Assembly: GCF_017565705.1 (NCBI RefSeq)
Contig: NZ_JAGDYL010000028.1
Location: 1-42,874, forward strand
Direction: 5' to 3'
DNA: 42,874 nucleotides
DNA from: Leucobacter ruminantium
Lineage (GTDB): Bacteria; Actinomycetota; Actinomycetes; Actinomycetales; Microbacteriaceae
Below are positions 1 to 42,874 of this stretch, piece by piece. A model generated the notes under the pieces. The model was given only the letters and a program-made list of their open reading frames with translations, made no database searches and was not told the origin of the DNA. Both the position numbers and the translations under genes were made by a program. Within the stretch, counting starts at the first letter, position 1, and every line of letters begins with the position of its first letter.

Positions 1-127
1 AGGTAGCGTTAAACACGAAGACCTCGTGAGAGAACGATGGACGTTGAACACCCTGATTCTCTTACGAGGTCTTCGTTCTACCCAGGCGTACTCACCGATC
101 GGCCTACACTCTCAAATCCGAAGAGCC
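1..127. mobile_element. End of an insertion sequence (ISL3-like terminus), cut by the window edge
   Basis: The acetyltransferase reading frame on the minus strand is normal until position 128 and then runs into unrelated sequence. Read on the minus strand, that sequence begins GGCTCTTCGG at 127. ISL3-family terminal repeats commonly begin GGCTCTT, so an ISL3-like element is the best guess. The family makes 8-bp target duplications; 128-135 would be one copy, and the other would lie outside the window. No transposase is visible. A 20-bp stem-loop lies inside this segment. Confidence 0.5.
15..76. repeat. 20-bp-stem inverted repeat inside the IS end
   Basis: Arms 15-34 and 57-76 are complementary at 19 of 20 positions (core ACGAAGACCTCGT / ACGAGGTCTTCGT) around a 22-nt loop. 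Its place just inside an element terminus suggests a transcription block or a transposase-related structure; this is inference. Confidence 0.6.
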
Positions 128-362
128 ACTTTAGGTTCTCGTCCACAAAGACGAGCCCGTGCGCAAGTGCGTGGGCGAGGTAAAGCCGTTGAAGCTCCTC
201 CAGCCGAATTGCGTAACCATCCGCGGGAATGCTCCACTGTGTCCACGGGTAAACAGCAAAGGCCTCCGCAAGGGTCAGAGCGGCTGCTTCAAGATCAGAC
301 CGTGTGGCCCTCCGAACCCGTATCTGATGAAGACGATCGTTTGTTCTGGCGCTACCACTCAT
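78..362 (-). pseudogene. GNAT-type N-acetyltransferase, 5' fragment interrupted by an IS
   Basis: The N-terminal ~78 residues (RVRRATRSDLEAAALTLAEA onward, then a YPWTQW segment) look like the start of a GNAT acetyltransferase. This part carries the first strand and helices but not the acetyl-CoA loop. After the residues VFVDENLK the frame enters the IS terminus at 127 and stops at 78 after 17 foreign residues. A full GNAT protein is usually 150-200 residues, so more than half is missing. The ATG at 360-362 lies 24 nt from mutM, so the gene probably followed mutM in the same direction. The fragment is unlikely to be functional, and its original substrate cannot be inferred. Confidence 0.6.
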
Positions 363-385
363 CCCACCAGTTTATGGTTTCCTGA

Positions 386-1411
386 CTAACGCAACTGCTG
401 GCACTTCGGGCAGAAGTGCGAACCGCGATTCATGAAACTCTCGCGCACGATCGGGCGTCCGCAGCGCGGGCACGGCGCGCCCTGGCGGCCGTAGGCGTTG
501 AGCGAGTGGGCGAAGTACCCCGCCTGCCCGTTGACGTTCACATACTGCGCATCGAAACTCGTGCCGCCTTCCGCCAGCGCCTGCGTGAAGACGTCGCGCA
601 GCGCCGAGAGCAGCTCGCGCGCCTTGCGCGGCCCGATTGCGGTTCCCGGGGTCTCGGGATGAATCCTCGCTCGCCACAGCGCCTCATCGGCGTAGATGTT
701 GCCGACGCCGCTCACCAGGGTCTGATCCAGCAGCAGCTTCTTCACCCCGACTCCACGCCGCCGCAGCGCGAGCAGAAATCCCGCATCGTCGAAGGCGGGG
801 TCGAGCGGATCGCGGGCGATGTGCAGGGCCTGACCGGGAATCAGGTCGATACCGTCGGGTGCGGGGAGCAGGCGATCGAGGGCGAGGGATCCGAACAGCC
901 GCTGATCCGCGAAGTCGAGCCGCAGTTCGCCGTGCGCGGGGTGTTCGATCCACAGGCGGATGCGCACGTGTCGATCATCGGGCGCGTCATGGGCGCGCAG
1001 CAGCATCTGACCGCTCATGCCGAGGTGCGCGAGGAGAGCGAGCTGATCGGGTTTCGACTCGTCGCGAGCTCCTCGCTCAACCAGCGGAATCGGAACCGAA
1101 CCGGGCTGCGACTCGTCGCCGGCTCCCCGCTCGACGGGGATCCACATGAACTTGCCGCGGCGCCGAGGCGCGTCGAGCACGAGCCCGGTCACCCGCCGCT
1201 CGAAGTCCGCGGCACGCGCGACCCCGGCCTCGAACGGCAGCCTGACCCCGTGTCCGCCCAGCCCGTCATCGCCGGGAAGCCCGTCGGCTCCGAGCGGCAG
1301 ATGGCGCTTGAGGGCGCGAGGATCCCTCACCTCGGCAGAGATGACGGTGGCACCCGTCACAGCCGGCGCGAGCCCGGCCCGCACCACCTCGACTTCGGGA
1401 AGCTCGGGCAC
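386..1411 (-). CDS. mutM: Formamidopyrimidine-DNA glycosylase (Fpg/MutM)
   Basis: Bifunctional DNA glycosylase/AP lyase that removes 8-oxoguanine and formamidopyrimidines. The N-terminus MPELPEVE supplies the catalytic Pro2 and Glu3 (after Met). The RRGKFMW segment carries the conserved lysine. The C-terminus ends in a four-cysteine zinc finger (CPRC...CPKC). At 341 residues it is longer than the usual 270-300. The excess lies in two insertions, residues ~38-65 and ~92-122. The second contains an internal repeat, VERGAGDESQP then VERGARDESKP, encoded by two copies of a repeat also found between genes here (see findings). It is the last gene of the coaD operon, 6 nt after rnc. Confidence 0.95.
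   Translation of the reverse strand: MPELPEVEVVRAGLAPAVTGATVISAEVRDPRALKRHLPLGADGLPGDDGLGGHGVRLPFEAGVARAADFERRVTGLVLDAPRRRGKFMWIPVERGAGDESQPGSVPIPLVERGARDESKPDQLALLAHLGMSGQMLLRAHDAPDDRHVRIRLWIEHPAHGELRLDFADQRLFGSLALDRLLPAPDGIDLIPGQALHIARDPLDPAFDDAGFLLALRRRGVGVKKLLLDQTLVSGVGNIYADEALWRARIHPETPGTAIGPRKARELLSALRDVFTQALAEGGTSFDAQYVNVNGQAGYFAHSLNAYGRQGAPCPRCGRPIVRESFMNRGSHFCPKCQQLR
1049..1135. repeat. Two tandem degenerate repeat units inside mutM
   Basis: The plus-strand segments 1049-1087 and 1103-1135 share CGACTCGTCGC, a variable base or two, GCTCC and CGCTC. The first unit ends CTCGCTCAACCAGCGG, which matches 15 of 16 bases at 16807-16822 in the intergenic hairpin after the pucR-type gene. 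The units stay in frame and encode the VERGA.DES.P peptide repeat of MutM. Confidence 0.6.
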
Positions 1412-1417
1412 GCCCGA

Positions 1418-2143
1418 CTACCTCTTACGGCGCTTCGAACGCAGCCGCTCGACCGCATCGCGGGCGGCCGCGAGCTCGGCCACCTTCTTGCTGGTGCCCG
1501 AACCGGTGCCCGTCACGCCGTCGAGCGTGACATGGGAGGTGTACCGGCGATCGTGGTCGGGCCCCGACCCCGTGGTGTCGTAGGGCGGGTGCGGCAGGCC
1601 GCGCTCCGCCGCGAGCTTCTGCAGCGAGGTCTTCGGGTCGAGGGTGACCGTGAACCGCTCGGGGTCCGCGAGCAGCGGGGCGATGAGGTCGAGCACGAAG
1701 CGATCGGCCGTCGCGGGGTCGGTCGAGAGGAAGACGGCGCCGATGATCGCCTCGACGGTGTCGGCGAGGATCGAGTCCTTGTTGCGTCCGCCGGTCTGCT
1801 TCTCCCCCTTGCCGAGGCGCAGCAGGGCACCGAGGTCGAGGCCGCGCGCAATCTCCGCGAGCGCGACCGTCGACACGAGCGCCGCGCGGCGCTTCGCGAG
1901 CTCGCCCTCGCTCAGCTCGGGGTAGTCGCGATACAGCTTGACGGTGACGGCCTGGCCGAGGATCGAGTCGCCGAGAAACTCGAGCCGCTCGTTGTGCGGG
2001 GCACCCCCGTGCTCGTAGGCCCAGGAGCGGTGCGTGAGCGCGAGCTCGAGCAGTTCGGGGTCGACCGTCACACCGAAGGGCATGAGAAAGCCGCCGGGGT
2101 CGCCCTGCGGCGCACCCGACGGCTCTCGAGTCTGCGACTCCAA
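1418..2143 (-). CDS. rnc: Ribonuclease III
   Basis: Double-strand-specific endoribonuclease that processes the rRNA precursor and other structured RNAs. The RNase III signature NERLEFLGDSIL is near residue 50, the second acidic cluster (DTVEAIIGAVF) near 130, and a dsRNA-binding domain fills the C-terminal ~70 residues (DPKTSLQKLAAERG...KKVAELAAARDAVERL). The length of 241 residues is normal. The listed start is a TTG one base after the rpmF stop, which suggests translational coupling. An internal ATG (MPFGV, residue 21) would give an N-terminus closer to other actinobacterial enzymes and cannot be excluded. Confidence 0.95.
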   Translation of the reverse strand: MESQTREPSGAPQGDPGGFLMPFGVTVDPELLELALTHRSWAYEHGGAPHNERLEFLGDSILGQAVTVKLYRDYPELSEGELAKRRAALVSTVALAEIARGLDLGALLRLGKGEKQTGGRNKDSILADTVEAIIGAVFLSTDPATADRFVLDLIAPLLADPERFTVTLDPKTSLQKLAAERGLPHPPYDTTGSGPDHDRRYTSHVTLDGVTGTGSGTSKKVAELAAARDAVERLRSKRRKR

Positions 2144-2144
2144 C

Positions 2145-2348
2145 TCAGGCGTCGGCGACCTTGCGGCCCTTGTACTCGAGGAAGAGGGCGTTGCCCTGCG
2201 AGTCCTCGACCACGCGGGCGCGGTGCGGGAGGCTGTAGACGGTGCGGCCGTTCTCGACGGTCTTCACCAGCTTGGGAGCCTCGGCCTTCCACGCCGAACG
2301 GCGGTGACGGGTGTTCGAGCGCGACATCTTCCGCTTGGGAACAGCCAT
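2145..2348 (-). CDS. rpmF: 50S ribosomal protein L32
   Basis: The 67-residue product begins [20 protein letters not shown], the typical L32 start. It contains no CxxC pair, so it is the zinc-independent form, as usual in actinobacteria. It lies between DUF177 and rnc, the standard order, with 13 nt to the DUF177 stop and one base to the rnc TTG. Confidence 0.97.
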
Positions 2349-2361
2349 GATGTTCTCTTTC

Positions 2362-2931
2362 CTACTTGCTTACGGGCCCGGGAGTCTCACCCGCACCAGG
2401 TTCATCTTCAGCCGCGGCGGCATTCGTCTGAAAACCCGCCAGCGCCGCCCACCTCGGATCGATGTCCGCATCGGGCGACCCCTCAGCCTCGGCATCGCGC
2501 AGCTCACCGGACTCGGGATCGAGTCCCGGACAGTCCGGGCGACACACAGGCTGAAACGGCAGTGCAAGCACTACCGCATCTCGGAGCGGGGGTTCAAGAT
2601 CCACGTGATCACCGTGAACCCCGTACTCGTCGGCCTCCGTAGGAGTATACGCGAAAAGCTCCTGAAATTCGATTTGCAACGGCGTGGCGAACTCATTCAG
2701 GCACCGACCGCACTCCGCGTGCATGGTCGTGCGCACCTCGGCCGACACCAGAATGCCCTCGTGCACCGACTCGAGACGCACATCGAGCGCCATCTCCTCA
2801 CCCTCGCGCACCTCGGCGAGCGCCTCCCCGAGTTTCTCGGGAACGGCGAAGCTGCGCGAGCGCTCGCGCATCTCACCAGGTCGGTTGATGAGATCGCGGA
2901 CGTTCTCCTGATAGACCTTGACGCCGGACAT
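2362..2931 (-). CDS. DUF177/YceD family protein
   Basis: A 189-residue protein of the family found upstream of rpmF in most bacteria. The family is linked to 23S rRNA accumulation and, in plants, to rRNA maturation. The visible landmarks are the paired cysteine motifs CGRCLNEF near residue 75 and CRPDCPG near 130, a possible metal site, with an acidic stretch between them. The C-terminal ~50 residues are low-complexity and rich in Ala, Glu and Pro. Its ATG overlaps the coaD stop (TGATG), so it is translationally coupled to coaD. The biochemical role is not established. Confidence 0.9.
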
Positions 2932-3422
2932 CAGGCGGGCCTCCGCTTGTCGAGGAAGCGCGCCACGGGGGCGGGCACGTACGGGGTGACGTCGCCGCCG
3001 AGCTCGGCGACCTGGCGCACGAGGGTGCTCGAGACGTGCGCGTGGGCGGGATCGGGCAGCATGAAGACCGTCTCGACGCCGGCGAGGCTGCGGTTCATGA
3101 TGACCATCGGCGTCTCATAGGCGACGTCGATCTGCGAGCGGATGCCCTTGACGAGCACCGAGGCGCCGACCTCGGTGCAGTAGTCGACGAGCAGGCCGAC
3201 CGACCACGATGCGACGGTGATGTTCTCGGGGGCGCCGGCCTCGTCGAGCGACTTCTGGATCAGCGCCACGCGCTCGGAGATCGGCAGCATCGCGTTCTTG
3301 CCGGGGTTGTGCACGACGAGCACGTGCACCTCGTCGAAGACTCCGGCGGCGCGCAGGATGACGTCCATGTGCCCCATCGTGACCGGATCGAAGGAACCGG
3401 GAACCACTGCGATTTTCGTCAT
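2931..3422 (-). CDS. coaD: Phosphopantetheine adenylyltransferase (PPAT)
   Basis: Penultimate step of coenzyme A synthesis: 4'-phosphopantetheine plus ATP gives dephospho-CoA. The nucleotidyltransferase motif [12 protein letters not shown] starts at residue 9, and the second motif, conserved as ISSTLVR in the family, appears here as [16 protein letters not shown]. The 163-residue length is normal for the hexameric enzyme. It is the first gene of a five-gene operon (coaD, DUF177, rpmF, rnc, mutM). The start is supported by a -10 box TAGGCT exactly 6 nt before the ATG, which implies a leaderless mRNA. Confidence 0.97.
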
Positions 3423-3428
3423 GCCATC

Positions 3429-3434
3429 AGCCTA
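3429..3434 (-). promoter_or_regulatory. -10 box of a leaderless coaD operon promoter
   Basis: TAGGCT on the minus strand, 6 nt from the coaD ATG, with no room for a Shine-Dalgarno sequence after the transcription start. Confidence 0.55.
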
Positions 3435-3482
3435 CGGGGTGCTGCCCGCGAGAACGCTGCGTTCGAGGGGATAAGGGAGAGA

Positions 3483-4184
3483 TCAGAGCCCGTGCTCCTT
3501 GGCGTAGATCACGGCGTGCACGCGGTCTCGCAGCTGCAGCTTGGCGAGCACGCGCCCGACGTGCGTCTTCACCGTCGACTCCGAGAGGAACAGCTCGCCG
3601 CCGATCTCGGAGTTGTTGCGGCCGGCCGCGATCAACCGCAGCACCTCCAGCTCGCGTTCGGTGAGCGCATCGAAGGCTGCGGCGTCGAAGCCGCTGGGCG
3701 CCTCGACGGAGGTTTCACCGGTGCCCGCGGCCCCGAGCCCCGTCTCCCCCTCGCGCAGCTGCGCGATCAGCCGCTTCGTCACGCTCGGCGCCATCGCTGC
3801 GTCGCCGTCGGCCACGCGCCGGATGGCGTCGATCAGCTCAGCGGGCCTCGCGTCTTTCAGCAGGAAGCCGCTGGCCCCCGCTCGAACGGCGCCCACCGCG
3901 TACTCGTCGAGGTCGAAGGTCGTGAGCACGAGCACCCGCGTGTCCGGGTGCTCGGCGACGATCCGCGCCGTCGCCTCGATGCCGTTCATGCCCGGCATGC
4001 GCACATCCATGAGCACGACGTCGCAGGCGCCGCCCGCCGCTTCGAGGGCCGCGAGCGCCTCGCCGCCGTCCGAGGCCTCGGCGACCACCTCGATGCCCGG
4101 TTCCGCCAGCAGCACCAGCCTGAATCCGGTGCGGATCAGCTCCTGGTCATCGACCAGCATCACCCTGATCGGCGCGTCGTTCAT
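3483..4184 (-). CDS. Two-component response regulator, NarL/LuxR type
   Basis: The receiver domain (residues 5-120) has acidic residues VDDQE near 11-15, the phospho-acceptor Asp60 in LMDVRMPGMNG, and the conserved Thr and Lys (LTTFD, LLKDA). The C-terminal LuxR helix-turn-helix is LTERELEVLRLIAAGRNNSEI to the end, with the DNA-contacting stretch LSESTVKTHVGRVLAKL. Its ATG overlaps the stop of the sensor kinase gene by 4 nt, so the two form one unit. The signal and targets cannot be read from sequence; similar actinobacterial pairs often sense cell-envelope stress. Confidence 0.93.
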   Translation of the reverse strand: MNDAPIRVMLVDDQELIRTGFRLVLLAEPGIEVVAEASDGGEALAALEAAGGACDVVLMDVRMPGMNGIEATARIVAEHPDTRVLVLTTFDLDEYAVGAVRAGASGFLLKDARPAELIDAIRRVADGDAAMAPSVTKRLIAQLREGETGLGAAGTGETSVEAPSGFDAAAFDALTERELEVLRLIAAGRNNSEIGGELFLSESTVKTHVGRVLAKLQLRDRVHAVIYAKEHGL

Positions 4185-5575
4185 CGTGCCTCCTCGCTTT
4201 CCACGTTTCCCGATCCCTTCGGGGCGAGGGATCCCCCGCGCTCGCGCGCGTCTGCGTTGACCGGCAGCTCGGCCCGCAGCACCCAGCCCCCGCCCGCGGC
4301 GGCCGTCGGCCCCGCCCAGATCTCGCCGCCGAAGAAGCGGGCCCGCTCGCGGAGTCCCGCGATGCCGCGGCCGGATCCCAGCCCCGACTCGGGCGGGTGG
4401 GATCCCGCTGCCGGCCCGAAGTCGCGCACCTCGACGAGTGTGCGGTCGGGGGCTCTGCGCACGGACACCTCGGCGCGCGCACCGACGCCCGCGTATCGCA
4501 GCACGTTCGTGAGTCCCTCCTGCACAACGCGGTAGACCGCGAGATCCTGTCCGCGGTCCCCCGAGGCGTCACCGCTCACATCGAGGGCCACGCCGAGCCC
4601 GGCATCGCGGAAACCGCGGACGAGCTCGGGCAGGTCCTCGACGCCGGGTTGGGGCGCGAGCTCGGCCGCGTCCGACTCCTGCAGGGCGCCGAGCATGCGC
4701 CGCATCTCCGCGAGCGCGGTGCGGCCGGTCTCTGCGCTGCGCTCCATGGCCTCGGCCGCCGCATCGGGCGCGGCCGATACCGCGCGTGCGGCCCCCTCCG
4801 AGAGCGCGATCATCACCGAGACCGAGTGCGCGACGATGTCGTGCATCTCGCGGGCGATGCGCGAGCGCTCCTCGGCGACGGCAAGCTGCGCGAGCTGGTC
4901 CCTCTCTCTGGCGAGCTGATGGGCGCGCTCGATGACCGCTTCGAGATAGCGCCTCCGGTTGCCGAGGTTGATGCCGAGCAGCACCACCGCGAGGTACCAC
5001 ATCGCCGTCATCACCGACACCGCGATGAAATCGGCCGTGCCGAAGCCGTTGGCGTCGTTCTCCGCCAGCAGGGTGCCGCCCGGGCCGACGACCCCGGCCG
5101 ACAGTTCGGACCCCTGGGAGACGAAGTAGCCGACGATCGCGCCCGCGAGGGCGATGCCGTACCCGACCCAACCGGCGGACACGCTGCGGTATACGGGCAC
5201 CGCGTACAGCAGGAACAGGAGGGCCACGCCGTTCGGCAGCGTCTGCGCCGTCGGGTCGCCGAGCGTCAGCACCGTCACCGCGGTCAGGCCGATCAGGGGG
5301 AACCGGCGGCGGTAGAGCAGGGCCGCGGCGGTGACGAGCGCTCTCAGGAGAGCGAGCAGCCACCAGGCGCCGTGCAGGTAGTAGGGCTGTCCCCAGGCCG
5401 TGGCGACGCCGAACGCACCGGCGAGGTCGAGCAGCACGCCGAGGCCGCAGCCGATGAAGTACCAGACGACGATGAACACGTCGACGGCGAGCGGGTGCGC
5501 CGCGAGCGCGCGCCGCAGCACCCCTGGCGGGCGCGGGAGGCGCACCTCGGCGGCGATCGACGGTTCTGCGTTCAC
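4181..5575 (-). CDS. Sensor histidine kinase, HisKA_3 (NarX-like) type
   Basis: Membrane kinase partner of the adjacent response regulator. The first ~205 residues contain about five hydrophobic segments (for example 32-57, 70-87, 115-128, 135-153, 183-205) with little extracytoplasmic sequence. The dimerization/phospho-acceptor motif EERSRIAREMHDIVAHS places the phospho-acceptor at His245. The ATP-binding domain shows the N-box (VQEGLTNVLRYA) and the G-box (GRGIAGLRERARFFGG). The length is 464 residues. The GTG start is supported by a TAGGGT -10 box exactly 6 nt upstream. The pair lies between recG and coaD, which are usually closer together in related genomes. Confidence 0.93.
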   Translation of the reverse strand: MNAEPSIAAEVRLPRPPGVLRRALAAHPLAVDVFIVVWYFIGCGLGVLLDLAGAFGVATAWGQPYYLHGAWWLLALLRALVTAAALLYRRRFPLIGLTAVTVLTLGDPTAQTLPNGVALLFLLYAVPVYRSVSAGWVGYGIALAGAIVGYFVSQGSELSAGVVGPGGTLLAENDANGFGTADFIAVSVMTAMWYLAVVLLGINLGNRRRYLEAVIERAHQLARERDQLAQLAVAEERSRIAREMHDIVAHSVSVMIALSEGAARAVSAAPDAAAEAMERSAETGRTALAEMRRMLGALQESDAAELAPQPGVEDLPELVRGFRDAGLGVALDVSGDASGDRGQDLAVYRVVQEGLTNVLRYAGVGARAEVSVRRAPDRTLVEVRDFGPAAGSHPPESGLGSGRGIAGLRERARFFGGEIWAGPTAAAGGGWVLRAELPVNADARERGGSLAPKGSGNVESEEAR

Positions 5576-5581
5576 CCCTTC

Positions 5582-5587
5582 ACCCTA
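5582..5587 (-). promoter_or_regulatory. -10 box of a leaderless promoter for the two-component operon
   Basis: TAGGGT on the minus strand, 6 nt from the GTG start of the histidine kinase. It supports this GTG as the true start. Confidence 0.5.
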
Positions 5588-5658
5588 CTGACCGCCGCCC
5601 GTGCCGGGATCGGCCCCGGGTGCCGGGGCGTGGTACCGGGGTACCCCGCGATCCCTCA

Positions 5659-7860
5659 TCACGACTTCGCGAGGTTGTCGAGCAGCCCCGCCTCGTGCTC
5701 GCGGGCGAGCAGGGCGGCGAGCCCGGGGGCCGACCCGAGCTCGGGGTCGCGGTCGAGCAGCGCGCCCGCGACCTCGCGTGCGTGCTCGATGAGCTCGCCG
5801 TGCTCGGCCACGCGCAGCAGCCGCAGCGTCGAGCGGCCGCCCGACTGCGCGGTGCCGAGGATGTCGCCCTCCCTGCGCAGCTCGAGGTCGACCTCGGCGA
5901 GTGCGAAGCCGTCGGAGGTCGCGGCGATCGCGTCGATACGCTCGCGGGCGACGCTCCCCTGCTCGGCGGCGGTCATCAGCAGGCAGAGACCGGCGTGGCT
6001 GCCGCGGCCCACCCTGCCGCGCAACTGATGCAGCTGGGAGATGCCGAAGCGGTCGGCGTCGCGCACGATCATGATGGTCGCGTTGGGCACGTTCACGCCG
6101 ACCTCGATCACGGTGGTCGCAACGAGCACGGCGATCTCCCCCGCCGCGAAGGCCCGCATCACGCGATCCTTCTCAGGGCCGGGCATGGCGCCGTGCAGCC
6201 CCTCGATGGCGACTCCCGCGAAGTCGGGCCTGCCGCGCAGCTCGGCGACGGTGCCCTCGACCGTCGCGAGGGGACGCGACGGGCTGTCGCCGCCCTCGGT
6301 GTCCGGGGCGGCCTCGGGCTCCTCGTCTCCGGCTTCCCGCACCCCGGCCGAGATCGCGGGGCAGACCACGTAGACCTGGCGTCCGGCCGCGATGTCCTCG
6401 CGGGCGCGCGCCCAGACGCGCGCCGCGCGGTTTGGCATCTCGAGTTCGGGCACGGCGAAGGTCTCGATGCCGAGTCTGCCGGGCGGAAGCTCGCGGATCG
6501 TGGTCACCTCGAGGTCGCCGAACGCGGTCAGGGCGACGGTGCGAGGGATCGGCGTCGCGGTCATCGCGAGCACGTGCGGTGCGGATCCCTTGCGGCGCAG
6601 CGTCTCGCGCTGCTCGACGCCGAAGCGGTGCTGCTCGTCGACCACGATGAGACCGAGGTCGTAGAAGGAGACGTTCTCGCCGAGCAGCGCGTGCGTGCCG
6701 ACCGCGATCCGAGCGTTGCCCGAGGCGATCGAGAGCAGGGCGCGCTTGCGCTCGGCCGCCGGCATGCGTCCCGTCAGCAGCACCGGGTTCAACTCGGCGG
6801 CGAGATCGGGCCCCAGCGCCTCGACGACGGAGCGGAAGTGCTGCGCCGCGAGCACCTCGGTCGGTGCGAGCAGGGCGCTCTGCCCGTCGCCGCCCGCGAC
6901 CTGCAGCATCGCCCTGAGCGCCACGAGCGTCTTGCCCGAGCCGACCTCGCCCTGCAGCAACCGGTGCATGGGATGCGGGCGTGCGAGTTCTGCGGCGATC
7001 GTCTCGCCCGCGCGGCGCTGATCCCCCGTGAGTTCGAAGGGCAGTGCCGCGTCGAAGCGCGCGAGCGGCCCGCCGCCGTCCGCCGGGATCGGGCGCGGCG
7101 TGCTGGCCTCACCCTCGGCCCGCCTGCGCCGGTCGAGCAGTGCGAGCTGCAGTTCGAAGGCCTCCCGGAAGAGCAGGCTGCGCCTCGCCTCGCGGTAGTC
7201 GGCCTCGTGCTGCGGCCGGTGCACGAATTCGAGCGCCCGCCCGAGCGGCGCGATCCCTTCCGAGCGCAACACGTCGGCCGGCAAAGGATCGGGCACCTCT
7301 CCGAGCGCGTCGAGCACGAGACCGATCGACTTCTGCACCGTCCAGCTCGGCATCTGCGCGGTCGCCGGGTAGATCGGCACCGGCGTCTCGGCCCACGCCT
7401 TCGCCGCGGCCTCGTCGAGCTTCTCGCCGCCCGGCGCGTCGTCGCGGTCGTCGAAGAGCTCGTACTCCGGGTGCTGCAATTGCAGCTGCCCGCGGTAGTC
7501 GCTCACCTTGCCCGCGAAGATGCCGCGCCTGCCGGGCACGAGCTCGCGGATGCGCCACGACTGGTTGAAGAAGGTGAGGGTCAGCGATCCCTCGCCGTCG
7601 GTGATGCGCGCCTCCAGAATGCTGCCGCGCCTGCGCTGCATCTGCCGCTCCCGCACGTCGAGCACCTGGGCGACGACCGTGATCTGCTCGCCCGATGGCA
7701 GCCCCCGCAGCGGCGTGAGCTCACCGCGGCGCGAGTAGCGGCGCGGCAGGTGCATGAGCAGTTCGCCGACGGTGTGCACGTCGAAGGCGCGCGCGAGCGG
7801 CTTCGCGGTGCGCGCGCCGACGACGCCGTCGAGGCGGCTGTCGAGCGTGACGCGGGTCAT
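5659..7860 (-). CDS. recG: ATP-dependent DNA helicase RecG
   Basis: Branch-migrating helicase that remodels stalled forks and Holliday junctions. The N-terminal wedge/OB region (residues ~1-240) includes the OB-like stretch ITVVAQVLDVRERQ. The motor has Walker A GEVGSGKT at 304-311, Walker B DEQH at 408-411 and the TATPIPRT motif near 440. The C-terminal helicase half includes the conserved QLHQLRGRVGRG. At 733 residues it is full length. It is transcribed divergently from rsmD across a 100-bp gap. A TAGCCT -10 box sits 6 nt before the ATG. Confidence 0.97.
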   Translation of the reverse strand: MTRVTLDSRLDGVVGARTAKPLARAFDVHTVGELLMHLPRRYSRRGELTPLRGLPSGEQITVVAQVLDVRERQMQRRRGSILEARITDGEGSLTLTFFNQSWRIRELVPGRRGIFAGKVSDYRGQLQLQHPEYELFDDRDDAPGGEKLDEAAAKAWAETPVPIYPATAQMPSWTVQKSIGLVLDALGEVPDPLPADVLRSEGIAPLGRALEFVHRPQHEADYREARRSLLFREAFELQLALLDRRRRAEGEASTPRPIPADGGGPLARFDAALPFELTGDQRRAGETIAAELARPHPMHRLLQGEVGSGKTLVALRAMLQVAGGDGQSALLAPTEVLAAQHFRSVVEALGPDLAAELNPVLLTGRMPAAERKRALLSIASGNARIAVGTHALLGENVSFYDLGLIVVDEQHRFGVEQRETLRRKGSAPHVLAMTATPIPRTVALTAFGDLEVTTIRELPPGRLGIETFAVPELEMPNRAARVWARAREDIAAGRQVYVVCPAISAGVREAGDEEPEAAPDTEGGDSPSRPLATVEGTVAELRGRPDFAGVAIEGLHGAMPGPEKDRVMRAFAAGEIAVLVATTVIEVGVNVPNATIMIVRDADRFGISQLHQLRGRVGRGSHAGLCLLMTAAEQGSVARERIDAIAATSDGFALAEVDLELRREGDILGTAQSGGRSTLRLLRVAEHGELIEHAREVAGALLDRDPELGSAPGLAALLAREHEAGLLDNLAKS

Positions 7861-7866
7861 GCCTCC

Positions 7867-7872
7867 AGGCTA
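7867..7872 (-). promoter_or_regulatory. -10 box of a leaderless recG promoter
   Basis: TAGCCT on the minus strand with a 6-nt gap to the recG ATG. The gap itself reads GGAGGC, which would resemble a Shine-Dalgarno if transcription started further upstream. Confidence 0.45.
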
Positions 7873-7948
7873 GTGCCGACCGCCGACACGCCGCCGCACG
7901 GTTCCCCACGGCGCCTCCCGCCCGTTTCCCGGCCCTCCGCGCACGCGC

Positions 7949-7954
7949 TACCCT
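7949..7954 (+). promoter_or_regulatory. -10 box of a leaderless rsmD promoter
   Basis: TACCCT, 6 nt before the rsmD GTG. It is back-to-back with the recG promoter. Confidence 0.5.
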
Positions 7955-7960
7955 CGTGGG

Positions 7961-8605
7961 GTGACCAGAATCATCGCGGGCGCCGCCGGATCCCTCCGCC
8001 TCGAGGTGCCGAAGGCCGGCACCCGGCCCACGAGCGACCGGGTGCGCGAGGCGATCTTCTCGGCCCTCGAATCCTGGGGCCTCGTCGACGGCGCGCGCGT
8101 GCTCGACCTCTACGCCGGTTCGGGTGCGCTCGGCCTCGAAGCGGCGAGCCGCGGCGCCTCGGCGGTGACGCTCGTGGAGCGCCACGCGCAGGCGGCGCAG
8201 GTGGCCGGCCGCAACGCACGAACGGTGCTGGGAGCCTTCGGCCGCGGTAGCGGGAAGGGCGGCAGAGGCAGCGAGGGATCGGCCCCCGAGATCGTGGTCG
8301 TGAAGCAGTCCGTGCAGACCTTCCTCGAGTCGACGCCCCCAGGTGGCTCGTCCTTGGCGGGCGACGGGGATCCCTCGCTCTGGGATGTCGCGCTGCTCGA
8401 CCCGCCCTACGACCTCGAGGAGACCGAGCTCGCGGGGAACCTCGCCGCGCTCGTGCCGCTGCTCTCGGCGGACGCGGTCGTGCTGGTCGAGCGGTCGAGC
8501 CGATCCCCCGAGCCGTCCTGGCCCGCCGGTCTGAGGCCGCTCCGCGACCGCCGCTACGGCGAGACCGCGCTGTGGTGGGCGGAGCCGACGCTTCCCGCCG
8601 CTTGA
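7961..8605 (+). CDS. rsmD: 16S rRNA (guanine966-N2)-methyltransferase RsmD
   Basis: SAM-dependent methyltransferase acting on G966 of 16S rRNA. The family start TRIIAGAAGS, the conserved TRPTSDRVREAIFSAL, the SAM-binding segment VLDLYAGSGALGLEAASRGA and the catalytic motif LLDPPYDL are all present. At 214 residues it is ~25 longer than usual; the extra is a Gly/Ser-rich loop near residues 88-107. The GTG start fits the TACCCT box 6 nt upstream. The stop codon is part of a TTGAGCGA sequence that begins a dispersed repeat (see 8597-8625). Confidence 0.95.
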   Translation: MTRIIAGAAGSLRLEVPKAGTRPTSDRVREAIFSALESWGLVDGARVLDLYAGSGALGLEAASRGASAVTLVERHAQAAQVAGRNARTVLGAFGRGSGKGGRGSEGSAPEIVVVKQSVQTFLESTPPGGSSLAGDGDPSLWDVALLDPPYDLEETELAGNLAALVPLLSADAVVLVERSSRSPEPSWPAGLRPLRDRRYGETALWWAEPTLPAA

Positions 8606-8625
8606 GCGAAGCGGGTCGAACCAGC
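8597..8625 (+). repeat. Dispersed GAGCGAAGCG-type repeat overlapping the rsmD stop
   Basis: The segment reads GCCGCTTGAGCGAAGCGG followed by GTCGAACCAGC. The first 13 bases (GCCGCTTGAGCGA) recur at 16741-16753, where they also supply a stop codon, that of the pucR-type gene. The reverse complement resembles the unit inside mutM. Confidence 0.5.
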
Positions 8626-8713
8626 CCTGCGCCCCACGGCCCGCGCCGAGGAGATCGGAGACTCTTCCGGTCGCTTCAACGCCTGAAAACGACCGCAAGC
8701 GCCCCCGATTTCT

Positions 8714-8731
8714 GCCGATATCCCCATCGGC
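8714..8731 (-). terminator. Small stem-loop at the end of the propeller-like gene
   Basis: GCCGAT / ATCGGC, a 6-bp perfect stem with a 6-nt loop, ending one base from the minus-strand stop codon. No T-run follows, so termination is uncertain. Confidence 0.3.
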
Positions 8732-11317
8732 TCAGATGTACCAGGCGTCGAAGGTGCGCACGCCGTACGTCGGGGCGACCGCGCGGTTCCAGCGTGCGGC
8801 GAAGCGCTCCTTCGGTGCATCCGAGGCCGCCGCGGCCGCCTGGCCCGAGGCCGATAGCGACGCGCACCCGCTCGCATTCGCCGCTTCGGCCCAGGCCACG
8901 TACTCCACGTTGGCGGAGTGCGACACGCGGATCGCCTCCGTGAGGTCGTCGAGCAGCGCCTCGCCCTCCGGGATCTTGTCGACCGGCATCGAGGCCAGTG
9001 CTTCCAGCAGCTCGGCGCGGTTGTCGCGCACGGCCTTCATCGCGGCGACCGTGTCGGTGTAACCGCCGGCCGACGCCGTGCAGTACTGCAGTTTCGGCAG
9101 CGCGTCCTTCACCAGCGCACGTCCGTCGTAGGCCTTCTCCAGCACCTGGATCATGTACCGGATCTGATCCTCGGCGGTGTCCTTCGGCTTCTGCACCGAG
9201 AAGGTGCCCTCGCCCTCGGAGCTGTCGTCGACCGTGCGGATCCGCTCGCCGAGCGGCACGAAGATGTAGCGCACCGTGCGCTGCTGCTCGACCGTCTTCA
9301 CATCGGCCTCGTCGCGCACCGTCAGTGTGCCGAGGTCGTAATCCAGGGTCAGCTTGTTCCCTCCCAAAAGCTCGGCCGTGTAGCGCTTCGTCTTCGCGTC
9401 CCAGTTCACCGAGGCCTTGGCGTCGGCACCGGTCGGCTGCTTCGCCCCGTTCGAGAACACGACCTTGGCCTTCGCAGACGGCTGATAGGCCACGAAGGTC
9501 GGCTCGTCGAGCGTCACGCCGCACACGAGCACCCAGCCATCGGGCAGTTCGGCCCAGGCCAACAGGATCGTATCGGCGGGGCAGTTGTAGGGAATGCTGT
9601 CGGGAATCGTGACGCTCGCGGCCTGCGCAGTCTCGGCGTCCGCGGTATCCACCGGCCCGAGGAAGGTGTAGCTGTCGATGACGTGCGAACCTTCGGCAGT
9701 GGTGCAATCGGTGCACAGACTATGCCCGATGATCGCGCCCAGGGGACCTCCGGTGATCTCGGCCACGTTCCCGATCTCGGGGAACTCCCCCGAGAACAGT
9801 TCGGCGCCGCTCTCGCCGTCGAACACCTCGACGCGGGAGATCGAGTTGCGACTGCCATCGCTCGCCCGATCCCCGTCGAAGATCAACACCTGGTCCGCCG
9901 CGACGACCCCGACGGGGTGGTTGCCCGAGTGATCGATCTCGGTGACCTCCCCCGATTCGATGCCGATCAGCGAATACCGGTAGTTCTGCCCCTCCGACTG
10001 CGCGATGAGCAGCCGGTCCTCGCCGTCCCCGCGAACCACCTGCGGGTCCTGGAACCACCCGGGCAGCGCACCCTCGACCTCCCACAGCAGCTCACGGGTG
10101 GCCGGATCATAAGCGCTAACGCGCTGCATGTCGTCGATGAGCAGCACCGGGTCTTCATCTCCGACGACGCTCCAGTTGAACGCGTCCGCATCGGTGATGA
10201 TCTCGGAGGTCGGCGCATCGCAGCCGGGCCCCGCATACGACAAGGTTCCGGCCCCGTAGAGCCACACGCAGTCGGGCGTCCTCGCGTTCCCCACGGTGCC
10301 CGCGAAGACGCCGCTCACCGGGGTGACGTCTCCCTGCCGTCCCTCGAGATCGAACTCGGCGATCTGCTCCTCGCTCAGCAAACGGAGCGCGTCGTCCTCG
10401 AACAGCACCGAGCCGTGCTCCGCTTCCGCGTCGAAGACGATCCCGTTCTCGTCGAACCCGATCAGCTGAGACTCGCCCACGAAAGCGCTGTTGCACACGG
10501 CCTCCGTACCGGCATCGTCGGTCGCGCAGAAACTCGGTGAGCCCCGGCCTTCCTCCTGCCACTTCGGTTCGCCGCTCTCGGGGTCGAGCAGGGCCCATCG
10601 CGCCGGTACATCGCCCGGTGCCTGCTCCCAGTAGTGCATGAGCACGCCCGACGCGAGTTGGATGGGCTGGTCTGCCCGGTTCGCCTGGTTGATCGGCCCC
10701 ATCATGCGCGGCAGGTGGCCTCGCAGCTGCGCGCCCCCGTCGAGGTCGGCACCCAGATCGTCGCCGGTGACGGTCCACTTCTCCTCGACCCCGTTCTCGA
10801 ACGTGATCTTCTCGACCTCGGCCGCGGTCTGCGCGTCGCTCCCTCCCGAGTCGCCGAGCGGACCGTCCTCGCCGAACGGCCAGGTGCCGGTCAGCGCGAG
10901 AGCGCCTGCTCCCCCGCCGAGCGCCAGGGCGACGGCGACGGCTCCCGCGATCATCGCCAGTCGTTTACGCGGGGCGCGGGGCGCACGGACGGCGCCGATG
11001 CCGTCGGCAGTGTCGGTCGCAGCGCCGACGGCCCCGAACGCCACGGCTCCAACCGACGCTTCGGGCGCGACGAATCCGGCCGGTGCCACCGGCGCCGCGA
11101 GCGCCTCGGGAGCGGCTGGCAGGCGCGGAGGCGGCGGGGCCTGCGACTCGGCCCTTCGATCGGCGATCCACTGCCGCAGATCGGGGTAGACGCTGGGGTG
11201 CGACTCGATCAGGTCCCACAGGTCCGGCCGATCGGCCGCGAGATGCGCCAACTGCTCCGGCGTCAGGTCCGGTGACAGGCCGCCCTCGAAGGCCGCATCC
11301 GAAGCGTGCTCGTCCAT
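8732..11317 (-). CDS. Membrane-anchored large protein with N-terminal LRV-like segment and propeller-like ectodomain
   Basis: Residues ~16-55 (TPEQLAHLAADRPDLWDLIE onward) resemble the short variant leucine-rich-repeat segment found in actinobacterial membrane proteins. A Pro/Ala-rich linker follows to ~115, then basic RAPRAPRKR and one transmembrane helix (~120-142), giving an N-in/C-out single-pass protein. The ~700-residue outer part is acidic, with repeated Asp/Gly-rich strands such as LLWEVEGALPG and YRYSLIGIESGEV that suggest a PQQ/WD-like beta-propeller, followed by an alpha-helical C-terminus (from ~720). I cannot assign a function. It lies alone between rsmD and lsr2. No leaderless -10 box is visible at its ATG. 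Confidence 0.75.
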   Translation of the reverse strand: MDEHASDAAFEGGLSPDLTPEQLAHLAADRPDLWDLIESHPSVYPDLRQWIADRRAESQAPPPPRLPAAPEALAAPVAPAGFVAPEASVGAVAFGAVGAATDTADGIGAVRAPRAPRKRLAMIAGAVAVALALGGGAGALALTGTWPFGEDGPLGDSGGSDAQTAAEVEKITFENGVEEKWTVTGDDLGADLDGGAQLRGHLPRMMGPINQANRADQPIQLASGVLMHYWEQAPGDVPARWALLDPESGEPKWQEEGRGSPSFCATDDAGTEAVCNSAFVGESQLIGFDENGIVFDAEAEHGSVLFEDDALRLLSEEQIAEFDLEGRQGDVTPVSGVFAGTVGNARTPDCVWLYGAGTLSYAGPGCDAPTSEIITDADAFNWSVVGDEDPVLLIDDMQRVSAYDPATRELLWEVEGALPGWFQDPQVVRGDGEDRLLIAQSEGQNYRYSLIGIESGEVTEIDHSGNHPVGVVAADQVLIFDGDRASDGSRNSISRVEVFDGESGAELFSGEFPEIGNVAEITGGPLGAIIGHSLCTDCTTAEGSHVIDSYTFLGPVDTADAETAQAASVTIPDSIPYNCPADTILLAWAELPDGWVLVCGVTLDEPTFVAYQPSAKAKVVFSNGAKQPTGADAKASVNWDAKTKRYTAELLGGNKLTLDYDLGTLTVRDEADVKTVEQQRTVRYIFVPLGERIRTVDDSSEGEGTFSVQKPKDTAEDQIRYMIQVLEKAYDGRALVKDALPKLQYCTASAGGYTDTVAAMKAVRDNRAELLEALASMPVDKIPEGEALLDDLTEAIRVSHSANVEYVAWAEAANASGCASLSASGQAAAAASDAPKERFAARWNRAVAPTYGVRTFDAWYI

Positions 11318-11534
11318 GTGACCGTCCTCGTCCGCCCGGGCCGGGCTGCCACCCCGAGCGCGTGCCGCAGGGGTAGTAACGATTCTACGACAACTGCGGA
11401 CGGTGTACGAAAAAGGACGTGGGCGAGATTTTCGCGAGGGATCCCTGTCGGAAAGGGGCCGCCCGCTCCCTCGGAACGGCCTCAGCCCGACGATGCACCC
11501 GACGGCCGCGCACGCCGGCGCGCGGCGCTGCGCA
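11318..11534. other. Intergenic region between the propeller-like gene and lsr2
   Basis: Holds the upstream region of the propeller-like gene, with possible promoter sequence TTGTCG and TAGAAT on the minus strand near 11378-11396, one GAGGGATCC word at 11436-11444, and a weak GGCCG/CGGCC stem near 11457-11482 downstream of lsr2. No gene is seen. Confidence 0.5.
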
Positions 11535-11870
11535 TCACTCGGCCGACTGGTAGGCCTCCATCACGGCCTTCGGAATGCGGCCCGTGTTGGACACCTCGTA
11601 GCCGGCCGACTGGGCCCACTTGCGGATCGCGTCGAGCGTCTCGGCCCGAGCGGCCTGCGAGACGCCCGTGCGCTTCGCCCGCGTCTGCTTGACGCGACGC
11701 CCCGCCTCGACGTATCGGGCGAGGAACTGCCGCAGCTCCGCGGCGTGCTCCTCGTTCAGGTCGATCTCGTATTGCACGCCGTCGAGGCCGAAGCGCACGG
11801 GTTTCGAATCGGATTCGATCACCGTGCCGTCGAGATCATCGACGAGCTGCTGCACATGCCGGATAGCCAT
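11535..11870 (-). CDS. lsr2: Lsr2-family nucleoid-associated protein
   Basis: Actinobacterial H-NS analogue that bridges AT-rich DNA and silences acquired genes. The N-terminal dimerization domain is recognisable (QQLVDDLDGTVIES, then FGLDGVQYEIDL and ARYVEAGRRV). A linker and the C-terminal DNA-binding domain (IRKWAQSAGYEVSNTGRIPK) follow. The length of 111 residues from MAIRHVQQ is normal. The longer reading frame upstream is rejected because a TACGGT -10 box lies 6 nt before this ATG. Oddity: the minor-groove motif, RGR in most Lsr2 proteins, reads TGR here. Confidence 0.95.
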   Translation of the reverse strand: MAIRHVQQLVDDLDGTVIESDSKPVRFGLDGVQYEIDLNEEHAAELRQFLARYVEAGRRVKQTRAKRTGVSQAARAETLDAIRKWAQSAGYEVSNTGRIPKAVMEAYQSAE

Positions 11871-11876
11871 GAATCC

Positions 11877-11882
11877 ACCGTA
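11877..11882 (-). promoter_or_regulatory. -10 box of a leaderless lsr2 promoter
   Basis: TACGGT on the minus strand, 6 nt before the lsr2 ATG. It decides the start codon. Confidence 0.5.
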
Positions 11883-11913
11883 TCGCACGCACCGGCCCCG
11901 CGACATGGAAAGA

Positions 11914-11967
11914 GGTCGGCGCGACTCCCCCGATTCTCCCGGGAGAATCGTTGGAATCGCGCCGACC
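11914..11967. terminator. Nested palindromic hairpin downstream of gabD
   Basis: The outer arms GGTCGGCGCGA (11914-11924) and TCGCGCCGACC (11957-11967) are perfectly complementary. Between them, 11931-11950 is a perfect 20-bp palindrome centred on CCCGGG. The structure begins 18 nt after the gabD stop and can fold on either strand, so it is a likely terminator for gabTD. Confidence 0.65.
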
Positions 11968-11985
11968 CAGACAGCGGTCCCGAAC

Positions 11986-13452
11986 TCAGCGCGGGATCAG
12001 CGTGTACTTGGTGCTCAGGAACTCGTGGATGCCGTCGAAGCCGCCCTCACGACCGATGCCCGACTGCTTCACGCCGCCGAACGGAGCCGCAGCGTTCGAC
12101 ACGAGGCCCGTGTTGAGGCCCATCATGCCCGTCTCGAGCTTCTCGATCATGCGGTGACCGCGGCCGATGTTCTCGGTGAACACGTAGCTCACGAGACCGT
12201 ACTCGGTGTTGTTCGCGATCTCGACGGCCTCGTCCTCGGTGGAGAAGCGCACGATGCCGAGCACCGGGCCGAAGATCTCCTCGCGCATGATCGCGGCCTG
12301 CGGGCCGATGTGATCGATCACGGTGGGCTGGAAGAAGAACCCGGGGCCGTCGATCGCCTCGCCGCCGGTCACGACGGTGCCGCCGGTCTCGACAGCGTCG
12401 GCCACGAGGCGCGCCGTGTTCGCCACGGCCTTCTCCTCGACCAGCGCGCCGATGTCGTTGCCCTCGTCGGCGCCGCGGCCGATCTTCATCGCCGCGACCT
12501 TCTCGCCCACGCGGCGCGCGAACTCATCGGCGACCGACTCGTGCACGATGATGCGGTTCGCAGCGGTGCAGGCCTGGCCGATGTTGCGGAACTTCGCGAG
12601 CATCGCACCCTCGACGGCCTTATCGAGATCGGCGTCCTCGAACACCACGAACGGCGCGTTGCCGCCGAGCTCCATCGAGGTGCGCAGCACGTTCTGCGCC
12701 GCGGCCTCGAGCAGCTTCACGCCCACCGGGGTCGAGCCGGTGAACGAGAGCTTGCGCAGGCGGGGATCGCTGAGCAGCGCGCTCGACTGCGCCGACGACT
12801 TCGAGGTCGGCACCACGTTCACGACGCCGGCGGGCAGGCCCGCCTCCTCGAGCAGCTGCACGAAGTAGATCGTGGTCAGCGGGGTGAGCGCCGCCGGCTT
12901 GATCACCGAGGTGCAGCCCGCGGCCAGCGCCGGAGCGATCTTGCGGGTCGCCATGGCCAGCGGGAAGTTCCACGGCGTGATGAAGTAGCACGGGCCGACC
13001 GGGATGTGCGAGACCACCATGTTGCCGGTACCCTCGGGGTTCTGACGGTAGTCGCCCTGCACGCGCACGGCCTCCTCCGAGAACCAGCGCAGGAACTCGC
13101 CGCCGTACACGACCTCGCCGCGGGCCTCGGCGATGGGCTTGCCCATCTCCATCGCCATCAGCAGCGCGAACTCCTCCTTGCGCTCCATCAGCAGATCGAA
13201 CGCGCGGCGCAGGATGTTCGAGCGCACCCGGCTCGGTGTGTTGCCCCACTCCTCCTGCGCCTCCACCGCTGCGTCGAGGGCGCGCACCGCGTCCTCGACC
13301 GTCGCGTCGGCGATCGTCTTGATGACCTCGCCGGTCGCCGGGTCGGTCACGTCGAACGTCGCGCCCGACGTCGACGCCTCCCACTTGCCGCCGATACCGA
13401 GACCGCTCTCGATGCGGTCGAGCAGCTCCTGCTCATTGGGCTTCAGTGCCAT
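11986..13452 (-). CDS. gabD: Succinate-semialdehyde dehydrogenase (NAD(P)+)
   Basis: Second step of the GABA shunt: succinate semialdehyde to succinate. It is an aldehyde dehydrogenase-family protein of 488 residues. The substrate channel motif is ITPWNFPLAM, the general-base glutamate is in MELGGNAPF, and the nucleophilic cysteine is in FRNIGQACTAANR. The C-terminal GLNTGLVSNAAAPFGGVKQSG is typical of GabD. It follows gabT in the same direction after 99 nt, so the two form a catabolic operon. A palindromic hairpin follows its stop. Confidence 0.93.
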   Translation of the reverse strand: MALKPNEQELLDRIESGLGIGGKWEASTSGATFDVTDPATGEVIKTIADATVEDAVRALDAAVEAQEEWGNTPSRVRSNILRRAFDLLMERKEEFALLMAMEMGKPIAEARGEVVYGGEFLRWFSEEAVRVQGDYRQNPEGTGNMVVSHIPVGPCYFITPWNFPLAMATRKIAPALAAGCTSVIKPAALTPLTTIYFVQLLEEAGLPAGVVNVVPTSKSSAQSSALLSDPRLRKLSFTGSTPVGVKLLEAAAQNVLRTSMELGGNAPFVVFEDADLDKAVEGAMLAKFRNIGQACTAANRIIVHESVADEFARRVGEKVAAMKIGRGADEGNDIGALVEEKAVANTARLVADAVETGGTVVTGGEAIDGPGFFFQPTVIDHIGPQAAIMREEIFGPVLGIVRFSTEDEAVEIANNTEYGLVSYVFTENIGRGHRMIEKLETGMMGLNTGLVSNAAAPFGGVKQSGIGREGGFDGIHEFLSTKYTLIPR

Positions 13453-13551
13453 GATGTCTACTTTCTGTTCGTCGTTCTGCGGCTGCGCGGCAGGGCGCAG
13501 AATCTACCTTCGTACGGGATCCTGCGACGGAGCACAGGACCGGGCGTCTCG

Positions 13552-14889
13552 TCAGTTGGCGGCGATGGCGTCCACCACGACCTGCAGGCCGTCGCGCAGC
13601 AACTCCTCGGAGATGGTCAGCGCGGGCAGGAAGCGGATCACATTGCCGTAGGTGCCGCATGTGAGCACGAGCACACCCTGATCCGCGGCGGCCTTCGCGA
13701 CCGCCGAGGTGAGTGTGGCGTTGGGCTTCTTCGAGCCCGACTCGACGAGCTCGATCGCCATCATGGCACCGCGGCCGCGGATATCGCCGATGCGATCGTC
13801 GGACTGCTGCAGGGCGCCGAAGACCTCCTCGATGATCTCCTGGATACGCGCGGCCCTGGCGAGCAGGTTGTCGGCCTGGTAGGTCTCGATCGTCGCGAGA
13901 GCGGCGGCGCAGGCGATGGGGCTGCCCGTGTAGGTGCCGCCGAGACCGCCCGCGTGCGCGGAGTCCATGATCTCGGCGCGACCGGTGACGGCGGAGAGTG
14001 GCAGGCCGCCGGCGATGCCCTTGGCGGTCGTGACCAGGTCGGGGGTGACGCCCTCGTGCTCGGCCGCGAACATCTGGCCGGTGCGGGCGAAGCCGGACTG
14101 CACCTCGTCGAGGATGAAGACGACGCCGTTGGCGGTCGCCCACTCCTGCAGCGCGGGCAGGAAGCCCTCGGCCGGGGCGATGAAGCCGCCCTCGCCCTGG
14201 ATGGGCTCGATGATGATCGCGGCGAGGTTCGACGCGCCGACCTGCTTTTCGATCTGGGTCAGAGCGACCTCGGCGGCCTCGGCGCCGGTCAGGCCGTCGC
14301 GGAACGGGTACGAGGTGGGCACGCGGTAGACCTCGGGAGCGAACGGGCCGAAGCCGTCCTTGTAGGGGATGTTCTTCGCGGTCATACCCATGGTGAGGTT
14401 GGTGCGGCCGTGGTAGGCGTGGTCGAACACGACCACGCCGTTCTTCTTGGTGTAGTGGCGCGCGATCTTGATCGCGTTCTCGACGGCCTCGGCGCCCGAG
14501 TTGAAGAGCGCCGAGCGCTTCTCGAAATCGCCGGGCGTGAGCTCGTTGAGCTTCTCCGCGACCGCGATGTAGCCCTCGTACGGGGTCACCGTGAAGCAGG
14601 TGTGGGTGAACTGCGCGACCTGCTTCTGCACGGCCTCGACGACGCGGGGAGCCGAGTTGCCGACGCCCGTCACCGCGATGCCCGAGCCGAGGTCGATGAG
14701 CGAGTTGCCGTCGACATCGACGAGCACGCCGTCGCCACCCGCGACGACCGAGATGGGAAGCGCGGCGCCGACGCCCGCGGCGACCGCGGCGTTCTTGCGG
14801 GCGATGATCTCCTGCGACTTCGGGCCGGGGATGCTGGTGACGAGCTTGCGCTCCTGCGGGAGCGAGGGACCGCCGATGACATCGACCAT
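13552..14889 (-). CDS. gabT: 4-aminobutyrate aminotransferase
   Basis: Transfers the amino group of GABA to 2-oxoglutarate, giving succinate semialdehyde and glutamate. Class-III PLP aminotransferase: the phosphate-binding region is FNSGAEAVENAIKIAR, the PLP-contacting aspartate is in FILDEVQSGFARTG, and the Schiff-base lysine is in VTTAKGIAGGLPLSA. From MVDVIGGPS the protein has 445 residues, normal for GabT. This start has a good Shine-Dalgarno (AAGGAG, 6-7 nt away); the longer upstream reading frame is rejected. It is divergent from the PucR-type gene, a probable regulator. Confidence 0.95.
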   Translation of the reverse strand: MVDVIGGPSLPQERKLVTSIPGPKSQEIIARKNAAVAAGVGAALPISVVAGGDGVLVDVDGNSLIDLGSGIAVTGVGNSAPRVVEAVQKQVAQFTHTCFTVTPYEGYIAVAEKLNELTPGDFEKRSALFNSGAEAVENAIKIARHYTKKNGVVVFDHAYHGRTNLTMGMTAKNIPYKDGFGPFAPEVYRVPTSYPFRDGLTGAEAAEVALTQIEKQVGASNLAAIIIEPIQGEGGFIAPAEGFLPALQEWATANGVVFILDEVQSGFARTGQMFAAEHEGVTPDLVTTAKGIAGGLPLSAVTGRAEIMDSAHAGGLGGTYTGSPIACAAALATIETYQADNLLARAARIQEIIEEVFGALQQSDDRIGDIRGRGAMMAIELVESGSKKPNATLTSAVAKAAADQGVLVLTCGTYGNVIRFLPALTISEELLRDGLQVVVDAIAAN

Positions 14890-15072
14890 GGTGATTCTCC
14901 TTGTTGCCGGGCTCCCGGAGGGAGCGGTCTCGAAGCGACCCGGGGGCTGCACCCGAGGGCCGGCGTGATTCTGGATCAGGATAGCTCCGCCCTCTCCCAG
15001 CCTGCGGTGCCACAATGTAGGAAATCAGTTGCGAGATTCACCAGATTGGCAGAATAGATTCGAGAGGGATCC
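14890..15072. promoter_or_regulatory. Divergent promoter region between gabT and the pucR-type gene
   Basis: 183 bp. On the minus strand TATCCT (plus 14979-14984) is a candidate gabT -10 box without a recognisable -35, as expected for an activated promoter. On the plus strand TAGATT at 15055-15060 may be the regulator's -10 box. A GCTCCC/GGGAGC stem (14911-14916/14920-14925) lies in the gabT leader. The GAGGGATCC word at 15064-15072 abuts the regulator's ATG and doubles as its ribosome-binding site. Confidence 0.4.
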
Positions 15073-16749
15073 ATGGCAGACGTTTCGCGCGAGGAATCGC
15101 CTCGCGTCCCGATCCCTCACCCCGCACCTCACCACCCCGTGATCGAGCTCGGCGAGCTGCTGCGGCAGTACCAGCTCGGCCTGGTGCTCGTAGCGGGGAT
15201 ACGCGAACAAGGCGCGCCCGCGCCGAGCGACGAGCGGCAGGGCCACGAGGAGGACGACGATGCCACCGCCACGGCGCGCGTGCTCGCACGCCCCGTGCAG
15301 TGGGTACACGTGAGCGAGCTCGGCGATCCCACCCCCTTCCTCACCCCTCGCACCGTGCTGCTCACCACCGGCGCCCGATTCGCGGCGATACGCGACGGCG
15401 CCGCAGCCGACGCCTACGTGTCCAGGCTCGTCGAGGCCGGCGTCACCGCCCTGGGCGTGGCGATCGGCCTGCACTGGGACCGCATCCCGGCCCCCATCGT
15501 CTCGGCCTGCGATCGTTTCGGGCTGCCGCTGTTCCGGGTCCCCTACGCGACCGCGTTCATCACGATCGTGCAGACCGCCGCCCGCCTGCTCGAAGCGGGC
15601 GCGCGCGAGCGGGATCAGTGGGCGCTCGAGTCGCAGCGCGCCGTCGCGAACGCCTCGCTGCACCGCGACGGGCTGGCCGCCGCCGTGCGCGAGGCCGCGG
15701 CACGCCTCGACCGCTGGGTGTGTGTGACCGACCGCTCGGGCCGGGTCATCGAGTTCGCCCCGCAGACGGCTCACGGCCGTGTGCAGGCCGAGTGGATCCG
15801 CCGCGAGACGCGCCGCCTCATCGATCGCGGAGTGAGCGCCGGCCGCATCGGCAGCGACACGGGGGGCATGCAGCTCCAGACCCTGGGACGTCACGGACAG
15901 GTGCTCGGTGTGCTCGTCGTCGAGGATCACGGCGCGCCCGACAACGCGGAGCGCACACTGATCGGCCTCGTGGCGGCGCTCGCCACCGTGCAGCTCGAGC
16001 ACCGCGCGGGCATCGACGCCGCGCAGGTCTCGCTCCGCGAGGCGATCGTGCAGCTGCTGCTCGCGGGCAGCACCGACCTCGCCGAGAAGCTCGCCCACAG
16101 CGCGGTCGTCCGCTTCCCGCGCGGGTCGGTCACAGTCGCGAGGCACGCGCCGTTCGAGCAGCTCGACCCCACGCTCGTGGAGGAGCTGCACTCGCTCGAC
16201 GCTGCTACGCCGGGCCTCTTCTGCGCCAGCCACGACGGGTCCCCGCTGATCATCGCGGAGACCAGGCACATGCCTGCGCTGCGACGCGCCTTCCTCGCGC
16301 ACCGCACCGCGGCCGGCTTCTCCGAGCGCGGCGACCTCGGCGAACTCGGCGAACTGATCGACCAGGCGGAACGCGCCTTCGCCTACGCGCGCTCGTCCGA
16401 CGCCGAGGCGCCGCTCGACTACCTGCCCGCCCTGCACGAGGGCGTGCTGCGCCTGCTCGACGCCCGGCCCGAGGCCCGCAAGCGGGCCGAGAGCATGCTC
16501 GCCCCGATCAGACGCCACGACCGCAAGCACGACGATGTCATCGAGACGAGCCTCACCGCCTGGCTCAGACACCACGGCCAGACCAGCGCGGCCGCGACCG
16601 AGCTAGGAGTACATCGCCACACCCTCACCGGGCGCGTGCGCGCCGCCGCGGAACTGCTGCAGGTCGACCTCGACTCGCCGGATGTCCGGGCCGACCTCTG
16701 GGCGGCGCTGCGCCTCGTCGGATCGGCGGGCGCCGACTCCGCCGCTTGA
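15073..16749 (+). CDS. PucR-family transcriptional regulator, probable activator of gabTD
   Basis: The N-terminal PucR ligand-sensing domain (residues ~17-170) contains GELLRQYQLGLVLVAGI and the later ALGVAIGLHWDRIPAPIVSA. A variable middle region follows, and the C-terminal helix-turn-helix of the PucR/CdaR group is LTAWLRHHGQTSAAATELGV then HRHTLTGRVRAA. The length of 558 residues is in the usual range. Regulators of this family activate adjacent catabolic genes such as gabT in several actinobacteria; here the gene is divergent from gabT. Its stop codon lies in the GCCGCTTGAGCGA repeat. Confidence 0.9.
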   Translation: MADVSREESPRVPIPHPAPHHPVIELGELLRQYQLGLVLVAGIREQGAPAPSDERQGHEEDDDATATARVLARPVQWVHVSELGDPTPFLTPRTVLLTTGARFAAIRDGAAADAYVSRLVEAGVTALGVAIGLHWDRIPAPIVSACDRFGLPLFRVPYATAFITIVQTAARLLEAGARERDQWALESQRAVANASLHRDGLAAAVREAAARLDRWVCVTDRSGRVIEFAPQTAHGRVQAEWIRRETRRLIDRGVSAGRIGSDTGGMQLQTLGRHGQVLGVLVVEDHGAPDNAERTLIGLVAALATVQLEHRAGIDAAQVSLREAIVQLLLAGSTDLAEKLAHSAVVRFPRGSVTVARHAPFEQLDPTLVEELHSLDAATPGLFCASHDGSPLIIAETRHMPALRRAFLAHRTAAGFSERGDLGELGELIDQAERAFAYARSSDAEAPLDYLPALHEGVLRLLDARPEARKRAESMLAPIRRHDRKHDDVIETSLTAWLRHHGQTSAAATELGVHRHTLTGRVRAAAELLQVDLDSPDVRADLWAALRLVGSAGADSAA

Positions 16750-16815
16750 GCGAGCGCGCGGATAGTGAGAAATCGCTGTCGCGATTTCTTCTTCAAGATC
16801 CGCGCGCTCGCTCAA
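16746..16815. repeat. Composite REP-like double hairpin between convergent genes
   Basis: The outer arms TTGAGCGAGCGCGCGGAT (16746-16763) and its exact complement (16798-16815) form an 18-bp stem. In the loop a second perfect 9-bp stem, AGAAATCGC/GCGATTTCT (16768-16776/16781-16789), has a TGTC tetraloop. The right arm continues CTCGCTCAATCAGCGG, the unit seen in mutM, and a shorter copy, GCGCGCTCGCTCAGCGGGG, follows from 16829. It can act as a bidirectional terminator for the pucR-type gene and the second binding-protein gene. Confidence 0.65.
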
Positions 16816-16865
16816 TCAGCGGGGACGGCGCGCTCGCTCAGCGGGGCACCGATAGCGCAGCCGTT

Positions 16866-17930
16866 TCATTCCTCGTTCGAGATGTCGCCCGACTTCAGGT
16901 TCTTCTCGATCAGTTCCGGCAGTCGGTCGAGCAGCGCGCTGCGGTCGGTGACGACGTTCTTCATGACCCCGTCGATGTTCGACTCGTCCACCGGCGGCAT
17001 GACATAGACCCACTCCTTCTCGACGTCCTGCTTCTCGGCGATCCGGTAGGCGACGGCGAGGCCGGTGGCGAGCTCCACGGTGCCGTGCTGCAGCGAGGTT
17101 CCCAGGAAGTCGCCGTCGGCGACGGCCTGGAGGCCGTCCTGGATGCCATCGATGCCGACGATGGGGATGTCGAGCCCCGCCTCCCGGATCGCCTGCAGTG
17201 CACCGAGCCCCATGTCATCGTTCTGTGCGACGATCCCCTGGATCTGATCGCCGTATGCGGTGAGCCAGTTCCGCATCTTGTTCACGGCCTCGTCGCGCGT
17301 GTTGTTGCCCGTGTCCATGGCGAGAACCTCGATGCCGGGGTTCTCGTCCAGCACGTTCTGATTGCCCTGCGTGCGGTCGATCTCGTAGGAGGCGCCGAGC
17401 TTCGTCTGCAGGATCACGATCTTGCCCTCGCCTCCGAGGTGATCGACCATCTGCTGCATCTGCTGCTCACCGGCCGCGACGTCGTCGGGCAGCACGGTGG
17501 CCGCGAGCTTCGAGCTGTCTGAGAGGGCCGCGTTGACGGCGAGCACGGGGATGCCGGCGCTCTCCGCCTTCTCGAGCTGCGGGCCGAGGGAATCGGCCTG
17601 CACCGGGACGATGATGATCGCGTCGACCTTCTGCTGGATGTACTGATCCACCTGGTTGGCCTGCGTGCTGACGTCGCTGCTCGCGGAGTTCCAGACCAGA
17701 TCGATGCCGTTGGCCTCGGCGATCCGTTCCATCCCCTCCTTGCCCTCGGTGATGAAGGAGCTCATGTCGTACACGGTGACGCCGACCGTCACCTGGTCCT
17801 CGCCGCCCGCGTTCGGGTCCCCCGCACCGCAGGAGGTGAGGGATACGGCGCCGAGCGCCACGGCCGCTCCGACCGCGCCGAGACGGGCGAGGCCGCGCAT
17901 CGTCGGTCGATTCGCACGGATGTTCTTCAT
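16866..17930 (-). CDS. Ribose-type ABC transporter substrate-binding lipoprotein (copy 2)
   Basis: 354 residues with a lipoprotein signal peptide (MKNIRANR..., hydrophobic core, lipobox LTSC). The mature part is a type-I periplasmic-binding fold of the ribose/xylitol group (Peripla_BP_4): start [14 protein letters not shown], central [16 protein letters not shown], hinge region [18 protein letters not shown] and VGIDGI. It is clearly paralogous to the protein encoded at 20068-21114, sharing long identical stretches such as [10 protein letters not shown] and [11 protein letters not shown]. It is last in the minus-strand arm, after the aldolase fusion. The start is fixed by the signal peptide; a reading frame extending to 18626 is a shadow. 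Confidence 0.92.
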
Positions 17931-17961
17931 GGGATTCTCTTTCTCTTGTCGGTTCGTGACG

Positions 17962-17985
17962 GCCTGCCGGGCGACGGCGGCAGGC
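17962..17985 (-). terminator. Intra-operon hairpin before the second binding-protein gene
   Basis: GCCTGCC / GGCAGGC stem with a 10-nt loop, between the aldolase fusion and the second binding-protein gene. No T-run follows. It may stabilise or attenuate mRNA rather than terminate it. Confidence 0.35.
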
Positions 17986-18010
17986 GAAGGTGTGAGATGG
18001 GCTTCGCCGC

Positions 18011-19972
18011 TCAGACGATGCGGTCGCTGCCCCCGTCGACGGGGATCTGCGCTCCGGTCGTCGCGGCGTAGTGGCCGTGGAAGAGATCCCTCACCACATG
18101 CGCCACCTGCCGACTCGTGACCTCGGTGCGCAGCAGGTTGCGCCGCTTGTACTCGTCGATGCTGAGTCCGTACTTCGCCGCGCGCTCGGCGAGCAGCTCG
18201 GGCGTCCAGAGACCGGTATCGAACACCGCATCGGGGTTCACCATGTTCACCCGGATGCCGACCTCGGCCCACTCGAGCGCCGCCACCCTGGCCAGCTGCG
18301 TCGCCGCGGCCTTCGACGCGGAGTACGCCGCGGCGCCCGGGCCCGGAGCGGGGACGTTCTTCGAGGCGATGAGCACCACGCGCCCGCCGTTGGGAGCCAG
18401 GGCGAGATAGGGCTTCGCCGCGCGGAACAGGGAGAACAGCCCGTCCACGTTCACGGACATGCTGAGTCTCCACGCGGCCTCGTCGAGGTCGGTGATCGGT
18501 GCGCTCGCGGCGAAGACCCCGGCGGCCGGCACCAGCATGTCGAGTCCGCCGAAGCGGCGCACACCATCCTCGACCGCCCCACGCACGGCCTTCGGGTCGG
18601 TGACATCGCAGACGATCCCGTGCCAACGCGCGTCGGCGACGGTATCGAGCACGGCCTCCGCCCGGTCGAGCGCCACGACGGCCGCGCCGGCTTCGTGCAG
18701 CGCGATCGCGCAGGCCCGACCGATACCCGAGGCCGCTCCCGTGACGAGCGCCACCTCGCCTTGGAAGGGGGGCATTGCCTTGCCGCTGCGCAGCTTCGCC
18801 TGTTCCAGCTCCCAGTACTCGATGTCGAAGAGCGCGTCCTCGTTCAACGTCCGATAGCCGCCGAGCCCCTCGGCGTCCTGGATCACCTGCGCCGTGTGCT
18901 CGTAGATGTCGGCGGAGATCGCGGCGGCGGCGACGGTCTCCCCCACGCCGATCAGTCCGATCTCCGCATCGAGGATGACGCGGGGTGCCGGATCGAGCGG
19001 CGTGACCCGCTCACCGGTGCGGGCGCTCTGGCGTTCGACGTATGCGCGGTATTCATCCGCGTACCGTTCGACGTCGTCCCCGACGCAGGGAAGCCGCTTC
19101 GTGCGGATCACGTGGTCAGGGGTGATGGTGCCGCGCAGCGCGAGGTCGGGATAGGCCGGGTGGGCCATCAGAGCCGCCACCGAGTGGCTGGGTCGGTGCT
19201 CGAGGATCATCGCGCGACCCGCAACGGCGCTGACCCGCGAGCGGAGCTCCGCGTGCCTGATCGGCTCGGGCGGGCCCGAGAGCGCTGCGCGATCCTCGTC
19301 GGAGGGCACCCGGGCCCGCACGTAGGCCTGCGCACGTTCGACGAGCTCGAGGTGACGCGCCAGCGCCTCCTCAGCGCTGTCGGCGAAGGTGAAGAGCCCG
19401 TGGTTCAGCAGTACGAGACCGGCCACGGAGTCGGGATCCTCAAGGCGCGCCCACGCCTCCGCCACCGCTCGGGCGAGCACGAACCCGGGCTTCACGTAGT
19501 CGAGGATCAGCAGGTTCTCGCCCAGCGCCTGCTCCACGGTCCGGCGCCCTTGGGGCAGATCGGTGAGGGTGACGATCGCATCGGCGTGCGTGTGCAGCAC
19601 GTACTTGGAAGGGATCACGGCGTGCAGGATCGCCTCGATCGAAGCAGCCGGTGCGTCGGAGCGGAGGGAGGCTTGGCGCAGCTCGTTGACGAGAGTGGTG
19701 TCGTCGAGCTCGGGGAGTCGCGACAGCTCGAGCAGACGCTCGCGACGCAGCGGAGTGAAGCCCGCCGGCTCGATCGAACCGAGATCCCAGCCGCTTCCCT
19801 TCACGTGCACGATGTCGACGAGCTCGCCAGTCACATCGTGCACCTTCTCCTTCGCGGATGTGTTGCCTCCGCCATGGAGCACGAGGTCGACGTTCTGCCC
19901 GAGCGTGCGGGAGACGGCGACGCACTGCTCCAGCGGCGAGCGGGTATCGGGGGCGGGGGTCTGAGCGCTCAA
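18011..19972 (-). CDS. Class II aldolase / short-chain dehydrogenase fusion (RhaD-RhaE-like)
   Basis: Bifunctional protein of 653 residues. The N-terminal ~400 residues are a class-II (zinc) aldolase with the GGGNTS phosphate site near 34, metal histidines in VLHTHADAI and the LLNHGLF segment. The C-terminal ~250 residues are a short-chain dehydrogenase: cofactor motif VTGAASGIG and catalytic YSASK. Fusions of this layout cleave rhamnulose-1-phosphate and oxidise the lactaldehyde formed. Here no isomerase or rhamnose marker is present, so the natural ketose phosphate is unknown. It starts at TTG, 7 nt after AAAGG. It lies between the two binding-protein genes, an unusual position for an enzyme. 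Confidence 0.88.
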
Positions 19973-19990
19973 TGAACTGCCTTTCTTGAT

Positions 19991-20005
19991 GCCTGGATCC
20001 CAGGC
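19991..20005. repeat. Short palindrome before the aldolase fusion
   Basis: GCCTGG-ATC-CCAGGC, a 6-bp stem just upstream of the TTG start region. Confidence 0.35.
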
Positions 20006-20019
20006 CGGAGTGAGGGGTG

Positions 20020-20051
20020 GAGCGGGGGCGGGTCTCCGCCCGCCCCCGCTC
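20020..20051 (-). terminator. Strong GC hairpin after the first binding-protein gene
   Basis: GAGCGGGGGCGGG and its exact complement form a 13-bp stem with a 6-nt loop, starting 16 nt after the stop of the upstream gene. Without a T-run it probably acts as a partial terminator or 3'-end stabiliser. That would favour transporter expression over the downstream aldolase and second binding protein. Confidence 0.6.
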
Positions 20052-20067
20052 GTCTTCTGCTGCTCGA

Positions 20068-21114
20068 CTACTTCTCGTTCGAGAGGTCGCCGGACTCGAG
20101 GTTGGCCGCGATGAGATCAGGCAGACGCTCCAGGAAGGCGTCGGAGTCGCTGACGACGTTCGCGTAGAACTCGTCGACGTTGTCGGGCGTGACGGCGGGC
20201 ATCACGTAGGTGTAGAGCTCATCGACCTCATCGCCCGCCGCCGCCTTCGCCGCGACGGCGAGACCCGTGGCGAGCTCGACGCGCCCGTGCTGCAGGCTGG
20301 TGCCGATGAAGCTGCCGTCCTTGACGGCGTTGAGGCCGTCCTCGATGCCGTCGATGCCGACCACGGGGATGTCCATGTTGGCCTCGCGGAGCGCCTGCAG
20401 CGCGCCGAGCCCCATATCGTCGTTCTCCGCCACAACACCGGTGATGTCGTCGCCGAAGGCCGAGATCCAGTTCTTCATCTTGTTGACGGCCTCGTCGCGC
20501 TTCCAGTTCGCGGTGTCCTTCGCCAGCACCTCGATGCCCGTGTTCTCCGCGAGCACGTTCTCGATGCCGGTGGTGCGGTCGAGCTCGGCCGACTGGCCGA
20601 GCGGTCCCTGCAGCACGACGATCTTGCCCTTGCCGCCGAGCGCTTCGACCATCATCTCCATCTCCTGCTCGCCCGCGGCGATGTCGTCGGGAAGCACCGA
20701 CGATGCGAGGTTGGTGGTGTCGTCGAGCGCTGCGTTCACCGCAACCACCGGGATGTCGGCGGCGGCTGCGGCTTCGAGCTGCGGGCCGAGGGAGTCGGCC
20801 TGCACCGGCACCACGACGATCGCGTCGACCTTCTGGTCGACGTACTGCTGCAGCTGCGTCGCCTGCTTCGAGACGTCGAGATCGGCGGAGTTCCAGACCA
20901 GGTCGATGCCGTTGGCGTCGGCGTAGGCCTCCATGCCCTCTTGGCCCTGCGTGATGAACGAGCTCATGTCATACACCGACACGCCGATCGTCAGCGCCTG
21001 CTCTCCGTCGGCGCCCTTGCTTGCCGGATCGCCTGCTCCGCAGCCCGTCAGCGCGAGCGCTCCGACCGCGAGGACCGCTGGAACCGCGTAGCGCAATCTG
21101 CGTGTGAACTTCAT
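20068..21114 (-). CDS. Ribose-type ABC transporter substrate-binding lipoprotein (copy 1)
   Basis: 348 residues with a signal peptide (MKFTRRLRY..., hydrophobic core, lipobox LTGC) and a ribose/xylitol-type binding fold ([46 protein letters not shown]). It is in the classical place directly after the permease gene, so it is the likely primary receptor of this transporter. Paralogous to the protein at 16866-17930. The ATG has a Shine-Dalgarno, GAAGGAG, 6-7 nt upstream. A strong hairpin follows the gene and a smaller one precedes it. Confidence 0.93.
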
Positions 21115-21136
21115 AGTGTTCTCCTTCGAGGATGGG

Positions 21137-21160
21137 ACGGTTCCACCGATGCGGAACCGT
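21137..21160 (-). terminator. Intra-operon hairpin between permease and binding protein
   Basis: ACGGTTCC / GGAACCGT, a perfect 8-bp stem with an 8-nt loop in the 91-nt gap. Such hairpins often adjust expression of the binding protein relative to the permease. Confidence 0.4.
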
Positions 21161-21205
21161 TCCGTTGTTGGATGTGTGGGATGTGCGAGTCGAGGATGCG
21201 AGCGT

Positions 21206-22198
21206 CTATCTGCGCGCTCGTCTGGTCGCCCAGACGTCGATGCCGACGGCCGCGACGATGAGGGCTCCCTTGATGACGGACTGCCAGTAGGCGGGCACGA
21301 CGAGGATGTCGAGGCCGTTGTTGAGCGTCTGGATGAGCAGCAGGCCGAGGAGCGTGCCCCAGACCGTGCCGCGGCCGCCGAAGAGGCTCGCCCCGCCGAT
21401 GACGACGGCGGCGATCGCGTCGAGCTCGTAGCCCGCACCGAGTGTGGGCGCGCCCGAGATCACGCGAGACGAGATCATCAGACCCGAGACCCCCGCGAGC
21501 AGACCGCTCGCGACGTAGACCCAGATGAGCGTGCGCTTGGTGCGAACGCCCGCGAGCGAGGCGGCGGTGGCGTTACCGCCGACCGCGTAGACGCGGAGAC
21601 CGAACGTGGTGCGCGTCAGCATGAACCAGAACAGGAGGAAGCCGAGGATCATCAGGATCACCGGGATGGTCAGCCCGAAGAACGCCGTGTTCGCGAACGC
21701 CCCGTAGCCGCCGGGAAGGCCGTTGATCGGGGCCCCCTTGCCGATGACGTAGGCGAAACCGGAGGCCGCCGTCATGGTGCCGAGCGTCGCGACGAACGGC
21801 GGCACGTTGAAGAGGCTGACGATGAGTCCGTTGATCAGGCCGAACACTATGCCGACGCCCGCGGCGACGACCGGGGCGAGCCAGAGCGAGTCGGGCATGT
21901 TCACGGCGACCCAGGCGCCCGACATCGCGCTGACCGCGATCACCGATCCGACGGACAGGTCGATGCCACCGGTGAGGATCACGAGCGTCTGGCCGAGGGC
22001 GACGAGCGCGAACGGCGCCGCCGCCACGAGAATGGTGACGACATTGTCGGGGGTGGCGAAGCGGGCGCTTCGATAGCTGAAGTAGGCGATCACCAGTAGC
22101 AGCACGATCACCATCGCGTTGCGCACCAGCAGTCTGCCGATGGTCTCCTTGGTGAATCGGGAGCGGAACCCGCCGATCGCGGTGGTTGCGGAACTCAT
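21206..22198 (-). CDS. Ribose-type ABC transporter permease (RbsC-like)
   Basis: 330-residue membrane protein with about eight to ten hydrophobic segments. Family signatures are [30 protein letters not shown] and [20 protein letters not shown], with [20 protein letters not shown] near the end. It forms the membrane channel for the adjacent ATPase and binding lipoproteins. Its ATG overlaps the ATPase stop by 4 nt. Only one permease gene is present, as in ribose-type systems where it homodimerises. The substrate cannot be read from it. Confidence 0.93.
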
Positions 22199-23748
22199 CG
22201 TGTAGCTCTCTTCGTCGAAGGAATGGTCGGGACAGCGGCGGTCAGCGCGGCCTCCTCGCCGCTCGCCAGGTGGAAGATGCGGTTCTGCGCCTCGGGCGAA
22301 TCCAGCTCCTCGCGGGTGAGCTCGCCGGTGATCTCGCCGCGTCGCATGACGCAGACACGATGGCTCATGCCGATGAGCTCGGGCATGTCGGAGCTGACCA
22401 GGATGACGGCCATCCCGGATGCCGCGAGGTCCGAGATGATGCGGTAGATCTCGCCTCGTGCACCGACGTCGACGCCGCGCGTGGGCTCGTCGAGCAGCAG
22501 CACCGAGGGCGTTCGCCCGAGCCAGCGCGAGATGACGATCTTCTGCTGGTTGCCCCCGGACAGCGTCTCGACGAGCTGGCCGAGGGATCGGGACCTGAGA
22601 CGCACGCGCTCGCCCAGCTCCTTGGCCGTGCGTCTGCGGGAGGGCTGCTTGAGCACGCCGAGCACGGCGTGGTCCTGGAGATAGGGCAGGGTGAGATTGT
22701 CGAGAACCGATCGGCTCAGTATGAGGCCCGCCGCTTTGCGATCCTCCGGGACGAAGGCGACGCCCGCCGCGATGGAGTCACGGACCCTCGGCCTGTCGAG
22801 ACGGCGGTCTCCCACTGCGACCGTTCCCTCCACTGCGCGTCGTGCGCCGAAGAGGGCTGCGAGGGTTGCTGAGCGCCCGGCGCCCACGAGGCCGCCGATC
22901 CCGAGGATCTCTCCGCGCCGCACCTCGAGGTCGATCGTCGGAACGCCTTCACGGCGACGCAGGCCGGATACCGAGATCGCCGTCGTCTCCCCCGGCGGCT
23001 CGATCTGCGGGAACAGCTGCCCGAGATCGCGTCCGATCATCGCCGTGACGATCTGCTCGGGAGCCACGCTCCCGGCCTCTTCGTCGAGCACCAGCGCGCC
23101 GTCGCGCAGCACGACGACGCGATCGGCGATCGCCTCGATCTCCGCCATGCGGTGCGTCGTGTAGATCATCGCCACGCCCTGTGCGCGGAGCCTGTCGATC
23201 ACGGCGTAGAGTCGGGCCACCTCCGCCGCGGGGATCGAGGAGGTCGGCTCGTCGAGCAGCAGCACGCGCGCTCCCGAGGTGGTCGCCTTCACGATCTCGA
23301 TGATCTGGGTGTACGCGACGGAGAGCGAGCTCATCGGCCTCGACGGATCGATCGAGACGCCGAACTCCTCGAGCATCGAGCGGGCCCGGGCCACCATCTC
23401 CCGACGCTTGAGCACGAACCCGAAGCGCTTGGGCTCGTGTCCCACGAACAGGTTCTCGGCGACGCTGAGGTCTTCGTAGGGCGCCAGCTCCTGGGGAACG
23501 ATGCCGACGCCGAGCGCGCGGGCGGCGTGAGGATTGACGCTGTCGAGCCGAGATCCCTCGATCTCCACTGTGCCGTCGTCGGGCGCGAGCTGACCGCTGA
23601 TGATCTTGAAGAGCGTGGATTTGCCCGCGCCGTTCTCGCCCGCGAGAACGGTGACGCTGCCCGGAGCCACATCGAAGCTCATGTCCCGCAGCACGGGTAC
23701 GCCGCCGAAGGACTTCTTGAGCCCGGTTACCGAGAGTGCGTGGACCAT
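22195..23748 (-). CDS. Ribose-type ABC transporter ATPase, duplicated cassette (RbsA-like)
   Basis: 517 residues with two fused ATPase cassettes. The first has intact Walker A (GENGAGKST) and Walker B (LLLDEPTSS) but a degenerate signature (LSVAYTQ). The second has a degenerate Walker A (GLVGAGRS) and an intact signature (LSGGNQQK) with LLLDEPTRGVDVG. This asymmetry is normal for carbohydrate importers of this class. I chose ATG 23748 (MVHALSVTG) because AAGGAG lies 9 nt upstream and homology starts here; the reading frame extends to 23796. First gene of the minus arm, under the TTGACA/TATGGT promoter. Confidence 0.94.
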   Translation of the reverse strand: MVHALSVTGLKKSFGGVPVLRDMSFDVAPGSVTVLAGENGAGKSTLFKIISGQLAPDDGTVEIEGSRLDSVNPHAARALGVGIVPQELAPYEDLSVAENLFVGHEPKRFGFVLKRREMVARARSMLEEFGVSIDPSRPMSSLSVAYTQIIEIVKATTSGARVLLLDEPTSSIPAAEVARLYAVIDRLRAQGVAMIYTTHRMAEIEAIADRVVVLRDGALVLDEEAGSVAPEQIVTAMIGRDLGQLFPQIEPPGETTAISVSGLRRREGVPTIDLEVRRGEILGIGGLVGAGRSATLAALFGARRAVEGTVAVGDRRLDRPRVRDSIAAGVAFVPEDRKAAGLILSRSVLDNLTLPYLQDHAVLGVLKQPSRRRTAKELGERVRLRSRSLGQLVETLSGGNQQKIVISRWLGRTPSVLLLDEPTRGVDVGARGEIYRIISDLAASGMAVILVSSDMPELIGMSHRVCVMRRGEITGELTREELDSPEAQNRIFHLASGEEAALTAAVPTIPSTKRATR

Positions 23749-23807
23749 CCGAGACCGCTCCTTTGCCGTTCGAACATCGCCACTCCGCGATGTCACGTGA
23801 TTAATTC

Positions 23808-23836
23808 ACCATAGTTGCGAGAATATAAAGTGTCAA
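23808..23836 (-). promoter_or_regulatory. Sigma70-type promoter of the transporter arm
   Basis: On the minus strand TTGACA (23831-23836) and TATGGT (23808-23813) are separated by exactly 17 bp. The -35 box is a perfect consensus and lies inside the proposed operator. Confidence 0.65.
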
Positions 23837-23844
23837 TATCGACA
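23831..23844. promoter_or_regulatory. Candidate operator shared by both arms of the polyol locus
   Basis: TGTCAATATCGACA is a 14-bp near-palindrome (7-bp arms, 6 of 7 complementary). The left arm is the -35 box of the minus promoter and the right arm that of the plus promoter, so one bound repressor dimer would block both. The flanking sequence is strikingly AT-rich for this genome. The DeoR-type regulator at 28086 is the obvious candidate; the assignment is inference. Confidence 0.5.
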
Positions 23845-23868
23845 TTAGCAATATTTTTCTGTTACATT
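23839..23868 (+). promoter_or_regulatory. Sigma70-type promoter of the dehydrogenase-kinase arm
   Basis: TCGACA (23839-23844) and TACATT (23863-23868) with an 18-bp spacer, giving a leader of about 35 nt before the ATG at 23908. Confidence 0.5.
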
Positions 23869-23907
23869 CACTTGCAGGTCGCCCCGACCGAGAGAAGAGG
23901 ATCCACC

Positions 23908-24942
23908 ATGAGAGCCGCGATTTTCCGAGGGCCAGGTCAGCTCGCAATCGAAGAAGTCGATCCGGTTCCGCCCGGACCGGGCGAGGTCGCCGTGGAGGTG
24001 CGCGCCGCAGCGACCTGCGGCACGGACCTCAAGTCGTACCGACGCGGTCACCCGAAGCTGTTCCCCGTGCTTCCCGCACGTTTCGGGCACGAGTTCGCGG
24101 GCGTCGTCACCTCCGTCGGAGAAGGGGTCACGCGATTCCGCCCAGGCATGCGCGTCGTAGCGGCGAACACTGCCCCCTGCGGCGCCTGCTGGGCCTGCAC
24201 CATCAACCGCGAGAGCCTCTGCGAGAACCTCCAGTTCCTGAACGGCGCCTTCGCCGAAGAGGTCACCATTCCCGCCGCCATCGTCGCCCGCAACACGTAC
24301 GAGATCCCCGAATCCCTCGCCTTCGAGGCCGCGGCCCCTCTCGAGCCCCTGGCGACCGTGGTGCACGGCATCGACGAATCGGGAATCCGCCTCGGCGACA
24401 CCGTCGTCGTGCACGGAGCGGGCCCGATCGGCCTCATGTTCGTGAGGCTCGCGACTCTGCGCGGCGCCAACGTGGTCAGCGTCGACCAGAGCGCGTTCCG
24501 CCTCGGCGAGGCCGAACGCGCGGGGGCGAAGCAGACCGTCGACATCACCGGCCTCGACGCCGACGACGTGCTCGAAGCCATCCGCTCGACGACGCCCGGC
24601 GGCCGCGGGGCCGACGTGAGCATCGAAGCCGTCGGGCTCCCACAGGTGTGGGAGCAGGCGGTGCGCGCGCTGCGCCCGGGCGGCACGGCAGTGCTCTTCG
24701 GCGGCACCCCTAAGGGTGCGATGTTCGGGGTCGACTCCTCCGCCATGCACTACGAGGAGTACACGCTGAAGGGCGTATTCCATCACACTCCGAAGTACGT
24801 GCAGACCGCGGTCAACCTGCTCATCAGCGGTCAGGTCGACGGCATGTCGCTCATCAGCGAGGTGCGGCCCCTCGACGCACTCGTCGAGAGCCTCGAAGAC
24901 ATGGCTGCAGGTCGCGGCAGCAAGTACGCGCTGGTGCCGTGA
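23908..24942 (+). CDS. Zinc-containing alcohol/polyol dehydrogenase (MDR family)
   Basis: 344 residues. The catalytic zinc site is in AATCGTDL and FGHEFAG. The structural zinc lobe is complete (CGACWACTINRESLC). The cofactor-binding fold starts VVHGAGPIGLMFVRLA, and the acidic residue in VVSVDQS after it favours NAD+. The family includes sorbitol, xylitol and threitol dehydrogenases. As first gene of the plus arm it probably oxidises the imported polyol to a ketose. I chose ATG 23908 with RBS AGAAGAGG; the upstream in-frame start at 23815 lies within the promoter. Confidence 0.9.
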   Translation: MRAAIFRGPGQLAIEEVDPVPPGPGEVAVEVRAAATCGTDLKSYRRGHPKLFPVLPARFGHEFAGVVTSVGEGVTRFRPGMRVVAANTAPCGACWACTINRESLCENLQFLNGAFAEEVTIPAAIVARNTYEIPESLAFEAAAPLEPLATVVHGIDESGIRLGDTVVVHGAGPIGLMFVRLATLRGANVVSVDQSAFRLGEAERAGAKQTVDITGLDADDVLEAIRSTTPGGRGADVSIEAVGLPQVWEQAVRALRPGGTAVLFGGTPKGAMFGVDSSAMHYEEYTLKGVFHHTPKYVQTAVNLLISGQVDGMSLISEVRPLDALVESLEDMAAGRGSKYALVP

Positions 24943-25964
24943 TGGGAGAGATCACGATTCTCGGGGCAGGAGCGATGGGCTCGGCCCTCGCCACCCCGCT
25001 CAGCCGCAACGGACATCGCGTGCGCCTCTGGGGCACGCACCTCGACGACGCCCGGCTCGACGCGCTCAGCTCGGGCGCACCGCACCCCGGCACCGGCGTC
25101 CGCTCACCCGAGGGCGTCAGCTGGTTCAGAGACACCGAGCTGGAAGCGGCGCTCGACGGAACCGACGCCGTGATCATCGCGGTCTCATCGCCCGGCGTCC
25201 ACGACACCGCGGCCCGCGCGGCCGCGCGCATCGGAGACATCCCGATCATGCTCGCGAGCAAGGGGTTCCATCGCCGAGCCGACGGAACGATCACGCTCAT
25301 GCCGGAGGCCGTCAGGGAAGCACTCGGACAGCCCGAACGGCGCATCGTCGCGATCGGAGGCCCCTGCAAGGCGGACGAGGTCGCAGCGGGCCGGATCACC
25401 TCGACGCTCTACGCGTCGCACGACCGCGAGGAGGCCGTCCGCGCGGCGGCGCTTCTCGCAACCGACGACTACCGCGTCGAGGTTTCGGACGACGAGACCG
25501 GGTTGGAGATCTGCGCGCCGTTGAAGAACGTCTACGCGATCGCGCTGGGCTACGCCGACGGCTTACAGCAGCGCACCGGGCAGCCGTGGCACAACCTCAA
25601 ATCGGCTCTGTTCGCCCGAGCGGTCGGCGAGATGTCCGTGCTCTCCGAACTGACCGGCGGGCGCACCGAGACCGCATTCGGACTCGCGGGCGTCGGCGAC
25701 CTCGAGGTCACCGGGCTCTCGGGCAGGAACAAGGTCTTCGGCAGCCGTCTCGGCACCGGCGAGACGGTTCCCCAGGCGCGGGCCGCGATGGACGCGGCCG
25801 GTCTCACGGTCGAGGGGATCGCCGCCTGCGGGTTGGGAGCGGAATTCGCGGATCAGGCCGGCGCGAGCCCGAACCGCGTGCCGCTGCTGCACGCCATCCG
25901 CCGCGTCCTCGACGATGCGGGATCAGACCCGCACACGGAGTTCAGCACGGCTCTGACACCCTGA
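24942..25964 (+). CDS. Glycerol-3-phosphate dehydrogenase-like NAD(P)-dependent oxidoreductase (GpsA paralogue)
   Basis: 340 residues with the GpsA fold: N-terminal Rossmann ITILGAGAMGSALATPL, the central GPCKADEVAAG segment (GPNIALEIAKE in true GpsA) and LEICAPLKNVYAIALGYADG (LKNLIALAIGIVDG in true GpsA) with the conserved catalytic lysine. The C-terminus is divergent. The biosynthetic gpsA is elsewhere in this window (31826-32947), so this copy is specialised. Its place between a polyol dehydrogenase and a sugar kinase suggests a polyol- or ketose-phosphate as substrate. The ATG overlaps the preceding stop (TGATG); a GTG at 24939 is the alternative. Confidence 0.85.
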   Translation: MGEITILGAGAMGSALATPLSRNGHRVRLWGTHLDDARLDALSSGAPHPGTGVRSPEGVSWFRDTELEAALDGTDAVIIAVSSPGVHDTAARAAARIGDIPIMLASKGFHRRADGTITLMPEAVREALGQPERRIVAIGGPCKADEVAAGRITSTLYASHDREEAVRAAALLATDDYRVEVSDDETGLEICAPLKNVYAIALGYADGLQQRTGQPWHNLKSALFARAVGEMSVLSELTGGRTETAFGLAGVGDLEVTGLSGRNKVFGSRLGTGETVPQARAAMDAAGLTVEGIAACGLGAEFADQAGASPNRVPLLHAIRRVLDDAGSDPHTEFSTALTP

Positions 25965-26000
25965 GAACGATTCCTCACCCCTGTTCGAAGGAGAACACCC

Positions 26001-27509
26001 ATGGAAGTCGTCATCGCCGTCGACTCATCGACCACGGCGAGCAAGGCCGTCGCCTTCTCGCTCGACGGAGCCGTGCGCGCCATCGGCCGAGCACCGATCT
26101 CGCTCTCCGCGCCGCGAACCGGCTGGCGAGAGCAGGATCCGACGGAGTGGTGGAGCACGACCGCCGCCGCGCTACGGGAGGTGTCGACCCGCCTGCGGGA
26201 GCGGGGAGACGAGACGCTGGCCGTCGGCATCACGCATCAGCGGGAGAGCTTCGCGTGCCTGGATGAGGAGAACGACCCCGTGCGGCCGGCGATACTCTGG
26301 CTCGACGGCCGACCGGGGGAACAGGTCCGCTCGCTCGGCACCCCCGAGGTGCACGATCTCTCGGGCAAACCGCCCTCGACGACCCCGAGCTTCTACAAAC
26401 TCGCCTGGCTGGCCGAGAACGAGCCAGAAGCGCTCGATCGGACGGCCCGGATCGCGGACGTGCACGCCTACCTCTCCCTCGCGATGACCGGTCGATTCGC
26501 CACGAGTTCCGCGTCCGCCGACCCGACCGGCCTCGTCGATCACCGATCCGGCCGGTGGTCGGAGCGGCTGCTCGAACTCGCCTCCGTCCGTATCGAACAG
26601 TTGCCCGAGATCGTGTCTCCCGGAAGCCCGATCGGCGGACTCCTGCCCGAGACGGCCGAGCTCACGGGCCTGCCCGTGGGGTTGCCCATCATCGCAGGAG
26701 GTGGCGACGGGCAGTGCGCCGGCCTCGGCTCCGGCATCGTCGCCCCGGGACAGGCCTATCTCAGCCTCGGCACCTCGATCGCGCTCGGCACCCACAGCGA
26801 GCGCGTCGATCCCTCCCCCAGCTATCGGGTCATGGCGAGCCCGCTGGGGCACGGCCACACGCTCGACGCGTTCATCGCCAGCGGCTCGTACTCGGTCTCG
26901 TGGTTCCGCAAGAGCTTCGCGCTGCCCGCCGATGACACCGCCGGGCACCGCGACGAAGATCCGTTCGAGCTCGCGGTGGAGCGATCCGAGGGCCGCATGC
27001 AGTCGCTGATGTTCGTGCCCCACCTCTCGGGTGGAGCCACCCCGTACTGGGACGACCGGATGAGAGGCGCGTTCGTCGGCATCAGCGACGACCACACCGC
27101 GGCGGAGTTCTACCGCGCCGTGCTCGAGGGGCTCGCGTTCGAGATACGTCTGCTGTGCGACGGCTTCGAGCACGCAGGCAGCCCCATCGAAGGCATCGCC
27201 GTCACGGGCGGGGGCACCGCCTCCGACCGGTGGCTCCAGATCATCTCCGACGTCACGGGTCGACCGCTCGAACTCGCGTGCACCACCGAGGCCACCGCCC
27301 TCGGCGCCGCGATCCTCGCGGCGGCCGCCACCCGCTTCGACGGAGACATCGAAGCTGCCGCCGCGGCCATGACCCGACCCGAACGAAGGGTCGAGCCCCA
27401 CCCGGACCGCGCCGAGCGCTACGCGGAGATCTTCCCCCTGTACGCCACGGTGGCCCCTGCCCTGGCGTCCTTCGACTCCGGTGCCGCCGCGCTCGGACTC
27501 ACCAGCTAG
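26001..27509 (+). CDS. FGGY-family carbohydrate kinase
   Basis: 502 residues, full length. The first phosphate-binding motif is [14 protein letters not shown]. The sugar-binding region includes GITHQRESF and [10 protein letters not shown]. The second domain has [24 protein letters not shown] and the adenosine motif [15 protein letters not shown]. The family covers xylulo-, ribulo-, rhamnulo-, fuculo-, glycerol and erythritol kinases, and motifs alone do not decide between them. It probably phosphorylates the ketose or polyol supplied by the dehydrogenase. Good RBS (GAAGGAG) before the ATG; 36 nt after the previous gene. Confidence 0.92.
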
Positions 27510-27534
27510 CACCAACTTCCGAAACGAGGACACC

Positions 27535-28008
27535 ATGCACACCCCGCTCAGCATCGTCATCGGATCCGACGAGGCCGGCCACGACTACAAAGAGGCGCTG
27601 AAACGCGATCTGCAGGACAGCGACCTTGTCTCCTCCGTCGAGGACATCGGCGTCGATGCCGACGGTCGCACCCCCTACCCGACCGTCGCCATCGAGGCGG
27701 CCGAGCGGGTCGCCCGAGGCGAGGCCGACCGGGCGCTGCTCATCTGCGGCACCGGCCTCGGCGTCGCGATCGCGGCCAACAAGGTGCCCGGCATCCGCGC
27801 GGTGACGGCGCACGACAGCTTCTCGGTCGAACGCGCCATCCTCAGCAACGACGCCCAGGTGCTCACGATGGGCCAGCGCGTCATCGGGCTCGAACTCGCC
27901 AGGCGCCTCGTGCGCGAATGGCTGGAATACCGCTTCGACACCTCGAGCGCGAGCGCCGAGAAGGTCGCGCTCATCGACGCATACGAGCATCCGGAGAGCG
28001 CGGCCTGA
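27535..28008 (+). CDS. RpiB/LacAB-type sugar-phosphate isomerase
   Basis: 157 residues. The family motifs are [16 protein letters not shown] at the N-terminus, the active-site cysteine in [16 protein letters not shown] with the anion-binding GTG, and [17 protein letters not shown]. The family interconverts aldose and ketose phosphates (ribose-5-P, allose-6-P, galactose-6-P, and tetrose-4-P in erythritol/threitol pathways). As part of the polyol operon it is probably not the housekeeping ribose-5-phosphate isomerase. The ATG at 27535 is preferred; an upstream frame overlaps the kinase gene. Confidence 0.92.
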
Positions 28009-28085
28009 ACGGCGGATCACCCCCGACGACCCCTGCTAGCCTCGGAGAACACACGGAAAGTCGAAAGTCGTGACCGGAGGCGCAC

Positions 28086-28874
28086 ATGGCCAGTAGATCC
28101 GACGTAGACCAGCGCCGGAGCGAGATCTCCACCCTCGTCTCCGAGCAGGGCTTCGTGCGGGTGGCGGAACTCGCGAACCGCTTCGGCGTGACCGCGATGA
28201 CGATCCACCGCGACCTCGACGCCCTCGACGCCCGAGGCGCCCTGACGAAGGTCCGCTCCGGCGCGCGCGCCACACCCTTCGAAGAGCAGGAGCGGAACGT
28301 GGCGTTCCGCGAACATCACATGGTGCCGCAGAAGGCCGCGATCGCTGCGGCCGCGAGCGACTGGCTCGACACGCAGGAGGACGTGCGGGTCGTAGCACTC
28401 GATGACAGCACCACTGCCCTCGCACTCGTGCCCGCCCTCCTGGAGCGGGCGGGCCTGACGATCGTCACCAACTCCCACATCATCATCGACAGGGTCTCCG
28501 CCGTACCGAAGAGCCGGCTGATCGCGATCGGCGGCAGCTACTCGCACGAGTTCATGTCGTTCAACGGCTCGGCGGCGATCGATGGGATCCGCGCGCTCCA
28601 AATCGACGTCGCATTCATCTCGGCGACCGCCGTCGGCAACCACGCCACCTTCCATCCGGCGGAGGTGCCCCTGCTCACCAAGCGGGCGCTCATGAACCAG
28701 TCCGAGCAAACGGTTCTGCTCGTCGACCACACGAAGTTCGAGCGGCGCGCGCTGCATCGGCAGGCCCGCCTCGATGAATTCGCCGCGGTAGTCGTCGACG
28801 ACGGCATCGACGAGAAGCACCTCGAGCGCCTGCGGGAGCAGGTCGAGACGGTCATCGTCGCCCCCGTCGCCTGA
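28086..28874 (+). CDS. DeoR-family transcriptional regulator of the polyol locus
   Basis: 262 residues. The N-terminal DeoR helix-turn-helix is VRVAELANRFGVTAMTIHRD. The C-terminal sensor domain has the ribose-5-phosphate-isomerase-like fold that binds phosphorylated sugars (VALDDSTTALALV, IVTNSHIIID, VDHTKFERRA). Such regulators usually repress catabolic operons and are released by a phosphorylated intermediate. It is the last gene of the plus arm, 77 nt after the isomerase gene. RBS CGGAGG lies before the ATG. The palindrome at 23831 is its likely target. Confidence 0.92.
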   Translation: MASRSDVDQRRSEISTLVSEQGFVRVAELANRFGVTAMTIHRDLDALDARGALTKVRSGARATPFEEQERNVAFREHHMVPQKAAIAAAASDWLDTQEDVRVVALDDSTTALALVPALLERAGLTIVTNSHIIIDRVSAVPKSRLIAIGGSYSHEFMSFNGSAAIDGIRALQIDVAFISATAVGNHATFHPAEVPLLTKRALMNQSEQTVLLVDHTKFERRALHRQARLDEFAAVVVDDGIDEKHLERLREQVETVIVAPVA

Positions 28875-28887
28875 GCGGTGCGGTTGT

Positions 28888-29910
28888 TCAGGAGCCCGGC
28901 GGCACGACCGTGTAGGGATCCCAGCCGCTCGGACGGCAGGCGGCTCCGTCGAGGGTGAGCGATCCCTCGCCCTCCGGGACGACTCGCCCGATCGCACGGA
29001 ACCCCTCGGGCAGCGCGGCGTCGGGCGCGAAGGTCGCCAGGAGGCCGTGATCCTCGCCGCCCGTGAGCATCGCGACGAGCGGCACCGCCTGCCCCCGCTG
29101 CACACCGAAACCCGACTCGAGCGCGGCCGTCGAGAGATCGATCGCGACTCCGCTCGCGCCTGCGAGGCGCGCCGCGTCGAGCGAGAGCGAGTCCGAGACG
29201 TCCATCATCGCGGTCGCCCCCGCCTCGGCCGCGACGGCGCCGAGCCCGATCGGGGGCGTAGGCGCGAGCTGCGCCGCGAGCGCGGCGGCGTGCCGTTTCC
29301 GCAGCCCGGGCAGGGCGCGCCCATGCGCCGTACCGTCGGCCTCGGCCGACTCCGCGAAGAGCAGCGACAGGCCGAGGCCGGCGAGCCCGAGATCGCCGGC
29401 GTAGGCCACCGTATCGCCCGGCCTGGCGCCCGTCCGCGTCACGGCGGGCCGTCCGTCGAGCTCGCCGAGTGCCGTCACCGCGGCGACCAGCACCGGGGCG
29501 CGCCCCAGGTCGCCGCCGATCACGCCGCAGCCGGGCGCGAGGGCCCGGCAGGCCGCATCGAGCCCGCGCGCGATCTCCTCGAGCAGTGACACCGGCGTGT
29601 CCCCCGGCACGGCGAGCGAGACCGTGAGCGCGGTGGGACGCGCGCCCATTCCCGCGACGTCGGAGAGGTTCGTCGCGGCCAGCTTCCAGCCGAGTTCGTA
29701 TCCCGAGTGCCAGGCGGAGCGGAAGTCGGGGCCCTCGATCATCGTGTCGCTCGTCACCACGAGCTCGCCCCGCACCCGCATGACGGCGCAGTCGTCGCCC
29801 GGCCCGAGGCTCGCCGCGTCCGCCGCACCGAGCTGCGCGAGCACGCGCGCGAGCACGCCGCTCTCGCCAAGCTCGCCGACGGTCTGGGCGGATCCCTCGC
29901 TTCTGATCAC
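28888..29910 (-). CDS. thiL: Thiamine-monophosphate kinase
   Basis: Phosphorylates thiamine monophosphate to the diphosphate cofactor. 340 residues of the ThiL/PurM-like fold: N-terminal LGPGDDCAVM, VTSDTMIEGPDF (usually VDGVHF), the conserved NLSDVAGMGARPTALTVSLA, GGDLGRAP and MMDVSDSLSLDAARLA. The GTG start is supported by TAGCGT 6 nt upstream. It converges with the DeoR-type gene (13 nt between stops), which marks the right boundary of the accessory block. It is divergent from the DUF3515 gene, with only 64 bp between starts. Confidence 0.94.
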   Translation of the reverse strand: MIRSEGSAQTVGELGESGVLARVLAQLGAADAASLGPGDDCAVMRVRGELVVTSDTMIEGPDFRSAWHSGYELGWKLAATNLSDVAGMGARPTALTVSLAVPGDTPVSLLEEIARGLDAACRALAPGCGVIGGDLGRAPVLVAAVTALGELDGRPAVTRTGARPGDTVAYAGDLGLAGLGLSLLFAESAEADGTAHGRALPGLRKRHAAALAAQLAPTPPIGLGAVAAEAGATAMMDVSDSLSLDAARLAGASGVAIDLSTAALESGFGVQRGQAVPLVAMLTGGEDHGLLATFAPDAALPEGFRAIGRVVPEGEGSLTLDGAACRPSGWDPYTVVPPGS

Positions 29911-29916
29911 ACCTCC

Positions 29917-29922
29917 ACGCTA
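29917..29922 (-). promoter_or_regulatory. -10 box of a leaderless thiL promoter
   Basis: TAGCGT on the minus strand, 6 nt before the thiL GTG. The intervening GGAGGT could act as a Shine-Dalgarno if an upstream start is used. Confidence 0.5.
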
Positions 29923-29962
29923 GCGCCTCGGGGCTCCGCGGGATCGCACGGCCGCGCAGCGG

Positions 29963-29968
29963 TAGGCT
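29963..29968 (+). promoter_or_regulatory. -10 box of a leaderless DUF3515 promoter
   Basis: TAGGCT, 6 nt before the GTG start and back-to-back with the thiL promoter. Confidence 0.5.
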
Positions 29969-29974
29969 GGCAGG

Positions 29975-30469
29975 GTGACCTCCCGCAGCACCCGCCTCGC
30001 CGCCGCAGCTGCGGCCCTCGTCGCCACCGCCTCCCTGCTCACCGGGTGCGCGGGCGATGTGCCGATGGACGCCGCGCCCGACGCCAATGACCCGGCCTGC
30101 GCCGACGTCATCGTGCGTCTGCCGCAGACCGTCGCCGAGCTCGACAAGCGCACCACCAACGCGCAGGCGACCGGCGCCTGGGGCGATCCCGCCGGCGTGC
30201 TGCTCTACTGCGGCATCGAGCCGAGCGGGCCCACCACGCAGGAGTGCGTCAACGTGAACGGCGTCGACTGGATCGTCGACGACTCGCGCGCCCCGCTCTA
30301 CCGCTTCGAGGCCTACGGCCGCTCCCCCGGTCTCGAGGTGATCGTCGACTCCGAGAAGGCGAGCGGCACCGCCGCGGTACTCGATCTCGGGGCAGTCGTG
30401 AAGGAGCTGCCGCAGGTGCGGCAGTGCACGAGCGTCGACGACACCTTCGACCTCGGCCCGGGCGCGTAG
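29975..30469 (+). CDS. DUF3515 family lipoprotein
   Basis: 164 residues. The N-terminus is a lipoprotein signal peptide (TSRSTRLAAAAAALVATASL, then lipobox LTGC), so the protein is tethered outside the membrane. The mature part has the DUF3515 features: conserved cysteines in NDPACADVIVRLP, LLYCGI and VRQCTSVDD, and the CVNVNGVDWIVDD segment. The family is restricted to actinobacteria and usually lies between ddl and thiL, as here. Its function is unknown. The GTG start matches the TAGGCT box. Confidence 0.9.
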   Translation: MTSRSTRLAAAAAALVATASLLTGCAGDVPMDAAPDANDPACADVIVRLPQTVAELDKRTTNAQATGAWGDPAGVLLYCGIEPSGPTTQECVNVNGVDWIVDDSRAPLYRFEAYGRSPGLEVIVDSEKASGTAAVLDLGAVVKELPQVRQCTSVDDTFDLGPGA

Positions 30470-30545
30470 GCTGCGCGGCGCCGACGGAAGCCCGCGCGCC
30501 GCCGTCGGTTTCTCCGCCGCCTCTCCGCGCGGCGCGGCACCCCTT

Positions 30546-30604
30546 CATTCGGATCTGGCAGCTCATTCGGACCGAATCCGGCGTTCTGACCCGAATGAGC
30601 TGCC
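30546..30604. repeat. CATTCGG inverted-repeat cluster between DUF3515 and ddl
   Basis: The arms GGCAGCTCATTCGG (30557-30570) and its exact complement (30591-30604) form a 14-bp stem with a 20-nt loop. Two more CATTCGG-like copies (30546 direct; CCGAATC at 30572 inverted) allow an alternative ATTCGG-A-CCGAAT hairpin. It lies between convergent genes, so a bidirectional terminator is likely. Confidence 0.55.
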
Positions 30605-30637
30605 CCATCCGCGCGAGGAGCCGAGGCGGAGAGGCGC

Positions 30638-30667
30638 GAGGGATCCGGCCGACCCCGCGAGGGATCC
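30638..30667 (+). repeat. Two direct GCGAGGGATCCGG copies in the intergenic region
   Basis: The GAGGGATCC word occurs at 30638-30646 and again at 30659-30667, 21 nt apart, each preceded by GC and followed by GG. No coding function is seen here. Confidence 0.7.
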
Positions 30668-30689
30668 GGGCGCCGCCGTCCCCGCGAGC

Positions 30690-31829
30690 CTAGTACGCCG
30701 GGCGCTTCGCGAGCGCGAGTTCGACGAGCTCGGTGATGAGCTCCGTGTAGCCGAGCCCCGATTCCTCCCACAGCCGCGGGTACATCGAGATCGGCGTGAA
30801 GCCGGGCATCGTGTTGATCTCGTTGAGCACGGGGCCGTCGTCGGTCAGGAAGAAGTCGATCCTCGCGAGCCCGTCGCACTGCGCCACCTCGAAGGCCCGC
30901 ACCGCGGCGTCGCCGATCGCCGCGAGCTCGGCCTCGGTCACCGAGGCGGGCAGTTCGAGCTCCACTCCGGCCGCGCCGAGATACTTCGCCTCGAAGTCGT
31001 AGAACTCGCGCCCCGTGAACACGATCTCGCCGACCACGGTGCTCGCCCGCGGAGCACCCCCGTCGCGGCCGCCGAGCACGGCGATCTCGATCTCACGACC
31101 GACGACGCCGGACTCGACGAGCACCATGCGGTCCTCCGCGAAGGCGAGTTCGAGGGCCGCGGGAAGCCCCTCCGGCCCGGTGACCCGGCTCACGCCGACG
31201 CTGGATCCCGCGCGCGCCGGCTTCACGAAGAGCGGGTAGCTCAGCCCTTCGTCGAGCGATGAGATGAGCGAGGGATCCCTGTCGAGCTCACCCTGGGTGA
31301 TCATGCGCCACGGAGCCACCGGGATGCCGGCCTCGGACAGCACCGTCTTCACGGCGTGCTTGTCCATGCACAGCGCCGAGCCGAGCACGCCGCTGCCCAC
31401 GTAGGGCAGATCTACGAGGTCGAAGAGGCCCTGGATCGTGCCGTCCTCGCCGTAGGGGCCGTGCAGCATCGGCAGCACTGCGTCCACGTGGCCGAGGGAG
31501 CGGATATCGCCGTCGGAGTGGATCACGGTGAGCGATCGTGTCTCGGTCGAGGCGGGCCAGAGCACCCGCGTACCGTTGTCGAGGACCTCGGGCAGCGCCG
31601 CGGCGTCGAGCCGGTAGCCGTCGAGCTCGTCCTCGCGCATCAGCACCGTCGCGCCGTGCTTGGTGATGCCGACGGGGATCACGTCGAACAGCTCGCGATC
31701 GATGGCGTGCAGCACGCCGGCCGCGGTGACGCAGCTGATGCCGTGCTCGCTCGAGCGGCCGCCGAACAGCAGCACGAGGGTGCGCTTCGCCCGCACGGCG
31801 GCCTCCGGGCCGAATTCGTTCTCGGTCAT
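30690..31829 (-). CDS. ddl: D-alanine--D-alanine ligase
   Basis: Makes the D-Ala-D-Ala dipeptide for peptidoglycan. 379 residues of the ATP-grasp fold: N-terminal LLFGGRSSEHGISC, central LPMLHGPYGEDGTIQG, ATP site LFVKPARAGSSVGVS and C-terminal metal/substrate motif FLTDDGPVLNEINTMPGFTP. The residues around EINTMPG are the normal D-Ala-D-Ala type rather than the lactate-ligase type found in glycopeptide resistance. I chose ATG 31829, which overlaps the gpsA stop by 4 nt; a longer frame upstream is a shadow of gpsA. Confidence 0.95.
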   Translation of the reverse strand: MTENEFGPEAAVRAKRTLVLLFGGRSSEHGISCVTAAGVLHAIDRELFDVIPVGITKHGATVLMREDELDGYRLDAAALPEVLDNGTRVLWPASTETRSLTVIHSDGDIRSLGHVDAVLPMLHGPYGEDGTIQGLFDLVDLPYVGSGVLGSALCMDKHAVKTVLSEAGIPVAPWRMITQGELDRDPSLISSLDEGLSYPLFVKPARAGSSVGVSRVTGPEGLPAALELAFAEDRMVLVESGVVGREIEIAVLGGRDGGAPRASTVVGEIVFTGREFYDFEAKYLGAAGVELELPASVTEAELAAIGDAAVRAFEVAQCDGLARIDFFLTDDGPVLNEINTMPGFTPISMYPRLWEESGLGYTELITELVELALAKRPAY

Positions 31830-32947
31830 TCGGCGTGTCCCCTCATCCGGTCGAGCAGCCGCCGCCATCGGCCCGGCTTCGTCGCGTTCAGGCTCAGCTC
31901 GGGCTGCGGCACGTCGTCCTCGGTGGCGAGGTGCGGGCCCAGATCCTTCGGCGCCATGCGGCCTTCGAGCACCATCTGCACCTGTTCGACGATGGGCATG
32001 ACGATACCGCGTTCGCGGGCGATCTCGAGCACGGGAGCCACCGAGGTGATGCCCTCGGCGACCTGCTGCATCTGCTCGCGCGTCTCCTCCTGCGTGTACC
32101 CCTGTCCGATGAGCCGGCCGGCGGTGTTGTTGCGCGAGAGCGGCGACTGGCAGGTGGTGATGAGGTCGCCGAGGCCCGCAAGGCCCGAGAGCGTCGTCGG
32201 GTCGGCTCCCTGCGCCACCGCGAACTCCGTCATCTCGGCGAGACCGCGGGTGATGATCGCCGCCTTCGTGTTCTCGCCGTATCCGACGCCGTCGACGATG
32301 CCGATCGCGAGCGCGATCAGATTCTTGAGCACGCCGCCCAGTTCGGTGCCCACCACGTCGGTGTTGACGTAAGTGCGGAAGTAGGGCGCGGAGGCCGCCG
32401 TGGCGATCTCCTGCGCGACTTCGAGCGACGCGCACGAGGCGACGGCGCCGGTCGGCTGCTCCTTCGCAATCTCGAGGGCGATGTTGGGCCCCGAGATGAC
32501 CCCGATGCGCTCGGGCTCGAGGTCGAGGGTATCGGCGATCACCTCCGACATCCGCATCGTCGTGGTCTTCTCGACGCCCTTCACGAGACTGACGAGCACG
32601 CTGCGGCGGTCGAGGTAGGGCTCGATATCGAGCAGGTTCTGGCGCAGCGTCTGGCTCGGCACCGCCAGGAAGACGAGCCGCGCGCCCTTCAGCGCAGCGG
32701 CGAGATCACTCGTCGCCTGCAGCTGCTTCGGCAGGTTGATGCCCGGCAGGTACTGCGAGTTGCGCTTCGCGACCTGGATCTCGCTCGCCACCTCGGGGCG
32801 CCGGGCCCAGATGCGCACGTCGCAGCCGGCGTCGCAGAGGACCTTCGCGACGGTCGTGCCCCAGCTGCCCGCTCCGATGACGGCGACTTTGCGGCCGCGG
32901 TTGCGGCGCTCTCCCGCCGCGACGATGGGAATCGGTCGTGTGTTCAA
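31826..32947 (-). CDS. gpsA: NAD(P)-dependent glycerol-3-phosphate dehydrogenase
   Basis: Biosynthetic enzyme reducing dihydroxyacetone phosphate to sn-glycerol-3-phosphate for phospholipids. Rossmann motif VAVIGAGSWGTTVAK, GPNIALEIAKEQPTG, catalytic lysine in GGVLKNLIALAIGIVDG and LAGLGDLITTC are all canonical. The C-terminus carries an extra ~40 residues rich in Pro and basic residues. The listed start is a TTG that overlaps the plsC stop (TTGA), giving 373 residues; a GTG at 32987-32989 is the alternative. It follows plsC, the next enzyme of the pathway, in one operon with ddl. Confidence 0.93.
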   Translation of the reverse strand: MNTRPIPIVAAGERRNRGRKVAVIGAGSWGTTVAKVLCDAGCDVRIWARRPEVASEIQVAKRNSQYLPGINLPKQLQATSDLAAALKGARLVFLAVPSQTLRQNLLDIEPYLDRRSVLVSLVKGVEKTTTMRMSEVIADTLDLEPERIGVISGPNIALEIAKEQPTGAVASCASLEVAQEIATAASAPYFRTYVNTDVVGTELGGVLKNLIALAIGIVDGVGYGENTKAAIITRGLAEMTEFAVAQGADPTTLSGLAGLGDLITTCQSPLSRNNTAGRLIGQGYTQEETREQMQQVAEGITSVAPVLEIARERGIVMPIVEQVQMVLEGRMAPKDLGPHLATEDDVPQPELSLNATKPGRWRRLLDRMRGHAE

Positions 32948-33708
32948 AAGCGTCCCGTCTCGCTCTGCTGGTGCTTGCTCGGATCCCACAGCTCAGCGGG
33001 CGGCTGCTCGCCGCGCAGTTCGGCGAGCAGCGCGGTGATCGCGTCCATCAGATCCTTCGTCGCCTCCGACACGACCCGCTGGTCGAGGCCCCGGTCGCGG
33101 TAGCGGCTGAGGTCGAGGGGCTCACCCACGGCGACCTCGATCGTCTTCCGGGGGAAGGGGTGGATCCGCTTGCCGTAGCGCGGCATCAACCGCTGCGTGC
33201 CCCAGTGGGCGACGGGTATCAGCGGGATGCCCGATGCGAGGGCGAGGCGCACCGCTCCGCTCTTACCGCGCATCGGCCACAGCTCGGGATCCCTCGTCAG
33301 TGTTCCCTCGGGATACACGATCACGCCCGCCTGCCGCTCGATCAACTGGTTCGCAGCGCCCATCGGACTGTTGCCGGAGCGGCTGGATCCCTCGCGCTCC
33401 ACAGGGATCTGCCCCGACGCCCGCAGCACCCATCCGAGCACCGGAACCTTGAAGAGACTCGCCTTCGCCATGAAGCGCGGCAGACGCCCGAGGTGCCACA
33501 CCGCGGCGCCCATGGCGATCGGGTCGATCTCGCTGTAGTGATTGGGGGCGAGGATGAACGGGCCGGAGGGGAGCTTCGAGGTCGGGGTGAAGCGGTAGCG
33601 CACCATGAGGGACCACAGTGGAAGAATCATCCCGGCGAGCAACCAGAACATCGAGGGTCGGCGTTTCTCTGCCGACGGCCGGCTCCGCAGCTGCACCGTG
33701 TGAGTCAT
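32944..33708 (-). CDS. plsC: 1-acyl-sn-glycerol-3-phosphate acyltransferase
   Basis: Adds an acyl chain during phosphatidic acid synthesis. 254 residues. The catalytic HxxxxD box is in LAPNHYSEIDPIA, the second block is GQIPVERE, the third is VIVYPEGTLTRDP and the fourth is IPLIPVAHWG. One N-terminal hydrophobic segment (FWLLAGMILPLWSLMV) anchors it to the membrane. I chose ATG 33708 (MTHTVQLRS) because a GATAAT -10 box lies exactly 6 nt upstream. It starts the plsC-gpsA-ddl operon, separated from murA by a strong hairpin. Confidence 0.93.
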   Translation of the reverse strand: MTHTVQLRSRPSAEKRRPSMFWLLAGMILPLWSLMVRYRFTPTSKLPSGPFILAPNHYSEIDPIAMGAAVWHLGRLPRFMAKASLFKVPVLGWVLRASGQIPVEREGSSRSGNSPMGAANQLIERQAGVIVYPEGTLTRDPELWPMRGKSGAVRLALASGIPLIPVAHWGTQRLMPRYGKRIHPFPRKTIEVAVGEPLDLSRYRDRGLDQRVVSEATKDLMDAITALLAELRGEQPPAELWDPSKHQQSETGRF

Positions 33709-33714
33709 GCTTCG

Positions 33715-33720
33715 ATTATC
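33715..33720 (-). promoter_or_regulatory. -10 box of a leaderless plsC promoter
   Basis: GATAAT on the minus strand, 6 nt before the plsC ATG. Confidence 0.45.
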
Positions 33721-33727
33721 CCGGACG

Positions 33728-33766
33728 CCGCGGCCTCCCGACGGCATATCCGCCGGGAGGCCGCGG
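33728..33766 (-). terminator. murA terminator hairpin
   Basis: CCGCGGCCTCCC and its exact complement (12-bp stem) enclose a 15-nt loop with further CGG/CCG pairing. The flanking CCCGGA/TCCGGG can extend it. It lies 44 nt after the murA stop and just upstream of the plsC promoter. Confidence 0.6.
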
Positions 33767-33810
33767 AATCCGGGCGCAGAATCACCGCCGCGCCCGGAGT
33801 GTCGGAGATC

Positions 33811-35217
33811 TCAGCTCTCGAAGATGAAATCGGCGCCCAGCTGGCGCAGCTTCTCGATGAAGTTCTCGTAGCCGCGCGAGATGATCCCGAGGTTCGTGAC
33901 CTTCGTCTGCCCCTCGGCCGTGAGCCCGGCGATGAGGTAGCTGAAGCCGCCGCGCAGATCGGGCACCTCGATCTCGGCGCCCGAGAGCGGGGTGGGGCCG
34001 GTGATCACCGCGGCCTGTTCGAACTCGCGACGCAGCACGCGACGCGTCTCGTCGTGCAGCCCGTCCTTGTAGACGCGGATGTCGGCGCCCATCTTGTTGA
34101 GCGCGTCGGTGAAACCGAAGCGGTTCTCGTAGACGGTCTCATGGATGGTCGACACGCCCTCCGCCTGCGTGAGCGCCACGACGAGCGGCTGCTGCCAGTC
34201 GGTCATGAAGCCGGGGTGCACGTCGGTCTCGATCGTGACCGGCTTGAGCGGGCCGCCCGGATGCCAGAAGCGGATGCCGTCGTCGTGCACGTCGAAGTCC
34301 CCGCCGACCTTGCGGAAGACGTTCAGGAAGGTCATCATCTCCTCCTGCTTCGCCCCGCCGACGAACACGTCGCCCCCGGTCGCGAGAGCGGCCGAGGCCC
34401 AGCTCGCGGCCTCGTTGCGGTCGAAGATGGCGCGGTGGTCGTAGCCGCGCAGCTCCTTCACGCCCTCGATGAAGATGACGCGGTTGGGTTCGACCGTGAT
34501 GATCGCGCCCATCTTCTGCAGGATGCAGATGAGGTCGATGATCTCGGGCTCGATGGCCGCGTTGCGCAGCTCGGTCTGCCCCTCGGCGAGCACGCTCGTG
34601 AGCAGCACCTGCTCGGTCGCCCCGACCGACGGGTAGGGCAGCTCGATGTTCGCTCCCTTGAGCCCGTTCGGCGCGGTGAGGCTGATGCCGCTCGGCAGCT
34701 TCTCGACGACGGCGCCGAACTTGCGCAGCGCGTCGAGGTGGAAGTCGATCGGGCGGTCGCCGATGCGGCAGCCGCCGAGATCGGGGATGAAGGCCTCGCC
34801 GAGGCGGTGCAGCAGCGGGCCGCAGAACAGGATCGGGATGCGCGAGGAACCCGCGTGCGCGTCGATGTCGGCGTGGTGCGCCTGCTCGACGTTCGAGGGA
34901 TCCAGGCGCCACTCGCCCGGATCGTCGCCCTTCGTGATCAGCACGCCGTGCAGGGCGAGCAGACCGGCGACCACGCGGATGTCGGAGACGTTCGGCACGT
35001 TGCGCAGGATGCTCGGGGTCTGGCCCAGGAGGGCCGCAACCATCGCCTTCGGCGCGAGGTTCTTCGCGCCGCGCACCTCGATACGGCCCTTCAGCGGCCG
35101 TCCGCCGTTGATGATGATCTCGTCGGAGGTCAGGCCGACGCGTGCGCCCGCCTGCTGCGCATCGTGCTTGAGACCCCCGTCGGGGGTCGCCTCAGGGGTC
35201 TGGTCGTTGTCGCTCAC
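33811..35217 (-). CDS. murA: UDP-N-acetylglucosamine 1-carboxyvinyltransferase
   Basis: First committed step of peptidoglycan synthesis: enolpyruvyl transfer from PEP to UDP-GlcNAc. The active-site lysine is in VRGAKNLAPKAM, and the PEP-attacking cysteine, the fosfomycin target, is present in LGGCRIGDRPIDFHLDAL. The C-terminal DLRGGFSYLIAGLTAEG matches the family. With the GTG start (RBS GAGGAG, 4 nt away) it has 468 residues, ~40 more than usual; the surplus is a hydrophilic N-terminal tail. The start codon lies just after the leuD stop, so it is probably cotranscribed with leuCD. Confidence 0.95.
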   Translation of the reverse strand: MSDNDQTPEATPDGGLKHDAQQAGARVGLTSDEIIINGGRPLKGRIEVRGAKNLAPKAMVAALLGQTPSILRNVPNVSDIRVVAGLLALHGVLITKGDDPGEWRLDPSNVEQAHHADIDAHAGSSRIPILFCGPLLHRLGEAFIPDLGGCRIGDRPIDFHLDALRKFGAVVEKLPSGISLTAPNGLKGANIELPYPSVGATEQVLLTSVLAEGQTELRNAAIEPEIIDLICILQKMGAIITVEPNRVIFIEGVKELRGYDHRAIFDRNEAASWASAALATGGDVFVGGAKQEEMMTFLNVFRKVGGDFDVHDDGIRFWHPGGPLKPVTIETDVHPGFMTDWQQPLVVALTQAEGVSTIHETVYENRFGFTDALNKMGADIRVYKDGLHDETRRVLRREFEQAAVITGPTPLSGAEIEVPDLRGGFSYLIAGLTAEGQTKVTNLGIISRGYENFIEKLRQLGADFIFES

Positions 35218-35225
35218 TCGGCTCC

Positions 35226-35819
35226 TCAAGACAGGGTGGTCGTCGGCATCCAGCTGGGACGCGTCGCCTCGAAATCGGAGATGGCCTGCTCGTCGCGCAG
35301 GGTCAACGAGATATCGTCGAGCCCCTCGCGCAGCCGCCACCGGGTGTACTCATCAATCTGGAACGGCACCGTCGTATTCCCGACCGACACCGTGCAGTCC
35401 TCGAGGCTCACCGTGAGCTCGACGCCGGGATCGGCGTCGATCGCGGCCCACAGCCGCTCGACGTCGGCCTCCTCGACCTGGGCGGCGAGCAGCCCCTGCT
35501 TGCCCGAGTTGCCCCGGAAGATGTCGGCGAAGCGCGCCGAGATCACGACCTTGAAGCCGTAATCGCGCAGCGCCCAGACGGCGTGCTCGCGCGACGACCC
35601 GGTGCCGAAGTCGGGGCCCGCGACGAGGATCTGCGCGTTCGCGAAGACCGGCTGGTTGAGCACGAACTCGGGATCCTGCCGCCAGTGGTGGAAGAGCGCG
35701 TCGTCGAAGCCCGTCTTGGTGACGCGCTTCAGGAAGACGGCCGGGATGATCTGGTCGGTATCGACGTTGGAGCGCTTCAGGGGAGCCGCGACGGCGGTCA
35801 GCGTGGTGAACTTGTCCAT
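35226..35819 (-). CDS. leuD: 3-isopropylmalate dehydratase small subunit
   Basis: Small (swivelling) subunit of isopropylmalate isomerase in leucine synthesis. 197 residues. It begins [20 protein letters not shown], with [11 protein letters not shown] and the substrate-binding [17 protein letters not shown], followed by the [15 protein letters not shown] segment. It is 3 nt after leuC and 8 nt before murA. Regulated with leuC by the leader described at 37501. Confidence 0.97.
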
Positions 35820-35822
35820 GGC

Positions 35823-37391
35823 TCAGGCCTCGACCTTCTCGTCTGCGCCGATCTCTGCGACGGGGGTGATGGTGAGACGGCGGCGGATCTTCGCGGCCTG
35901 CTCCTCGGTCAGCGGCGGGGCGTCGTGCGTGATCCCTCTCGCCGCGTCCTCCTGCAGGTCCCAGGGGCTCGAGAGCGTTCCGCGGATCGCAGTGGCCGCC
36001 GCAACGAGCGGCGACACCAGGTGCGTGCGCCCGCCCTTGCCCTGGCGCCCCTCGAAGTTGCGGTTCGAGGTGGAGGCGCAGCGCTCCCCCGGCGCCAGCT
36101 GGTCGGGGTTCATGCCGAGGCACATCGAGCAGCCGGCGAAGCGCCACTCGCCGCCGAACTCCTCGACGATCCGGTCGATGCCCTCGGCCTCGGCCTCGAG
36201 GCGCACGCGGGCCGAGCCCGGCACCACCATGAGGCGAACGCCGTCGGCCTTCTTCTTGCCCTTGATGAGCTCGGCGAAGGTGCGCAGGTCGTCGAGGCGG
36301 CTGTTCGTGCACGAACCCATGAACACCGCGTCGACCGCGATCTCCTTCATGGGCGTGCCCGCCTCGAGGTCCATGTACTCGAGCGCGCGCTCGGCGGCTG
36401 CGCGCTCGTTCGGATCGACGATCTCGGCGGGGTTCGGCACGCGGTCGCTCAGCAGCACCCCCTGGCCGGGGTTGGTGCCCCACGTCACGAACGGCTCGAG
36501 CTCGTTCGCGTCGATGAACACCTCCCTGTCGAAGACGGCGCCCTCGTCGGTGGGCAGCGTCTTCCAATAGGCGACCGCCGCGTCCCAGTCGGCGCCCTTC
36601 GGCGCGTGATCGCGGCCCTTCACGTACTCGAAGGTCGTCTCGTCGGGCGCGACCATGCCCGCGCGGGCGCCGGCCTCGATCGACATGTTGCAGATCGTCA
36701 TGCGGCCGTCCATGCTCAGCGAGCGGATCGCCGAGCCGCGGTATTCGAGCACGTAGCCCTGCCCGCCGCCCGTGCCGATCTTCGCGATCACGGCGAGGAT
36801 GATGTCCTTCGCGGTGACCCCGGGGCGCAGCTCGCCCTCGACGTTGATCGCCATGGTCTTCAACGGCTTCAGCGGCAGCGTCTGGGTCGCCATGACGTGC
36901 TCCACCTCGCTCGTGCCGATGCCGAATGCGAGCGCGCCGAATGCGCCGTGGGTCGAGGTGTGGCTGTCACCGCAGACGACCGTGATGCCGGGCATCGTGA
37001 GGCCGAGCTGCGGGCCGACGACGTGCACGATGCCCTGTTCCTTATCGCCGAGCGGGTGCGCGCGCACGCCGAACTCCGCGACGTTCTTGCGCAGCGTCTC
37101 GATCTGGACCCGGCTCGTCGGATCCTCGATCTCCTTGGTGATGTTGACCGTCGGCGTGTTGTGATCCTCGGTCGCGATCATGAGGTCGACGCGGCGCAGC
37201 GGGCGGCCCGCCATGCGAAGGCCGTCGAACGCCTGCGGGCTCGTCACCTCGTGGATGAGGTGGAGGTCGATGTAGATCAGGTCGGGATTGCCGTCCTCGC
37301 CCTTCACCACGGTGTGGGCGTCCCACAGCTTCTCGGCGAGGGTGCGGGGACGCGGAGCGGTCGCGGGTTCTGACGCGTGCTGATCAGTCAT
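35823..37391 (-). CDS. leuC: 3-isopropylmalate dehydratase large subunit
   Basis: Iron-sulfur subunit of isopropylmalate isomerase. 522 residues in the aconitase fold. The cluster cysteines are in [14 protein letters not shown] and [11 protein letters not shown]. Other family landmarks are [31 protein letters not shown] and the early [19 protein letters not shown] chose ATG 37391 (MTDQHASEP); the further reading frame runs into the leader. The 110 nt between leader peptide and gene hold the proposed attenuator. The C-terminus has ~25 extra residues. Confidence 0.97.
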
Positions 37392-37460
37392 GATTCTGTG
37401 TGCTTCTCTTCTCGGAAATTCTGCGCTGCACGAACACATGCTCGGCTCCGTGCGCGGTGG

Positions 37461-37516
37461 ATCGGCCATGCGAGAACTCCGCGACGGGTGGGCCGATGGG
37501 CTAGACCCCGTCGCGG
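37461..37516 (-). promoter_or_regulatory. Alternative hairpins of a leucine attenuator
   Basis: Stem A pairs CCCGTCGCGG (37507-37516) with CCGCGACGGG (37479-37488), 10 bp perfect; the first arm lies inside the end of the leader peptide gene. Stem B pairs GGCCGAT (37491-37497) with ATCGGCC (37461-37467), 7 bp. One arm of B is in the loop of A, so the two compete. This is the expected layout for ribosome-dependent control; no T-rich terminator is obvious. Confidence 0.55.
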
Positions 37517-37545
37517 CGTCGAAGAAGAAGCTGCCGCATACGCAT
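37501..37545 (-). CDS. leuCD leader peptide, 14 residues, Leu-rich
   Basis: A small frame reading [14 protein letters not shown] and then a TAG stop, about 110 nt before leuC. Its three leucines are consecutive and all use CTT, a codon that is rare in this GC-rich DNA, where CTC and CTG dominate. A TAGACT -10 box sits 7 nt before the ATG, so the leader would be translated from a leaderless RNA start. Scarcity of charged tRNA-Leu would stall the ribosome here and shift the downstream hairpins, raising leuCD expression. Leucine leader peptides are known in Streptomyces and Corynebacterium; this one is recognised by layout. Confidence 0.65.
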
Positions 37546-37552
37546 GAGCAAG

Positions 37553-37558
37553 AGTCTA
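37553..37558 (-). promoter_or_regulatory. -10 box of the leuCD leader promoter
   Basis: TAGACT on the minus strand, 7 nt before the leader peptide ATG. Confidence 0.5.
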
Positions 37559-37604
37559 TCACCGGGCCGGGCCGGGAGTCGCAGCGCACGGGCTCTCATG
37601 ATTC

Positions 37605-37636
37605 CGCGAGGGATCCCTGCGGCGGGATCCCTCGCG
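37605..37636 (-). terminator. terC terminator made of two inverted GAGGGATCC words
   Basis: CGCGAGGGATCCC (37605-37617) and its exact complement (37624-37636) form a 13-bp stem with a 6-nt loop, 17 nt after the terC stop. A short AA/TT extension allows a slightly longer stem. Confidence 0.6.
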
Positions 37637-37653
37637 AAGATCGTGAGACGCGA

Positions 37654-38673
37654 TCAGTCCTCGGGGGTATCGGCAGCGCCGAGGTGCAGCCTCTCGCCAT
37701 GGGCCTTCGCCTCGCGCTGCATCTTCACGACGCTCGCGATCGTGGCGACGGCCATTGCGGCGACGATGAAGCCGAGGGACATCCAGATGTTGATCTCGGG
37801 AACCGGCACGTGATGGCCGCCGTTGATGAACGGCAGCTCGTTCTCGTGCAGGGCGTGCAGGATCAGTTTCACACCGATGAACGCCAGGATCGCGGCGATG
37901 CCGTACTTGAGGTACTCGAGCTTGTCGAGCAGGCCGCCCAGCAGGAAGTAGAGCTGGCGCAGGCCCATGAGCGCGAACACGTTGGCGGTGAACACGATGA
38001 ACGGGCTCTGCGTGATACCGAAGATCGCGGGGATCGAGTCGAGCGCGAAGAGCAGGTCGGTGGCTCCGAGCGAGATGAGCACGAGCATGAACGGGGTCCA
38101 CATGCGCTTGCCGTCGATCGTCGTGCGCAGCTTGCCACCGTCGTAGTGGTCGCTGAACGGCATGACCTTCTTCACCTGGCGGATGATCCAGCTGTCTCCC
38201 TCGTCGTCGTGCCCGCCCGGCTTCACCTGCTGCCACGCGGTCCAGATGAGCCAGGCGCCGAAGAGGAAGAAGACCGCGATGAAGCGCTCGATGATCGCGG
38301 CACCCGCGAGGATGAAGAGGCCGCGGAAGATGAGTGCGAGGATGATGCCGATCATGAGCGCGCGCTGCTGATACGCGTGCGGCACCTTGAAGCTCGCGAG
38401 GATCAGCACGAACACGAACAGGTTATCGATCGAGAGGCTGTACTCCGTGAGCCAGCCCGCCAGGAACTCCGTACCGTGCTGCACATCGCCGAGCAGGAAG
38501 ATCGCACCGGCGAACACGAGCGCGAGCAGCACGTAGAAACCGACCCAGAGGCTGGCCTCGCGCATGCTCGGCACGTGAGGGCGCTTGATGATGAGCAGCA
38601 GGTCGAGCACGAGGATCGCGACCAGGGCGATCATCGAGCCGACTTCGAACCAGAGCGGGAGAACTGACGTCAC
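37654..38673 (-). CDS. TerC-family integral membrane protein, probable Mn2+ exporter
   Basis: 339 residues with about eight to nine membrane segments. The family motifs are TEYSLSIDNLFVFVLI near residue 75 and ATDLLFALDSIPAIFGI near 210, whose acidic residues are thought to bind metal; GLRQLYFLLGGLLDKL follows. TerC/Alx/MeeF-type proteins export manganese, some loading secreted Mn enzymes. The GTG start is preceded by AAGGAA, 9 nt away. The upstream RNA looks like a yybP-ykoY manganese riboswitch, which supports a manganese role rather than tellurite resistance. A palindromic terminator follows. Confidence 0.92.
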   Translation of the reverse strand: MTSVLPLWFEVGSMIALVAILVLDLLLIIKRPHVPSMREASLWVGFYVLLALVFAGAIFLLGDVQHGTEFLAGWLTEYSLSIDNLFVFVLILASFKVPHAYQQRALMIGIILALIFRGLFILAGAAIIERFIAVFFLFGAWLIWTAWQQVKPGGHDDEGDSWIIRQVKKVMPFSDHYDGGKLRTTIDGKRMWTPFMLVLISLGATDLLFALDSIPAIFGITQSPFIVFTANVFALMGLRQLYFLLGGLLDKLEYLKYGIAAILAFIGVKLILHALHENELPFINGGHHVPVPEINIWMSLGFIVAAMAVATIASVVKMQREAKAHGERLHLGAADTPED

Positions 38674-38711
38674 GTGGACTCTTTCCTTCGGCGGGCGCAA
38701 GGGTGCGCGAA

Positions 38712-38818
38712 CGACCGAAGGTCTCTCCCCGGCAGCGCTCTCGCGTTGCCGCCCGCACCGGCAGCGCCACGGAGCGCTGCGTATTGACGATGCCAGGTGT
38801 TCGGGATACTCCCCCTCG
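38712..38818 (-). ncRNA. Candidate yybP-ykoY manganese riboswitch upstream of terC
   Basis: Read on the minus strand, the RNA begins with GGGGGAGTATCCCGAACACC near 38816 and ends with GGGGAGAGACCTTCGGTCG near 38712. These resemble the two conserved internal-loop segments of the Mn2+-sensing yybP-ykoY element, separated by a GC-rich stem, as in actinobacterial terC leaders. Size ~105 nt. Recognition is by eye, without a covariance model. Confidence 0.6.
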
Positions 38819-38826
38819 CGGCGACC

Positions 38827-38832
38827 AGTATA
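38827..38832 (-). promoter_or_regulatory. -10 box for terC and its riboswitch
   Basis: TATACT on the minus strand (5 of 6 consensus). The inferred start, near 38820, coincides with the 5' end of the riboswitch. No clear -35 box. Confidence 0.5.
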
Positions 38833-38909
38833 CCCGCGTTCAGCTTCCGCGCGGCACCCCTGCGCTAGCATGATCACCCGTTCGTGCCGAGACGACCTGA
38901 GGGGATCCC

Positions 38910-39680
38910 GTGATCGACCGTTCCGCGCCGCCGATCGAGCGCAGCGCCGAGAGGGGCCCGGGCCCAGCCTCGCGCACCCTCGCCGGCTTCATCTTCGCGA
39001 GCCGCTGGCTGCAGGCGCCGCTCTACCTCGGCCTCATCATCGCCCAAGCCGTCTACGTGGTGCTCTTCTTCGTCGAGCTCTGGCACCTCGTCGAGAACGC
39101 GATCATCGCGGGCCACATCAGCGAGACCGAGGTCATGCTCAGCGTGCTCGCGCTCATCGACATCGTGATGATCGCGAACCTGCTGATCATGGTGATCATC
39201 GGCGGCTACGAGACCTTCGTGTCGAAGATCCGCGTCGAGGGGCACCATGACGAGCCCGATTGGCTGTCGCACGTCAACGCCAACCTGCTCAAGGTCAAGC
39301 TCGCGATCTCGATCATCTCGATCTCGTCGATCCACCTGCTCAAGACGTTCATCGAGGTCGGTCGTATGGAAGACGGCGTCGTGCGGAACGCCGACGGCTC
39401 GGTGCTCTACTCCTGGGACGGGGTGCTGTGGGAGGTCGTGATCCACCTCGCCTTCATCGTCTCGGCTCTCGCGCTCGCCTGGATCGACCGCATGAGCCAC
39501 CACTCCCCCGCGGCTTCGGCGCAGCCGATCACCGCCGGGCGGATCGAGGCGGGGCTGCGCGGCGCCGACACGGCGGCGTCTGCCTGGTCGGGTGCGGCCG
39601 ATCCCGATGGGTTCATCACCGTACGGGTGCCGGTCGGCAGCCCGCTCCCGGAGGGCGCTCGAACCGTCGACGAGCGCTAA
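38910..39680 (+). CDS. YqhA/UPF0114 family membrane protein
   Basis: 256 residues. The core (residues ~25-195) has about four hydrophobic helices and the family features FASRWLQAPLYLGLIIAQ, the GGYETFVSK motif, SHVNANLLKVKLAISIISIS and IHLLKTFIE. The C-terminal ~60 residues are a poorly conserved hydrophilic tail. Function is unknown. It is divergent from terC; a TAGCAT box at 38866-38871 may be its promoter, giving a leader of ~30 nt with TGAGGGG as ribosome-binding site before the GTG. Confidence 0.88.
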   Translation: MIDRSAPPIERSAERGPGPASRTLAGFIFASRWLQAPLYLGLIIAQAVYVVLFFVELWHLVENAIIAGHISETEVMLSVLALIDIVMIANLLIMVIIGGYETFVSKIRVEGHHDEPDWLSHVNANLLKVKLAISIISISSIHLLKTFIEVGRMEDGVVRNADGSVLYSWDGVLWEVVIHLAFIVSALALAWIDRMSHHSPAASAQPITAGRIEAGLRGADTAASAWSGAADPDGFITVRVPVGSPLPEGARTVDER

Positions 39681-39706
39681 GCTGAGACGGCGCCCGCGGG
39701 CGCTTC

Positions 39707-39788
<82 letters not shown>

Positions 39789-39798
39789 CGCGAATGAG

Positions 39799-39842
39799 AC
39801 GGCCTCCGGCCCGGGAACTCGCGCCCCGGGGCGGGGGGCCGT
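39799..39842 (+). terminator. Possible terminator after tRNA-Leu
   Basis: ACGGCC (39799-39804) pairs with GGCCGT (39837-39842), and ACGCGAA/TTCGCGT flanks this stem. The stem is interrupted and no T-run follows. Confidence 0.3.
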
Positions 39843-39956
39843 TCGCGTCGGGGGCGGTGGGCGTATCTGGCCCGTCCGGATTCCCGAGTTCGTCCATCTC
39901 GTGGGGCCTCTCGGATAGAGTCGCACCGGAGACCTTCGAGGAGAGGACGGGGAGCG

Positions 39957-40325
39957 ATGGGCGACGCAGCGACGAGCATCGACGAGTATCTGGCCCGCGT
40001 CGATCCCGCATTCCGCGCGGAGCTCGAACGCATACGCCGGCTCGTGACGCGACTGGTGCCCGAGGTCGAAGAGGCGATCACGTACCGCATGCCGACGCTG
40101 AAGTACGGGGATCGCGCGCTGGTGTACTTCACCGCCTCCAAGAAGCACATGAGCTTCTACCCCTCGTCGTGGGCCATCGAGGCGCTGAGAGATTCACTCT
40201 CGGGGTACAAGACCACCGAGCACGCGATCCAGTTCACCCTCGATAACCCGCTTCCCGATGAGCTGATCGAGGAGCTGGTGCGATTCCACGTTCGGGAGAT
40301 CGATGGGTCGAACGATGGCCGTTGA
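39957..40325 (+). CDS. DUF1801 domain protein (YdhG-like)
   Basis: 122 residues, a single small domain. The family features include SIDEYLARVDPAFRAELERI, EEAITYRMPTLKYGDRALVY (the conserved ITYxMPxF-type motif), FTASKKHMSFYP and the C-terminal KTTEHAIQFTLDNPLPDELI. Related proteins have a frataxin-like fold and one Bacillus member was reported to bind iron, but the general role is unclear. A GGAGAGG-type ribosome-binding site precedes the ATG, and a TAGAGT box near 39916 may be its promoter. Confidence 0.88.
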   Translation: MGDAATSIDEYLARVDPAFRAELERIRRLVTRLVPEVEEAITYRMPTLKYGDRALVYFTASKKHMSFYPSSWAIEALRDSLSGYKTTEHAIQFTLDNPLPDELIEELVRFHVREIDGSNDGR

Positions 40326-40439
40326 GACGACGAAGAGCAAGATCGTGGGTGCCATCGCGCAATCCTGAGCTGCGCCGTCGAGTTCCGCGCGACGAAGCCC
40401 GTTTTGCCCTGAGTCCGAAGATGATCGCTTCGTCCAGGA

Positions 40440-40456
40440 ATACCCCTTAGGGGTAT
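40440..40456 (+). promoter_or_regulatory. CsoR-like copper operator
   Basis: ATACCCCTTAGGGGTAT, palindromic except for its centre, matches the ATACCCC...GGGGTAT type of copper-sensing CsoR operators. It lies 80 nt before the copper ATPase gene and overlaps a TATAGC box (40454-40459) that may be its -10. No csoR gene lies in the window. Confidence 0.65.
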
Positions 40457-40536
40457 AGCGTTGGATTGTCGTACCGGCTGAACCGGGAGAGGACTGCAGC
40501 TCTCCGGCCGCGAGCCGCGCAGGAAGGCAGGAGATC

Positions 40537-42690
40537 ATGAGCAGCGATCACTCGACAGGACACCACGACCACGTGGAGCATGCGCATCAGCACGCGTCGG
40601 ACGGCCGGGCCGGGCACGACGATCACGGTTACGCGACTTACTCGCACCACGACCACGGCCATGCAGACCGCGGGCGCACCGGTCATGCCGGCCACCACGA
40701 TCACGGCGACCACGTCGGGCAGTTCCGCCGCCTGTTCTGGATCATGCTCGTGCTCGCCGTGCCGGTAGTGGCCTTCAACGACATGTTCGCCCACCTCGTC
40801 GGCTATCAGCTGCCCGAGGCCGCGTGGGTGGCGTGGGTGTCGCCGATCCTGGGCACGGTCGTCTACCTCTGGGGCGGCAGGCCGTTCCTCTCGGGCGGGC
40901 TGAGCGAGATCCGCTCCCGCAAGCCGGGCATGATGCTGCTCATCGCACTGGCGATCACCGTCGCATTCCTCGCCTCCTGGGGTGCGAGCCTCGGCATGCT
41001 GCACCACGAGCTGAACTTCTGGTGGGAGCTGGCACTGCTGGTGGTCATCATGCTGCTGGGACACTGGATCGAGATGCGCTCGCTCGCGCAGACCACCTCC
41101 GCCCTCGACTCGCTCGCCGCGCTGCTCCCCGACGAGGCCGAGAGGGTTGACGGCGACGACGTGGTCAGGGTCGCTCCGGCCGAGCTGGCGGTCGGCGACG
41201 TGGTGATCGTGCGCCCGGGATCCTCGGTTCCCGCCGACGGCAGGATCGTCGACGGGTCGGCGTCGATGGACGAGTCGATGATCACCGGCGAGTCTAAGAC
41301 TGTGCGCCGCGAGGTCGGGGATCAGGTGGTCGCCGGCACCGTCGCCACCGACTCCGGCCTGCGGGTCGAGGTCACCGCGACCGGGGACGACACCGCGCTC
41401 GCGGGCATCCGGAAGCTCGTCGCAGACGCTCAGGCGTCCTCGTCCCGGGCGCAGCGGATCGCCGACACCGCGGCGGCGTGGCTGTTCTGGTTCGCGCTGG
41501 GTGCGGCGCTCGTCACCGCCGCTGTCTGGACGCTCGCCGGGCTGCCCGACGCCGCCGTGGTGCGCACGATCACCGTGCTCGTGATCGCCTGCCCGCACGC
41601 GCTCGGCCTGGCGATCCCGCTGGTGGTGTCCATCGCGACCGAGCGGGCCGCCCGGGGCGGCGTGCTCGTCAAGGATCGCCTCGCGCTGGAGTCCATGCGC
41701 ACTGTGGACGCGGTCCTGTTCGACAAGACCGGCACTCTCACGAAGGGCGAACCCACCGTCACGGGCGTCGAGTCCGTCGGGGGCCGTACCGAGGCCGAGG
41801 TGCTGGTGCTGGCCGCCGCCGCGGAGGCCGATAGCGAGCACCCGCTCGCCCGCGCCATCGTCGGCGCGGCTCGCGCCCGCGAGCTCGACGTACCCGCCGC
41901 CACGGAGTTCTCGTCCTCGCCGGCCGTGGGCGTCAGGGCCGTCGTAGGCGGAACCGTGGTCGAGGTCGGCGGCCCCTATCTGCTCGAGCAGCACGGCGCC
42001 GGCGAACTCGCCGTCGCCGACGCCTGGCGCGAGGAGGGCGCGATCATCCTGCACGTGATCGCCGAGGGCGAGGTCATCGGCGCCCTGCGGCTGGCCGACG
42101 AGATCAGGTCGGAGTCCCGCGAGGCCGTCGACGCGCTGCATGCCGCCGGTGCGCAGGTCGTGATGATCACGGGCGACGCGCGGGCCGTCGCCGAGACAGT
42201 TGCGCGGGATCTCGGCATCGATCGTGTGTTCGCGGGGGTGCGCCCCGAGGACAAGGCCGCCAAGGTCGCCGAGCTGCAGCACGAGGGCCGCAGAGTCGCG
42301 ATGGTCGGCGACGGCGTGAACGACGCCCCCGCGCTCGCCCAGGCAGACGTCGGCATCGCGATCGGGGCGGGCACCGACGTGGCGATCGGCTCGGCGGGTG
42401 TGATCCTGGCCTCCTCCGATCCCCGGTCGGTGCTGTCGGTCATCGAGCTCTCCCGGGCGGCGTACCGGAAGATGAAGCAGAACCTGTGGTGGGCGGCCGG
42501 CTACAATCTCGTCTCCGTGCCGCTGGCCGCGGGCGTCCTCGCACCGATCGGCTTCGTGCTGCCGATGAGCATCGGGGCGATCCTCATGTCCGTCTCGACC
42601 GTCGTCGTCGCCCTCAACGCGCAGCTGCTGCGCCGCCTCGACCTCGCCCCGCAGGCCAGCACCGCCCGGATCCTGGATCGCTCGGCCTGA
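40537..42690 (+). CDS. copB: CopB-type heavy-metal P1B ATPase (copper exporter)
   Basis: 717 residues. The first ~65 are a histidine-rich tail (21 His) instead of a CxxC metal-binding domain. The eight-helix P1B layout follows, with actuator motif MITGESKTV, the transmembrane motif IACPHALGLAIP, phosphorylation site FDKTGTLTKGEPTVTG, the SEHPLARAI nucleotide motif and hinge MVGDGVNDAPALAQADVGIA. The CPH motif, instead of CPC, assigns it to the CopB (P1B-3) group exporting Cu and sometimes Ag. The upstream CsoR-like site fits copper induction. It sits beside an IS30 element, so mobile acquisition is possible. Confidence 0.92.
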   Translation: MSSDHSTGHHDHVEHAHQHASDGRAGHDDHGYATYSHHDHGHADRGRTGHAGHHDHGDHVGQFRRLFWIMLVLAVPVVAFNDMFAHLVGYQLPEAAWVAWVSPILGTVVYLWGGRPFLSGGLSEIRSRKPGMMLLIALAITVAFLASWGASLGMLHHELNFWWELALLVVIMLLGHWIEMRSLAQTTSALDSLAALLPDEAERVDGDDVVRVAPAELAVGDVVIVRPGSSVPADGRIVDGSASMDESMITGESKTVRREVGDQVVAGTVATDSGLRVEVTATGDDTALAGIRKLVADAQASSSRAQRIADTAAAWLFWFALGAALVTAAVWTLAGLPDAAVVRTITVLVIACPHALGLAIPLVVSIATERAARGGVLVKDRLALESMRTVDAVLFDKTGTLTKGEPTVTGVESVGGRTEAEVLVLAAAAEADSEHPLARAIVGAARARELDVPAATEFSSSPAVGVRAVVGGTVVEVGGPYLLEQHGAGELAVADAWREEGAIILHVIAEGEVIGALRLADEIRSESREAVDALHAAGAQVVMITGDARAVAETVARDLGIDRVFAGVRPEDKAAKVAELQHEGRRVAMVGDGVNDAPALAQADVGIAIGAGTDVAIGSAGVILASSDPRSVLSVIELSRAAYRKMKQNLWWAAGYNLVSVPLAAGVLAPIGFVLPMSIGAILMSVSTVVVALNAQLLRRLDLAPQASTARILDRSA

Positions 42691-42755
42691 TCCCTGTCTA
42701 GGGCGTGTCTCCTATATGAGTCGGTGAAGTTCGGGCAGGCTGAGGATCGGCGGAT
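42691..42755. mobile_element. Terminal region of the IS30-family element
   Basis: Non-coding stretch between the ATPase stop and the transposase stop. One terminal repeat should lie here, perhaps starting near 42702 (GGGCGTGTCTCCTATATGAG). Without the other end the boundary cannot be fixed. Confidence 0.4.
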
Positions 42756-42874
42756 TCAACCGGTGGTCGCAACGAGTTCCGTGAACTTCTCCGATGGTGT
42801 CAGATATCCGAGCGTCTTGCGTGGTCGGCCGTTGAGCGAGTCCTGAATCGCGGTCAGGTCCGCGCGGCTAACGA
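42756..42874 (-). CDS. IS30-family transposase, C-terminal 38 residues (cut by the window edge)
   Basis: The minus-strand frame from the edge reads VSRADLTAIQDSLNGRPRKT and then LGYLTPSEKFTELVATTG and a stop. The NxRPRKTLG.xTP.E.F pattern is the hallmark C-terminus of IS30-family integrases/transposases. The 5' part lies outside the window, so intactness is unknown. Confidence 0.85.
   Translation of the reverse strand, partial: VSRADLTAIQDSLNGRPRKTLGYLTPSEKFTELVATTG

Follow-up and report, generated by a model that had tools for sequence, protein, structure and literature searches.

A lineage-confined octamer in Leucobacter ruminantium and its tentative likeness to DNA uptake sequences

Word sites in the window and across the genome

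The window, the whole stretch of 42,874 nucleotides that was analysed, comes from Leucobacter ruminantium and contains 27 copies of the 8-mer GAGGGATC (Table 1). An earlier note on this DNA had listed 16 places of the 9-mer GAGGGATCC, nine on the plus and seven on the minus strand, and exactly the same set was recovered. The other 11 of the 27 copies are those without the last C, as the note had counted. GC lies 5' of the word in 11 of the 16 9-mers, in line with its "usually". The excess over chance was also borne out, as 100 dinucleotide-preserving shuffles of the window gave a mean of 0.95 copies and a maximum of 4.

Table 1. Copies of the 8-mer and the folded word pair in the window.
Feature	Position	Strand	Following base(s) and context
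GAGGGATC	884..891	+	C
GAGGGATC	1321..1328	-	C
GAGGGATC	4226..4233	+	C
GAGGGATC	5650..5657	-	G
GAGGGATC	6543..6550	+	G; within frame presumed to be recG
GAGGGATC	7586..7593	-	G; within same presumed recG frame as 6543..6550
GAGGGATC	7989..7996	-	C; in rsmD
GAGGGATC	8273..8280	+	G; codes EGS of RsmD, kept in sister protein P0002 beside indel
GAGGGATC	8369..8376	-	C; codes DPS of RsmD, kept in P0002 beside indel
GAGGGATC	11436..11443	+	CCT
GAGGGATC	15064..15071	+	C; ends one base 5' of ATG at 15073
GAGGGATC	15111..15118	-	G
GAGGGATC	18085..18092	-	T
GAGGGATC	22582..22589	+	G
GAGGGATC	23552..23559	-	T
GAGGGATC	26808..26815	-	G
GAGGGATC	28961..28968	-	G; codes EGS near ThiL C-terminus, kept in sister protein P0241
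GAGGGATC	29891..29898	-	C; codes EGS at ThiL N-terminus, kept in P0241
GAGGGATC	30638..30645	+	C; direct pair, first member
GAGGGATC	30659..30666	+	C; direct pair, second member, 21 bp apart
GAGGGATC	31270..31277	+	CCT
GAGGGATC	33288..33295	-	C; residues RDP common to aligned congeners, uncommon codon AGG makes word
GAGGGATC	33386..33393	-	C; codes EGS of acyltransferase, kept in sister protein P0122
GAGGGATC	34895..34902	+	C; in frame presumed to be murA
GAGGGATC	35931..35938	-	A
GAGGGATC	37608..37615	+	intergenic hairpin, left arm
GAGGGATC	37626..37633	-	intergenic hairpin, right arm
Intergenic inverted word pair	37596..37646	-	folds: 15-bp inner stem, -34.9 kcal/mol, z -6.55

The genome (3.3 Mb) holds 1,244 copies of GAGGGATCC, 629 on the plus and 615 on the minus strand. 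The reversed pattern gives 0 and 1 copies genome-wide, although it contains CTAG and is a weak control. The earlier note had called for a Markov test, and the counts proved far above an order-4 model of 0.80 Mb of the genome itself: 295 observed against 37 expected for GAGGGATCC and 159 against 6.7 for GCGAGGGATCC, with GCGAGGGATCG likewise enriched 9.5-fold. Among words seen at least 25 times, the 10-mers GCGAGGGATC and AGGGATCCCT reach ratios of 11.1 and 23.0. The bare 8-mer has a ratio of 3.9, near the 3.5 and 3.4 of the best 8-mers in the congeners G023 and G050, so the contrast rests on the counts, on the longer words and on comparing the genome with its relatives. The 8-mer forms the exact core; the last C of the 9-mer is a preference only, and the flanks of the core show a loose preference. 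In the first sample, of 0.80 Mb, GAGGGATC has a density of 726 per Mb; in core stretches, with eight word-poor loci left out, the density is 883 per Mb, about one per kb.

Single-mismatch forms were compared with the expectation from relatives, which means G023 and G050 only, and with the order-4 model. Their enrichments, respectively, are +0.06 and -0.37 for the 8-mer, +0.93 and +0.19 for the 10-mer, and +6.84 and +4.27 for the 12-mer (the word-poor loci and locus L224 left out). With the same eight loci left out, the excess of one-off forms of the 8-mer over relatives is concentrated at the first base, with a weaker share at the last two. Two near-neighbours are depleted against relatives, GCGGGATC (159 observed, 302 expected) and GACGGATC (37 observed, 68 expected). 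At site 6543..6550, the 31 rows aligned from relatives, in which G023 and G050 may each appear twice, give the consensus GCGGGATC.

The strand neutrality claimed earlier holds genome-wide and per locus. The strands carry 398 and 404 copies (plus and minus) in 1.06 Mb of stretches, and no local strand bias was seen (per-locus chi-square 22.3 on 42 loci). A strand-polarised word was rejected on these counts, at the scales sampled. Copies lie within and between genes in both orientations, as described before, and 441 of 584 are genic. The 431 sites scored by reading frame fall into all six (100/41/69 in sense, 89/90/42 in antisense), and the possibility raised earlier that codon usage fully explains the enrichment did not hold. 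The words are denser between genes: tandem, convergent and divergent gaps carry 2.92, 3.17 and 1.95 per kb, compared with 0.675 per kb for the predicted coding part of the whole sample. These gap densities cover gaps of 15-600 bp outside the word-poor loci, and depend on gene calls made in our own stretches by a simple script rather than a published gene finder. Inverted pairs 8-30 bp apart number 17 against about 2.4 expected, and 32 overlapping palindromes GAGGGATCCCTC account for 64 of the 584 copies. Both inverted pairs that were folded form strong hairpins, with z below -6. Even spacing, which has been reported for some uptake words, was not found outside eleven loci and the first 9.2 kb of L224; the coefficient of variation is 0.89, compared with 0.923 +/- 0.037 in simulations, indicating random, Poisson-like spacing.

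Confinement to one lineage and origin of the copies

The word is the mark of one lineage within Leucobacter and is lacking in sampled relatives. With one genome sampled per species, GGCGAGGGATC occurs 719 times here, and 395 other members of the phylum have no more than 22 copies apiece; the word reaches this level in none of the 53 further Leucobacter genomes. The congeners G023 and G050, of similar composition, lack it; GAGGGATC occurs at 66 per Mb in two congeners, compared with 883 per Mb in core stretches here. Neither appears to have a word of its own, since in 0.40-Mb samples their top 10-mers seen at least 25 times have order-4 ratios of 3.7 (G023) and 3.8 (G050). G214, with 273 copies of GAGGGATCC, was considered as a second bearer and rejected; in a sample of 0.15 Mb, CGGATCCG is abundant and GAGGGATC occurs at just 84 per Mb. 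The earlier note knew of no description of such a word in this group, which agrees with our literature search of open-licence full texts.

The word is rare in mobile-type stretches, which stand here for recently acquired DNA. Of 40 stretches, the window counted among them, eight have 0-2 words (L017, L100, L104, L108, L009, L110, L115 and L116). Mobile-type genes lie on the first four, and no clear mobile genes were seen on L009, L110 and L115. One word and a relaxase lie in the first 20 kb of contig C11. Two words are nonetheless present in the phage-like 9.2 kb of L224. In a separate look at viral contigs, three stretches were returned, each with one 16-bp palindrome GCGAGGGATCCCTCGC.

The earlier note had also proposed to follow the sites in alignments. 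Among 117 aligned comparisons with two relatives, covering 97 distinct sites, only 3 show an identical word, compared with 34.5% of 6,059 for control words. Judged from these alignments, most copies arose by substitution within the lineage. This reading rests on the 117 comparisons and not on the ancestral-consensus analysis, a thin sample in which none of the sites with at least two ungapped relatives (19 of 825) was conserved. Conserved residues are retained while codons change, as with AGG in Table 1. At the protein level, the residues encoded by the word are kept at five informative sites in a close relative, whose proteins, including P0002, P0122 and P0241, are encoded on a separate 156,036-bp contig.

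Possible roles of the word

We consider it possible, with a probability of about 0.4, that GAGGGATC would be a lineage-specific self-recognition word, kept like the uptake sequences of Neisseria and Haemophilus. With equal reserve, the word may work like an uptake word; membership in that class is not claimed. A little more doubtful is the wider reading, in which the word would be an uptake word of a Gram-positive actinobacterium, read by a Tad/Flp-pilus and ComEA/EC route, and a single-lineage, independent origin of the Neisseria and Haemophilus strategy. We know of no uptake word in Gram-positive bacteria. In the proposed mechanism, a competence DNA-binding component (ComEA or a Tad/Flp pilin) would prefer fragments bearing the word. 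Recombination with conspecific DNA would spread words born by point mutation and restore lost ones, and inverted intergenic pairs might be reused as RNA hairpins. Binding to the word, biased uptake and spread by transformation are steps that we infer.

An intact comEA is present, as is one strong match to a secretion ATPase, close to TadE-like genes. The comEC gene is in two parts: contig C15 carries the N-terminal one, and the C-terminal one is on C48, next to a large serine recombinase. Because comEC is split in the assembly, no transformation is expected at present, except after excision of the element. An intact competence machinery was not found, although comEA and Tad-type genes are present. 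No match of PilB-like strength was seen here, and such matches were seen in seven congeners. In Micrococcus luteus, another actinobacterium, Flp/Tad pili are described as part of the transformation apparatus, and Tad together with ComEA/ComEC is described as frequent in actinobacteria (PMC4322843). Neisserial uptake sequences are described as biased to the core genome, absent from recent acquisitions and present as inverted pairs in terminators (PMC2397512). Most of the anatomy supports the resemblance to an uptake sequence suggested earlier; against it stand the split comEC and the ComEC matches in 51 of the 53 congeners, all of them without the word at this level.

It seems rather unlikely that the word is instead driven by methylation, with a methyltransferase acting inside GAGGGATC and methylation-guided repair or mutation bias ratcheting near-matches to the full word, a scheme put forward by Elhai for HIP1 and its alternates. 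In its favour, the word contains GATC, the excess of one-off forms is greatest at the first base, and GCGGGATC and GACGGATC are depleted. Lineage-specific replacement words are described in cyanobacteria, including GGGATCCC, which has GGGATC in common with our word; alternate HIPs are given as 1000-2000 copies per Mb with at least 75% G+C (PMC4390886). The core density here is just below that range, but the core is 5/8 G+C, and HIPs are palindromic while just 64 of 584 copies lie in GAGGGATCCCTC. No methyltransferase that is both particular to this genome and in core DNA was found in PF01555, PF00145 or PF02086. PF01555 has a single match here and is present as a family, irrespective of orthology, in 42 of 54 Leucobacter genomes; PF00145 has one match, on contig C11; PF02086 has none genome-wide. 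The MmeI-like and type I enzymes that were found sit on wordless stretches. To our knowledge, Actinobacteria usually lack MutS and MutL. HIP1 being palindromic and tied to a methyltransferase, the likeness to an uptake sequence is the stronger of the two proposed earlier; that to HIP1 keeps the GATC octamer at near one per kb and mostly lacks the palindrome. The search that the earlier note had suggested for uptake machinery or a methyltransferase yielded comEA and Tad-type genes, together with the split comEC, and no methyltransferase particular to this genome in the three families.

Somewhat less probable still is a site for a species-peculiar protein, whether chromosome-organising, Chi-like in recombination or otherwise DNA-binding, under weak genome-wide selection. 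The exact core, the flank preference and the excess of palindromic and inverted copies fit such a site, and some inverted pairs would suit terminators. The lack of strand polarity at the sampled scales argues against Chi and KOPS, and the Poisson-like spacing and the absence of the word at this level from all 53 congeners also argue against a protein site. Site systems for chromosome organisation or recombination are usually conserved within a genus.

Far less probable is that the word spread by insertion, as a miniature mobile or REP-type repeat. In favour of this, a gap lies near the word in every relative aligned at 25 of 87 alignable sites. At the other 62 the alignment is ungapped in at least one relative (5 of these are identical in at least one), and residues are kept while codons change. 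Flank information decays within a few bases, which excludes a longer dispersed repeat, and insertion is largely refuted by the origin of copies in place. Codon usage, base composition or an assembly artefact has a negligible chance of explaining the word, with no point found in support: shuffles, the order-4 model, the wordless congeners of similar composition and the use of six frames and intergenic DNA reject chance, composition and codon usage, and the residues kept at five word sites in the relative's proteins also count against this group of explanations.

Comparison with known systems

Genome-wide words of such strength are known in few groups, and a word of one lineage set beside 53 congener genomes without it at such a level allows the states before and after to be compared cleanly. 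Should it prove an uptake word, self-recognition would gain a place in Gram-positive transformation; should it prove a methylation word, HIP-type drive would reach beyond cyanobacteria and take in a non-palindromic sequence. The spread of uptake words is still debated, with selection and molecular drive as the alternatives (PMC1939737, PMC2397512).

Like REP, REPIN and MITE elements, some copies are intergenic inverted pairs, but the word has no extended consensus, is mostly genic and arises mainly by substitution rather than insertion. Chi, KOPS and AIMS are also exact octamers across a chromosome; unlike them, the word is without strand polarity and is not common to the genus. With HIP1 (GCGATCGC) and the alternate HIP GGGATCCC it shares a GATC-containing octamer at about one per kb of core DNA, and it differs in being non-palindromic, in its lower core G+C and in occurring in one Leucobacter genome among those sampled.

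Unlike the DUS of Neisseriaceae and the USS of Pasteurellaceae, the word has an actinobacterial host with an interrupted comEC and no PilB-like ATPase match. Most copies here are genic (441/584), unlike neisserial copies, described as mostly intergenic (PMC2397512), and the 8-mer is almost without a mismatch halo (+0.06 / -0.37), unlike known uptake words, for which single-mismatch enrichments of +2.0 and +4.8 are given (PMC1939737). Like DUS and USS, it is a short exact word on two strands in hundreds to thousands of copies, genic and intergenic, with inverted pairs at intergenic hairpins, a core-genome bias and confinement to its lineage.

Abundance, form and distribution of the word

The earlier note had claimed that GAGGGATCC occurs 16 times in the window and is massively over-represented. 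All 16 positions were found, and shuffled windows contained 0.95 copies on average and 4 at most. The 8-base core GAGGGATC (the word) is present 27 times in the window. The whole genome (3,305,448 bases in 69 contigs, the window being contig C18) contains 1,244 copies of GAGGGATCC, with 629 on the forward and 615 on the reverse strand; its total of the word is ~2,400, a figure extrapolated from 726 per Mb, not counted. The enrichment goes beyond Markov expectation: the related form GCGAGGGATCC occurs 159 times in 0.80 Mb of the genome, while an order-4 model predicts 6.7. Across 0.90 Mb of core stretches, GAGGGATC has a density of 883 per Mb; two congeners, sampled over 0.80 Mb in total, have 66 per Mb. 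When 6- to 9-mers with at least 60 occurrences were ranked by their genome/congener ratio, the top consisted of the word, its sub-words and overlaps. Most single changes within the eight bases of GAGGGATC abolish the enrichment. Variation at the first base is partly tolerated (changed forms are still 3.7 to 7.1-fold enriched), and some changes in the last two are weakly tolerated (up to 4.1-fold, from small counts). The flanks are preferences, with G, G, C before and C or G after.

The genome belongs to Leucobacter, as judged from MurA relatives and from the names under which RsmD relatives are recorded. In comparisons with one genome per species, GAGGGATCC has 2 to 164 copies in 53 other Leucobacter genomes and up to 273 in 248 other sampled genomes of the family. 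For GCGAGGGATCC, the count is 646 in this genome, and none of 395 others from the order exceeds 45. For GGCGAGGGATC, it is 719, and no genome among 395 others from the phylum exceeds 22. G214, the genome with the most hits apart from this one, was rejected as a second bearer, its 0.15-Mb sample being rich in CGGATCCG, not in the word. No long word of comparable strength was found in samples of two congeners. Four genomes from a single genus of the family (G086, G160, G216 and G266) have 148-179 copies of GAGGGATCC each, exceeding most of the family.

Other sequences are also over-represented in this genome. GAGTCGAAACC and GGTTGAGCGAG form a second set, with 18 copies of the former and 11 of the latter in 0.41 Mb (sampled stretches L001-L019 plus the window); they resemble the arms of an inverted repeat that is dispersed. 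Runs of C or G of at least 9 are strongly enriched, with 40 copies of CCCCCCCCC observed and about 2 expected in 0.80 Mb.

Placement and origin of the copies

Predicted genes are overlapped by 441 of 584 copies, and 143 lie outside them. The 431 sites wholly within genes use all six reading frames. Core intergenic gaps of 15-600 bp have 2.92 copies per kb between tandem genes, 3.17 between convergent and 1.95 between divergent ones. There are 17 inverted pairs with a spacing of 8-30 bp, where about 2.4 would be expected, and another 32 pairs overlap as GAGGGATCCCTC. The spacing is otherwise random and the local strand balance even. Eight of 40 sampled stretches contain 0-2 words; in seven of them G+C is 0.58-0.66, below the 0.69 of the sample. 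No clear mobile genes were found in three of the word-poor stretches (L009, L110, L115).

Features and word-poor stretches, with L numbers denoting sampled stretches
Feature	Location	Words	Observation
Inverted pair	37608-37633, window		folds at -34.9 kcal/mol, z -6.55
Inverted pair	L008		folds, z -7.15
Direct pair	30638-30666, window		fold not unusual, z -0.69
Acyltransferase RDP	33288-33295, window		common to eight aligned acyltransferases; word uses AGG
Retained residues	8273, 8369, 28961, 29891, 33386, window		kept in P0002/P0122/P0241; other aligned congeners differ
Word-poor stretch	L009	1	
Word-poor stretch	L017	0	genes read as phage-like from frames; MmeI-like enzyme
MmeI-family restriction-modification enzyme	L017:785-3559		matches PDB 5hr4, E 4.5e-221
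Word-poor stretch	L100	1	TrwC relaxase
Word-poor stretch	L104	0	type I restriction genes
Word-poor stretch	L108	0	genes read as IS-like from frames
Word-poor stretch	L110	0	
Word-poor stretch	L115	0	
Word-poor stretch	L116	2	
Phage-like part	L224, first 9.2 kb	2	
Phage-like part	L245, first 4.7 kb	0	
comEC split	L224:7615-11032 (contig C48)		at ...SGANC... segment beside large serine recombinase
comEC split	L245:4743-6511 (contig C15)		at the same segment

In 117 ungapped comparisons with the congeners G023 or G050 (97 distinct sites), the 8-mer was identical in 3 and base agreement was 68%. With 150 control 8-mers matched for G+C content, 34.5% of 6,059 pooled comparisons were identical, with 84% base agreement; the two that scored lowest, AGGGATCG and AGGGATCC, themselves overlap the word. 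In an earlier test on 87 alignable sites, 62 aligned without gaps to one relative or more, and 5 of these 62 had an identical match in one or more; the other 25 were gapped in every relative. Such scarcity of identical sites in mostly ungapped alignments indicates that most alignable copies originated by substitution in place. Insertion may have occurred at some gapped sites. The codon can change while conserved residues stay, as at the acyltransferase RDP; AGG makes up 5.6% of arginine codons in this genome, and 65 of 743 AGG lie within words.

Three proteins of a close relative have counterparts encoded in the window: P0002 shares 95% identity with RsmD, P0122 99% with the acyltransferase and P0241 97% with ThiL. 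Each is listed with a 156,036-bp longest contig, and they are presumably encoded on one contig. With P0123 set aside as identical to the window protein, these three keep word-encoded residues (table), in RsmD next to indels. This is partly expected at 95-99% identity. Because the relative is known from proteins only, the retained residues indicate a feature that is likely shared with it; they do not establish conservation of the word.

Competence genes, methylases and known systems

We tentatively read the word as uptake-like, with a probability of about 0.4, and do not claim its membership among DNA uptake sequences. ComEA is intact in this genome. ComEC, for which 51 of the other 53 Leucobacter genomes have a match, is in two parts: relative to a congener's protein, contig C15 carries the part corresponding to residues 1-365 and C48 that corresponding to 358-910, and neither is close to a contig end. 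The part on C48 starts next to genes for a 551-aa serine recombinase and for a DUF5906 protein that we interpret as a phage primase/helicase; a single element probably lies between the two parts. The split comEC argues against the uptake-like reading, as do congeners that bear ComEC yet lack the word. The mismatch halo of the 8-mer also counts against it, being near-absent (+0.06) compared with +2.0 and +4.8 for known uptake words (PMC1939737, in part).

Similarly truncated ComEC matches were seen in six other Leucobacter genomes (G003, G015, G018, G026, G028 and G049), of which just two, G003 and G049, show the truncation at the sequence level. A related recombinase adjoins the truncated comEC in G003; in G049, no recombinase was detected up to 2.5 kb away. 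Across Leucobacter, comEC may serve repeatedly as an attachment site.

A PF00437 search for secretion ATPases gave one strong match in this genome, which we label Tad-type because TadE-like genes are nearby. A match of PilB-like strength, as in G013, G027, G031, G041, G045, G046 and G052, was not found here. The transformation apparatus of Micrococcus luteus includes Tad pili, according to part of PMC4322843.

Alternatively, the word could be of the HIP type, the methyltransferase-linked class of cyanobacteria, with which it has in common a GATC core and a similar density (PMC4390886, in part). However, the word lacks the palindrome of that class, and searches of three families gave no matching methylase: PF01555 (one match, in a family present in 42 of 54 genomes), PF00145 (one match, on contig C11) and PF02086 (no match).

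A search across open-licence papers returned nothing relevant on the word or on uptake words in this group. For the uptake-like reading, the comparison is with neisserial uptake sequences, whose anatomy, as described in part of PMC2397512, resembles that of the word; they differ in that most copies of the word here are located in genes.
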